Source: a bacterium (GTDB taxonomy: Bacteria; Patescibacteriota; Gracilibacteria; UM-FILTER-43-11). From it: a stretch of DNA of 46,711 bases. The notes under the pieces were generated by a model. The model worked only from the letters and a program-made list of their open reading frames with translations. It did no database searches and was not told the origin of the DNA. Shown here in pieces: positions 1 through 46,711 of this stretch. The stretch is from contig JAUHWS010000006.1 of NCBI GenBank assembly GCA_030427295.1, forward strand, positions 1 through 46,711, given 5' to 3'. The stretch's first letter is position 1, and every line of letters starts with the position of its first letter. Both the position numbers and the translations under genes were made by a program.

Positions 1-103
1 CAAACCCATCATATTGTCCCCCTCCACAGGGAGGGGAAAAGAGATTGATGGATGAATCACTTTTAGGGGGAGGTCCAAATCAAATGAATGGAGTCATTCT
101 GGC
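1..103. repeat. GGGGGAGG palindromic element, copy 1 (cut by window edge)
   Basis: This is the central part and right arm of a dispersed inverted-repeat element. A CCCCCTCC/GGAGGGG hairpin lies in the middle. The right arm reads AGGGGGAGGTCCAAATCAAA and ends in a TCATTCTGGC tail. The matching left arm (GCCAGAATCACTCCA then TTTGATTTGGACCTCCCCCT) is seen in the copy near 17.8 kb, so the full unit has long terminal inverted repeats, like a MITE. The left arm of this copy would lie outside the window. The following 100 bases up to the first gene hold nothing I can recognise. Confidence 0.75.
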
Positions 104-212
104 ATTCATGTTTTCTCATTCCTCAATGAAAACGAGGTGTCGACAGGGATTTGTTTAATAGAAAGCTCAATGCCAGAGCCGATTTCAAATATACTCCAGT
201 AAAAATAACACT

Positions 213-716
213 CTAAATATTCCCTATGCCCCCTTGGTAATCATCCAAAACGCCTTCCACAGCTTCAAAACACTTTTCTTGTAGGCTATCAGGTGTCATG
301 CCATTGTGACCACCACCCTTGATACTCTCCCACGCTCCATTTCCATTGGAGTCGACACATTCAATTTTTCCATCATCATAAGTCACAGAACAATAACCAA
401 TTTCATCAAAGCGGATATCCAAAGGGGTGGCCTTATTTAGATCAAAGTCGGGATGATTGCTCATAAAGATGGCTTGCAGATGAGGTCTGTCGATCAACGC
501 GTTATAAATTTCATTTATTCTTGCGTTTCCTGTGTATTTGCAGCCTTCAAGGATGTCCGGAATAACCCCTCTCAAATCGCGCCTTGCTTGCTGGTACACT
601 TTTTCTGAACTTCCTCCTTGTTTTTCCTTAATATTTAGCCCAAGAACGAGCGCGCCTCCAACTAGGAGGCCAGCCATATAGTAGCCTTTATGAGAAGGAC
701 GATCAGGCATTTTCAT
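213..716 (-). CDS. small single-pass membrane protein, unknown function
   Basis: This 167-residue protein has a short charged N terminus, one hydrophobic segment at about residues 14-31 (rich in Gly, Ala, Leu and Val) and a soluble remainder. The soluble part holds four cysteines (in GCKY, GYCS, ECVD and KCFE contexts) that could form disulfides if the domain lies outside the membrane. The N-terminal anchor followed by a small domain resembles membrane-anchored surface proteins or pilin-like proteins, but no family motif is visible. Two in-frame ATGs two codons apart are possible starts, and neither has a Shine-Dalgarno sequence. It lies just downstream of another small membrane protein on the same strand. 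Confidence 0.6.
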   Translation of the reverse strand: MKMPDRPSHKGYYMAGLLVGGALVLGLNIKEKQGGSSEKVYQQARRDLRGVIPDILEGCKYTGNARINEIYNALIDRPHLQAIFMSNHPDFDLNKATPLDIRFDEIGYCSVTYDDGKIECVDSNGNGAWESIKGGGHNGMTPDSLQEKCFEAVEGVLDDYQGGIGNI

Positions 717-782
717 TAAATTTTTAATGACTTTTAAGAACCCATCATGCCCAACCGAGATGATTTTGTCAAATTCTCCTCC

Positions 783-1097
783 TTAAATTTGCGCCGGAAA
801 CGCCACGTTCATCAAAAGCACCAAGCCAAACAAAACAAACACACCAATAAAAATCCCTCTTGTCCAAGCGCTTTCTTTGGCCTCACCCATGTCATCAAAA
901 GACAATTGAAGGGCCAACGTGCTCCCTCCATAAAGCAAACCCACCAAGGCAAACGGCATGTCCAAAATGCGCATCATCGACAAATTCACATCCGTCATGA
1001 AACCATTGCGGATCGACAACACCATCACAATGTACAAAAACGCCAAAACAAAGAAATAGAAACTGCTGACGTCTTGTAGATTTTTTAGTTTTTCCAT
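783..1097 (-). CDS. small multi-pass membrane protein, unknown
   Basis: This 104-residue, strongly hydrophobic protein has three predicted membrane segments at about residues 12-30, 45-65 and 81-100, joined by short loops. No catalytic motif is apparent. It is probably co-transcribed with the anchored protein downstream, which starts 66 nt after its stop. No Shine-Dalgarno motif precedes the ATG. The opposite-strand ORF over the same bases is a shadow: its product is Lys/His/Gln-rich and has no domain-like pattern. Confidence 0.6.
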   Translation of the reverse strand: MEKLKNLQDVSSFYFFVLAFLYIVMVLSIRNGFMTDVNLSMMRILDMPFALVGLLYGGSTLALQLSFDDMGEAKESAWTRGIFIGVFVLFGLVLLMNVAFPAQI

Positions 1098-1312
1098 TTC
1101 GAATGGCTTACGAATGGGCTGCGGATTGGTAGCGAATGGTGCACGAATTGATAGACACTGAGTCCTTAGTCGATAGTCCTTAGTCCTCAGAAATATTGTA
1201 ACAAATTGAAAGAATAAGGTATAGTGTTTACAAATTTCTAAGTTCCAATTTTCAATTTCTAAATCATTACGAATAGCATAATCCTTAATTCGTAATCCTT
1301 AATCCTCGATGC
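1098..1312. repeat. degenerate short-word repeats upstream of gatC
   Basis: This intergenic stretch is built from imperfect tandem words of 8-13 bp. They include ACGAATGG-like words, TTAGTCCTTAGTCC-like words and CGTAATCCTTAATCC-like words that run almost to the gatC start codon. The same word families recur in front of other genes in this window, for example before dinG and near the YggT gene. I see no ORF and no clear RNA gene here. Confidence 0.55.
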
Positions 1313-1597
1313 ATGCTCAGCAAAGACGACGTCAAAAAAATCGCAGATCTGGCCAAACTTCAGCTGTCTGAGGAGGAGATTGAAAAATTTCTCCCGCAAC
1401 TCCAGCAAATCTTAGACAATGCCAAAATGCTCGATGAGGTAGACACCGAGGGGGTAGAGCCCATTGCTCAGATTACCGGGATCGACAATATGGTTTATGA
1501 AGACATTATGGCCAGCGAAAATCTCGGATCCAAATTACTCGAACAATCCCCTCAGCCCATCGAACGAAACATGATCAAGGTTTCTAATATTCTGTAG
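1313..1597 (+). CDS. gatC: Asp-tRNA(Asn)/Glu-tRNA(Gln) amidotransferase subunit C
   Basis: GatC is the small scaffold subunit of the GatCAB amidotransferase, which converts Glu-tRNA(Gln) to Gln-tRNA(Gln), and often Asp-tRNA(Asn) to Asn-tRNA(Asn), in the cytoplasm. The 94-residue length is normal for the family. The N-terminal helix pattern (KKIADLAKLQLSEEE), the LDEVDTEGVEP segment and the C-terminal MIKV region match GatC. It precedes gatA, as expected. gatB is not in the window and must lie elsewhere. The stop codon sits inside a palindromic repeat. No Shine-Dalgarno sequence precedes the start. Confidence 0.95.
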   Translation: MLSKDDVKKIADLAKLQLSEEEIEKFLPQLQQILDNAKMLDEVDTEGVEPIAQITGIDNMVYEDIMASENLGSKLLEQSPQPIERNMIKVSNIL

Positions 1598-1626
1598 AGA
1601 CGCAAGATTTTGCGTCCCTACAGAAT
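1589..1626. repeat. palindromic element overlapping the gatC stop codon
   Basis: ATTCTGTAG pairs with CTACAGAAT and GACGCAA pairs with TTGCGTC, giving a long near-perfect hairpin. The left arm supplies the last residues and the TAG stop of gatC, and the right arm lies in the gatC-gatA gap. A related GTAGAGAC/CTCTAC palindrome occurs near 27.08 kb. It may be a mobile REP-type palindrome that inserted at the gene end. As RNA it would form a stem between the two cistrons. Confidence 0.75.
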
Positions 1627-1639
1627 AACATCATTTCTC

Positions 1640-3085
1640 ATGCTCCATTTATCCATCAAACAAACCCAGGAGGCGCTCCGCCAAAAGCAGTTCACCGCAA
1701 CCGAACTCACCCAAGCCTACCTCGATCGCATCGCGCAAACCGATGAAAAACTCAATGCCTTTGTGACCGTGACCGCTGACCTGGCTTTGGAACAGGCTAA
1801 AAAAGCGGATGAAAAAGCAAATTTCTCAGGACTCCTTTCGGGTATCCCCATGAACTTGAAAGACGTGGTCTGCACGGATGGGATTCGAACCACGGCCTCG
1901 TCCAAAATGCTCGAGAATTTTGTACCGCCTTACAACGCTCATCTCTACGACCGGCTCCTGGATGCCGGCGCCATTCTCCTCGGTAAAACCAACACGGATG
2001 AATTCACGATGGGATCCAGTTCTGAAAACAGTTATTTCGGCACCAGTCGCAATCCCTGGAATCTCGATTACGTGCCAGGAGGCTCGTCCGGTGGACCGGC
2101 CGCCAGTGTGGCAGGGGATCAATCCATTTTCTCCATTGGGACCGACACAGGAGGTTCCATCCGTCAACCGTCCAGCCTGTGCTCCATTGTCGGACTCAAG
2201 GTGACCTACGGTCGGGTCCCCCGTCATGGATGCATTCCTTACGCCTCCAGTTTTGACACCGGCGGTCCTATGACCAAAACCGTGGAAGATGCCGCCTTGG
2301 TGCTACAGACCATTGCAGGCCAGTCTGAAAAAGATGCGACGACGGTCGATACACCCGTTCCCGATTATTCTCAATTCCTTAAAACGGACCTCACTGGCAT
2401 GAAACTCGGTCTCCCCAAAGAATATTTTGGTGAGGGAGTCGAAAAAGAAGTGGTCGATACTGTCATGGCCGGGGTAGAGGTGCTCAAACAACTTGGCGCC
2501 GAAATCGTTGAGGTCAGTTTGCCGCTCACGAAATACGCGATTCCTACCTACTACCTGCTCGTCAAATCCGAGTCTAGCAGCAACCTCTCCCGCTACGATG
2601 GGGTCAAATATGGCCACGCCTCCGATCAAGCAAAAGACTTGGAAGAAATCTATCTCAAATCCCGTTCCGAAGGCTTTGGGGATGAGGTGAAGCGAACCAT
2701 CATGATTGGAACCTACGCCCTCAGTGCGGGGTATTACGATGCCTTTTATCTCAAGGCCGCGAAAGTTCGAGCGCTCATGAAGCGCGAATTCGAAACGGTC
2801 TTCAAAACCTGTGACGCCCTCATTACCCCCACTTCACCCACCCTTCCCTTTAAAATTGGGGAAAAGGCCGACGACCCCCTCTCGATGTACATGTCCGACA
2901 TTCTCACCACCCCCATCAACTTGGCAGGGATTTGTGCCATGTCGGTTCCTGCTGGATTCTCTCAAAATGGCCTCCCTATCGGCATGCAGATCATCGCCAA
3001 TCAGTTTGAGGAGGGAAAGCTCTTCCACGTGGGTCATGCCTTTGAGCAAGCGACGGAGTGGCATAAGAAAAGGCCTATTTTTTAG
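1640..3085 (+). CDS. gatA: Asp-tRNA(Asn)/Glu-tRNA(Gln) amidotransferase subunit A
   Basis: GatA is the glutaminase/amidase subunit that releases ammonia for transamidation of misacylated tRNA. The amidase signature is complete. The Ser-cisSer-Lys triad fits K74 (NLKD), S149 (GGSSGG) and S173 (DTGGSIRQPS), with the same spacing as characterised GatA proteins. I chose the ATG giving 481 residues (MLHLSIKQTQ), the normal family length. A TTG ten codons upstream would start inside the palindromic repeat and is unlikely. It follows gatC by about 40 nt, so the two are probably co-transcribed. IRQPSSLCS replaces the more usual IRQPAA, which is a conservative change. Confidence 0.95.
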   Translation: MLHLSIKQTQEALRQKQFTATELTQAYLDRIAQTDEKLNAFVTVTADLALEQAKKADEKANFSGLLSGIPMNLKDVVCTDGIRTTASSKMLENFVPPYNAHLYDRLLDAGAILLGKTNTDEFTMGSSSENSYFGTSRNPWNLDYVPGGSSGGPAASVAGDQSIFSIGTDTGGSIRQPSSLCSIVGLKVTYGRVPRHGCIPYASSFDTGGPMTKTVEDAALVLQTIAGQSEKDATTVDTPVPDYSQFLKTDLTGMKLGLPKEYFGEGVEKEVVDTVMAGVEVLKQLGAEIVEVSLPLTKYAIPTYYLLVKSESSSNLSRYDGVKYGHASDQAKDLEEIYLKSRSEGFGDEVKRTIMIGTYALSAGYYDAFYLKAAKVRALMKREFETVFKTCDALITPTSPTLPFKIGEKADDPLSMYMSDILTTPINLAGICAMSVPAGFSQNGLPIGMQIIANQFEEGKLFHVGHAFEQATEWHKKRPIF

Positions 3086-3161
3086 TAATCGTTAAGGAAA
3101 AAGTCATTAGTTATCCTTTGTCGATTCTTGTGGTTTTTGACTATTTAAAGTGTACATAATA

Positions 3162-3181
3162 ACGTACATAATTATGTACGT
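3162..3181. repeat. 20-bp perfect palindrome
   Basis: ACGTACATAATTATGTACGT is a perfect palindrome directly abutting the stop codon of the unknown gene on the minus strand. A second GTACATAAT half-site lies about 10 bp away. It could be a terminator stem or a protein-binding site. A comparable ATTACGTAAT repeat lies near 31.55 kb. Confidence 0.6.
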
Positions 3182-4015
3182 TTATCTCTTGGACAAACCA
3201 AGCCATCGCCTCAACTCTCTCAAGACATAATTGCTCGCAGGGCTTGTGTTTCCGCTTTGAAAAAGAGCCAGTAAAGCGTCCTGTTCCTCCCCCTCTAATC
3301 TATCGTAAGCAGCTTTCAGTCTGATTATTTCTAAGCTAAATTCAGAACCTTTGGATTGCTTTTTTTCAAACAGTAGCATTAAAGCTATCATTAAATCTCC
3401 CCCCACTTGCTCCCAGCATTGCGAGTAAATTGAAGTTCGGACAATCTCCTTCACCTCTAACTCCTCTGGTTGACTCAAGGTCTCATCCCCTTCGGAAGCT
3501 TGGTGGGATTCTGTCTGCCAACACTGCAAGGCGGCATCAAAAAGAGCTGCCACGCTGTCATCCACTGCTTCACGATTCAAAATTTGCAGAATTCGCCTTA
3601 CTTCTGACGGATCAAGTATGACTGATCTAGAATCCTGTGGATCTTGAGCATCCCTAAAAGACCACCACTCATTCATGTCTTCGTTAAAAATCACATCTTT
3701 AAAGCGCCCAAGAAGCTGTATGACCTTAGAAGGATCGTCACCATCGAGAGCAATACAGCAAAGCAAGGCTTCAAGGCTTGTGAGCACATGGTCTCGAATG
3801 GGTCCATAAAGATCTGCTTTTTTAAGGGCAAGTGATTCCACCTTCTGACGGATTGATTTCATGAGCTTTGCCAAGCTGCCGACATGAATATCCATTAAGT
3901 CATCTAAACCCATCAACCCATCCAAATGGCGCCGCATTTCTCTCAAATGAACGAGCAAACGACAGGTTTCCCTATTGATATCTAGCCTTTTTTGTTGTGT
4001 GAGGGTGAGGGGCAT
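3182..4015 (-). CDS. unknown soluble, mostly helical protein
   Basis: This 277-residue protein has no signal peptide or membrane segment. It is rich in Leu, Glu, Asp, Arg and Lys with helical periodicity. A WWSFRDAQDPQD stretch sits near the middle and an acidic linker (HQASEGDETLSQPEE) precedes the C-terminal third. I do not recognise the family. It is transcribed divergently from the malic enzyme gene across about 120 bp of AT-rich DNA. No Shine-Dalgarno motif precedes the ATG. Downstream it ends directly at a 20-bp palindrome. Confidence 0.6.
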   Translation of the reverse strand: MPLTLTQQKRLDINRETCRLLVHLREMRRHLDGLMGLDDLMDIHVGSLAKLMKSIRQKVESLALKKADLYGPIRDHVLTSLEALLCCIALDGDDPSKVIQLLGRFKDVIFNEDMNEWWSFRDAQDPQDSRSVILDPSEVRRILQILNREAVDDSVAALFDAALQCWQTESHQASEGDETLSQPEELEVKEIVRTSIYSQCWEQVGGDLMIALMLLFEKKQSKGSEFSLEIIRLKAAYDRLEGEEQDALLALFQSGNTSPASNYVLRELRRWLGLSKR

Positions 4016-4134
4016 GGGGTTGATTTAAGAGGTTTACTCTACCGTATTCAAATTAAAAATAGCTTAAATGTATTAAACGCCCTTTTTATCCATTCCGATT
4101 TTCTCTAAAATGAGACCATACTAATGAAACAATT

Positions 4135-5283
4135 ATGGACTACTACCAAGAATCCCTCAAATTACACGCTGCCAAACACGGTAAAATCGAAGTCATCTCC
4201 AAAGTTAAAGTCGAAACCAAAGACGACCTTTCCCTCGCTTACAGTCCCGGGGTCGCCGAGCCCTGCCGTGAAATCGCTAAAAATCCCGCTGAGGTTTACA
4301 AATACACCAACAAAGGCAACCTGGTCGCCGTGGTCACCGACGGCTCCGCTGTACTGGGTCTAGGTAACATTGGGGCGGCTGCCGGCATGCCCGTGATGGA
4401 GGGGAAAGCCATTTTGTTCAAAGAATTTGGCGATGTGGATGCCTTTCCCATTTGCCTGGACACCCAAGACACCGAAGAAATCATAAAAACCGTCAAACTC
4501 ATCGCTCCCGGATTTGGAGGAATCAACTTGGAGGACATTTCGGCCCCTCGTTGTTTTGAAATCGAGCAACGCCTCATCGAAGAGCTGGACATTCCCGTCT
4601 TTCACGATGATCAGCATGGCACAGCCATCGTGGTGTTGGCTGGATTGATCAACGCCCTCAAGCTCACCGACCGCAAGCTAGAAGACATCAAAGTGGTGGT
4701 CAATGGCGTGGGAGCAGCAGGGGTAGCCATCACCAAACTGCTGATCACCTACGGCGTACAACCCGAAAACTTTTTACTCTGCGACAGTCGCGGGATCATC
4801 TACAAAGGTCGAGAAAATCTCAATCCCGTCAAAGAAGCACTGGCCGAGATCACCAACGCCAACCAACTCCAAGGAGGTCTTGCTGAAGCCATGCAAGGGG
4901 CAGATGTCTTTTTGGGCGTCTCACTGGCCAAACTCGTGACCCCAGACATGGTCCGCTCGATGGCTAAAGACCCCATCATCTTCGCCATGGCGAACCCAGA
5001 ACCCGAAATCATGCCCGATTTAGCCCTCGAAGCAGGTGCTGCCATCGTGGCCACCGGTCGGAGTGATTTTCCCAACCAAGTGAACAACGTCCTCGGTTTT
5101 CCAGGAATTTTTAGAGGGGTTTTGGACGCAGGCATCCGCATCATCGACGACAAGGTCAAAATCACCGCCGCCGAAGCCATTGCCCATTACATCGAAGCGC
5201 CTACCCGTGAAATGATCATTCCTAGCGCCCTAGACAAAGGCGTAGCCACCGCTGTCGCCGAAGCGATAAAAGGCTTAGAATAA
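4135..5283 (+). CDS. malic enzyme (oxaloacetate-decarboxylating malate dehydrogenase)
   Basis: The enzyme converts malate to pyruvate and CO2 while reducing NAD(P)+. At 382 residues it is the short bacterial form without the phosphotransacetylase tail of MaeB. Key motifs are present: AYSPGVAEP with the catalytic Tyr36, GKAILFKEFG with catalytic Lys91, NLEDISAPRCFEIE and FHDDQHGTAIV with metal-binding acidic residues, the GVGAAG nucleotide-binding loop near residue 188, and NPEPEI near residue 288. Cofactor preference cannot be read with confidence. With the dehydrogenase at 18.4-19.4 kb it suggests pyruvate-centred fermentation. No Shine-Dalgarno sequence is visible. Confidence 0.93.
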   Translation: MDYYQESLKLHAAKHGKIEVISKVKVETKDDLSLAYSPGVAEPCREIAKNPAEVYKYTNKGNLVAVVTDGSAVLGLGNIGAAAGMPVMEGKAILFKEFGDVDAFPICLDTQDTEEIIKTVKLIAPGFGGINLEDISAPRCFEIEQRLIEELDIPVFHDDQHGTAIVVLAGLINALKLTDRKLEDIKVVVNGVGAAGVAITKLLITYGVQPENFLLCDSRGIIYKGRENLNPVKEALAEITNANQLQGGLAEAMQGADVFLGVSLAKLVTPDMVRSMAKDPIIFAMANPEPEIMPDLALEAGAAIVATGRSDFPNQVNNVLGFPGIFRGVLDAGIRIIDDKVKITAAEAIAHYIEAPTREMIIPSALDKGVATAVAEAIKGLE

Positions 5284-5319
5284 TGATTGCATTGATCAGT
5301 TTAAGTTTATGGATTCTCA

Positions 5320-5682
5320 ATGGCTAAACAAGAAAAACGAGTCAACTCGGAGTATCCCACTCTTAGCATACCTGATCATTTAAGGTCTCATTATGAAATG
5401 ATTGCCGCAATCTGCAGGCAAAAAATGAGAGAGTTTCTGGATGTTCGCCTGTACAAAACTCAACTGCCGGACGAGGTGATTCGTCACCCAAGAACCTATT
5501 ACCGGGGTTTTTTGTACCGATTAGAAATCATCGAGCATGCCCTGACGCATGGATCAGTGACTTATTTAGAGGTCCTCAGGGTCATCCGCAAAAAAGTGAA
5601 GCGGGTCAATTTATTTTTGCTTGCCGAGGAATACCAAAAGATTGCAGCCCACTGTGAAGAACATAAATCAGAAAAGCGCTAG
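5320..5682 (+). CDS. small basic protein, unknown
   Basis: This 120-residue, Arg/Lys/His-rich protein has no membrane segment. The central part (RHPRTYYRGFLYRLEIIEHAL) and the following VIRKKVKRVNLF helix look like a compact helical, possibly nucleic-acid-binding fold, but no known motif is visible. It starts 36 nt after the malic enzyme and precedes another unknown gene by 25 nt, so the three may be co-transcribed. Confidence 0.6.
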   Translation: MAKQEKRVNSEYPTLSIPDHLRSHYEMIAAICRQKMREFLDVRLYKTQLPDEVIRHPRTYYRGFLYRLEIIEHALTHGSVTYLEVLRVIRKKVKRVNLFLLAEEYQKIAAHCEEHKSEKR

Positions 5683-5707
5683 ACAAAAATACTGATGACG
5701 CGTTAGT

Positions 5708-6427
5708 ATGAAATACTCAATGTTGTCTAACCCTGCCCTCTGCAGTGTTATGTCTAAAGAAATTTCTCACCCTTTGATCAAATGGGATATTGATTCCATG
5801 TTTGAGGTAGAGTTGATTAGCCCCTCTGCCCTTGTCTCAAAGATGGAACAAAGATTAAAAAAATTGCCATGGTCCTGCCCTACAATTGGCCTTAGGCGGG
5901 TTGAGCATGCCTTAGAATCTGACGATCAAGCACGTACAGCCTTGAGCTATTTAGAGGGTAGTTGCGGAGAGCCTTCCATCATTTGGCCCGATGAGCAAGG
6001 TTTTGTCGCCGCCGATTGTGCTCTGGATCTATCCAAACGAGGGGGAGACATTGCGTTTGATGAAAAAGCCTATCAGTGGTGGAATAAAAAAGGCTCAGAG
6101 TGGTGGCGCCAACGCATTGAGCAAAAATTAGTCAAACCGAATGAGCCCTTTCCCTTTAATTGCTTAGGATCAGCCCTCAATTCATCGACAAGAAAGCTAG
6201 GCTTAGAACTTTTTTCGTGGGAGGAATATCAACGTTTTCAAAACTTAGGCCAAGCCTTTGACTTGGATCATGCTGTGTGGTTAAAGAGTTCACCAAAGCA
6301 GTCAAGACGGGCTTTAGTGGGAGGGCGTGTGAGTCAAAATGAAATCAAATGCCGAGAACAATTTGCCTATACTCTCAACCCCCGCATCAGCGCTCGGTAT
6401 TTAAGGCGAATCAAATGGGCGGATTGA
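5708..6427 (+). CDS. unknown soluble protein
   Basis: This 239-residue protein lacks a signal peptide or membrane segment. Trp-rich patches (YQWWNKKGSEWWRQRIEQ) and a C-terminal basic region (KQSRRALVGGR and ARYLRRIKWAD) are notable. I do not recognise the family. The reading frame ends with TGA, which helps show that TGA is a stop in this organism. A second in-frame ATG at residue 5 and another at residue 15 are alternative starts. It is probably the last gene of the run that begins with the malic enzyme. Confidence 0.6.
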   Translation: MKYSMLSNPALCSVMSKEISHPLIKWDIDSMFEVELISPSALVSKMEQRLKKLPWSCPTIGLRRVEHALESDDQARTALSYLEGSCGEPSIIWPDEQGFVAADCALDLSKRGGDIAFDEKAYQWWNKKGSEWWRQRIEQKLVKPNEPFPFNCLGSALNSSTRKLGLELFSWEEYQRFQNLGQAFDLDHAVWLKSSPKQSRRALVGGRVSQNEIKCREQFAYTLNPRISARYLRRIKWAD

Positions 6428-6525
6428 TTTTTTTGAAGCTGGTAGCTGTTAACTGGTAGATTAGTCGGTATTTTTGAATGACTTCATTCATCTCAATTCC
6501 CCACTGATAAATAAAAAAACAGGTT

Positions 6526-6671
6526 GTCACTCTTGGAACCAAAGAGTCCCCTTAGGGGCTTGATCCAAGAGTCGTCTGTATTTAGTGTCTCAGAATTCAA
6601 AAAGACTCCCGAGTTCACCTTTCTGGTAAACCACTCGCTAAGCTTGTGAACCATAAAGGCTCGGGAGTGAC
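6526..6671. repeat. two-hairpin composite repeat, inverted copy
   Basis: On the minus strand this reads GTCACTCCCGAG, a loop, CTCGGGAGTC, the linker TTTTTGAATTCTG and AATACAGACGACTCTTGG, and then a second hairpin ending CAAGAGTGACAA. The whole unit has TGTCACTC/GAGTGACA ends. It matches copies near 12.3 and 44.4 kb. The rest of this gene-free stretch (6428-7050) holds only degenerate words such as GGTAGCTG and ACGTAATCCGTAATGCG, plus the tRNA. Confidence 0.75.
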
Positions 6672-6827
6672 ATTGAGGTGTGGAGTAGGTATATGCTTAA
6701 TGTCTGACCTCTAATGAACTAATGTCTAATTTTTATCGGACTATGCGTAACGCGTACTACGTAATCCGTAATGCGTAATCCATAATCCTTCAGTAAAAAC
6801 AATTCATAATTAGTAACTAATTAAGAA

Positions 6828-6901
6828 TGGCAGGCCCACCAGGATTTGAACCCGGACTAAAGGTTTTGGAGACCTGTGTGCTACCATTACACTATGGGCC
6901 T
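6828..6901 (-). tRNA. tRNA-Trp (anticodon CCA)
   Basis: The minus strand folds as a cloverleaf. The acceptor stem is AGGCCCA/TGGGCCT with discriminator G. The D arm is GTGTAATGGTAGCAC. The anticodon loop CTCCAAA contains CCA, and the T arm contains GGTTCAAATCC. The GGTCTCCAAAACC anticodon region is typical of tRNA-Trp. The 3' CCA is genome-encoded. A TATAGT box lies 20-25 nt upstream of the 5' end. No intron is present. Confidence 0.93.
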
Positions 6902-7050
6902 AAATTTTGCTTTGCTAGTTTACACTATATTTGGATTCTAAAAAAGGTTCATTCCTCACTTTAAAAGAAGTAGCTTAGACGACAGTCGTAGCATGACTTC
7001 AGCAGCCATATTCATTAGAATAAACCTAGAAGACAGATCTCATCATAAAT

Positions 7051-7091
7051 AGACAAAAAACCTCCCGGTTTCTATGGGAGGTTTTTTGTCT
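7051..7091 (-). terminator. intrinsic terminator after the Cys-rich peptide
   Basis: An ACAAAAAACCTCCC stem pairs with GGGAGGTTTTTTGT around a 9-nt loop. It carries T runs on both strands, so it can act in either direction. It follows the stop of the small Cys-rich gene by 7 nt. Confidence 0.85.
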
Positions 7092-7098
7092 TCACAAA

Positions 7099-7182
7099 TT
7101 ACTCATCAGTGTTGGGCTGATCGTTGTTAGGTGCGCAGTCACACCCAGCGCATTGGCAGCCGTCTTCAAATGTATTATTCAT
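7099..7182 (-). CDS. 27-residue Cys-rich peptide, putative metal-binding
   Basis: The short ORF encodes MNNTFEDGCQCAGCDCAPNN followed by DQPNTDE. Its four cysteines form a CxCxxCxC cluster like those of metallothionein-type metal sites, and an acidic, Asn-rich tail follows. It has its own promoter (TTGAGT, 18 bp, TATAAT), a leader of about 25-30 nt with GAGGT directly before the ATG, and a strong terminator just after the stop. These flanking signals argue that it is a real gene. A processed (RiPP-like) peptide is an alternative, but no modification enzyme lies nearby. Confidence 0.6.
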   Translation of the reverse strand: MNNTFEDGCQCAGCDCAPNNDQPNTDE

Positions 7183-7214
7183 ACCTCAAAAAGATTAAAT
7201 ACTATAACAGAAGG

Positions 7215-7244
7215 ATTATAGCACATATTTTGAGGTGCACTCAA
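7215..7244 (-). promoter_or_regulatory. promoter of the Cys-rich peptide gene
   Basis: On the minus strand TTGAGT and TATAAT boxes are separated by 18 bp. Transcription would start about 25 nt before the ATG of the Cys-rich ORF. Confidence 0.6.
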
Positions 7245-7252
7245 TTTCAAAA

Positions 7253-7447
7253 TTAAGCTTTAGACTGAATTCCAAGTCGTTTCATGGCTTCTTGCAAAGA
7301 GCCTAGAATTTCATTATTTTCACGTTCTTCAGCTGGGATGGCAGCCAATAAATTCTTTTCCATTTCGAGTAAAAAGTCGACGCCACGAATTTTATAATCG
7401 ATGATAAATTTCATCACACGCTGTTCATTGAATGATTTAATCATCAT
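7253..7447 (-). CDS. small unknown protein
   Basis: The likely product is about 64 residues, starting MMIKSFNEQR. It carries a helical, Glu-rich C-terminal half (LLEMEKNLLAAIPAEERENN). The open frame extends 25 codons further upstream to 7522 with a hydrophobic leader that looks non-coding, so I prefer the internal paired ATGs. A start at MKFIID is also possible. No family is recognised and no Shine-Dalgarno helps the choice. Confidence 0.45.
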   Translation of the reverse strand: MMIKSFNEQRVMKFIIDYKIRGVDFLLEMEKNLLAAIPAEERENNEILGSLQEAMKRLGIQSKA

Positions 7448-7565
7448 ATAACAATGTCTTAAGGATAAACTGGAGGGCAGGTAAAATAACACCTTTTTAA
7501 AAAGGATGCAAGAAAAAAGCATTTTTTTAAACCAATTTAAGGTTTTACTTCAAACGGCTTTATTC

Positions 7566-7946
7566 CTAATTTTTATCACCCGCCGCAGGAAACTGAGATG
7601 TACGACTCAACCTGAGAATACTTGAAACCAAGTAGGCCACTCCCAAAATAATGAAAATAGCACCCACAATAGCCTCTAAATTTCTCAGAAAATAATAGCC
7701 CAAAAAAATGAATAATATCCCTGAAATCAGGCCAAAGTAGCCCGTGATTTTAAGATTTCTATTTGAGGTCGACATCACTTTTTCATTCATATCCAACATT
7801 TTATTCAAAATTTTCACTTGATCTTCACAAGCATTTTTGCACGCCAGTCCATTTTTAAGATCGACGGCGCAATCTGAACAAAGCCCCCTTCCGCAGGATT
7901 TACAGATACCCACGGCGTCTTTTTTAGAATGATTGAAACATTTCAT
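7566..7946 (-). CDS. B-box-type zinc-finger membrane protein
   Basis: The N-terminal 45 residues hold an ordered set of Cys/His residues (CFNHSKKDAVGICKSCGRGL, then CSDC and ACKNAC) typical of a B-box-like zinc-binding fold. A linker helix and two membrane segments at about residues 67-85 and 90-110 follow. Small bacterial proteins of this layout are widespread, but the function is not established. It ends the pyrD-pyrK transcription unit on the same strand, 12 nt after pyrK, so it is likely co-expressed with it. Confidence 0.75.
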   Translation of the reverse strand: MKCFNHSKKDAVGICKSCGRGLCSDCAVDLKNGLACKNACEDQVKILNKMLDMNEKVMSTSNRNLKITGYFGLISGILFIFLGYYFLRNLEAIVGAIFIILGVAYLVSSILRLSRTSQFPAAGDKN

Positions 7947-7958
7947 CGTTCAAATAGG

Positions 7959-8759
7959 TTATTTTTCAACTTTACCCGATTGCCCACGAGTATACTTGCC
8001 AAACTCAGGATGTTCCAGGGCATACTCTCCTGAAATGATAGGGCCATCTTTACAAATACGAATGCCTGAATCGTCCATGCAACACTGACCACAAATCCCA
8101 AAACCACACTTCATGTATCGTTCCAGGCTCACCTGGCATTTTAACTCATTCTTCTCGGCGATTTGAGCCACCTTCACCATCATCACTTCGGGGCCACAGG
8201 TGTAAATGCAAACATTCTCAGAACGATCGATTTTAGAAAGGTGTTCCTCCAAAACATCCGTATTGTAGCCATGATGACCCTTTGATCCATCATCGGTCGA
8301 CACCAAAAGTTCCACCCCCAATTGATTGAACAGATCTTCGTAAAGCAGATAATCCGCACTCCGTGCCCCTTGAATCACGGTCACTTTTTTGCCCAATTCT
8401 GTGGCGCGCTGCGCCAAATTGAGCATAGGAGGTGTGCCGTAGCCTCCTCCTACACAAATGAGGTGATCGACGTCTTTGTAGTCAAAGCTCGTGCCATACG
8501 GCCCTCGAAAACCCAACTTGTCTCCCACTTTAATGTTCTCGTGAATGGCATGGGTGCAGTCTCCTGCATCGGCAATCCCCACATGAAATTCCTCTTTCGT
8601 TTGCCATCCAATGCTCATAGGCACTTCATCGTGACCCGGGAGCCAGACCATCAAAAATTGACCCGACTTGGCTCGGATGTTGTGTTTAAAAACATAGGTT
8701 TTGAGATTCGGGGAATCTTGGCGAATGGAATCGACTTTAAAAACGAGGGGTAGTGACAT
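7959..8759 (-). CDS. pyrK: dihydroorotate dehydrogenase electron-transfer subunit
   Basis: PyrK carries FAD and a [2Fe-2S] cluster and passes electrons from dihydroorotate oxidation in PyrD (class 1B) to NAD+. The 266-residue length is normal. A ferredoxin-reductase fold is indicated by GGGYGTPP near residue 104 and YTCGPEVM near residue 186. The C-terminal cluster C218, C223, C226/C227 and C236 (KCGFGICGQCC...RIC) supplies the iron-sulfur ligands. It follows pyrD on the same strand. The 106-bp gap carries a CCTGCCGGCAGG palindrome. Confidence 0.93.
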   Translation of the reverse strand: MSLPLVFKVDSIRQDSPNLKTYVFKHNIRAKSGQFLMVWLPGHDEVPMSIGWQTKEEFHVGIADAGDCTHAIHENIKVGDKLGFRGPYGTSFDYKDVDHLICVGGGYGTPPMLNLAQRATELGKKVTVIQGARSADYLLYEDLFNQLGVELLVSTDDGSKGHHGYNTDVLEEHLSKIDRSENVCIYTCGPEVMMVKVAQIAEKNELKCQVSLERYMKCGFGICGQCCMDDSGIRICKDGPIISGEYALEHPEFGKYTRGQSGKVEK

Positions 8760-8779
8760 AATTTAGCGATTAGTGGTTA

Positions 8780-8795
8780 CCTGCCGGCAGGCAGG
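8780..8795. repeat. CCTGCCGGCAGG palindrome in the pyrD-pyrK gap
   Basis: CCTGCCGGCAGGCAGG lies among degenerate CGATTAG/GCTAGC words between two genes that should be co-transcribed. It is another REP-like palindrome placed inside an operon gap. Confidence 0.6.
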
Positions 8796-8865
8796 CGATT
8801 AGCGGCGAGCTTTTGCTAGCTTATAACCGCTAGCTGTTTGCCGCTTTAATTTAGAGAATTTATTA

Positions 8866-9807
8866 TTAAAGTTTATCTCGATCAAATCCTTCTTCATGAG
8901 CTAAACCGACCAGCTCAGAAATATCATTGAGGCCTTCCTCTTCCATAAAGGCACGGATTTTGTCGGTGATCATATCGAAACACTTCAAATCGTGGTAGAC
9001 GATGGCTGATCCAATGCCCAGCAACGAACCTCCCGCCATCATCATTTCTAGGGCATCGCGACCATTGATCACCCCACCAGTAGCGATGATGGGGATTTTG
9101 ACCGAGCGGTAAATGTCCCACACACAGCGAACCGCAATGGGTTTGATGGCATGACCTGATACCCCGCCGACTTTATTGGTCAAAATCGGGCGCCGCATCT
9201 GAATGTCGATGACCATCCCAGGCCCCATGGTGTTGACTGCCGTGATGGCATCTGCTCCATTGGCTTCAGCATGCTTAGCCACCAAGCCAATATCCGGCAC
9301 ATTTGGGGACAATTTAACTGTGATGGGTTTTTTGGTAACTTGTCGTACTGCTTTGGTAGCCTGGGCCGTGATCAGTGGATCGCAAGCAATGGGTTTACCC
9401 ATTTCACCTTCTACATTGGGACAAGAAAAATTAAGTTCCAGCATGTCCACTGGGTACTCATCCATGATTTGAGCCACCTCCACAATTTCATCGATATCAT
9501 GTCCACCCACACTCCCAATGATCGGATTCTCTGGAGCCAATTCCCGATACTTTTCAAATTCGTGTTTGGCATTGCCGATGCCCTCTCCGGACAAACCCAC
9601 CGCATTGATCACCCCACCGGGGAAGGTTAAAATCGTCGGATTGGCATGCCCCGTCCGCTCTTTCATCAACAGCGTTTTGCTGGTGACCCCACCAGCACCT
9701 TTGCTAGTACAATTAGCCAAACTGGCTCCCGTGACCCCCAAATATCCCGAGGCTAAAACCGTAGGGTTGGGGAATTGAATACCACAGAAATTAACATTGA
9801 GGTTCAT
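8866..9807 (-). CDS. pyrD: dihydroorotate dehydrogenase, class 1B catalytic subunit
   Basis: The enzyme oxidises dihydroorotate to orotate with FMN in pyrimidine synthesis. At 313 residues it matches PyrD 1B. The active-site cysteine is C129 in NFSCPNVEGE. Substrate and FMN contacts are suggested by SKTLLMKERTG, TVKLSPNV, VNTMGPGM and the phosphate-binding IIATGGVING segment. The companion PyrK next door supports the NAD-linked 1B form. A TACAAT box at 9832-9837 (minus) may be its -10, with only a weak -35. No other pyrimidine gene is in the window, so the unit may serve salvage or uptake of orotate-related compounds, or the pathway may be scattered. Confidence 0.94.
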   Translation of the reverse strand: MNLNVNFCGIQFPNPTVLASGYLGVTGASLANCTSKGAGGVTSKTLLMKERTGHANPTILTFPGGVINAVGLSGEGIGNAKHEFEKYRELAPENPIIGSVGGHDIDEIVEVAQIMDEYPVDMLELNFSCPNVEGEMGKPIACDPLITAQATKAVRQVTKKPITVKLSPNVPDIGLVAKHAEANGADAITAVNTMGPGMVIDIQMRRPILTNKVGGVSGHAIKPIAVRCVWDIYRSVKIPIIATGGVINGRDALEMMMAGGSLLGIGSAIVYHDLKCFDMITDKIRAFMEEEGLNDISELVGLAHEEGFDRDKL

Positions 9808-9926
9808 GACACAAAGAATTAATCGTTGGTCATTGTAGCATACCTCACTCCGTATTACTTATTCTTTGAACCCATCCGCAACCTATTCGTTAACAATTCG
9901 TAAACTATTCGTAAGACGATCCGAGA

Positions 9927-11693
9927 CTAGTTCGTAATCAACAAAACACGGTCTTGCAAAGGCGCATCAGGAATGTTTGAAGTATCATAATTTTCCATTA
10001 CGGCAATCACATCTTCAGCGGTTGGATTTTGAGGGAACAATTCGATATCGCTCAACAAAAAGTTGGCTCGATTGGGGTCTGTCATGGGTGCAATCAAAAC
10101 ATAACCATTTCGAACCAACCCTTCAAATTCCAATGGGATGTAGAAGTACGTTTGCTGACAGAGGGTATCGTCCACTTGTAGATCTTGATTTGGCTTAGGT
10201 GTTTCAGGAATAACTCCGCCATCAATGTACTGAATGAGATCAAGTCCAGCTCCTTGTTCGTTCACCAAGCATTCAGCACTGTCTGGAAGGCCAGGGTAAA
10301 GTCCCACCTCAAAGGCAAAGGCTTCAATAGCATCAACTAGCAGTTGAGCATTTTCTTCATTTTTGTCGTTGAAAGCGGGTTCAGGATCTGGAAAAACATC
10401 TTTTTCATCGTCATCTTTTGGATCGTAACTGTCAGGATTATTGGCATCATTATCTGTATGACATCCAGGGTCTTGAGCATCACGTACCCCATCGTTGTCG
10501 TTGTCCATTCCATCGATACACGCCGGCTCATCACTTTCATCATTATCTTGTGGATCGTAGGTATTTTCATCTTCAACATCGATCCAACATCCTGGATCTT
10601 CACTGTCCGTACGTTGATCCCCATCATTATCTTCTCCATCAAAACACGCAGGTTTTGGTTCTTCGGGTTCATCGCTCTCATCATCATCGGTGGGATCGTA
10701 GCTGGCTGCATTGTTTGGATCGTTGTCGGTATGACAACCAGCATCGTCTATGTCCACGCTGCTGTCATCATCATTGTCTTTGCCATCGGCACACTGAGGC
10801 TCATCACTTTCATCATCATCCTCAGGATCATAGGTGGTTTCATCGCCGGGGTCGGTCCAACATCCTGGGTCAGCGGCATCTAAATTATCGTCACTATCGT
10901 TATCGATGCCGTCCGAACATTGGGTTTGTGGTTCATCCTCATCCTCATCCTCATCCTCATCCTCATCCTCATCCTCATCCTCATCCTCATCCTCATCCTC
11001 ATCTTCCTCCAAATCTTGAGCTTCTTCCAGCTGATCATTTCCAGCTTCGATGTCTTGATAGGTTTGAGTCAAATCTTTAGCTGCTCCCAAGTAGTCATCC
11101 AAGGTATCTTCTTGATAATTGAGCATGCGAGCAATCAAATCCGCCATTTGGGCGCGAGTGATTTCTTCTCCAAAGGCCGTGATATCCAGCGGGATGATAT
11201 TCATATCCGCCGCCGTATTGACCATGTCTTCGTACCAAATTGGAGTGCCGTCATCATAATCCATCCCATAAGCCTTCATGACAATCTTGAGGGCTTCGAC
11301 AAAATTGATGTCATCTCGACCTAAGAAGAGGCCAGAAGGGTAACCTTCGATCACCTGATCACGATAAGCAAGCCGCATGTATTTACTGAACCATTGATCA
11401 ATCGGCACATCGATCAGATCGACGTAGTAATAGTTCAAAGCCAGATATTCATTCAACGCAGTTGCAATGGCCTGGTCAGGATAGACAGCTTCCACCACAA
11501 TTTTGACCAACTCGTATCGTGAGATCAATTGATCCGGTTCGTAATTACCACTAGGATACCCCTCCACGATCCCTCGATCTTGAATGAAGTTGATAGATTT
11601 TTCGTATGGATGCCCTTCGGTGTCCGGAAAGGCCGCGAAGGCACTACTGAAGGTGAACACGAAGGCAAACAAAAAGGCAGTGAATTTTTTCAT
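9927..11693 (-). CDS. SLH-domain surface protein with acidic tract and Ca-binding-type repeats
   Basis: The 588-residue protein has a signal peptide (about residues 1-20). Three SLH-like modules follow up to about residue 195 (EGYPSGNYEPDQLISRYELV, VIEGYPSGLF, EEITRAQMADLIARML) and should anchor it to the cell-surface polymer. A pure Asp-Glu tract covers about residues 229-252. Four repeats of CxDGxDNDxDxxxDxxDPGC type (about 257-435) look like calcium-binding thrombospondin-3-like loops with paired cysteines. The last about 140 residues contain AIEAFAFEVGLYPG and YFYIPLEF segments that resemble the C-terminal part of bacterial pseudopilins. The gene has its own promoter. It is probably an S-layer-associated protein. 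Confidence 0.85.
   Translation of the reverse strand: MKKFTAFLFAFVFTFSSAFAAFPDTEGHPYEKSINFIQDRGIVEGYPSGNYEPDQLISRYELVKIVVEAVYPDQAIATALNEYLALNYYYVDLIDVPIDQWFSKYMRLAYRDQVIEGYPSGLFLGRDDINFVEALKIVMKAYGMDYDDGTPIWYEDMVNTAADMNIIPLDITAFGEEITRAQMADLIARMLNYQEDTLDDYLGAAKDLTQTYQDIEAGNDQLEEAQDLEEDEDEDEDEDEDEDEDEDEDEDEDEPQTQCSDGIDNDSDDNLDAADPGCWTDPGDETTYDPEDDDESDEPQCADGKDNDDDSSVDIDDAGCHTDNDPNNAASYDPTDDDESDEPEEPKPACFDGEDNDGDQRTDSEDPGCWIDVEDENTYDPQDNDESDEPACIDGMDNDNDGVRDAQDPGCHTDNDANNPDSYDPKDDDEKDVFPDPEPAFNDKNEENAQLLVDAIEAFAFEVGLYPGLPDSAECLVNEQGAGLDLIQYIDGGVIPETPKPNQDLQVDDTLCQQTYFYIPLEFEGLVRNGYVLIAPMTDPNRANFLLSDIELFPQNPTAEDVIAVMENYDTSNIPDAPLQDRVLLITN
10933..11003. repeat. TCATCC hexanucleotide tract coding for Asp-Glu
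   Basis: About 11-12 uninterrupted 6-bp units lie inside the SLH gene. Unit gain or loss keeps the frame, so the tract can change the length of the acidic spacer between the SLH anchor and the Ca-binding-type repeats without breaking the protein. Confidence 0.9.
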
Positions 11694-11721
11694 TTTTTGT
11701 TTTTTGTTAACTTAATACGTC

Positions 11722-11750
11722 ATTATACATGATTTAAACTCCAATGTCCA
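11722..11750 (-). promoter_or_regulatory. promoter of the SLH gene
   Basis: On the minus strand TGGACA and TATAAT are separated by 17 bp and lie about 30 nt before the SLH start codon. Confidence 0.75.
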
Positions 11751-11817
11751 GGATTTTTATCGTTCGAATAGTTGTACGAATAGACTTACGCATCGTTTCA
11801 CGAATAGTGTGACTCTA

Positions 11818-11850
11818 TTTGGCTCCCCCTTGCTAAAGGGGGCTGGGGGA
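11818..11850. repeat. REP-like palindrome, GGCTCCCCCTTGCTAAAGGGGG type
   Basis: GCTCCCCCTTGC and AAAGGGGGCTGGGGG form a G/C-rich hairpin. The same element occurs in reverse at 18.30-18.34 kb, and there too it precedes the same downstream modules. Confidence 0.7.
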
Positions 11851-12007
11851 TCATCTTATTACGAATAGGTTGCGGATGGTTTTCGAATAGCTAACGAATA
11901 GTTTTTGTTTAAGGATTATGCATTACGCATTACGTAGTACGCATTATGCGTTAATTGGATTTCCATTTTACGTCGCACCTCGCACTTAGCACTCCGCACC
12001 TCACATG

Positions 12008-12251
12008 AAGTATATACTCACCCTCTGCCCAACTATATACTTACCTTCTTCGAAATGCTGGGGTTCATCTCAGTACCTTTTTCAGCAAGCGAGTAGCAAA
12101 TAACGAGTGGCAATTAGCTAAAATAGATCTTAGAACAGAGCTAAACGCTATACACTAAACGCTACACGCTCAAAAAATAGACTCGTAATTAGTAACTTGT
12201 AATTCGTAACTAAGACAAAAGTATATACCCACCTCAACATCAAGTATATAC
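12008..12251 (+). repeat. iteron-flanked intergenic element, copy A
   Basis: AAGTATATAC sites at 12008 and 12031 (left pair) and at 12219 and 12242 (right pair) all point the same way. Each pair is spaced exactly 23 bp start to start. Most sites are followed by a YYACC-like tail. The interior holds ATGCTGGGGTTCATCTCAGT, then TAGCGATTAGCG-like words, AGATCTTAGAACAGAGC, AACGCTACACGCT-like words and TCGTAATTCGTAACT-like words. Upstream modules (ACGTAGTACGCATTA and CGCACCTCGCACTTAGC words) belong to the same block. It lies between the divergent SLH and methyltransferase-like genes. This 870-bp gap contains no ORF I can support. Confidence 0.85.
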
Positions 12252-12277
12252 CTAAGTGTACAGTTTACAGTACAGTT

Positions 12278-12360
12278 GTCATTCCATGGCTTGACCGTGG
12301 AATCGTCTAAATTCAGTCTCTCCAAATACAGACGACTCTTGGATCAAGTCCAAGAGTGAC
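12278..12360 (+). repeat. two-hairpin composite repeat
   Basis: Hairpin one is GTCATTCCATGG/CCGTGGAATC. The linker contains ATTCAGTCTCTCCAAATACA. Hairpin two is GACTCTTGGA/TCCAAGAGTGAC. Compared with the 44.3-kb copy, the stem-one sequence differs on both arms but pairing is kept. It begins 26 bp after the last site of iteron copy A. Confidence 0.75.
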
Positions 12361-12386
12361 AAATGGTTATCATCCAGGACCTCCCC

Positions 12387-12502
12387 CTCTAGTCCACCAA
12401 ACCCATCTTATTGTCCCCCTCCACAGGGAGGGGGAAAGAGATTGATGGATCAATAGTTTTAGGGGGAGGTCCAGATCAAATGAATGGAATGATTCTAGCA
12501 AC
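12387..12502. repeat. GGGGGAGG palindromic element, copy 2
   Basis: A short left arm (GGACCTCCCCCT) is followed by the central CCCCCTCC/GGAGGGGG hairpin and the right arm AGGGGGAGGTCCAGATCAAA, which runs to a GATTCTAGC tail. It closely matches the window-start copy. Its end lies just before the promoter of the next gene. Confidence 0.75.
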
Positions 12503-12508
12503 CAGAAT

Positions 12509-12537
12509 TTGACAAAATTAAATAAAATGTCTAAGAT
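12509..12537 (+). promoter_or_regulatory. promoter of the methyltransferase-like gene
   Basis: A perfect TTGACA and a TAAGAT box are spaced by 17 bp. The start codon is about 26 nt further on. Confidence 0.75.
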
Positions 12538-12563
12538 GGGCCTCCATCATTAATTCAAACCCT

Positions 12564-14099
12564 ATGAGTGTTACAGACAGCTACCCAGAGAGTGAAAAAC
12601 TAAGCATCCGACAAATTCCAGGTTACTCAGATTTAAACAAGGACATTCAAGAAGGGCTACAACGGCTGGAGTTTTTGGAAGGAGATGAAGATTTGGTCAA
12701 AAAACTTTTTGTGGTCGGAAAGTTGACCTCAGAATTTCTCGCCCAAGCTGACGCGGAAAGAAGAATATTGACGAATCAAGAAATGCAAGAAGTTTATGAA
12801 CTTCAGAACATCCTTTTTACCAACGATGACCTCCAACGACTCGCGGTACCCCTTTTTGGGAGCCAACATTTAGACGAGCATGGCAACGTTGATCCCGACA
12901 GTTGGTTTTGGAAATTGGTCAATCCCCTTGGGGGAGTGCCCCACCTTGGTCAGGCCAACGAAATGGCTGGGCAGGCGATTGCTGAACATGTTGAACATCT
13001 CCCAGCAGATAAACACGCAAAAGTACTCGAGGCTGGTATGGGAGGAGGGAAGACCGCCTTGGCCATTACCGACGCCCTAAAAAATAGAAGATTAGCTTCC
13101 TCAGTTTCATACGTTGGCCTAGAAGTAGCTGGTCCACTAGTAGCCCATGTCGAAGGCATGTATCAGGGAAGAAAACCAGGCTATATCCGAAATCATCCTA
13201 ATCCTAACTTAAGAGACGCTTATCATAGGCAAGCTCAAACGCTTAACGAACTAGGCGCCCTCACTGTTCAAAATGATAGTATTTCTGATCATTTACCTAA
13301 AGTAAATGATGAATCCATCGATGCTCTTGTGATCGGTTACATGATCCACCATCTCAAATCAGGTTTTGCGTTCATGCGAGCGGTTCAAAGTGGCCGACTA
13401 CAGATAAATGGAGAAGGTAACTACGTTTACAAAACTTCCAACGGAAGAGAGATTGCATTGAATGCTAACGAGGTAGAAAGGAGCATTCTCAATTTTACTG
13501 ATCAAGATCAAGGAAAGGCAGCAACTATCAAGGCAAAGCTGATCCTATCAAATGCTGGAGTAGAGCTAAGTGCTGAAGACTTGAATGGTCTGATTCAAAA
13601 CAACCAGCTCGAACTCCTCAAAGCCGCCTTTGAGAAAATCAAACCCGGTGGTCTGGTAATCATTGCGGATCCTGAACAAGGGCTCTCCACCTTCAACAAA
13701 ACCGTCATCGTCAAAGATGCCGAAGGGCTAGCCGACTTCACTTCGGTCGCTCAAATGAAGGGCATGCTTGAGGCAGCGGGTTATAAAGAGGTGACACCCT
13801 ACCTTCAATGGAAAGTTAACAGAGAGTATTACGAAGCCAACGCAGCTCAATTCACTGGCTTCAATGTCGTTCCCGAAAGTTACGATGGCGGTCAAAATAT
13901 CAACAGTTACATCGTCGCTCTGCCTCTTGATCGCATGGAGGCGTTCGAAACTCAGCATGGTGACAACATTCTCGACAAATACTTGGGCTACTACATCATG
14001 GCTAAAAAGCCAAATCCTGAATTTGAAGAGGTTCACAATGAGACGCGAAATAAACTTCGCAGGATATTGGGAGGGGGTATAAATATAATTGGTGATTGA
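12564..14099 (+). CDS. SAM-dependent methyltransferase-like protein
   Basis: The 511-residue protein has a helical N-terminal region (1-150), then a class I methyltransferase core. The core shows motif I KVLEAGMGGGKTALAIT (about 153-169), an acidic residue at the end of beta-2 (YVGLEVAG, E187), SIDALVIGYMIHHL near 255 as the motif IV position, and IKPGGLVIIADP as the post-core strand. The GGGK in the glycine loop is unusual and slightly recalls a nucleotide-binding loop. No substrate can be named. A large insertion (about 275-350) separates core strands. It has its own promoter and terminator, so it is monocistronic. Confidence 0.75.
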   Translation: MSVTDSYPESEKLSIRQIPGYSDLNKDIQEGLQRLEFLEGDEDLVKKLFVVGKLTSEFLAQADAERRILTNQEMQEVYELQNILFTNDDLQRLAVPLFGSQHLDEHGNVDPDSWFWKLVNPLGGVPHLGQANEMAGQAIAEHVEHLPADKHAKVLEAGMGGGKTALAITDALKNRRLASSVSYVGLEVAGPLVAHVEGMYQGRKPGYIRNHPNPNLRDAYHRQAQTLNELGALTVQNDSISDHLPKVNDESIDALVIGYMIHHLKSGFAFMRAVQSGRLQINGEGNYVYKTSNGREIALNANEVERSILNFTDQDQGKAATIKAKLILSNAGVELSAEDLNGLIQNNQLELLKAAFEKIKPGGLVIIADPEQGLSTFNKTVIVKDAEGLADFTSVAQMKGMLEAAGYKEVTPYLQWKVNREYYEANAAQFTGFNVVPESYDGGQNINSYIVALPLDRMEAFETQHGDNILDKYLGYYIMAKKPNPEFEEVHNETRNKLRRILGGGINIIGD

Positions 14100-14119
14100 A
14101 GCTAAATCCCTTCACTCTC

Positions 14120-14154
14120 AAAAAAAGCCTCCGCACGTTTGTGGGAGGCTTTTT
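14120..14154. terminator. bidirectional intrinsic terminator
   Basis: AAAAAGCCTCC pairs with GGGAGGCTTTTT. It lies between the convergent methyltransferase-like gene and the small membrane protein, and has T runs on both strands. Confidence 0.85.
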
Positions 14155-14166
14155 AAGATGTCGGTT

Positions 14167-14547
14167 TTAAACAAAGTAACCTTGCCAAACCAAATACACC
14201 CCCACAATCACCATCACAAAACCGGCAGGATTGAAAAGACCAACCGTCAGATCACTCATCATTCGTTTGATATGAGACTTAGACGTCAACAAGGCAAAGG
14301 TTGCTTCAAGAATCATGAGCCAACCCAGCAAGCTAATGATCACCGTGGTCAAATCTTCCCAAATATTGTGCTTGAGCACCAAGGCGATACCAGCGGTGAT
14401 TTCAATCATCCCATAAACAAATAGGGTGCTGGTCGATTTGGACATTTCTTTCATCATCCCCTTCATTTCGTTGTTTCGAAGGAGGAAAGCCAATCCAACC
14501 AAGATCATGACCGGCCCAATGAGTTGAGCTAAAAATAAAGTAGACAT
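14167..14547 (-). CDS. four-helix membrane protein, unknown
   Basis: The 126-residue hydrophobic protein has four membrane segments at about residues 5-23, 42-60, 66-86 and 103-122, with a short basic loop between the first two. The pattern IGPVMILVGLAFLLRN and FNPAGFVMVIVGVYLV resembles small integral membrane proteins of unknown function. It has its own strong promoter and shares the bidirectional terminator. No Shine-Dalgarno sequence is present. Confidence 0.65.
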   Translation of the reverse strand: MSTLFLAQLIGPVMILVGLAFLLRNNEMKGMMKEMSKSTSTLFVYGMIEITAGIALVLKHNIWEDLTTVIISLLGWLMILEATFALLTSKSHIKRMMSDLTVGLFNPAGFVMVIVGVYLVWQGYFV

Positions 14548-14582
14548 GATTTTATTTTTTATTAAATAAATATTATCTGTTA

Positions 14583-14611
14583 ATTATAACAAAAAACGCC
14601 GAAAGTTGCAA
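14583..14611 (-). promoter_or_regulatory. promoter of the four-helix membrane protein
   Basis: On the minus strand TTGCAA and TATAAT are separated by 17 bp. Confidence 0.75.
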
Positions 14612-14682
14612 GTTTTTGTCTTAATTTAAAGACATTTCATCAATTTTTTGGTAAAATACGATCATCTTTTCACCCACCCATC

Positions 14683-15786
14683 ATGAACTCATTACTCAAA
14701 CGATTGAGCCTCTTTATTCTCATGGCCGTTTTTCTAGGAGGAGTTGGGACTGCTCACGCTCAAAGCAACGAGAGTTTTTTTAAAGGCACCATCACCAATG
14801 TGAGTGATGCAGAAAAACAAGAAGGACCCGCTGGGGAGGTGGGGGTACGAACCATTCAGGTGGAAATTGAAAGCGAATCAGGTCAAAACGAAAGTCTCTC
14901 CATTGAACAAAAAATCAATCTCGATAATAGAAGTGACTTCTTGCCCATCAAAGCAGGGGATTCGATCACCATCATGGGCAGCGAAGTGGAAGGTGAAATG
15001 ATCTACAACATCCACGAACCCTACCGCCTCAACGGGATCATTGCCTTTTTTATTGTCTTTATTCTCTTGGTGCTTTACACCACCCGGTTCAAAGGGTTTT
15101 TGTCGCTCCTTGCCCTGGCAGCCACCTTCCTCATCATTGTCAAGTGGCTCATCCCTCAAATCGTCGCTGGCACCAGTCCGATTTTCATTAGTTTTGTGGG
15201 AGCCTTTGCCATTGCCACCGTCACCTTTTTTCTCTCTCACGGATTCAAAAAACGAACCGCACTGGCTTTAATCAGCACACTGGGCACCTTGATCATCGCC
15301 TTCTTACTTTCTCTTTTAGCTGTGGATTGGATGGCCCTGTTTGGAACAGGAACGGAAGATGCCGTCATGCTCACCTTTGGTCAGCTCGAAAACCTCGATT
15401 TGCAAGGCTTGTTCCTGGGCGCCATCGTCATCGGAACCTTGGGGGTACTGGACGATGTCACCGTCACTCAAATAGCCACAGTCAAACAAATTCACGACGC
15501 CGATAAAATGCTCAGCTACAAAGAGCTCTATCGCCGCGGGCTCTCGGTCGGAAAAGACCATATCGCTTCGATCATCAACACCTTGGTGCTGGCCTACGTG
15601 GGAGCCTCCTTTCCCGTTCTCATTTTGCTCGCCACCAGCGAACGCCCACTTTGGGTCAATCTGAACAGCGAATTCATCGCCGAAGAAGTCGCCCGTACCC
15701 TGGTGGGCAGCATGACCCTCATCCTCGCCGTCCCCATCGCCACCATGCTGGGCGCCTACTACTACTCACGCAAACGGCATCATTAA
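14683..15786 (+). CDS. YibE/F family membrane protein
   Basis: The 367-residue protein has a cleavable signal peptide (MNSLLKRLSLFILMAVFLGG to about AHA|QS, residue 27). An extracytoplasmic beta-rich domain (about 28-115) follows, then about seven membrane segments. YIIHEPYRLNG-like text before the first helix, LGVLDDVTVTQ near 250 and the charged SVGKDHIASIINTLVLAYVG motif near 290 identify the YibE/F family. Transport is a common suggestion, but the substrate is unknown. It is convergent with the DUF4012 gene and appears monocistronic. Confidence 0.88.
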   Translation: MNSLLKRLSLFILMAVFLGGVGTAHAQSNESFFKGTITNVSDAEKQEGPAGEVGVRTIQVEIESESGQNESLSIEQKINLDNRSDFLPIKAGDSITIMGSEVEGEMIYNIHEPYRLNGIIAFFIVFILLVLYTTRFKGFLSLLALAATFLIIVKWLIPQIVAGTSPIFISFVGAFAIATVTFFLSHGFKKRTALALISTLGTLIIAFLLSLLAVDWMALFGTGTEDAVMLTFGQLENLDLQGLFLGAIVIGTLGVLDDVTVTQIATVKQIHDADKMLSYKELYRRGLSVGKDHIASIINTLVLAYVGASFPVLILLATSERPLWVNLNSEFIAEEVARTLVGSMTLILAVPIATMLGAYYYSRKRHH

Positions 15787-15941
15787 ATTCATTCCAATAC
15801 GTTTCCAATTTACCTCAATACTTTCCAAATAAAGTCTAATTTTGAAATGTCTAATTTGGGAATGATTCTTTAAACATTAAAATCAGCATTTCAAATTTCA
15901 TTTGGAATGAATTAAAAAGTATTGATGAGTGTTGGAATGAA
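15787..15941. repeat. TTCATTCCAA/TTGGAATGAA inverted module
   Basis: ATTCATTCCAATACGTTTCC at the left end is complementary in part to AAAGTATTGATGAGTGTTGGAATGAATT-like text at the right end. AATGTCTAATTTGG words lie between. The same module replaces the interior of the iteron element at 17.9-18.2 kb. No gene fits here. As RNA it would separate the convergent YibE/F and DUF4012 genes. Confidence 0.6.
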
Positions 15942-17615
15942 TTATCTTTGTATTGCCGTGATCACTTTCGGCTCAGGACTCACGGTATTTCCCGCCTGAT
16001 CTTGAACGCCTGTCATGCGAATCTGGTAACGTTCTTCACTTTGCGGGGTCGCCCCTTGCAAATAAAGTTTACTGATGTCACTGCCCAGAACTTCGGCGCC
16101 CACCACTCTCACCGCATCCGTCACCTCTGGATGCACTCGGTCCATATCCACCACTTCATAATTTTGAGGATCCCCACCGGTTTCTTCGTCAATCGGCTCC
16201 GCCCAATAAATACTGATGGTATTCAAATCCTCAAACACTTGCTCAAGGGGGTAAGGGGGGCTGCTATCGGGCAAAATAGAGAGGGATAATTCCATTTCAT
16301 TCTCCACTTTCCCTTCCCAATGCGCCTTATTTTCAGTAGCGACAAAACCTTCTCCCACCAATTGAGTGTCCAAGGGCGCCTCAGCCGTCAAGCGGTAATG
16401 CAGATCATGACCCGATTGCTGAATCACCTTCACTTGATAATCCCCATTGTCAAAAATGCCTCGAGGCAGCTCGTAAGTCAGCGGAATCGACTGGGTTTCT
16501 CCTGCCGCCAAACTCACCACCGAACCAATCACCTTAAAGCCTCCCATTTCTTCTTCTTGATCGACGAAGGATCGATCTCCAATCACGGTGGCTTCGGAGG
16601 GTAAGTAAAATCTCAAATAACCCACATAATCATCCGCATAAATATTTTTTTCACCCGGATACGTCACCTCCATTGTGGTGGTCACCTGAACTGCCTCCTC
16701 CTCAAAAACCACCCAGTGATCCACCGCGTTCATCAAATAACGGTCTGCCTTTTTACTGCCCATGTTGGCCAGGTTCACTGCCAAAAAATCAGTGCCAGGT
16801 TCATAGGTCCAGGTATTTGCCCATCCTTTCACTTCAATTTGCCGTTGTAAACGGTCCTTAGAAAACCACATGAAGAGGTCTTTTTGATGCAGCGCCTCCA
16901 CAATGACACGACGCGTTTTAAAAGGATGCCACTTCATCTTACCCATCAGTGGAGGAATCAGCTCGGATAAAATAGACTTTCGCTCGGCCAAATCCTCCTC
17001 ACTGTGTCGATCGATGTCATTCACACTGTCAGTGATCCGTTTGAACAAATTTTCCTTATTTAATTTTTCCCCATTCACTTCTATCTCCCCCAGAGTCCCC
17101 ACTAAATTTTCTAGCACGGTAAAATTCACCACCACTATCCCATCCACCGGCTTATCGGGGAATTTATCTTGATAAAAGTTTAGGAGCTCTTCAGCGGCCT
17201 GAGGAAAGTCGGGATTCCAGTTGGCATCCCGAAACGTATAGCCTTGATACCACTCATTTTGTAACAACGCCTCATGAGGGTAAGGGGGGGTCACATATTC
17301 CGGTGTGTCGATTTCATACGAATTATGAAACTCCAGTGTTTTAATGCCTCCAAGATTTACCGTAGCCTCCCCATAACCTGTAATGAATCCTCCTGTGGGC
17401 CGTAGTTCATAGTTATTTTGGAGGAGAATCAAATAGTGTTTGTCAAAGGCAGCCACACTGAAGGCGTGATGGACAAAAAAGCGTAACTCCCCTAGGCTGA
17501 GGTAGAGCAAAAATAAAATCCCAAATATTGCAGCTAAAACCACTTTAATCCAACGCCAAACCTTACTTTTGGCCTTGGTTTCTTTCGTCAGATTTTTGTT
17601 TTTAAATGAGATCAT
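15942..17615 (-). CDS. DUF4012 domain surface protein
   Basis: The 557-residue protein has one N-terminal membrane anchor (about 24-45) and a large outside part. The anchored start, the QNNYELRPTGGFITGYGEAT segment and PVDGIVVVNFTVLENLVGTL with downstream RKSILSEL identify DUF4012, a family common in CPR bacteria and in some Gram-positives. It has a similar layout to LytR-type anchored proteins, but its function is unknown. The C-terminal 100 residues (ISIYWAEPIDEET to ITAIQR) look like an SbsA-type Ig-like domain. It has its own promoter with an inverted repeat across the -35. Confidence 0.85.
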   Translation of the reverse strand: MISFKNKNLTKETKAKSKVWRWIKVVLAAIFGILFLLYLSLGELRFFVHHAFSVAAFDKHYLILLQNNYELRPTGGFITGYGEATVNLGGIKTLEFHNSYEIDTPEYVTPPYPHEALLQNEWYQGYTFRDANWNPDFPQAAEELLNFYQDKFPDKPVDGIVVVNFTVLENLVGTLGEIEVNGEKLNKENLFKRITDSVNDIDRHSEEDLAERKSILSELIPPLMGKMKWHPFKTRRVIVEALHQKDLFMWFSKDRLQRQIEVKGWANTWTYEPGTDFLAVNLANMGSKKADRYLMNAVDHWVVFEEEAVQVTTTMEVTYPGEKNIYADDYVGYLRFYLPSEATVIGDRSFVDQEEEMGGFKVIGSVVSLAAGETQSIPLTYELPRGIFDNGDYQVKVIQQSGHDLHYRLTAEAPLDTQLVGEGFVATENKAHWEGKVENEMELSLSILPDSSPPYPLEQVFEDLNTISIYWAEPIDEETGGDPQNYEVVDMDRVHPEVTDAVRVVGAEVLGSDISKLYLQGATPQSEERYQIRMTGVQDQAGNTVSPEPKVITAIQR

Positions 17616-17656
17616 GTTTCGAAGGATTCAATCGCTACCGTTCTCTGATCAGATTA

Positions 17657-17697
17657 ATTTTAGTCGAAAACACCTCAAAAACCAAGTGAGAGAGGTG
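17657..17697 (-). promoter_or_regulatory. promoter of the DUF4012 gene with an overlapping inverted repeat
   Basis: On the minus strand TTGGTT and TAAAAT are spaced by 17 bp. A CACCTC/GAGGTG inverted repeat at 17671-17697 overlaps the -35, a plausible operator position. Confidence 0.6.
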
Positions 17698-17742
17698 ATT
17701 TTTTGTGGTTTAATCGCCAAGTCCAAATTCTCTCCAATCCCC

Positions 17743-17770
17743 GAAGGCGAGGAAACGTTTCCTCGCCTTC
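17743..17770. repeat. 28-bp perfect palindrome
   Basis: GAAGGCGAGGAAAC is followed immediately by GTTTCCTCGCCTTC. It is G/C-rich against its surroundings and lies upstream of the DUF4012 promoter, next to the palindromic element. Confidence 0.8.
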
Positions 17771-17794
17771 ATTGTGGAATAAGAAAATATGAGT

Positions 17795-17895
17795 GCCAGA
17801 ATCACTCCACTCGTTTGATTTGGACCTCCCCCTTATTCAATCAAACCCATCATATTGTCCCCCTCCTCATATGAGGAGGGGGAAGGATTTGAAGG
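17795..17895. repeat. GGGGGAGG palindromic element, copy 3 (left arm present)
   Basis: GCCAGAATCACTCCACTCGT and TTTGATTTGGACCTCCCCCT form the left arm, followed by AAACCCATCATATTGTCCCC and a CCCCTCCTCATATGAGGAGGGG hairpin. Together with copies 1 and 2 it defines a unit with long terminal inverted repeats. Confidence 0.75.
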
Positions 17896-17936
17896 TGAGT
17901 TGATGGCAAGGGGGTGGTTCTGTAATGGAGGGGTGA

Positions 17937-18203
17937 GTATATACTTTTGGTGAGGGTGGGTATATACTTTCGTCTCAATTACGAATTACAAGTTACTAAT
18001 TACGAATTAAATCGCAATGCCTAAGATCTCAATTCTTAAATTTTATTCAGCCTATAAATAGCTTAAATAAAGTAAATTCTAAATCATTTAGACATTAGAA
18101 ATTCAAGCTTAGGATTTGTTTGGAAACGATTGGTGAGTACTGGAATGAATTGGAATGAATTAAGACATGAGTATATAGTTGGGCAGAGGGTGAGTATATA
18201 CTT
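17937..18203 (-). repeat. iteron-flanked intergenic element, copy E (inverted, different interior)
   Basis: On the minus strand the left pair lies at 18203 and 18180 and the right pair at 17969 and 17946, each pair offset by exactly 23 bp. The interior differs from the other copies. Most of it is replaced by a TTAATTCATTCCAATTCATT module related to 15.8-15.9 kb, while the GAGATCTTAGGC and TCGTAATTAGTAACTTGTAA parts remain. Upstream ACGTAGTACGCATTAC and CGCACCTCGCACTTAGCACT modules match copy A closely. No gene lies in the surrounding gap. Confidence 0.85.
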
Positions 18204-18296
18204 CATGTCAGGTGCGGAGTGCTAAGTGCGAGGTGCGACGTAAAATGGAGATCCAACTGAAACGTAATGCGTACTACGTAATCCGTAATGCGTAAT

Positions 18297-18340
18297 TGAG
18301 AAGATCCCCCCAGCCCCCTTTAGCAAGGGGGAGCCAAATA
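18297..18340. repeat. REP-like palindrome, inverted relative to the 11.82-kb copy
   Basis: GATCCCCCCAGCCCCCTTTA and GCAAGGGGGAGCCAAATA repeat the 11.82-kb element in the opposite direction. It is followed, in its own orientation, by the same ACGTAGTACGCATTAC, CGCACCTCGCAC and iteron modules. Confidence 0.7.
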
Positions 18341-18373
18341 CAAAAACTAAAACTATCCGCAACCCATCCGCAA

Positions 18374-19363
18374 CTACACCCCATGCACCTGATGTTTCAA
18401 GTCCTTTCCTTTGACCAGGCGATGAATGGACTCCATGGCCTCATCATACATGCGCCCAATGGAATCATCTGCATAAAAAGCGATATGAGGGGTTACAATC
18501 ACTTCATCTAAATGCAAAATTTCATTGTGTTTTTTGATGTTGTTCTCATGTTCCACCACATCCAAGGCCGCTTCCGAAATCTTACCCGACTTAATGCCTT
18601 TGATCAGGGCTGGCGTGTCGATGAGTTCCCCCCGAGCGGTGTTGATGAGCATGACTCCTTTTTTCATTTTTCGGATGCTCTTGGCATTGATCAGGTGCTC
18701 CGTCTCGGGAAATAAGGGGGTGTGCAACGTGATCACATCCGAGCGTTTCCAGATCTCATCCAACGAATCCACATAATCAAAGTGATAGTCGATGGCTTTA
18801 TCGTGATTAGGGTACTTGTCATAAGCGATCACCTTCATCTGAAAACCCAATGAGGCAATGCGGCAGACCTGAACCCCAATTTTCCCCGTACCTATGACAC
18901 CCAAGGTCTTTCCACGCAACGCCATACCTCGTAAGCCCTGCCACTCAAACTTATCTTTCTCAGTCCGCTCTTCACCTTCCACAACGTTCCGAGCCGCACT
19001 CAAAAGCAAAGCAAAGGTGTGTTCAGCAATCACATGGCTGCCATAGTCAGGCACATTACACACAAACACATTAGCTTTGTCTGTCGCTTTCAAATCAATG
19101 TGATTGTAGCCCACACTCCGGGTGACCACCATTTTTAAGTCTGGCAGCTGAGACAAGACTTTTTTAGAGATCGACGAATAAATGAAGGTACAGACCACCT
19201 GAGCTTTTTTATATTTTTTGACATTTTTCTCGGTCAGAGGCTCTTTGACGATTTTTGCCTTCGGAAAAGCCTTTTTGATGCGTTTTTCATCGGTTTTTTC
19301 CACTTCAAAAAAGTAGACATTGCCTGGTTTAATGTTCCAAGGATTCATTTTGGTTGAATTCAT
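18374..19363 (-). CDS. D-2-hydroxyacid dehydrogenase (D-lactate dehydrogenase-like)
   Basis: This NAD-dependent enzyme interconverts a 2-ketoacid and its D-2-hydroxyacid. D-lactate from pyruvate is the likeliest reaction but is not proven. The 329-residue protein has the family fold. GVIGTGKIGVQVCRIA (about 155-170) is the NAD loop and D182 in IAYDKYP is the NAD-specific acidic residue. The catalytic set fits R244 (NTARGE), E273 (VVEHEN) and H293 (TPHIAF). The substrate-loop TRSVGYNHID motif is also present. Two possible ATGs lie five codons apart, with no Shine-Dalgarno for either. It has its own promoter and would pair with malic enzyme in pyruvate fermentation. Confidence 0.9.
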   Translation of the reverse strand: MNSTKMNPWNIKPGNVYFFEVEKTDEKRIKKAFPKAKIVKEPLTEKNVKKYKKAQVVCTFIYSSISKKVLSQLPDLKMVVTRSVGYNHIDLKATDKANVFVCNVPDYGSHVIAEHTFALLLSAARNVVEGEERTEKDKFEWQGLRGMALRGKTLGVIGTGKIGVQVCRIASLGFQMKVIAYDKYPNHDKAIDYHFDYVDSLDEIWKRSDVITLHTPLFPETEHLINAKSIRKMKKGVMLINTARGELIDTPALIKGIKSGKISEAALDVVEHENNIKKHNEILHLDEVIVTPHIAFYADDSIGRMYDEAMESIHRLVKGKDLKHQVHGV

Positions 19364-19389
19364 TTTTTTGTTTTTTATTGAGCAGCTAA

Positions 19390-19418
19390 ATTATGGCTTT
19401 TTTGGAAGCGTCTGGCAA
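19390..19418 (-). promoter_or_regulatory. promoter of the D-2-hydroxyacid dehydrogenase gene
   Basis: On the minus strand TTGCCA and CATAAT are spaced by 17 bp, about 30 nt before the start codon. It lies back to back with the promoter of the structured RNA. Confidence 0.6.
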
Positions 19419-19432
19419 GAAGGATTTAATAT

Positions 19433-19461
19433 TTGACAAAATTTAAAAAAAACATTAAAAT
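19433..19461 (+). promoter_or_regulatory. promoter of the structured RNA and lipoprotein island
   Basis: TTGACA and TAAAAT are spaced by exactly 17 bp of A/T-rich DNA. The predicted start falls at the first hairpin of the structured region. Confidence 0.8.
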
Positions 19462-19463
19462 TT

Positions 19464-19740
19464 GGAGCAAAGTTGCTCCTTTCCACCACCGATTTTTTGA
19501 ATCGGGACATTCCTTTATTTGATCGCCTTCTTCCTTCTGAGGAAGCGATTTACAAGGAAAATAAAGTGAGTCCCCCCGATTCAAAGCGTCACGTCGCAAG
19601 ATAGGCCTATTTTTGGGATGCCAAAAGTAGCTTGCTTTGCGATGTGACAGGGGTAGCCTGTCGTTAGCCGGGGGAGCCCGGGAAGTGAATTTGCCGGGTC
19701 TATCCGGCAACGCACTTCGTCGTACGCGCCAAACATCCAG
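19464..19740 (+). ncRNA. structured RNA or long structured leader upstream of the lipoprotein gene
   Basis: Pairings visible by eye are as follows. GGAGCA/TGCTCC forms a start hairpin. A long arm pairs TTTGAATCGGG (19496) with CCCGATTCAAA (19575) and encloses CTTTATTT/AAATAAAG and ATCGC..TTCC/GGAA..GCGAT. A second arm is GTCAC..TCGCAA/TTGCGA..GTGAC, enclosing the 10-bp hairpin CTATTTTTGG/CCAAAAGTAG. A third is AAGTG..TTGCCGG/CCGGCAA..CACTT. The density of stacked helices well exceeds chance. It starts at a strong promoter and runs to the lipoprotein start, so it may be a regulatory leader or a separate RNA. It has no tRNA-like end and does not match RNase P or tmRNA. Confidence 0.6.
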
Positions 19741-19757
19741 CTATGGAGTATAGAACG

Positions 19758-20213
19758 ATGAACACCACGTATGCCCGAACCCTCGCCGCCGCTCTCACCT
19801 TCACCCTCGCCGCTTGCGGCAAGGAGTACGTTGAGGGGGAAGGCAAGGCCACCAACGGCTTCACCGTCACCGGTGATTGTGGCCCGGAGGGGCTTAATCT
19901 CTCCGACTGCCTGAGTGGCACCAGCTCAACCAGCGACACCGACACCACCACCGGTGGTGAGACGGACAGCACCTCGACCAGCGACACCGGCGGCTCGACG
20001 ACCGTCGTCGAGACAACGACAGCCTCGCCGACGACGACCGGCGGCGAGACGGATACCACCAGCTCAACCACCGGCGGCGACACCGACGACAGCACCACCA
20101 CCGGCTCAACCACGACCGGTGGTGAGCCCGAGTGCGGCAACGGCATCTGTGAGGTCGGGGAACAGACCCCCGGCAAGTACCTCTGCAAGAAGGACTGCGA
20201 GGACAAGAACTAG
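19758..20213 (+). CDS. Thr/Ser-rich lipoprotein with C-terminal Cys motif, probably horizontally acquired
   Basis: The 151-residue product has a lipoprotein signal (MNTTYARTLAAALTFTLAAC) with the lipobox Cys at residue 20. A low-complexity Thr/Ser/Gly/Asp linker with TTTGGETD-like repeats follows, then a C-terminal CGNGICEVGE segment with further cysteines. I chose the ATG preceded by GGAG at 8-nt spacing, a rare Shine-Dalgarno in this window, over an ATG five codons upstream. The segment is markedly GC-rich compared with its neighbours. Such Thr-rich lipoproteins are familiar from myxobacteria-like genomes, which supports transfer (inference). ORFs in its other frames are shadows of the GC-rich repeat. 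Confidence 0.75.
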   Translation: MNTTYARTLAAALTFTLAACGKEYVEGEGKATNGFTVTGDCGPEGLNLSDCLSGTSSTSDTDTTTGGETDSTSTSDTGGSTTVVETTTASPTTTGGETDTTSSTTGGDTDDSTTTGSTTTGGEPECGNGICEVGEQTPGKYLCKKDCEDKN

Positions 20214-20231
20214 ACCGCCGACCCCGACTCT

Positions 20232-20345
20232 GCGGCTGACCTGAGTCAGCCGCGACCGCGTCAATCGAGGGGGGACTCACAATTTCCCCCTGATCTCATC
20301 GAGATCAACCAGGGGGGCCGCGCGTCAGCATGCTGACGCGCGGTT
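20232..20345 (+). terminator. triple hairpin terminator region
   Basis: Three stems follow the lipoprotein gene. The first is GCGGCTGAC/GTCAGCCGC, the second is CCCCCTGATCTC/GAGATCA..AGGGGG, and the third is a perfect 26-bp palindrome with CCGCGCGTCAGC/GCTGACGCGCGG arms followed by TTCTT. The remaining bases up to dinG (20346-20604) are AT-rich, with degenerate AAGCTTA and TAGTCC words and no gene I can support. Confidence 0.7.
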
Positions 20346-20604
20346 CTTCAACATACTTTAGTGAGTGCGATGTCGACCGCGTCCATGGCAGAGAAATCTT
20401 CAATTCCTTCCACAATAAAATAAAAGTAATTCAATTTAAATTAAGAGGATTTTTCAACAAAAAACAATCCCACTTTTGTGTTAAACTGAGCTCACGCAAT
20501 TAACGCAGCTTAAAAGCTTACAAAGCTTAGTCGCTTCGCTAGCTTATTAAGCTCCGTCCATCTGAATAATTCACTTAGTCCCTAGTCCATACTCCTTACA
20601 AAAA

Positions 20605-23400
20605 ATGTTCCAAAAACCCTTCGTCGTTCTCGACCTCGAAACCAGCGGTATCGATCCCAAGCGAGACGACATCATCGAAGTCGCCATGATCCGCTACGAA
20701 AACGGCAAAGAAGTCGGGCGCTACGAAGACCTCATCAAAGTCGACTACAAACTCCCCGACATCATCACCATGATCACGGGGATCACCGATCAAGATTTAG
20801 AAGCAAAAGGGAAGGAAAAGGGCCCTGTTTATTATGAAATCAAACACCTGCTCAAAGGTGCCTACCTGGTGGCCCACAACACCCGCTTCGATGTCGGATT
20901 TTTACGTGAAAAAGACATCGAACTCGATATTTTGGGAGAAATCGACACCATCCCCCTCGCCCAAATCCTCATGCCCGAGGTCGCCAGTTACAGCCTCGAA
21001 TCCCTCGCCGACGATCTAAACATCAATCACGAAAACAGTCACCGAGCCATGGCCGATGTCGAGGCCACCCTTGACCTACTTAAACACCTCTGGAAATTAG
21101 GATGTCAGCTCCCCAAAGCCACTCTCACGGAAATCCGAGAACACCTCCCCAAGGCCACCTGGGATGCCGGCGTGTTCTTTGAAGCCCTCAAATCCACCTC
21201 CACTCAACTCAAAACTGATGTTCAAGCCGGCTCTTTCGATGCCGGCCCCATTGGGCTCGGCGTCAAAAAACCCCTCGAGCTCAATCACGTTTTCGGTCCC
21301 GAGGGTGGTCTCGCCAAAGTCATGGACCACTACGAATCCCGCCCTCAACAAGTTGAGATGTCCGACAACATCCTCCGGGCTTTTCAAGAAGGCTTTCATC
21401 TGGTCTGCGAAGCCCCCACGGGGGTCGGAAAATCCCTCGCCTACCTCGCCGCCGCCGCTCATCACGCCATCAGCAACAAGAGTAAGATCGTCCTCTCCAC
21501 CAACACCATCAACCTGCAAGAACAGCTCTACGAAAAAGATGTCCCTCTCCTGCAAAAAATCTACGCCGAGATGACCAACAACAAAGGGGTCAACGTGGCC
21601 TTACTCAAAGGCCGTTCTCACTACCTCTGTCTCCGGCGCCTGGCCGAATTCAAACGTCGCCCACGGCTCACCCCCGAAGAGCTCATCCTGCTCATCAAAA
21701 TTTTGGTCTGGCAAAACACCACTCAAACGGGAGATTCCTCAGACATTCATCTCAACCGCTCCGAAATTCTCATCTGGAATTTTGAACTCAGTGCGGATCA
21801 AAAATTCTGCACGCCACAAAAATGCAAAGCCTTCGGCAATTGTTACCTGCACGAAGCCCGTAAAAAAGCAGAAGACGCCGACCTGATCATCGTCAACCAC
21901 GCCCTCCTCTGTTCCGATTTGGCTCGAGAAGGGGGCTTACTTCCCGAATTTAATTATTTGGTCGTTGACGAAGCCCATCATTTTGAAACCGTGGCCACTC
22001 AATCGTTTGGGGTACAAATCAAACAAGAATCCATTGCCGTTCCGCTCAAAACCATCCAACACCACCTCGGCGATCTGCAACGCCGTTTTTCTGGCACCTT
22101 GTTCACGGCCAGCAGCAGTTTTGAAGCCATCGATCCGCTCCTCGAGCAAATTCCCGACCTCCAACAAGAGATTGAAAATTTCTTCAGCGTGGTTTCCATT
22201 TTTGTCGGACGTAATGTTCCCGAATCCGCCTTCACCGAAAATCTACTCATCGATCAACTCCTAGGCGCGAGTGAACAATGGATGAATCTGGGGGATTCCT
22301 TCAGCTCCCTTCACCAAAAGCTAAGCCACTGGCTTCGCCAACTCCGCCAGCTCGCTGACAGTCTCGAGCTCAATGAAGGAGATGATTTCCCTGACGAAGC
22401 TGATTTTACCGATGAGCTCTTTCAAGAAATCAGTATTTTGTCCGAACAACTCACCCACGCGAGCCAGTTTTTCGACAACGAAGGAGATGCCAAAAAGCTC
22501 ATTCGCTACATCGTCTCGGACATGCAAGGGGTCATCACCCTCAACATCGCCCCTCTCATTTTAGGAGAAGAGCTCAGCGAAAAACTTTATACCAAAAAGC
22601 GGTCCGTCATCTACACCTCTGCCACGCTTGGCGTTGACCTAAAATCCGAAGAACATCCTGATGCCCCCCACCCCTTCACCTACGTTCGGCGCATGCTGGG
22701 GCTCAACGATCAGTTTGAAGAGTTGATTTTAGAATCCCCCTTCGATTACGAATCTCAAACCTATGTCTTGACCCCGAACGACCTATTTCCGGTGCAATCT
22801 CGGAACTCCATCGACCAGATCAGCGAGTTCATGAAAGGTCTAGTTCAAGCAGTTGGAGGAGGAATGCTCGCCCTCTTCACCTCCCATGGGGCGCTGCAAA
22901 AAGTGTTCATGAATCTCAAAAAAGAATTGGTTAACAATGCACCCAAACTTCTAGCCCAGCGCATCAGTGGCGGGCGGGGAAAGATCATGAAGGCCTATAA
23001 AAACGATCCCACCCACTCCGTGCTCTTCGGCACCAATAGTTTTTGGGAAGGGGTCGACCTGCAAGGCGAAGCCCTTACTACTCTCGTCATCCATAAGCTC
23101 CCCTTCGACGTGCCCAGCGACCCGATTTTCAAAGCCCGCTGTGAACTGTTCCAAAACTCTTTCATGGAATATTCCGTTCCTCGAGCCATTCTCCGCTTTC
23201 GACAAGGCTTTGGTCGGCTGATTCGCTCCACAAAAGATTACGGCGCCCTAATCATTCTTGACAACCGCGTCCTGACTAAACAATATGGCCAAATGTTCCT
23301 CCAAGCCCTACCTGCCAACGTGACCATTGAAAAAACAGAGCTCTCCACCGTCCCCGACAAGGTGAGTGAGTGGCTTCAAAATTGGAAAGAAAATAATTAA
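20605..23400 (+). CDS. dinG: DinG-family helicase with N-terminal DEDD exonuclease domain
   Basis: The 931-residue protein fuses a DnaQ-like 3'-5' exonuclease (about 1-165: VVLDLETSG, AHNTRFDVGFL, SHRAMADVEATL, with DEDD residues) to an XPD/DinG superfamily 2 helicase. Walker A is APTGVGKS near residue 270 and the DEAH box is VVDEAHHF near 453. Four cysteines between them (HYLC near 341, then CTPQKC and GNC at about 402-413) fit a [4Fe-4S] site. Motifs V/VI are FWEGVDLQGE and RFRQGFGRLIR. It probably unwinds and trims DNA structures during repair. The exonuclease-fused form is known from Gram-positives. Confidence 0.92.
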   Translation: MFQKPFVVLDLETSGIDPKRDDIIEVAMIRYENGKEVGRYEDLIKVDYKLPDIITMITGITDQDLEAKGKEKGPVYYEIKHLLKGAYLVAHNTRFDVGFLREKDIELDILGEIDTIPLAQILMPEVASYSLESLADDLNINHENSHRAMADVEATLDLLKHLWKLGCQLPKATLTEIREHLPKATWDAGVFFEALKSTSTQLKTDVQAGSFDAGPIGLGVKKPLELNHVFGPEGGLAKVMDHYESRPQQVEMSDNILRAFQEGFHLVCEAPTGVGKSLAYLAAAAHHAISNKSKIVLSTNTINLQEQLYEKDVPLLQKIYAEMTNNKGVNVALLKGRSHYLCLRRLAEFKRRPRLTPEELILLIKILVWQNTTQTGDSSDIHLNRSEILIWNFELSADQKFCTPQKCKAFGNCYLHEARKKAEDADLIIVNHALLCSDLAREGGLLPEFNYLVVDEAHHFETVATQSFGVQIKQESIAVPLKTIQHHLGDLQRRFSGTLFTASSSFEAIDPLLEQIPDLQQEIENFFSVVSIFVGRNVPESAFTENLLIDQLLGASEQWMNLGDSFSSLHQKLSHWLRQLRQLADSLELNEGDDFPDEADFTDELFQEISILSEQLTHASQFFDNEGDAKKLIRYIVSDMQGVITLNIAPLILGEELSEKLYTKKRSVIYTSATLGVDLKSEEHPDAPHPFTYVRRMLGLNDQFEELILESPFDYESQTYVLTPNDLFPVQSRNSIDQISEFMKGLVQAVGGGMLALFTSHGALQKVFMNLKKELVNNAPKLLAQRISGGRGKIMKAYKNDPTHSVLFGTNSFWEGVDLQGEALTTLVIHKLPFDVPSDPIFKARCELFQNSFMEYSVPRAILRFRQGFGRLIRSTKDYGALIILDNRVLTKQYGQMFLQALPANVTIEKTELSTVPDKVSEWLQNWKENN

Positions 23401-23571
23401 ACTGGGAGCTTGGAGATGGTAGCTGATAGTGAAATTCGGTTAAGATAATTCTCTATTCATCTTAAATAAGAGATAATTTAATTTATTCCAAAATACCCAC
23501 TAGTCTAACAGCTAACAGCTCATAAAAACTCCTTAACAAACCAATCATATTTTGTTAATTTAAGAACGAAT

Positions 23572-23799
23572 ATGAAAAAAAGTACCCATAAAAAAGAGGC
23601 CCTGGTTTTGATTGATAAATATTTAGGAGGCATCACAGAGTCTTTATTCGACCAATACTACGAGGGTAGATCCGTCGAGGAAGTGTTTTATTCTCTGAAG
23701 GAAATTTTTTTGAAAATGTTCGGCCCAAATAAAACAAAAGCCATCTTGGCTGATTTTGCCAAAAAATATCACCTAGCCATTATTTTTGAAGATGAATAA
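23572..23799 (+). CDS. small unknown protein overlapping a membrane-protein gene
   Basis: The 75-residue protein has no membrane segment. It is a Lys/Glu-rich helical protein with a VEEVFYSLKEIFLKMFGPNK core. Its stop codon overlaps the next start by 8 bp (ATGAATAA), implying translational coupling and a shared role with the membrane protein. No family is recognised. A TTGTTAATT-like A/T-rich leader precedes it without a Shine-Dalgarno sequence. Confidence 0.6.
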   Translation: MKKSTHKKEALVLIDKYLGGITESLFDQYYEGRSVEEVFYSLKEIFLKMFGPNKTKAILADFAKKYHLAIIFEDE

Positions 23800-24619
23800 A
23801 ACTAGGCAGTGGTTCATACTGGGGGGGTTCTTATACTTCATCTTGTCGATATTCATCTATTTTCTCTTCCCTAATTTTACTGATGGGTTTCAAGCTTCAG
23901 ATATCATATATGTAGTCAGCAGTGCCTTTCCTGTGTTAGCACTTGCCTACGCTCTAAGGTTTTTTGGCTTTAAAAAAGGCCATGGTCGGGCCTTATTTTA
24001 CATGTTTTTATCTTTTTTATGTCTCTTTATTGGCGAGGTGCTCTGGTCCGTCTTTGAATACATTGACGTTGATCCCTATCCTTCTGCCGCCGACTATTTC
24101 TATATTTTATCGTACCCTCTGCTATTTATTGGGCTTTACAAAGAAGTGAAGCTTTTAAGGGTTAATTGGTCCATTTCAAAAGACTTATCAAATTTAATCA
24201 TGGGCTTTATTGGCTTAGGTTTGTTAGTATTTGTAGGCTATTTTGGCGTTTACTATGCTTACGACCCCGTGGCAAGTCATCTTGAAAATACCGTTGCGAT
24301 TGCCTATGGGGTGGGTGATTTAGCTTTGATTATTTTAGCCCTCATGGTCCTTAAGATCACGGATGAGTTTAGGGGAGGGTCGATGTTTTTTATTTGGCTG
24401 ACTATTTTTACAGGTCTCATGTTCACGTTGATTGCTGACATCGGCTTTGCGATTTATTATGAGCCTTACGAAGAAGGAGTATTGAGTTATAATGTAGTGC
24501 TCGATTTGCTATGGATGGGGAGTTTCATTACTTATGCTTATGGCTTCTACGGGATGGGAAATATCATCCGCAATGTGCAAGAGAAAGTTAAAAAACAACT
24601 TCAAAGTGAAGCCGCTTAA
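23792..24619 (+). CDS. multi-pass membrane protein resembling a free-standing sensor domain
   Basis: The 275-residue protein has about eight hydrophobic segments. The stretch GEVLWSVFEYID followed by YPSAADYFYILSYPLLFIGL resembles the PSxADxFYLLxYPL motif of N-terminal membrane sensor domains attached to histidine kinases and GGDEF/EAL proteins in other prokaryotes (family knowledge, from memory). Here no output domain follows; the protein ends with a short basic helix (RNVQEKVKKQL). I start it at the ATG that overlaps the upstream gene. That partner may carry the output role, which is inference. Confidence 0.65.
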   Translation: MNKTRQWFILGGFLYFILSIFIYFLFPNFTDGFQASDIIYVVSSAFPVLALAYALRFFGFKKGHGRALFYMFLSFLCLFIGEVLWSVFEYIDVDPYPSAADYFYILSYPLLFIGLYKEVKLLRVNWSISKDLSNLIMGFIGLGLLVFVGYFGVYYAYDPVASHLENTVAIAYGVGDLALIILALMVLKITDEFRGGSMFFIWLTIFTGLMFTLIADIGFAIYYEPYEEGVLSYNVVLDLLWMGSFITYAYGFYGMGNIIRNVQEKVKKQLQSEAA

Positions 24620-24662
24620 AACCCACTTGCTCCCTCCTTTGTTCATGGCTTAAAATAGAGGT

Positions 24663-26738
24663 ATGAACCTCAATACACCCCTCGAGGCGGCACTCAGCAC
24701 CCGGTCGGAGTACATTTTAGCCCTCAAAGAGATGGGTTTATTCACCGTCCAGGACCTCCTGCTTCATTTTCCTCGTCACTACGAGGATCTTTCGGATGTG
24801 GATTCCATCGCTCAAGCCAAAGAAGGGGAGGCGATCACCACGCGAGGATTTTTGCACGGCATCAAGCAAATTCCCACTCGGAATAAGAAAGTCAAACTCA
24901 TCAAAGCCATGTTCTACGATCAAGCGGGTTTTGAATGCGAGGTGGTTTGGTTCAATCAGCCTCACCTGATCCGCACGTTGCCGATGGACACTGAAATCAT
25001 CCTTTCTGGAAAAGTAAAGTATTCCTATGGAAAATATCAAATTTCCAACCCTCAAATTGAGCAAGTTAAGGCAGCTCAGGTGCACAGCTCCACCATGGTC
25101 CCCGTTTATCCACAGCACGATAAAATAACCTCCAAATGGTTGCGCGAAAAAATTCATCCCCTCCTTTATCTCGCCAAAGAGTTTGATGAGGTGCTGCCTG
25201 AAGCCATTCTTGAGGAAGAAAGTCTCATAAAAAAGGCCGAGGCGATTCAAGAGATTCACTTTCCTTCCAATCCCAAAAAACTCGAGGCTGCCCAGGATCG
25301 ATTAGGGTATGAGGAGTTGTTTTTATTACAATTAAAAGCCGTCAAAAAGAAAAAAGAATGGCAATCCAGTCGTCCTGAAAATGCAGAGGGAGGAATGCCT
25401 CTTGATCCCGAATTCGTCAAACAGTTTTTCTCCACCTTGCCCTACACACCCACCAATGCCCAAAAAATTGCCATTTACGAGATCCTCAAAGACATGGAAA
25501 AACCCTACCCCATGATGCGTTTGCTGGAAGGTGACGTGGGATCCGGAAAAACCTTGGTCGCCATGACCGCTATGCTCCAAGCGGTCAAACATGGACATCA
25601 GGCAGCCATCATGGCCCCCACTGAAGTATTGGCGCGTCAACACCTCGTCTCGGTCACCAACTTCCTGGCCGCTTACGAAAAAAAGTTTTCCGATCAACCC
25701 GCCATCAACCCTCAGCTCCTCATCGGCGCCCTCAAGGCGGCTGAAAAAAGGCAAGTGACCGATGCTATTGCCAACGGCCAGGTTGATATTGCCATTGGCA
25801 CCCACGCCCTCATTCAAGACAACATTAAATTTTCCAAGCTTGGTTTGGTGGTCATTGATGAGCAGCATCGCTTTGGCGTCAAGCAGCGCGAAATGCTCGT
25901 CAAACAGGGTAGTCCTCACGTTCTGAACATGACAGCCACCCCCATTCCTCGTACCCTCGCCCTCGTAGCCTACGGCGATCAAGACCTCTCGGTTATCAAC
26001 GAAATGCCCCCCGGCCGCATGCCCATTGAAACCAAGGTTGTGCCGCCGGAGCATCGAAATGCCGTTTACAAATTTGTGGAGGGGAAACTCCAGCAAGGGC
26101 AACAAGTTTATGTGATTTGCCCCTTGATCGACGACTCAGACACGCTGGAAGTCAAATCGGTCACAGCTGAATTTGAGCACCTCACCTCTATCTTTCCCAA
26201 TCACAAAGTGGGATTGCTTCACGGCAAAATGAAATCGGAGGAAAAAGATGCCATCATGCAGGCTTTTAAAGGGAATGAAATTCAAATTCTTGTGTCCACC
26301 TCCGTGATCGAAGTGGGGGTGGATGTGCCCAATGCCACCATGATGTTGATTGAAGGAGCCGAGCGCTTTGGACTCTCTCAACTCCATCAATTCCGAGGAC
26401 GGGTGGGGCGTGGGCAGGTGCAGTCCTACTGTTTTTTGTACACCAACTCCAGCTCGGAACTCACTTACACGCGCCTCAAAGCCATGACCGACCACACCGA
26501 TGGCTTCATGCTGGCCGAAATCGACCTAAAGCTCCGTGGTCCCGGCGAAGTCTACGGCGTCCGTCAATCCGGCATCCCCGACCTCAAAGTGGCCAATTTG
26601 ATGAATGGAGTCCTCCTGGACCGGGTACGTAAAGCCGCTGAAACCCTCGTCAAAACCTCCACTGACCTCCTCAAGTTCCCTCAACTTAAAAAGGCCTATG
26701 AGGGGTGGGTGAAGAAACTTGACACACAAAAAAAGTAA
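24663..26738 (+). CDS. recG: ATP-dependent DNA helicase RecG
   Basis: RecG remodels stalled replication forks and Holliday junctions. The 691-residue length is normal. An N-terminal OB-fold wedge domain (about 50-150) precedes the helicase core: Walker A EGDVGSGKT near 290, DEQHRFGV near 397, TATPIPRT, VSTSVIEVGVDVPN and the QFRGRVGRG motif VI, followed by the RecG C-terminal LRGPGEVYGVRQSG signature. GAGGT lies directly before the ATG. It follows the membrane protein by 43 nt and may share its transcript. Confidence 0.96.
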   Translation: MNLNTPLEAALSTRSEYILALKEMGLFTVQDLLLHFPRHYEDLSDVDSIAQAKEGEAITTRGFLHGIKQIPTRNKKVKLIKAMFYDQAGFECEVVWFNQPHLIRTLPMDTEIILSGKVKYSYGKYQISNPQIEQVKAAQVHSSTMVPVYPQHDKITSKWLREKIHPLLYLAKEFDEVLPEAILEEESLIKKAEAIQEIHFPSNPKKLEAAQDRLGYEELFLLQLKAVKKKKEWQSSRPENAEGGMPLDPEFVKQFFSTLPYTPTNAQKIAIYEILKDMEKPYPMMRLLEGDVGSGKTLVAMTAMLQAVKHGHQAAIMAPTEVLARQHLVSVTNFLAAYEKKFSDQPAINPQLLIGALKAAEKRQVTDAIANGQVDIAIGTHALIQDNIKFSKLGLVVIDEQHRFGVKQREMLVKQGSPHVLNMTATPIPRTLALVAYGDQDLSVINEMPPGRMPIETKVVPPEHRNAVYKFVEGKLQQGQQVYVICPLIDDSDTLEVKSVTAEFEHLTSIFPNHKVGLLHGKMKSEEKDAIMQAFKGNEIQILVSTSVIEVGVDVPNATMMLIEGAERFGLSQLHQFRGRVGRGQVQSYCFLYTNSSSELTYTRLKAMTDHTDGFMLAEIDLKLRGPGEVYGVRQSGIPDLKVANLMNGVLLDRVRKAAETLVKTSTDLLKFPQLKKAYEGWVKKLDTQKK

Positions 26739-26846
26739 GAATTTACAACAGGAATAAATTTCATCTAAATACCTTAGTTTAAGCCAAATTAAGGAGTTAT
26801 TTTTTATATTTATAAAATAATATGGATTTTATGCAAGAATAAAAAC

Positions 26847-26874
26847 TTGCAAATATTTTAGGGATTGATATAAT
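26847..26874 (+). promoter_or_regulatory. promoter of the ~500-nt non-coding transcript
   Basis: TTGCAA and TATAAT are spaced by 16 bp, with TGA directly before the -10 (extended -10). No ORF begins downstream within the transcript. Confidence 0.75.
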
Positions 26875-27049
26875 AGCTAGATTTGTTCAGCGCGGCGCAC
26901 AAAAGTTTGCCCCGGACCGCTTCAAATCTCTCAGCTCCTTAAAATAAAAATCAAAAGACCTGGAATGACGGCACCCCAGCATCTCTGATACATCTGCCCC
27001 GCGCAAATGATCAGCGCTAGGGATTGACCCCACTCTGGATCACCTGATT

Positions 27050-27130
27050 CATAAAGCCCTGAGAAGAATGGGTGTAGAGACACAAAATCTTGTACCTCTA
27101 CAAAACACACATTCTTCCCTAGGCTTTATG
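27050..27130. repeat. compound palindrome inside the non-coding RNA
   Basis: CATAAAGCC/GGCTTTATG forms the base, AGAAGAATG/CATTCTTC the middle and TGTAGAG/CTCTACA the tip. The tip resembles the GTAGAGACGCAA palindrome at the end of gatC. It may be a mobile palindrome that inserted into a peripheral arm of the RNA. Confidence 0.65.
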
Positions 27131-27366
27131 ATGCGGCTCAGCCCGACTAGCATGAGTCCAACCTCATATATTCTGCCGACTATTTAATACAAAAATTAAA
27201 AACAAAAGGAGGCACCCAAGGATACGTCTTGGAAGGACGAAAACAACAACCAAAATACAGCTTAGATTTTATTTCCGATTAGTCCCGGAAAAAGTTTGGC
27301 CCTAGGTCTTACCCGACACGCTTTAAAATGTGTTCGACGTTCGACTATAAGGGGCCGGACAAAAGA

Positions 27367-27390
27367 CTCTCTTCTAGAAGGGGGTTTTTT
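27367..27390 (+). terminator. intrinsic terminator of the ~500-nt RNA
   Basis: CTCTCTTC pairs with GAAGGGGG around a two-base turn, with three G-T pairs, followed by six T. It abuts the convergent DUF2156-like gene. Confidence 0.7.
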
Positions 27391-27392
27391 GT

Positions 27393-28208
27393 TTAAGTGA
27401 CCTTTAAAATGAAGGTATCAATTTTCTTTGCTGGGCGAAGTGAATCCTTGTAACGTTCCAAACCAGGTGCCGCTTCTGCCGTGCCAATAGTGAAGCAGGG
27501 GATCTCAGGATAGAGTTTTGATTTTTCCTGATACAAAAAATTGGCCAGTCCACGATATTGAATGTCCACCTTTTGCATCACTCCGGCAAACATGTTTTTA
27601 GTCAATGGGCAGGTGAAGGCAAAGCCAGCCAGCTTACCGTCAATCTCGACATAAATATTCCTTTGAGGAAGGTTTGTGTGGTTTGGGTAATTGAGGCAGG
27701 CTTCAACATCCCACCAAAATGTCTTCTTGCCAATCTCTGAATAGCCAGAGAGATCTTTTCTATTCGCCCAATTTTTTATAAAAATCTTCACTTTTTCCGG
27801 ATCATATTCATTTAAAATTGAATAGGAATAATGATTCTTAAAATAATTCAAATTTTGACGAAATTTTTTAAATTCACCTCCCTCTGCAGTAATAAGACGT
27901 TCGCACTCATAAACATATTCAGGACCCAAAAAAATTTTTTCCTTAATCGAAACACCATTTTTTCTGAGTGTTTCGACGTCTTCATGCCACCCAAATAATA
28001 TGTCATGCGTTGGCTTAAAATTGCTGTTAGGAGGCATGAACTCTAAATAAATCTGTTCCTCTACGGAATAATCGATATAAATTAAATATTCGTCACCCTG
28101 TTTTTCATATAAACAGTTTTCGATCAGCCAAAAAGGGTTAGAAAAATAACTTTCTCTTCCACTTTTCCGAGAAATTTCAACAGCGATGTCAGGGGTGATT
28201 TTTTCCAT
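27393..28208 (-). CDS. DUF2156-like (phosphatidylglycerol lysyltransferase C-terminal-like) protein
   Basis: The 271-residue soluble protein resembles the double-GNAT fold of DUF2156. The FKKFRQNLNYFKNHYSYSIL segment and the later DGKLAGFAFTCPL strand and QYRGLANFLYQE helix fit that family. Members transfer aminoacyl groups to lipids or other acceptors, but this one lacks the membrane part of MprF, so the acceptor is unknown. I start at MEKITPD (AGG lies just upstream); an in-frame TTG two codons earlier is unlikely. It follows the LOG gene on the same strand by about 30 nt. Confidence 0.7.
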   Translation of the reverse strand: MEKITPDIAVEISRKSGRESYFSNPFWLIENCLYEKQGDEYLIYIDYSVEEQIYLEFMPPNSNFKPTHDILFGWHEDVETLRKNGVSIKEKIFLGPEYVYECERLITAEGGEFKKFRQNLNYFKNHYSYSILNEYDPEKVKIFIKNWANRKDLSGYSEIGKKTFWWDVEACLNYPNHTNLPQRNIYVEIDGKLAGFAFTCPLTKNMFAGVMQKVDIQYRGLANFLYQEKSKLYPEIPCFTIGTAEAAPGLERYKDSLRPAKKIDTFILKVT

Positions 28209-28239
28209 CCTCAATAGAATGTGGCAATATAATTACGAC

Positions 28240-28884
28240 TTATTCCTCCAACTTATACTTATAAAAATTCCAGCAAAAATCAGGCCCTTTTTCTTTAAAA
28301 TCATGGTGGGCTTTTTTGATGATTTTCATGGCCTCCGTACAATTCTTCGCCAAAAAAATCGGTAGCATGTCTTCTGGACTCATCAATTTATGCTTCAAGG
28401 GCCACTCTTGAATCCATTCAATAAATGGCTCCCACATCTTCCCCAACAAAATAATCGGGGAATTACAAGTGTGTTGTACTTGTTCCAATTGCCAAGTGTA
28501 CATCAATTCCAAAATGGTTCCAATGCCACCCGGAGCGACCACCACAAGGTTCGAAAGGGCCATAAAGTGGTCTAAGCGACCCGAAAAGCGGTCAAAATCT
28601 TTTTTGATGTCCAGATGTCCCGCACCCCCTTGCTCCATGGCTAAATTAATTTGAAGCCCTACCGAATGAACGTCATTATTTTTTCGCCCCTCCTTATGCC
28701 CATTATTGGCCGCCGCCATGAGTCCTGGACCCCCTCCTGTCACCACATCCATCCCTTCCTGAGCAATCATGCGCGCCAGGCGATAGATTTGATTATAGCG
28801 GGGATCACCCTTTTCAATCCGCGCCGACCCAAAAATCGCCACCCGAAAGTGATCTTCATCGACATGGAATTCTGTGCTATTCAT
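28240..28884 (-). CDS. LOG family protein (Rossmann, lysine decarboxylase-like)
   Basis: The 214-residue protein has the LOG signatures GGGPGLMAAANNGHKEG (about 56-72) and PGGIGTILE (about 119-127). Characterised LOG enzymes release cytokinin bases or cleave nucleoside 5'-monophosphates at the N-glycosidic bond. Many bacterial members are labelled lysine decarboxylase without evidence. The extended WQLEQVQHTCNSPIILLGKM segment is typical. It is likely first in a two-gene unit with the DUF2156-like gene. Its specific substrate is unknown. Confidence 0.88.
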   Translation of the reverse strand: MNSTEFHVDEDHFRVAIFGSARIEKGDPRYNQIYRLARMIAQEGMDVVTGGGPGLMAAANNGHKEGRKNNDVHSVGLQINLAMEQGGAGHLDIKKDFDRFSGRLDHFMALSNLVVVAPGGIGTILELMYTWQLEQVQHTCNSPIILLGKMWEPFIEWIQEWPLKHKLMSPEDMLPIFLAKNCTEAMKIIKKAHHDFKEKGPDFCWNFYKYKLEE

Positions 28885-29043
28885 GTTTATTTTTTAGGTT
28901 TCGTCCCCCAGAATAACATTTTTTTGGATGGCTTTCCATTGGCTTTTTTTACGCATTACGTAGTACGCATTACGCATCGGCCATCTGTCTCTTTTTTTAC
29001 TTCGCACCTTGCACTTCGAACGTCGCACGTCGCACGTGAGATG

Positions 29044-29289
29044 AAGTATATACTCACCCTCTCCCCCAACTATATACCTATCCTCTGCAGAATGCTGGGG
29101 GTCATCTCAGTACCTTTTTTCTGCAAGCGACTAGCGAATAGCGAGTAGCGATTAGCTAAAATAGATCTTAGAACAGAGCTAAACGCTATACGCTAATCGC
29201 TACACACTCAAAAAATAAACTCGTAACTCGTAATTAGTCATTCGTAACTGAGACAAAAGTATATACTCACCTCAATCAAAAGTATATAC
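29044..29289 (+). repeat. iteron-flanked intergenic element, copy B
   Basis: Sites at 29044 and 29068 (24 bp apart, the only deviation) and at 29257 and 29280 (23 bp apart) bracket the standard interior (AATGCTGGGGGTCATCTCAG, TAGCGATTAGCT, AGATCTTAGAACAGAGC, ACGCTAATCGCTACAC and CTCGTAATTAGTC words). Upstream are ACGTAGTACGCATTACGCAT and CGCACCTTGCACTTCG modules. The last site ends 18 bp from the transketolase stop codon. The rest of the 420-bp gap holds no gene. Confidence 0.85.
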
Positions 29290-29307
29290 CCGTCCTACCA
29301 GAGGAGA

Positions 29308-31215
29308 CTAAATATTCCGACACGCAGCCTCTAAGTCGCTCGGTCCAATCCCGGCCTCATCATATAATTGATCGGCCGTGCCCGAGAGTTGATATTCCCG
29401 CACGCCCATATTGTTGATGACCACCGACAACCCCTCTTGCGCAATCACTGCATTCACTTGAGAAGCCAGCCCATTGTAGGGGTTATGATCTTCAATCGTG
29501 ATCAGCTTACCGGTTTTTTCCAGGGAGGGAAGGAGAACATCCAAATCAATCGACTTGAGCGAGCTGATGGCAATCACCTCTACCGATACTTCTCCCTTCA
29601 ATTGATCCGCTACGTGAACCGCCTGGCTCACCATGCTTCCGCCAGCCACCACGGTCACGGCTTCGCCAGTTCGAAGCAGATCTGCTTTACTATACTCAAA
29701 CTGGTAGTGTTCATCGTAAAAGGGCGTTCCATCCTCTTTTAAAATCACTTCAAATTTGTGACGCCCCATCCGTACATAAAAATTTCCATAATGCGAGGCG
29801 ATATAGCGAATAATATGATCCGTCTGATTGGCATCTGCCGGCTCGATCACATGCGTGTTAAAGAAGCCAACAAAAGACCCCATGTCATCAATCGCCTGAT
29901 GCGTCGGCCCATCCTCACCCACGGACAAGCCGCAGTGCGTGGCGACCATCTTCACATTGGTCTGATTGATGTCATTGACCCGAGCTTGGTCTTTCGCTCG
30001 ACTGCTCATGAAGGCGCCAAACGTCGACGTAAAAGGGATGTAACCGTGCAAGCTCATTCCCCCTGCCAGACTTACCATGTGTTGCTCGGCAATGCCCACC
30101 TCCAAATGTCGCTCAGGGAAGGCTTTGCCCATGACGGCCGTTTTCACGGAGCCTCCCAAATCTGCCGTGCTGGCCAAGATATTGTCATTCAGTTCTGCCA
30201 AATTGAGCAGGGCTTTACCATACGCCGAACGGCAATCCGACTTGGTGCCCGCTTCCAAAATCATCGGTTTCCCGGTTTTTACTTCTGGCATTTCACTCAA
30301 GCTCTCCACATGAGCCGGTTCAGGCGGTTGCCATTGGATACGGGCTCTAAAATCATTAATCCGCTGTCTCTCTTCATCCAATAATGCGAGCGGCCCGGAC
30401 AATTCCTTCTCAGTATTCTCCTTGCTCGGAGCAATTCCATGCCAGGTCGCTTTGTCCGCCACGCCTTCGGCTTCCATAAAACTCACCCCTTTCCCCATCA
30501 CGGTTTCTCCAATCAAAATCACAGGCTTATCGGACGCATAAGCCTCTCCCAAAGCCTTCCACATGGCCCCAAAATCATGGCCGTCCACTTCAATGGCCTT
30601 CCACCCTGCCGATTCCCAAGTCGCTTTCGGATTGATCGGCATGATAGATTTTGTACTATCAGTCAACTGCACCCGATTGTGATCCATGAACAAGATGTAG
30701 TTGTTCAATTTGTATTTATTGGCAAAATGCATCATTTCGTACACTTGCCCCTCATCTGACTCCCCATCACCCACCAAACCAAAGACTTTTCGATCTGTTT
30801 GCTTCATTTTTTCCGCCATGGCAAACCCACTCGCCACGGATACTCCAATTCCCAATGGCCCCGTGCCATAAGTCACCCCACGAACATGCCGGGTGATGTG
30901 TCCTTCATAAATTTCTCCTACTTTACGAAACCCTTTCACCGCTTCCTCCAGAGGGATGTAGCCCATGTGGCCTAAAATGGAATACACCGCCGGGGAGACA
31001 TGTCCATTGGACACCACCACATCCTCGCCAGTTTGGCTAACAATAAACCCATAAATCAAAGCCAAATAATCGATCACACTACAGGACCCTCCCGGATGCC
31101 CTGATTGAGCATTGGTCGTCATTTCAACAATCGAACGGCGACAACTTTTGCTGAGGGCATTTAAAAAATCAAGATGGTCTTGAGTGAGCGGCTCTCCAAT
31201 TTTAGGTAAATTCAT
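29308..31215 (-). CDS. tkt: transketolase
   Basis: This thiamine-diphosphate enzyme moves two-carbon units between sugar phosphates in the non-oxidative pentose phosphate pathway. The 635-residue single chain contains all three parts. The N-terminal ThDP domain has SGHPGGSCS (about 38-46), GTGPLG near 117 and the GDGESDEGQ...N cofactor motif at 149-157. The pyrimidine-binding domain has EVGIAEQHMVSLAGGM with the catalytic Glu, followed by GPTHQAIDD. The C-terminal domain starts near 500. In some reduced genomes the enzyme is split in two; here it is intact. It has its own promoter. Confidence 0.94.
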   Translation of the reverse strand: MNLPKIGEPLTQDHLDFLNALSKSCRRSIVEMTTNAQSGHPGGSCSVIDYLALIYGFIVSQTGEDVVVSNGHVSPAVYSILGHMGYIPLEEAVKGFRKVGEIYEGHITRHVRGVTYGTGPLGIGVSVASGFAMAEKMKQTDRKVFGLVGDGESDEGQVYEMMHFANKYKLNNYILFMDHNRVQLTDSTKSIMPINPKATWESAGWKAIEVDGHDFGAMWKALGEAYASDKPVILIGETVMGKGVSFMEAEGVADKATWHGIAPSKENTEKELSGPLALLDEERQRINDFRARIQWQPPEPAHVESLSEMPEVKTGKPMILEAGTKSDCRSAYGKALLNLAELNDNILASTADLGGSVKTAVMGKAFPERHLEVGIAEQHMVSLAGGMSLHGYIPFTSTFGAFMSSRAKDQARVNDINQTNVKMVATHCGLSVGEDGPTHQAIDDMGSFVGFFNTHVIEPADANQTDHIIRYIASHYGNFYVRMGRHKFEVILKEDGTPFYDEHYQFEYSKADLLRTGEAVTVVAGGSMVSQAVHVADQLKGEVSVEVIAISSLKSIDLDVLLPSLEKTGKLITIEDHNPYNGLASQVNAVIAQEGLSVVINNMGVREYQLSGTADQLYDEAGIGPSDLEAACRNI

Positions 31216-31241
31216 GCGTTTAAATTATGATTTTCACCTCT

Positions 31242-31270
31242 ATTTTAGCGGTTATTGGAAGGGATGACAA
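31242..31270 (-). promoter_or_regulatory. promoter of tkt
   Basis: On the minus strand TTGTCA and TAAAAT are separated by 17 bp, about 27 nt before the start codon. Confidence 0.7.
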
Positions 31271-31286
31271 TTCATGTTTGGTGAAT

Positions 31287-31358
31287 TTAAATTCCCAGCC
31301 ACCTCCATCCCTCCGGCATCTCATGTTTGATGGGGTTGGCTTCTATGTACACCCGCTT
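31287..31358 (-). pseudogene. possible 3' remnant of a REP-associated (Y1) transposase
   Basis: The minus strand encodes KRVYIEANPIKHEMPEGW and RWLGI before a stop. YIEANPI..M..PEGWRW resembles the conserved C-terminal YIxxNPVRAGMV...PExYxWSS end of Y1 (RAYT) transposases. No other part of a transposase is present, and upstream the frame runs into a palindrome. It is short, so chance resemblance is possible. Confidence 0.4.
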
Positions 31359-31452
31359 TTCATTTCGACTGGAATGGAGAAATCTCTCTAAATTCCAATA
31401 ATTATTTTAAGTTATTAGGCAGATTTCTCGGCTCTTGCTCGAAATGAAAAGA
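31351..31452. repeat. REP-type inverted repeat CTTTTCATTTCGA...TCGAAATGAAAAG
   Basis: Outer arms CTTTTCATTTCGA/TCGAAATGAAAAG and inner arms GAGAAATCT/AGATTTCT surround an A/T-rich loop. It adjoins the possible transposase remnant. The gap further left holds GAAAGCGA/TCGCTTTC and ATTACGTAATTAATTACGTAAT repeats and no other gene. Confidence 0.7.
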
Positions 31453-31575
31453 AAGTCATGACACGACCATGAAAAAACCCCTACCTTATGAATCACTGAA
31501 AGCGAAGTAAGACACCTCGCTTTCATCCATCATCCCGCAAAAATTACGTAATTAATTACGTAATTAATTGAAAGT

Positions 31576-31668
31576 CTACATCAACAAGAACGGCGCGATG
31601 GCGGTAAAAATCAAGGCAGCGGCTGAAATATAAACAACAGCGGTGATTACTTTTTTTCGATGACGCAT
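31576..31668 (-). CDS. 30-residue single-pass membrane peptide
   Basis: The ORF encodes MRHRKKVITAVVYISAAALI followed by FTAIAPFLLM. It is a basic N terminus and one membrane helix, the usual layout of a membrane micropeptide. It starts 14 nt after the stop of the 827-residue PKD protein, so it is likely co-transcribed. A T-run follows its start region and no Shine-Dalgarno is present. It could be a small accessory subunit of the PKD protein (inference). The ORF is short enough that chance cannot be excluded. Confidence 0.5.
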   Translation of the reverse strand: MRHRKKVITAVVYISAAALIFTAIAPFLLM

Positions 31669-31682
31669 GAGGGAAAGTTAAG

Positions 31683-34166
31683 TTATTCAGCAGTGATGGT
31701 CTCTTGGTAAGAGCTGACATTATTTTTGTCGTCCGTCACCTCAAGATTGACCGTATAGGTGCCAGGAAATTCAAACGTGTGAGTCGGATTAGCACTGGTA
31801 CTCTGCACCCCGTCTCCATATTGCCACAACACCTCTGCTATTTTACCAGTCGAGCAGCCCGAGTCAAAACTCACTGTCAACGGGGTGGGTCCAGACAAAC
31901 GGCTTGAATTGAAACAAGCCTTCAGCGGAATTTCACGAACATTAATCGTCTTGGTGATGGTGTCGCTTTCATCATTATTCGTCACGACCTTCAAACGCAC
32001 CACATAGCTACCCACAGCCTCATATTTATGAGACACGGTGGCTCCCGTTGTGGTCTGCGGAGTACCATCTCCAAAGTCCCACACATAACTCACAATATTT
32101 CCCTCAAAGGTGCTCGAACCGGACCCATCAAAGTTCACCGTCAGCGGGGCGGGGCCATCTTCTGGGCTCGCTTGAATGACGGCTTGCACTCCCGGTTCTT
32201 CCACAATCACCGACAAACTAGTCGAGCTGCTTTGTCCTTCCGAATCGGTCACGTTCAATGTGGCTTCAAACTGGCCAGCCGTCTCAAAGGTATATTCAGC
32301 CGTGGCACCTTCCTCATCAGCGACATTGTCACCGTCAAAGTCCCATTCATAAGTGATGATATCGTCATCCGCATCCAAACTATCCGAACCGTCAAACGTT
32401 ACTTTAAAGGGCAGTACCCCGGTCAAAATAGGTTCCTCATCTTCCACCACCTCCGCGCTAGGAGTTGATTTGATCACTGATTCGGGCTCAGAAGAAACTG
32501 CTTTAGCCTGAATCTCAATCGTGGTCTCACCCACATTCCCCAGGTCATCTTCCACCTCCAAACGAACCGTGTAAGCGCCTGTTTTATCAAACACATGGGT
32601 CACACTTTGACCCGATTGCAGTTGTGAACCATCTCCAAAATCCCATTGATACTTAATTACATTTCCTTTTTGGCTAGAGGAGTCACTCGCATCAAATCGA
32701 ACCTGAAAAGGGATGGTGCCAGACAGTCCCGGACTGGTCTCCACCAAGGCAGAAACCAACGGCTGATCACTTGCGGTCACCTCGATGGTGCGTGTGTACC
32801 GTTCGGCATTGTTATTTTGATCCACCACTCGGAGTAGCACTTCATAGGTTCCAATTTGCTCAAAAGTATGTCTTGGACGGATGTTATCTGGCCCCTCCAA
32901 GTCAAACTGACCGTCCCCGTCAAAATCCCAGTCCAAACTGCTCACATTTCCTTCGGGGATGATGCTGGTGGCATCAAATTGAACCTCCAAGGGGGGAATG
33001 CCTGAGTTAGGAGTGGCATCAAAAAGGGCATCACCGATCACAATGATTTTGATATAGGGCTCTCTGAAGGTCTCTTCGCCCTGAATCTTCACTTGGAGTC
33101 CCACATTATACGTCCCTTTCAAATTGTACAAACGAGTGATTTCAGCATCCCGGACAGGTGTTTCAAATTCACCATTGCCATCCAAATCCCAATTCATGGA
33201 CTCGATGGTCAAGCCACTGTTTTGAAGATTTTGAGCCACGCTCGCTGCACTGAAGCGAATTTCGACAGGTGCTTCTAAATTAGTCAAATCCTCCGGTTCC
33301 ACCACCACAATTTCGGCAATCACCGACTCGGGAATGATCACAATACGATCGATATAGCTCGACAAAAAGACCCACAAAATCACTAAAACTACCAAAGCGC
33401 TCGAGCTCAAGACGCTCACGCGAGCATTGTGACGACGCTTATCTTTGTCTGTTTTTTGAGCGCTACCAAAACGAAAAATCCCCACGACCGCAATGACCAA
33501 GAAGAGGATGGAAAATAGGCCAAAAGTAAAGCCAACCACCCCTTGTAAAAAGGTCTTAATGCCGCCTGGATCTAGGCCAAGGGCTTGCATGATGGGATTC
33601 GAAGCGCCCGTACGTGAAATAGTCAACACCATCAAGACGACGAACAATATGAATAGCAGTACAAATCCTCCTGCACAACCCACCAAAAAGCGCCGTTTGG
33701 ATCCTGTCGTCTTTTCTTTTCCAATTTTTTGAGACACTTTCTTTCCTGCCGGACTCGCGGGCGTTGCCTTAGTATCAGAGGTGTTAAACGGAGGCCTCAC
33801 TGGCTCATTCAGTGGTTTAGTTTCAGGGCTTTTTTCAGGAGCTTGCCCCGAATTTGTCCCGTTCATCGTTGGGTTCGGTTCAGGTGAGGCGGGCGCCGGA
33901 GCCACTATATTTTGAGTCACTGGCTCAACGGGCTCTGGCTTTTTCATTTCCGATTGAACCGCTTCTGGCTTCGTCTGATCCACTCCTGGGGCCACACTTC
34001 CAGTGGCCTGCGTTTTAGGTTCAGGTGAAACAGGAGTGCTTTCTTCCGGCGTACTTGAAACTGGCTCAGTTCCCGGCTGATTGAGATTCACATTCTCCAT
34101 TTCAGGGTTCCTGGGCTTTTCAGAACTGGATTCAGAATTCTGATTTTGATCGTCAGTATCTGGCAT
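31683..34166 (-). CDS. membrane-anchored PKD-repeat surface protein with Pro-rich cytoplasmic tail
   Basis: This 827-residue protein begins with a 155-residue Pro/Glu/Ser/Thr-rich region without a signal peptide. Three membrane segments (about 160-184, 206-233 and 250-271) put the C terminus outside. The outer part holds about six PKD-like modules (WDLDGNGEF, WDFDGDGQFD, WDFGDGS, WDFDGDN, WDFGDGT, WQYGDG), several with DxDxDG loops that may bind calcium. PKD modules usually mediate adhesion or act as spacers. The tail is well placed to contact cytoplasmic partners. It has its own promoter, and a 30-residue membrane peptide follows. Confidence 0.88.
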   Translation of the reverse strand: MPDTDDQNQNSESSSEKPRNPEMENVNLNQPGTEPVSSTPEESTPVSPEPKTQATGSVAPGVDQTKPEAVQSEMKKPEPVEPVTQNIVAPAPASPEPNPTMNGTNSGQAPEKSPETKPLNEPVRPPFNTSDTKATPASPAGKKVSQKIGKEKTTGSKRRFLVGCAGGFVLLFILFVVLMVLTISRTGASNPIMQALGLDPGGIKTFLQGVVGFTFGLFSILFLVIAVVGIFRFGSAQKTDKDKRRHNARVSVLSSSALVVLVILWVFLSSYIDRIVIIPESVIAEIVVVEPEDLTNLEAPVEIRFSAASVAQNLQNSGLTIESMNWDLDGNGEFETPVRDAEITRLYNLKGTYNVGLQVKIQGEETFREPYIKIIVIGDALFDATPNSGIPPLEVQFDATSIIPEGNVSSLDWDFDGDGQFDLEGPDNIRPRHTFEQIGTYEVLLRVVDQNNNAERYTRTIEVTASDQPLVSALVETSPGLSGTIPFQVRFDASDSSSQKGNVIKYQWDFGDGSQLQSGQSVTHVFDKTGAYTVRLEVEDDLGNVGETTIEIQAKAVSSEPESVIKSTPSAEVVEDEEPILTGVLPFKVTFDGSDSLDADDDIITYEWDFDGDNVADEEGATAEYTFETAGQFEATLNVTDSEGQSSSTSLSVIVEEPGVQAVIQASPEDGPAPLTVNFDGSGSSTFEGNIVSYVWDFGDGTPQTTTGATVSHKYEAVGSYVVRLKVVTNNDESDTITKTINVREIPLKACFNSSRLSGPTPLTVSFDSGCSTGKIAEVLWQYGDGVQSTSANPTHTFEFPGTYTVNLEVTDDKNNVSSYQETITAE

Positions 34167-34193
34167 GTTTGTTTTTTTATTTTTATTACTCTC

Positions 34194-34223
34194 ATTTTAC
34201 CGGATTCTAGCCTTAAAAGTCAA
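34194..34223 (-). promoter_or_regulatory. promoter of the 827-residue PKD gene
   Basis: On the minus strand TTGACT and TAAAAT are separated by 18 bp, about 28 nt before the ATG. Iteron copy C starts about 30 bp upstream of the -35. Confidence 0.7.
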
Positions 34224-34255
34224 TCTGACCCCGACCGATGATTTTGCGAAATGAA

Positions 34256-34499
34256 AAGTATATACTCACCCTCTCTCCATCTATATACTCATCCTCTTCA
34301 AAATGCTGAGGTTCATCTCAGTACCTTTTTCAACAAGCGATTAGCGAATAGCGACTAGCGATTAGCTGAAATAGATCTTAGAATAGAGCTAAACGCTATA
34401 TACTGACCGCTACACGCTCAAAAAATCAACTCGTAATTAGTCACTCGTAATTCGTAATTAAAACGAAAGTATATACCTACCTCAACCCAAAGTATATAC
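34256..34499 (+). repeat. iteron-flanked intergenic element, copy C
   Basis: Sites at 34256 and 34279 and at 34467 and 34490 are each 23 bp apart, with the standard interior (AAATGCTGAGGTTCATCTCA, AGCGATTAGCT, AGATCTTAGAATAGAGC, GCTACACGCTC, TCGTAATTAGTCACTCG). It lacks the ACGTAGTAC and CGCACCT modules seen upstream of A, B, D and E, which sets the core boundary at the outer sites. It lies between divergent PKD and PHP genes. Confidence 0.88.
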
Positions 34500-34582
34500 C
34501 TAAGTATACATTAAAGGCTAGTCGCTGACCACTACCCGCTAATCGCTATAAAATGCTATACTCAACTTATAAAAAACATAAA

Positions 34583-35407
34583 ATGCTCATCGACTACCAC
34601 TTACACAATCACTTCTCTCCTGATTCTGAAGCAGACACCCGAAAAATGGTGGCCCGTGCCATCGAAATGGGCATGCACGAAATCTGCTTCACCAATCACG
34701 TGGAAACCCACGATAAGCAAACGGGTAAAGCTGTTTTTGATCCCAAAGAGGCTAGGGAGCGTTTTAAGGCGATCAAGCAAGAGCTAGATGAGGTCCAAGC
34801 TGAATTTCCTCAGGTCCGAATCAAGTTTGGTGCGGAGCTCGAGTACGTTCCTGAACACATGGAGGCACTAGCTCAATTTGTTGCAGACACCCCTTTCGAT
34901 TTCATCCTGGGATCAGTCCACATTGTTCAAAGCGTCATCATTGCGTCCCATAAATTCGCCCATCAGCTCTACCAAAAAGTGGGCGAAGAAACAGCCTACC
35001 TAGCTTACTTTGAACTCCTTCAAAAAATGGTGGCGTGGGGGCATTTTGATGCAGTGTCTCATTTTGACATCAATAAAAAGGCTGGTGTTCAATTTTATGG
35101 CCCTTTTCAGCCCGAAAAATATAAAGATCAGATCCGTCTCATTCTCTACGCCATGAAGGAAAAGGAGATTGGACTGGAGCTCAATACCAAGTGCATCAAC
35201 AATAGGTGTCACGAAATTTTCCCTCATCCTACGATTCTAAAATGGGCCTTAGAAATAGGTATTAAGCACTTCACTCTCAGTTCGGATGCACATAAGATTG
35301 AAGATGTCAGTCAACACATTCAGTATGCCTTTGATTTGGCGAAGGAGCTCGGTATTCCCTCATTGAGCACCTATGAAAAGCGGGTGCCCGAACCGCACGG
35401 TATCTAA
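34583..35407 (+). CDS. PHP-domain phosphatase (histidinol-phosphatase-like)
   Basis: The 274-residue protein has a PHP metal site: HLHNHFSPDSE at the N terminus, then CFTNHVE, GAELEYVPEH, ILGSVHIV, SHFDINKK and SSDAHKIED. This matches HisJ-type histidinol-phosphate phosphatases. No other histidine gene is present here, so another phosphoester substrate is possible. The start at MLIDYHLH keeps the family N terminus; an ATG ten codons earlier adds a poorly fitting KKHK leader. It is convergent with the PKD operon. Confidence 0.85.
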   Translation: MLIDYHLHNHFSPDSEADTRKMVARAIEMGMHEICFTNHVETHDKQTGKAVFDPKEARERFKAIKQELDEVQAEFPQVRIKFGAELEYVPEHMEALAQFVADTPFDFILGSVHIVQSVIIASHKFAHQLYQKVGEETAYLAYFELLQKMVAWGHFDAVSHFDINKKAGVQFYGPFQPEKYKDQIRLILYAMKEKEIGLELNTKCINNRCHEIFPHPTILKWALEIGIKHFTLSSDAHKIEDVSQHIQYAFDLAKELGIPSLSTYEKRVPEPHGI

Positions 35408-35488
35408 ATATACAAATTTAGTGAAAAAGGAAAGCGTATAAAGTCAAATCAATTAAACACCGAGGCTTTTATTTTTTGTTTGTTTTTT

Positions 35489-35597
35489 CTTTTTGTTCAT
35501 TTTTGACGCCAAAAACGAACCAAAAAGCGCTGGGGAGAACACGAAGCGGGCTCAACACTTCTCCTTTTCTCATCATTTTAACCACACGTTTCTCCCC
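35489..35597. repeat. nested palindrome CTTTTTGTTC/GAAC..AAAAAG and GGGGAGAA/TCTCCCC
   Basis: CTTTTTGTTCATTTTTGACG and CCAAAAACGAACCAAAAAG form a long hairpin, and GGGGAGAA at 35532 pairs with TTTCTCCCC near 35590. It lies between the convergent PHP and 798-residue PKD genes and could act as a terminator on either strand. The rest of the 340-bp gap holds degenerate ATTCGTAAA/ATCCGTAAA words and no gene. Confidence 0.6.
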
Positions 35598-35747
35598 AGA
35601 CCCCTGAATTTCCGAGAAATCAACGGATAATTAGGCTTTTAACCAAAAACTTTCTTAAAATAATTAAAATTCCATTTATAAAAAATCCGGGGCTATTCGA
35701 AAACCATTCGTAAAACAATCCGTAAAGCCATTCGTTTAACCATCCGA

Positions 35748-38144
35748 TTAACTTTTTTTCAACCAATCAGGCACGGGGCCATCGGATTGGCTCAGGTCTT
35801 CACTCGGTCCATCCGCAGGCTTGTCAGAAAAGTCAGCCGTGGGGGCAGGAGGAGTGCTCGAAGCTGGATTGCCTGTTGCAGGTGCAGCTGAAGCAGGAGA
35901 TTCAGGTGGCTTTTGCTCGTTTGGTTTTTTAGGTTCAGTCGAATTCGGCCTTTTTTCTGTTGGAGTCGGTTCTGGTTTCTTTTCTTCAACCACCTCACCT
36001 TCAATCACTTCATTTTTTGGCTCGGTTGGCTTTTGACCTTGGGATTTTAGCCAATCTGGCACCGGACCATTCGATTCCGGCTCAGGAATGGGCTCAGTCG
36101 GGGCTACTGGCTTTTCTTTTTGAGCTTCAATTGGCTTTTCAGGAGCTTTTGGCTTTTCCTCTTCAGCAGGTTTTGGAACCGGTTCAGGCTGGGGAGCTTC
36201 TTCTTTTTTCTGGGTGGGTTGATATGGAGGAATTTTACCCCCTGTCACCCCTGCTTCAGGACCCATTGGCATGTCTTCATCCATCTCATCATTCAATCCC
36301 AAAATTCCCAATAGTTTGATTTTGAGCTCATCGATCAATTCTTCAAACACCAAGTCCGGATTCTTGATTTTCAAGCCAATGAGGGTTCCTCCCACAATCA
36401 AAAGCAGCAGCAACAAAATGCCTAAAATAATATACAGAATGATTTTAGCAATCCGGCCAATCAATGATCCTGACTCACCATTTGTATCTCCCGTTTGATT
36501 TTCAATCACTTCTTCACCGCTCGTGTTCTGACCCACTTCAATGTCTGTGGTTTGGGTGCTTTCTTCACCAGCCGAGTCGGTCACGGTCAAGGTCACCACA
36601 TAGGTTCCTGCTTCCAAATAAGTATAACTAGGATCCTCAAGGGTGATTTGGTCCTCTTGGGCCAGATAATTTTCTTCATCAGGATCCCCAAAACTCCATC
36701 GATAAATCAACGCTTGGCTGTCCAGTTCCGCCGAAACAGTAGAATTATTGATGAAGCCCACCGTATTGCCTTCCACCTGATAGTCAAAAGCAGCATTCGT
36801 GATTGCAATGTCATTCACCTGAATTTCTTTGCTGAAACTAGCGGCATTGGCATTTTCATCCATCACGAGGACAGAAGCTTGCTTGATACCGGGGTTGTCG
36901 TAAATGTAAGTCACTTGATTGTCTCCTTCGATGATCTGGTCCACCTCTCCATCTCCATCAAAATCCCAATCAAACGTGTAGCTCTCCAACGATTGAGTGA
37001 GTCCCTCTACCGAAAAACTGATCAAATCACCCCGTTGTACGGAATCTTTGTCAGATTCTAAACGAATGGCGGTGGAACCGCCTTCGGCAGGGGCCACTTC
37101 CGGCCGCTCGGTAAAAATCACCTCGCGTTGAATCTTGCTCCCCACACCACCTGTCCCCACCGCAATCAATTGAGCAATGATCTGCTCGTCAGATTTTTCA
37201 TACTCAGTCACCCACACGCCACCGGTTTCAAATGAGGGATCATTCAAATTATCAATGTCATTGGCAGGATCACCATCGGCATCAGAATCCACCAAAATAT
37301 TTTTGTCGATGCGATATTCTAAAATTTCCCCCTCACTCCGACGGCTATAAAAGGCCACCGTGTCTTTCTCATCATAAACATAAATATTGTTATCCGTTGA
37401 ATCTGTAGCAGGAAGGGTATCTAGTACTGCAATTGGGTCACCTGTCCCCGAGGTTTCAGGAGCAAATTCAATATTGACTTGTTCCGACGCCTTGCTTCCT
37501 GAAGCGGTAACAATAGTGATCAAGGCTGCAATCTGGTTTGATTCCTCTTGGCTGTAGGTCGTGTCCCAAATACCTCCTAACAAATAGGCGCTACTGGCAG
37601 AATTATCCACATCGTCGTCAGGGATACCATTGCCATCCGAATCTTCATAAATATTACGGTCGATTCGGTATTCCAAAACGTCTGGTCGGGGGTTGATGGC
37701 AAACGCCACCCGTCCGTCACTGCCTAAAATTTTCACGGTATTATTGGCATCCATGGCCGGCAAGGTTGAAAAATCAACCGCCAAGGGCACATCAAACACC
37801 CCCTCCGAACTTCCCGAGTTGGGTTTGGAATACCGTCCTCCCGCCATGACACTCACCGTGGTGTTTTTGATATTTCCCACGCCATCATCAATCGCTAAAT
37901 TCACAATGTATTCGCCTTGTAGATCAAAGCTATAGCTAAAAATCGCATTTGATTGAGTGTCAACAATCGCTCCATCCTTGGTCACGACCCACTTATAATC
38001 CGCTCCTGGCTCAACATCCTCAGCCTCAAGCGTGACGAGTCCCCCCAGAGGCACTTCCATTTTTCCGCTGGCTTCAGCAGACGAGACCCAGCTCATCATA
38101 CTGATGAGAAGAAAAGCCGATAATGTGAGAAATTTTTTAAGCAT
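35748..38144 (-). CDS. PKD surface protein with C-terminal anchor and Pro-rich cytoplasmic tail
   Basis: This 798-residue protein has a signal peptide (MLKKFLTLSAFLLISMMSWV..AEA). Outside it carries PKD-like modules (YKWVVTKDG, DWDFDGDGEVD, RWSFGDP) and two related EYRIDRNIYEDSDGNG-type domains (residues about 125-340). One membrane segment near 560-585 is followed by a cytoplasmic tail of about 210 residues, rich in Pro, Glu and Lys. The tail carries GPVPDWLK twice, once at the extreme C terminus. The orientation is opposite to that of the 827-residue protein, yet both place a Pro-rich tail inside. It is the last gene of the pilin-PKD operon. Confidence 0.87.
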   Translation of the reverse strand: MLKKFLTLSAFLLISMMSWVSSAEASGKMEVPLGGLVTLEAEDVEPGADYKWVVTKDGAIVDTQSNAIFSYSFDLQGEYIVNLAIDDGVGNIKNTTVSVMAGGRYSKPNSGSSEGVFDVPLAVDFSTLPAMDANNTVKILGSDGRVAFAINPRPDVLEYRIDRNIYEDSDGNGIPDDDVDNSASSAYLLGGIWDTTYSQEESNQIAALITIVTASGSKASEQVNIEFAPETSGTGDPIAVLDTLPATDSTDNNIYVYDEKDTVAFYSRRSEGEILEYRIDKNILVDSDADGDPANDIDNLNDPSFETGGVWVTEYEKSDEQIIAQLIAVGTGGVGSKIQREVIFTERPEVAPAEGGSTAIRLESDKDSVQRGDLISFSVEGLTQSLESYTFDWDFDGDGEVDQIIEGDNQVTYIYDNPGIKQASVLVMDENANAASFSKEIQVNDIAITNAAFDYQVEGNTVGFINNSTVSAELDSQALIYRWSFGDPDEENYLAQEDQITLEDPSYTYLEAGTYVVTLTVTDSAGEESTQTTDIEVGQNTSGEEVIENQTGDTNGESGSLIGRIAKIILYIILGILLLLLLIVGGTLIGLKIKNPDLVFEELIDELKIKLLGILGLNDEMDEDMPMGPEAGVTGGKIPPYQPTQKKEEAPQPEPVPKPAEEEKPKAPEKPIEAQKEKPVAPTEPIPEPESNGPVPDWLKSQGQKPTEPKNEVIEGEVVEEKKPEPTPTEKRPNSTEPKKPNEQKPPESPASAAPATGNPASSTPPAPTADFSDKPADGPSEDLSQSDGPVPDWLKKS

Positions 38145-38208
38145 ATTTTTTTAGCTAGTCACTCCTGGAGACCCAACTCGTAATTTGTAATTCGTAATTA
38201 ATAATTAA

Positions 38209-41200
38209 CTATTGGACATTAATGATGACTTCTTCTTTGATATCGCCATAAAAGGTGTCTGTGGCTGTGATGCGAATGCGATTGGCTCCTGGATCGATGG
38301 CTGTGAAAACGGTCTGAGCTTTCGAATCGATCGCATCAATCGGAGTGGGACTAAAACTTCCGGTCCCTTCCAAAAGCTCAAAGAAGACTGAACCGGTATA
38401 AGTCGAATTGTCCGCGTTTAAAATTTGAGCGGTGATATCCGCCGTTCCACCCGGACGAAGTTGAATCGGCGAAACAGAAACATTCAGCAAAGTGATTGGC
38501 TGATTGGGCGCTCGCAGTGCAATCGTTCGAGCGGTGTTTCGCTCTCGATCGGCAGAACTCAAATTCAAGTCAATGTCACGAACAGCGACACCTTCATTTC
38601 CCAAACTGTCTTTCGTGGTCAATTTAGCTCGGTACAGCTTTGTTTCAGGGTAAGTGAAGGAAGGATTGATTTCCGTCGATTCCACATCATCATCCGTGGT
38701 CCCATTCCCGTCGGCATCTTCTTGGACATCAAAATCCCATTCATAACGGAGGGTTTTATCTTCTAGATCTCCATCCACCGCCGAATTACTTGCGTCAAAG
38801 TCAACGGTATTCCCTTCAATCGAATAAATATAACTGGCTTGAGGATAGGCGTTGGTCGATTCCACAAAAACCGTTTCAGTCACCGATGAGGAAAGACCTC
38901 GGTGGGTCACTCTCAGGCGAACCTCATACTCTCCCGGCGTATTGAACTGTCGGCTTACCTGCGGTCCGCTGCTGGTGTCATCAAAGGCGCCGTCTCCATC
39001 AAAATCCCACTGAAAGGCCGAATTGGGAAGTTCATCCCCCTGAGGATCATACGAATCAGACACAAAGGTGATGGAATCTCCCACAGAAATCGTGGTTTTA
39101 TCCGCTGTGAACGCCGCGACAGGCGATAGGTTCGGTCCATTGGTAGCCTCCACATAACTCACCTCACCAAATCGCTCAGTAGTGTTAAACGTACCATTGT
39201 CATTATCGATGACTTCGGCCACAAAGAAGAAACGATTCTCAAGTCCCGTCTCACCTTGAGCAGTCACCACCATATCGGTTTCCGGTTCTGACGTTGAATG
39301 GAGTCCTAAACGTTCATTTGAGGCCCCTTCCGGATAGTACCACCAACGGTATTTTTTTACTTGCCCGTCGGGATCCATGGCTCCCACAATCTTCAAATTC
39401 ACTTTGGTTGGGGTCACCAACCCTCGATCGCCCTCATCTTGAATCACGAAATCCGTGATAGTGGGGGATTGATTGATGACTTTAAAGTAGAGCACATCCT
39501 CATTACTGATCTTTCCACTGACATCGTCTCGAACGGTCAAGGTGACGGTTTCACATTGGTTTTCGGGGGTAAGCTCATTAAAACGCTTGGTGAACTGTTT
39601 AGTGGTATTGTTGGTGCCATCCGAAAATTCCCAATTGTAGCTCAATAGTCGACTAGACCCATCCCGATTCACCGAGTTTTCTGCTGTCAGCACCACATTT
39701 TCTGCCCGGCTGACAAAATAGCCACTCTTCCCCTCTCCACACAAATCTTCAGTCAATTCCGGACTACGGCCTCCCACCGTGGCTTCCGCCAAGGCAATGG
39801 GATTGTCTCCCTCGGCTACCAAAACAAAAGCACTCACCTGGTTGCTGTTGTCATCTCGGTCAAAAAAGTTGAGGGTCACTTCATATTTTCCTTCTTCTTG
39901 ATAGGTGTGAGTCACACTACTTTCCTCCGTGCTTGCTGTTTCTCCATCTCCAAATTCCCACAGATAAGCCACGGCATTCGAATTCGCGGCTGAGAAGGTC
40001 ACGGGTTGACCCAATTGAACCGCTTTTTTATCGATTTCAATTTCACTTGCCAACACCGACTCTACCTCCACATTCTTTTTGATTTGATGGGTTTTTCCAA
40101 AGGCATCTGTCACTTGCAAGGTGGCTTCAAAAATACCGGTTCGTCGGTAGGTGTGAGGGGCCAACAAATCCGAGCTATTGGTCACTTCAAATTGTCCATC
40201 GCCATCAAAATCCCACGAGTAAGTGATTTCATCGCCTTGATCCGGATCGTAACTATTCGACGCATCAAACTCAATCAAATTCGGCTGGTTTGGACTTGGC
40301 GCCTCGTAGGTAAAATTCGCCACCGGTTCGCGGGATTCCACCGTCAATTCTTCAGTGGTTTTATCTTGAGCCCCCAAGGTATCGGTAATGGTCAATTCCA
40401 CATCATAAGTCCCAGGACTCTCAAATTGATGCGTGAAATTCTCATTCGTGCTGGTAGCTACCACTTGATTGTCAGCATCTAAAATTTGCCAACTGTAGGC
40501 AGTGATAATCCCATCGTCACTGCGGCTTTCGATGCCGCTAAATTTATATTCCGTGTTCACATCCCCCCCCGTTTCTGGATCGACCTCAATTTGAGCCGCC
40601 AGAGGTTTGACGACAATTTTCACCACCCGCCGATCAATCACATCTTGATCGTCAGTGACCCGCAAGGTCACAAAGTATTCCCCTTGTTCTGCATAGCTGT
40701 GGGTCACCGGTACGTCTGAACTGCGTGTGTCACTAAAGCCATCGCCATAAAACCATTCATATTGTTTGATATTTCTACCTTGAGCAGGCACGGTAATTGA
40801 GGGGTCAAAAGTGATCCCTGTATTGGCTTCTTCCAAAGTCACATTGAAGAAATCCGTCGTTTCGGATCCATTCACTCTAAAAGCAATGCGAGTTGCCGGA
40901 GGATTGGCTCGAATCAAGACCGTTGACACCCCATCCATGGCCATTTTGTAGCCTGCATCATCTTTATTGCTCGTGCTCACTTGCAATTTAACAGTATAGG
41001 TATTGGGCTCTGTAAACTCATAGGTCGCAAATGGCTCATTGCTAAAATTATCCGATTGACCATTCGGCTGAAGAATGGACCACGTGTAATCCGCAATGGT
41101 TCCTCCCGTGGGATCACTGGATGACAGTCCATCAAAGGTCACGGTAAACGGCACATTGCCCTCGCCTGGAACCGCTGTGATTTGAGAACGAACGACGGGG

Positions 41201-42483
41201 AAAGTTAAAATCAAATCCCGAAGTTCACTGTAAGCATCTTCAAATTGGAGCAAGAATACCCCGCTGGTCGGATCGGTTTCTAAATCACTTAAGGCGCTCT
41301 CAGTGTCATTCCAGGCCTCAAGGGTTCGATCAGCTTCAGGCATGACCGTTTTGAGCTCATCTAAATCCTCAAAAACGAGGGATAGATTTTCAAGGGCTGA
41401 GATGGCTCGATTTAAAATCACGACGGCATTGTTCGACAGTGGCGCAAAGTCACCAGGGTTATCGATCAAATCTTCCAAGCCACTGATCTTCGCGGTCACA
41501 TCCCCCGAGGTCAAAATCGTTTCAATTTCAGTTTGAAGGTCATCATCCAAGGTCTGAATGTCGCTACCCAAATCCGACAAGGCTTCAATCAATTGATCCA
41601 AAGTCAGATCGAGTTTATTTAAGGTGTCAATACTCAAGCCCTGATTCTCTCCTCCTGTAATTCCACCCTGGCCTCCAGCTCCTTGAATTTCACATTCATT
41701 TTGATCCAAGTTACAGACATAACCCGTGGCACAATCGGTGTTGTCTGAACACTGGGCGCCTGAGGCTCCATTTTGGTTATGACAGAAGCCAAACCCATCA
41801 CATTGTTCCGGCGCATCACAATCTGAATTCACTTCACAGGTTTCACTGCCTCCATCTTTACAGGTGGCATCGTCACTACAATATTGACCGGGACTACAGT
41901 CCACACTGGTCAAACAGGCAAAACCTTGAGGGAGTGCACACACATTGTTTTGACACACAAAACCTTGAGCACAATCAGCATCCACATCACAAACATTTCC
42001 GCCTTCGGGCTGAGCCTCACAGAAATTGTCTTCGCCACATACAAAGCCAGCGCCACAATCTGCATCAATCGTACAAGTTTCTCCTCCTCCTGCACTGCTG
42101 GTGATGAATCGAACAATCGAAAGGGATAAAATCACGACCAAAAGTCCAATTGAGGCATACATTATGATTTTTTTAGCCTTGGTGATCTGCTCATCATTCC
42201 CACTGGACACCACCCAAAGTACGCCAGCGTAGATAAGCATGATGACGGCTAAGAATCCCAAAAAGCCAATAAAATAATTCACAATCGAAAGCACCACAGC
42301 TCCCAGAGGCCGCTTGTCAATGTCCGAACTGATACTCACTTCGTCTGTTCCTGCCACTGTAAGACCACTTCCTCCCTCCTCAAGGCCCTGGGCCAAAAGG
42401 TCTGGGGCCAGCTGAACCGTCACGATCAAAATGAGGGTGATGACGGCGACTTGCGCGGTAAATTTTAGAATTTTTTTGAACAT
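38209..42483 (-). CDS. giant surface protein: pilin-like module fused to Cys-rich and PKD repeats
   Basis: The 1424-residue protein has a signal peptide (about 1-31) and two membrane segments (62-92 and 104-129) around a GNDEQITKAKK loop, the layout of conjugation-pilin-like (VirB2/TrbC-type) proteins of CPR bacteria. The neighbouring gene encodes the same module alone. Next come about five Cys-rich units (CxxDxDC..GxxC...C, about 136-275), a helical stretch (285-430), about nine PKD-like modules (for example WFYGDGF, WDFDGDGQFE, WEFGDGE, WDFDGDGAFD) and a C-terminal Ig-like domain. It is probably a large adhesin or stalk rooted by the pilin module (inference). It starts 30 nt after the pilin gene. 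Confidence 0.88.
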   Translation of the reverse strand: MFKKILKFTAQVAVITLILIVTVQLAPDLLAQGLEEGGSGLTVAGTDEVSISSDIDKRPLGAVVLSIVNYFIGFLGFLAVIMLIYAGVLWVVSSGNDEQITKAKKIIMYASIGLLVVILSLSIVRFITSSAGGGETCTIDADCGAGFVCGEDNFCEAQPEGGNVCDVDADCAQGFVCQNNVCALPQGFACLTSVDCSPGQYCSDDATCKDGGSETCEVNSDCDAPEQCDGFGFCHNQNGASGAQCSDNTDCATGYVCNLDQNECEIQGAGGQGGITGGENQGLSIDTLNKLDLTLDQLIEALSDLGSDIQTLDDDLQTEIETILTSGDVTAKISGLEDLIDNPGDFAPLSNNAVVILNRAISALENLSLVFEDLDELKTVMPEADRTLEAWNDTESALSDLETDPTSGVFLLQFEDAYSELRDLILTFPVVRSQITAVPGEGNVPFTVTFDGLSSSDPTGGTIADYTWSILQPNGQSDNFSNEPFATYEFTEPNTYTVKLQVSTSNKDDAGYKMAMDGVSTVLIRANPPATRIAFRVNGSETTDFFNVTLEEANTGITFDPSITVPAQGRNIKQYEWFYGDGFSDTRSSDVPVTHSYAEQGEYFVTLRVTDDQDVIDRRVVKIVVKPLAAQIEVDPETGGDVNTEYKFSGIESRSDDGIITAYSWQILDADNQVVATSTNENFTHQFESPGTYDVELTITDTLGAQDKTTEELTVESREPVANFTYEAPSPNQPNLIEFDASNSYDPDQGDEITYSWDFDGDGQFEVTNSSDLLAPHTYRRTGIFEATLQVTDAFGKTHQIKKNVEVESVLASEIEIDKKAVQLGQPVTFSAANSNAVAYLWEFGDGETASTEESSVTHTYQEEGKYEVTLNFFDRDDNSNQVSAFVLVAEGDNPIALAEATVGGRSPELTEDLCGEGKSGYFVSRAENVVLTAENSVNRDGSSRLLSYNWEFSDGTNNTTKQFTKRFNELTPENQCETVTLTVRDDVSGKISNEDVLYFKVINQSPTITDFVIQDEGDRGLVTPTKVNLKIVGAMDPDGQVKKYRWWYYPEGASNERLGLHSTSEPETDMVVTAQGETGLENRFFFVAEVIDNDNGTFNTTERFGEVSYVEATNGPNLSPVAAFTADKTTISVGDSITFVSDSYDPQGDELPNSAFQWDFDGDGAFDDTSSGPQVSRQFNTPGEYEVRLRVTHRGLSSSVTETVFVESTNAYPQASYIYSIEGNTVDFDASNSAVDGDLEDKTLRYEWDFDVQEDADGNGTTDDDVESTEINPSFTYPETKLYRAKLTTKDSLGNEGVAVRDIDLNLSSADRERNTARTIALRAPNQPITLLNVSVSPIQLRPGGTADITAQILNADNSTYTGSVFFELLEGTGSFSPTPIDAIDSKAQTVFTAIDPGANRIRITATDTFYGDIKEEVIINVQ

Positions 42484-42513
42484 ATTTGTTTTTTGTCTTG
42501 GTTGGGTGGAGGA

Positions 42514-43068
42514 TTATTGATCTGGATTCAAGCCTTCCACAAGGTCTTGGGTGAATAGGCGAGTGATCGAGAAGGAAAGGATAACGAGTACCAATCCAAT
42601 CGTCGACCAGAGTAAGATTTTTTTCGCTTTCCCCACTTGCTCATCATTTCCTGCCGCCGTGATGTACATCACGCCAGCGACGACGTAGCCTAGAAAGGCG
42701 GCTAGGGTCAAATAAGGCAAGGCAAAGTTCACGAGTTTTTTGATGAAGTCTCCAAAGTCACTCGTACCCGTCAAGCCAGTCGTCTCCAACGTGTCCCCTG
42801 CAAAACTGGTGCCGGCGGCTGCTTCAGAGGTACATAAAATTGTCTCATCTTCATTTTGAGGATCGCTACAATCCACATTTTTACACAGTTCGTAGTTCTC
42901 ATCGCCTTCTTGGATGTCCCCCAAACAGGCGCCATATTCCACCTCAAAACCTCCAAAAATCTGAGCGTTCGCATTCAGCGCGAAGCCCATACTGCTGACT
43001 ATCAAGGCAAGGCCAATGGCCAGTCCTTGGCTCAGTTTCCGAAGATGAAAGCGGAATAAAAAGTCCAT
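42514..43068 (-). CDS. conjugation-pilin-like (VirB2/TrbC-type) membrane protein
   Basis: The 184-residue protein has a signal peptide ending near ANAQ (36). A Cys-containing, acidic outer loop follows (cysteines at 48, 62, 67 and 79), then two membrane helices at about 113-138 and 150-171 joined by GNDEQVGKAKK. This hairpin with an NDEQ turn is characteristic of pilin-like conjugal-transfer proteins annotated in many CPR genomes. No VirB4, VirB6 or other secretion gene is present here. It is first in a three-gene operon with the two PKD proteins and has a strong promoter. Confidence 0.82.
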   Translation of the reverse strand: MDFLFRFHLRKLSQGLAIGLALIVSSMGFALNANAQIFGGFEVEYGACLGDIQEGDENYELCKNVDCSDPQNEDETILCTSEAAAGTSFAGDTLETTGLTGTSDFGDFIKKLVNFALPYLTLAAFLGYVVAGVMYITAAGNDEQVGKAKKILLWSTIGLVLVILSFSITRLFTQDLVEGLNPDQ

Positions 43069-43090
43069 GTTTAGCTAAATTAATCCCTTT

Positions 43091-43119
43091 ATTATATCAA
43101 ATTTCATAACAAAAATCAA
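43091..43119 (-). promoter_or_regulatory. promoter of the pilin-PKD operon
   Basis: On the minus strand TTGATT and TATAAT are separated by 17 bp, about 23 nt before the pilin ATG. Its -35 lies about 9 bp from the divergent TTGACA. Confidence 0.75.
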
Positions 43120-43127
43120 TTTTAACG

Positions 43128-43155
43128 TTGACAATTTTGGCAAACTTGCTAACCT
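43128..43155 (+). promoter_or_regulatory. divergent promoter of the small RNA
   Basis: A perfect TTGACA is followed after 16 bp by TAACCT, a weak -10. It lies back to back with the pilin-operon promoter, so one regulator could control both. Confidence 0.5.
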
Positions 43156-43162
43156 ACACTCA

Positions 43163-43310
43163 GTTTTGAGCAAAAAACATGCCAAAAAACCTTCAACAAA
43201 ACATTATTCTTAGCATTATTATTTCGCCACACCGTGGTGCATAGTTTTGTGTAGAATAATCGTTTTGTTCCAAACTATCCGCCACAAAGAGGCGGGTTTT
43301 TTATTTTTTA
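43163..43310 (+). ncRNA. small structured RNA or attenuator leader
   Basis: AACAAAACATTATTCT (43195) pairs with AGAATAAT-C-GTTTTGTT (43253), a 16-bp helix with one bulged C that encloses a CACACCGTGGTG hairpin. A terminator then follows. The next start codon comes only about 13-20 nt after the terminator T-run. It is therefore either an independent small RNA or the leader of the next gene with conditional termination. I do not recognise a ligand-binding family. Confidence 0.6.
43279..43303 (+). terminator. intrinsic terminator directly before the next start codon
   Basis: CCGCC and GGCGG pair around ACAAAGA, followed by a run of T. The downstream ATG is 20 nt away. Confidence 0.8.
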
Positions 43311-43322
43311 AAGAAATTTAAA

Positions 43323-43877
43323 ATGGGATTATCTACAGCATTAAATTTAGATGAAAGAAATTCTATAGCTTCGCCGGATCCCCTGGATGCAATAGGGATC
43401 GAAGCAGATTTGGTTAGTTGTGATCCAGAAGACATGACAGAGGTTATTCCTGCGAGTGCACCGCAGCTGACAACTGATTTAAGTGGCTATGAAAGCGTAT
43501 TAAGTGGGTCACGAGGGGCATTGGAAGGTCTTACGTGTGCAGTGAAATCTAGAGTTTGTGGGCTAACGGGAGATAAAATCCAAGAAGATGCGCCGCAGGA
43601 TAATAAACGTAAGATTTCAAGGGTTAATAATCCATTTGGAGGATCTGATTTTCCTCCAGAAGTTGAAAGACTTTTGGTTGAAGGTGCTGAAACATCACGA
43701 AGATGGCTTCATAGAGTTGTTACTCTATTAGAAAAATCAAATCGTTCAGGAGATTATTTTAGTGCTGGAGCTTTGCTGTTGGCATTAAAAAAGGCAGGCA
43801 GAGGAAGGTTGACTCGGAGGAGAAAAAAAATCATAGAAACCATCGCCAAAGATTACGAATTGCCCGAGCATTTTTAG
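43323..43877 (+). CDS. unknown soluble protein downstream of a terminator
   Basis: The 184-residue protein has no membrane segment. The N-terminal half is acidic and Ser-rich. The C-terminal half is basic (KAGRGRLTRRRKKIIETIAK) with a helical VERLLVEGAETSRRWLHRVV segment. I do not recognise the family. It has lower GC and more A/T-ending codons than its neighbours, a mild sign of foreign origin. No promoter is evident between the terminator and the ATG, so expression may depend on read-through. Confidence 0.6.
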   Translation: MGLSTALNLDERNSIASPDPLDAIGIEADLVSCDPEDMTEVIPASAPQLTTDLSGYESVLSGSRGALEGLTCAVKSRVCGLTGDKIQEDAPQDNKRKISRVNNPFGGSDFPPEVERLLVEGAETSRRWLHRVVTLLEKSNRSGDYFSAGALLLALKKAGRGRLTRRRKKIIETIAKDYELPEHF

Positions 43878-43917
43878 TATCCAAGGTAAGTAAAGTGACT
43901 CACAATCTTGCCCCCTA

Positions 43918-43965
43918 AAAAGGGGAATGGTCATCGTTCACAATCCCCGTGACCATTCTCCTTTT
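43918..43965 (+). terminator. long hairpin after the unknown gene
   Basis: AAAAGGGGAATGGTCA pairs with TGACCATTCTCCTTTT with one mismatch around a 16-nt loop, about 40 nt after the stop codon. The T run is inside the stem base rather than after it, so it is a terminator or RNA-end hairpin. Confidence 0.6.
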
Positions 43966-44069
43966 GAGGACTTAATTTAATGAAAAATGACTACGTAGTA
44001 CGTATTACGCGTATGCCATCTTTCCTTTTTTACTGCGCACTTCACACTTAGAACTTTACACTTGAGATG

Positions 44070-44311
44070 AAGTATATACTCACCCCATCCCCAACTATAT
44101 ACCTAACCTCTGCAAAATGCTGGGGTTTATCTCAGTGTCTTTTTCGACAAGCGATTAGCGAGTAGCGAATAGCGATTAGCTAAATACAGCTTTAAGAAGC
44201 CCCCTCTGGCTCCCCCGAAGGGGGAGGAAATATTGAGATAACTTGTAATTCATCACTCGTAATTCGTAACTAAGAATAAAGTATATACCCACCTCAACCC
44301 AAAGTATATAC
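44070..44311 (+). repeat. iteron-flanked intergenic element, copy D (REP replaces part of the interior)
   Basis: Sites at 44070 and 44093 and at 44279 and 44302 are each 23 bp apart. The left interior is standard (AAATGCTGGGGTTTATCTCA, AGCGATTAGCT). The AACGCTATACGCTAA part is replaced by a GAAGCCCCCTC...GAAGGGGGAGG REP palindrome. ACGTAGTACGTATTACGCG and CACTTCACACTTAGAACT modules lie upstream, and a two-hairpin composite starts 18 bp downstream. No gene lies in this 700-bp gap. Confidence 0.85.
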
Positions 44312-44328
44312 CTACCTCACACCCCAAT

Positions 44329-44440
44329 GTCACTCCCGAGCCTTTATGGTCCACGAGCGTAGCGAGTGGTTTGCCAGAAAGGTTAACTCGGGAGTCTTTT
44401 TGAATTCAGTCTCCAAATACAGACGACTCTAGGGTCAAAC
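44329..44440 (+). repeat. two-hairpin composite repeat, copy 3
   Basis: GTCACTCCCGAG/CTCGGGAGTC forms stem one, followed by TTTTTGAATTCAGTCTCC and AAATACAGACGACTCTAGG. The second hairpin is degraded here compared with the 6.5- and 12.3-kb copies. Confidence 0.7.
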
Positions 44441-44524
44441 GTTTGCAAAACTTGCCTTCAGGAATTGGTTCATCTTTTTTATTTTGGATCACCCCATCAT
44501 CCACTGACGTTCTTAAAAACAAAA

Positions 44525-44549
44525 AAGCGAAGACCAAAGTCTCCGCTTT
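44525..44549 (-). terminator. terminator of the infC-rpmI-rplT operon
   Basis: On the minus strand AAGCGGAGAC and GTCTTCGCTT pair around TTTG and are followed by a T run. It comes about 25 nt after the rplT stop. Confidence 0.88.
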
Positions 44550-44572
44550 CGAGGATTTAATTCAGATAAACT

Positions 44573-45097
44573 CTATTTTTCACCCTTCTCCTCCTTGTCA
44601 GCCTTTTTAGCTGGCTTCTTTTCTACTTTCCCCCCTTTCTCTGTGGCAGTTTTAGGTTCAGCTTTTACCTCAGTTTTTTTAGCAGCGGGTTTAGCGCCAC
44701 CACTGCGTTTCGCCAAAGCCCCTAAATCAGGAGCTTCTCCCTCAGCAGGCAAGACAGCTTTCACTTCGTTTACAATTTTTTCAAAGACTTCAGGGTGATT
44801 GGTCGCCAGCTCAGAGAGCATCTTACGATTGATTTTGATGCCTGCGAGTTCCAATCCATAAATGAATCGGCTGTAGCGAAGATCATGTTGACGGCAAGCG
44901 GCATTGATACGCAAAACCCACAATTGGTGGAAGCTACGTTTCTTTAGACGTCGGTCGCGATAGGCGTTTTGACCCGCCTTCATCACGGCATTTTTAGCCA
45001 ATTTAAAAACATTCTTGCGTTTTCCGCGATATCCCTTGGCCAGTTTCAAAACCTTTTTATGTCGGGCGCGGGCTGCTACCCCTCGTTTTACTCTCAT
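44573..45097 (-). CDS. rplT: 50S ribosomal protein L20 with C-terminal extension
   Basis: L20 is an early-assembly protein of the large subunit that binds 23S rRNA. Residues 1-117 match the family ([66 protein letters not shown]). About 57 residues rich in Ala, Lys and Glu follow ([15 protein letters not shown]), which ordinary L20 lacks; the tail is probably disordered. It is last in the infC-rpmI-rplT cluster, with a clear terminator. Confidence 0.96.
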
Positions 45098-45150
45098 TGC
45101 GTGGTGACTTTAAGTGTGTAAGTGTGTAACTATCTAAGTGTTTAACTAAT

Positions 45151-45366
45151 TTACCCCTTGTTTGGCAGTAGTTTTTTAAGCGTTTTGGTGTAACCACTGG
45201 CTTTTAAAGTGCGACCAGCCAGCCGCTTTTGCTTTTTAGACTTTTGTTGAAGCAGGTGGTTGTGAGCCGCCTTCTCGTGAGCAAAAGCCCCTTTTCCAGT
45301 GCGTTTGATGCGCTTTTTGGTACTGCTGGAGGTTCGTTGTTTTCCAGGTCGTGCTTTTCCAGGCAT
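45151..45366 (-). CDS. rpmI: 50S ribosomal protein L35
   Basis: The 71-residue basic protein has the L35 pattern: SSTKKRIKRTGKGAFAHEKA, HNHLLQQKSKKQKRLAGRTL and a C-terminal LKKLLPNKG. It lies between infC and rplT as usual. No Shine-Dalgarno precedes the ATG, which is unusual for a highly expressed ribosomal gene. Confidence 0.95.
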   Translation of the reverse strand: MPGKARPGKQRTSSSTKKRIKRTGKGAFAHEKAAHNHLLQQKSKKQKRLAGRTLKASGYTKTLKKLLPNKG

Positions 45367-45496
45367 AATGATTTAATTACGAATTACAAGTTTTTAATTA
45401 CGAATCGTTTTGGAGCGTTTAGCGATTTGCGTGTAGCGCCTAGCTCCATTTAAGATGTGCTTCTAGCTATTCGCTGGTCAGTTACGAATGGGCTGC

Positions 45497-45588
45497 GAAG
45501 CCCCCTCTGTCTCCCTCGAAGGGGGAGAATAAAATGGAATGCTTTTTTTAGTTTACTCCTCCCCTTTGGGGAGGCTGGGAGGGGCTTC
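45497..45588. repeat. paired REP element inside the infC-rpmI gap
   Basis: GAAGCCCCCTCTGTCTCCCT with CGAAGGGGGAG, and then CTCCTCCCCTTTGGGGAGG with GGGAGGGGCTTC, form two hairpins with GAAGCCCC/GGGGCTTC outer ends. The infC-rpmI gap, usually short, is widened to about 240 bp, with degenerate ACGAATGGGC and GCGATTTGCG words around it. Confidence 0.75.
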
Positions 45589-45606
45589 TTTCTTCGCACC
45601 TCGCAC

Positions 45607-46137
45607 TCATTTAATCGGATTCAAGATCATGGTCATCTGATAGCCTTGACGCTTTGGATTTTGCTCAATCGTGGCCACATCCTCTAGCATTTTGAAGAAT
45701 TCATCCATTTTGGCATATCCCAGATCTCCATGGGCCATTTCACGGCCTTTAAAGATGATTACCACTTTCAGAATACTCCGATTATCAAGGAATTTACGGG
45801 CTTGCTTGGCTTTAACTTCCATATCGTGCAGCCCCGTGCGAATGCTCAAACGAATGGTCTTGGTTTCCGTTTGCTTATGAGCCTTCTTTTGCTTCTTATC
45901 CTTCTTTTTTTGGTTGTAAAGATAAGTCCCAAAGTCCATGATTTTACAAACCGGTGGACTGCTCATGGGAGACACCTCAACCAGATCCAAACCCTTTTCT
46001 TTAGCGCGTTTTAGGCCTTCATCCGTGGTCATTTCGCCCACAACATCACTCCCCTCAACGAGAAGTATTTTAGGAGATCTGATGGCCTCATTAACACGTA
46101 AGCGCTTAGCGATAGGAATGGAATTAAGCAATATCAT
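45607..46137 (-). CDS. infC: translation initiation factor IF-3
   Basis: IF-3 prevents premature subunit joining and checks start-codon pairing. The 176-residue length is normal. The N-terminal domain shows RVNEAIRSPKILLVEGS and GLDLVEVSPMSSPPVCKIMDFGTY. The linker is Lys-rich and the C-terminal domain shows TGLHDMEVKAKQARKFL and VVIIFKGREMAH. The start used is an ordinary ATG, not the AUU that gives autoregulation in Escherichia coli. A TTGACT/TAGAAT promoter lies upstream, and no Shine-Dalgarno is visible. Confidence 0.95.
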   Translation of the reverse strand: MILLNSIPIAKRLRVNEAIRSPKILLVEGSDVVGEMTTDEGLKRAKEKGLDLVEVSPMSSPPVCKIMDFGTYLYNQKKKDKKQKKAHKQTETKTIRLSIRTGLHDMEVKAKQARKFLDNRSILKVVIIFKGREMAHGDLGYAKMDEFFKMLEDVATIEQNPKRQGYQMTMILNPIK

Positions 46138-46154
46138 TTGGAGGAAGCCTGATG

Positions 46155-46183
46155 ATTCTAAAAAAGATCCATTTAAAAGTCAA
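46155..46183 (-). promoter_or_regulatory. promoter of infC
   Basis: On the minus strand TTGACT and TAGAAT are separated by 17 bp, about 18 nt before the infC ATG, leaving a very short leader. Confidence 0.75.
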
Positions 46184-46358
46184 GTATTTCTTTTAAAAAA
46201 GACCAAATCGAGGTGCAGTTGGTTGTTTTTTTGGATAGTTCACGAATCGTCTCACGAATTGCTTACGAATGGACTACGAATAGCTACGGATCTTCTTCGA
46301 ATGGTTTACGAATTGAAAAAAACTTAATCCTTAGTCCATACTCCATAGTCCTTAAGAA

Positions 46359-46610
46359 TCAAAATCCCCGCTGAATCGCTCCTTGCACAAAGCCCAAAGC
46401 CAAAAGGGCAATGATGGGGGAGATGTCAATCATGCCCATTCGTGGAATGAAATTGCGAAAAACCTCCAAATAGGGTTCCGTCAGCCGATGCAAAAAAACG
46501 TGAATTGGATTCCGTGGATACGGTTCCACCCAGGATAGTAAAATCCGGGCCACAATGGCGAACTGAAAAATTCCAATCGCAGCTATGATGAGTCCCTGGA
46601 TGTCTCGCAT
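46359..46610 (-). CDS. YggT family membrane protein
   Basis: The 83-residue protein has two hydrophobic segments (about 5-25 and 62-80) around the conserved ILLSWVEPYPRNPIHVFLHR and LTEPYLEVFRNFIPRMGMID region of the YggT family, found in many bacteria near cell-division and pyrroline-5-carboxylate reductase genes. Its function is not settled. Its ATG is 4 nt after the stop of the upstream PgeF-like gene, so the two are coupled. Confidence 0.9.
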   Translation of the reverse strand: MRDIQGLIIAAIGIFQFAIVARILLSWVEPYPRNPIHVFLHRLTEPYLEVFRNFIPRMGMIDISPIIALLALGFVQGAIQRGF

Positions 46611-46614
46611 GGCG

Positions 46615-46711
46615 TTAAATTAATTTAGCAAAGGTCATCATGCGCTGGTCATCGCCCAATCGATACGAAAAATAATTCGGATCACATTTCGTGCAGATGC
46701 CAGCCACCTCC
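46615..46711 (-). CDS. 3' end of a YfiH/PgeF-type (laccase-domain) protein
   Basis: The last 31 codons read EVAGICTKCDPNYFSYRLGD and then DQRMMTFAKLI. The ICTKC..P.YFSYR pattern matches the C-terminal end of the YfiH/PgeF polyphenol oxidoreductase family, whose characterised members act as purine nucleoside phosphorylases or correct misincorporated amino acids in peptidoglycan precursors. The start lies beyond the window edge. Confidence 0.75.
   Translation of the reverse strand, partial: EVAGICTKCDPNYFSYRLGDDQRMMTFAKLI

Follow-up and report, generated by a model that had tools for sequence, protein, structure and literature searches.

Intergenic DNA of this small genome, from an uncultured bacterium, carries a family of mosaic repeats, about 105 in number, each built on four copies of a directional 13-bp site that are arranged as two pairs with a pitch of 23 bp. 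We give a probability of about one half to the reading that these elements are a lineage-specific intergenic repeat of the BOX or BIME kind, which once dispersed through the genome and whose four sites are now preserved as a putative protein-binding platform.

The genome is a 1.48-Mb draft in 98 contigs, estimated to be 92% complete. Its small size and its genes for a T4SS-pilin-type protein, a DUF4012 protein and Cys-rich paralogues hint at a Patescibacteria-like lineage. Using the directional pair pattern AASTATATACNNA-N10-AASTATATACNNA with up to one mismatch, we collected 114+97 = 211 pairs, equivalent to about 105 elements with a unit of about 250 bp, one per 14 kb on average and about 2% of the genome; the reversed control pattern gave no match in the genome. 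The copies first noticed on a single contig are therefore present well beyond it, and a chance origin was rejected as both this control and shuffled sequences gave approximately zero matches. The two-site scan that the preliminary description had proposed for relatives gave no match in any of the 352 further genomes searched in the class, the congener among them, and the element is missing from the congener at three loci whose neighbours are syntenic on both sides. At one of these, the gene now terminates on the first bases of the element itself (VFQ-TAG against VFQD-TGA, the codons CAG-TAG replacing CAA-GAC-TGA of the congener). In named public genomes, the only left-pair match (L021, Flavobacteriales TMED113) was taken as chance, because it lies in an open coding frame and has an unrelated spacer. 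Viral contigs contained five pattern matches, one isolated pair in each, and phages and plasmids contained none. The same architecture with another motif was not seen in samples of four relatives (G016, G012, G014 and G032).

In the window, that is the whole 46.7-kb stretch of DNA that was analysed, GTATATAC has 15 matches where 0.09 are expected and where 100 shuffles gave at most 1, so that the finding survived the shuffle check, and all 15 fall in five elements (Table 1). These have four direct sites each, 20 in total, and the remaining five sites, all at the second position in the left pair (L2), read CTATATAC. The left pair is AAGTATATAC-N13-AACTATATAC, whereas the right pair is AAGTATATAC-N13-AAGTATATAC, both with a start-to-start distance of 23 bp. 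The five elements of four same-direction sites given in the preliminary description agree with ours at all 20 core starts, and its distances were exactly reproduced, with nine of the ten pairs at 23 bp and one at 24 bp (29046-29070). For the analysis of anatomy and placement, we fetched stretches totalling 423 kb, or about 29% of the genome, picked by site matches and with genes called simply as longest ORFs; in these, 194 pairs have the 23-bp pitch, one has 22 bp and one 24 bp. They contain 111 elements with at least one exact pair, including 82 with all four sites. According to the information content of these 82, all four sites correspond to the 13-bp AA(G/C)TATATACNNA, and the A at +3 after the core (NNA) is near-invariant at each of them, which makes the site directional. 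Only this A is constant in what had been described as a YYACC tail, and the core, described as palindromic, is consistently non-palindromic at L2. As each site keeps its own direction and its flanking A's, and L2 is always CTATATAC, the thing conserved is not a palindrome or a hairpin.

Table 1. Elements and related forms in the window (positions in the window; cores given as ranges or, for elements 4 and 5, as starts)
Feature	Positions	Strand	Passenger	Cores	Surroundings and other parts
Element 1	12008..12264	+	family 0, spacing class 188	L1 12010-12017, L2 12033-12040, R1 12221-12228, R2 12244-12251	divergent gap; upstream heptad flank; downstream GTCATTCC/GACGACTCT module
Element 2	17924..18203	- (inverted)	family 1, class 211	L1 18194-18201, L2 18171-18178, R1 17960-17967, R2 17937-17944	
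Element 3	29044..29302	+	family 0	L1 29046-29053, L2 29070-29077 (sole 24-bp pair), R1 29259-29266, R2 29282-29289	transketolase gene 29308-31215 (-), 3' end 5 bp from right end of element
Element 4	34256..34512	+	family 0, class 188	L1 34258, L2 34281, R1 34469, R2 34492	divergent gap
Element 5	44070..44324	+	family 0, spacing 186	L1 44072, L2 44095, R1 44281, R2 44304	convergent gap
Collapsed form	6641..6730	-	none	no pair; one degenerate site AAGCATATACCTA (~6686-6699)	U1, degenerate site, then D1
Site-less passenger	23399..23524	+	family 3		directly 3' of stop codon of helicase/exonuclease gene 20605-23400

In each element a passenger module, of one of four interchangeable kinds, lies between the left and the right pair, and optional modules lie outside them; the preliminary description contained neither the four different interiors nor the outer modules. 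The passengers of the 82 four-site elements fall into four mutually unrelated families, with one odd copy standing apart; the families have 35, 24, 11 and 11 members, and their most frequent L2-R1 distances are 188, 210, 211 and 165 bp (classes of 165-211 bp). The passenger of family 0 is mostly made of heptad arrays (TAGCGAN and its complement) able to fold back, and the other families are hairpin-prone too. Heptad pieces without sites are also present in further species of both the family and the class, and three site-less passengers, all adjoining gene ends, were found in this genome. The outer modules are U1-U3 upstream and D1-D5 downstream, D1 being hairpin-like and followed by a T run. 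U1 accompanies an element in 11 of its 12 occurrences and D1 in 22 of 23, the exception being the collapsed form at 6641-6730 of the window, where one degenerate site is all that stands between U1 and D1. Some elements are composites with three pairs and some have mixed outer modules, which indicates that the modules recombine. Sites almost never stand alone: 448 occurrences have a nearby partner, and only two intergenic sites are unpartnered, one of these being a pair with a degenerate second half. The four modal passenger spacings (165, 188, 210 and 211) all equal 23n+4 within 1, but strict phasing over the whole element is violated by copies at 167, 178, 216 and 230, some of which result from gain or loss of heptads, and a 23-bp phase across the entire element is suggestive at most.

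Whichever way they point, the elements prefer positions immediately after stop codons. Among gene ends facing an element, 56 of 120 3' ends lie within 15 bp of it, against only 3 of 81 5' ends. Convergent gaps contain an element in 27 of 52 cases and divergent gaps in 9 of 46 (Fisher p = 0.0015), with tandem gaps at 51 of 168; as this sample of gaps is biased to the neighbourhood of elements, only the contrast between convergent and divergent gaps is informative. The copies do occupy all types of gap, as had been described, but unevenly, and we agree with the earlier view that a simple promoter role is unlikely. In tandem gaps the orientation is unbiased (23 same, 29 opposite). Replacement of the C-terminus by insertion was rejected as a rule, since genes that abut an element do not have significantly longer tails than controls (p = 0.14, 11 against 33 genes).

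Comparison of nearest copies of the same family gives what we regard as the strongest evidence on the meaning of the element. Between such copies, the passengers differ by a median of 10-14% and the spacers between paired sites by 25-31%, whereas the site cores differ at 31 of 2592 bases (about 1%); the length of the spacer is constant although its bases are not. The cores were first detected at no more than one mismatch each, in stretches themselves chosen by their sites, so this conservation is somewhat overestimated. Among copies found via passenger homology alone, 85-89 of 99 assessable copies are perfect at each of the four core positions. In the 80 copies whose left pair is perfect, the right cores mismatch at 41 of 1280 bases, and almost all of these mismatches come from six copies that lack a whole site or have it shifted; this check reduces the detection bias and does not remove it. 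Taken together, the core divergence relative to that of passengers and spacers, the constant pitch and the bias check indicate that the sites and their pitch are kept and the passengers are not. The heptad parts of the passengers may mutate unusually fast and exaggerate the contrast, but the heptad-poor family 2 has the same one. The comparison of sequences thus favours sustained use over the decay of dead insertions. If copying continues and needs intact sites, turnover alone could preserve the sites without benefit to the host; the 10-14% divergence typical of nearest copies nevertheless implies that few are recent.

From the copy number, anatomy, position and constraint we infer a history of spread followed by binding. 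A copying or recombination process would have carried both pairs with differing passengers, copies would have survived chiefly where insertion was harmless, behind genes, and the site arrays, judging from their constraint, would still be in use. A sequence-specific DNA-binding protein would bind in tandem at each pair, and the two pairs of an element may be drawn together over the passenger. The genome would then have some 105 binding platforms with a mean spacing of about 14 kb, comparable to BIMEs in their role as protein-binding platforms. The preliminary description had suggested, from the core, the tail and the fixed phasing of the sites, that the paired motif is bound by a protein, and this appears to be its likeliest meaning. 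Its proposal that the protein sits on a single helix face is not supported: 23 bp correspond to about 2.19 turns at 10.5 bp per turn, an offset of about 70 degrees, so that paired partners do not lie on the same helix face.

A stronger form of this interpretation, which we hold only tentatively, is a species-specific chromosome-binding system, absent from the congener, in which all of the approximately 105 four-site platforms would be maintained by selection and a tandem-pair protein would bridge ends within or between elements, organising the chromosome or insulating gene ends.

Rather unlikely, in our opinion, is a non-autonomous mobile element (MITE- or PATE-like) that is active or was so until recently, and whose paired sites would be the recombinase-binding ends for an enzyme encoded elsewhere, with no function for the host. 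Dispersal of this kind, already raised in the preliminary description, is plausible given the restriction to one lineage, the high copy number in both orientations, the different passengers between identical ends, the composites sharing a pair and the insertion that hit the final codon of one gene; enrichment in convergent gaps has also been taken as a mark of mobile repeats (PMC3049150). The ends, however, lack the usual marks: they are direct, without a long inverted repeat, and the 82 copies have no excess of flank matches of at least 3 bp at any fixed offset (a 2-bp TA duplication would be below that limit). No transposase-like gene family recurs in the fetched stretches, and a partial transposase survey found no autonomous partner in this 29% or so of the genome, two enzyme families having been scanned genome-wide. 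RAYT and IS200 enzymes were rejected as mobilisers as their ends do not match the element: different hairpins bound the IS200-like transposase, and the flanks of the four RAYT-like genes hold GAAGGCGAGG and ATTACGT-type repeats and not the paired site. The divergence of nearest copies also speaks against recent activity.

The position at stop codons (56/120 against 3/81) also agrees with a gene-end element acting as RNA, in termination or in protection of mRNA 3' ends as discussed for REPs, and the passengers do fold better than shuffles (mean z of -1.2 to -3.5 by family), with a terminator-like hairpin in 15 of 35 family-0 copies and a D1 module that resembles a hairpin with its T run. We nevertheless judge this improbable: the four family alignments contain at most one or two compensatory pairs each, tandem gaps lack an orientation bias, and the conserved part is the four sites and not the part that folds. 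Terminator-like hairpins are missing from the sense strand of the three other families, and a general terminator was rejected because only one passenger family has them. In the stretches tested, no element matched Rfam at the gathering score, which only a tRNA reaches in the window; sub-threshold matches occur and were not counted as support. Recombination or attachment sites, at which att-like pairs would exchange non-coding modules in the manner of an integron, or of an attP that has arm-type sites, are very improbable, for although pairs stand at module junctions, modules are mixed, solo sites and solo pairs exist and paired arm-like sites flank a core region of about 250 bp, integrase-family genes are found in 18 of 18 genomes of the family (five here and five in the congener) and the element only in this one, and the passengers have no genes and showed no common crossover core.

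Among known systems, the BOX elements of streptococci (boxA-boxB-boxC) are modular intergenic repeats of 67-637 bp, over-represented between convergent genes (PMC3049150). In architecture, the level at which the two were compared, our element has similarly constant end modules around exchangeable middle modules and the same intergenic dispersal, but what is constant in it is a directional 13-bp site, present as two pairs with a fixed 23-bp pitch, and its passengers are four unrelated sequences. REP and BIME repeats, associated with RAYT transposases, are likewise present in more than 100 copies, extragenic, mosaic and close to stop codons (PMC2817692). They differ in having a GTAG-headed GC-rich palindrome where the sites here are AT-rich with directional flanks, in alternating orientation where the repeats here are direct, and in that the four RAYT-like genes examined here are not flanked by the element. 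MITEs and the IS200/IS605-derived PATEs are also short, non-coding, dispersed and lineage-specific; apart from the palindromic core, the termini of our element form no inverted repeat, it has no target duplication of 3 bp or more, no parent was found in the stretches and enzyme families surveyed, and the IS200-type element of the genome has different ends from it. Iterons and TnsB-type sites are directional and tandemly repeated at a pitch of about 22-23 bp, but here there are two sites per end, dispersed over the genome, with no replication origin or transposon genes attached. TAACTGA heptamer repeats form more than 100 intergenic direct-repeat sets just upstream of start codons in an uncultured bacterium (PMC4679880); heptamer arrays are also parts of the passengers here, whereas the spaced 13-bp sites lie behind stop codons. 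By architecture, the element belongs with the modular intergenic repeats (BOX, BIME), but it lacks the palindrome and RAYT flanks of REP/BIME and the target duplication of classical MITEs.

Small streamlined genomes are thought to be poor in repetitive non-coding DNA. Here about 2% of such a genome is a repeat family absent from the relatives surveyed, with a putative protein-site array that has outlasted the surrounding DNA. This makes it an unusually clear test case for whether scattered repeats in bacteria are remnants or binding sites that the cell maintains, and the paired site offers a ready bait to find the binding protein. Several contigs start or finish inside an element, as is normal for repeats.

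Over all families of the element, the modal passenger spacings (165, 188, 210 and 211) conform to 23n+4 with a deviation of at most one base. This fit is common to the four passengers, despite their unrelated sequences.

Repeats, either GAAGGCGAGG-type or other, lie close to four genes for RAYT-like Y1 transposases; a stop interrupts one of the genes and a contig end truncates another. As CCTCGCCTTCA occurs 43 times in the 423 kb of fetched stretches, it may be the REP family of these genes.

Genes considered in the element-bearing genome (L, fetched DNA stretch; C, contig)
Gene	Location	Strand	Remark
IS200/IS605-type transposase	L162 442-915		CCCCG/CGGGG hairpin ends flank both sides
RAYT-like Y1 transposase	L158 (C45:9000)		
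RAYT-like Y1 transposase	L159 (C4:4736)		
RAYT-like Y1 transposase	L160 (C73:49821)		
RAYT-like Y1 transposase	L161 (C41:3193)		
SLH-domain protein	window 9927-11693	(-)	

Within an outer module adjoining an element, positions 1399-1492 of L042 matched the Rfam whalefall-1 RNA on both strands at 29.1 bits, below the Rfam cut-off of 37 bits; the match probably reflects no more than a palindrome. L052 and L057, the starts of contigs C35 and C41, carry near-identical elements and the adjoining gene pieces are near-identical too, a likeness that would reflect a segment duplication or an assembly overlap. At least seven Cys-rich paralogues of about 550 aa each (MKTCxxCQSSFEV...) are clustered in L086 and L087 (C73). 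In the window, the SLH-domain protein gene contains a perfect TCATCC hexamer array of 11.8 copies (10933-11003), the length of which could possibly vary in frame.

Regarding the relatives, a palindrome around GGAGTCCGGACT is common in the G012 genome (stretches L225-L230), where one 10-mer occurs 17 times per 100 kb, and the G014 genome (L231-L237) has a CTTCCAGATATGTG repeat with a spacing of 35 bp.
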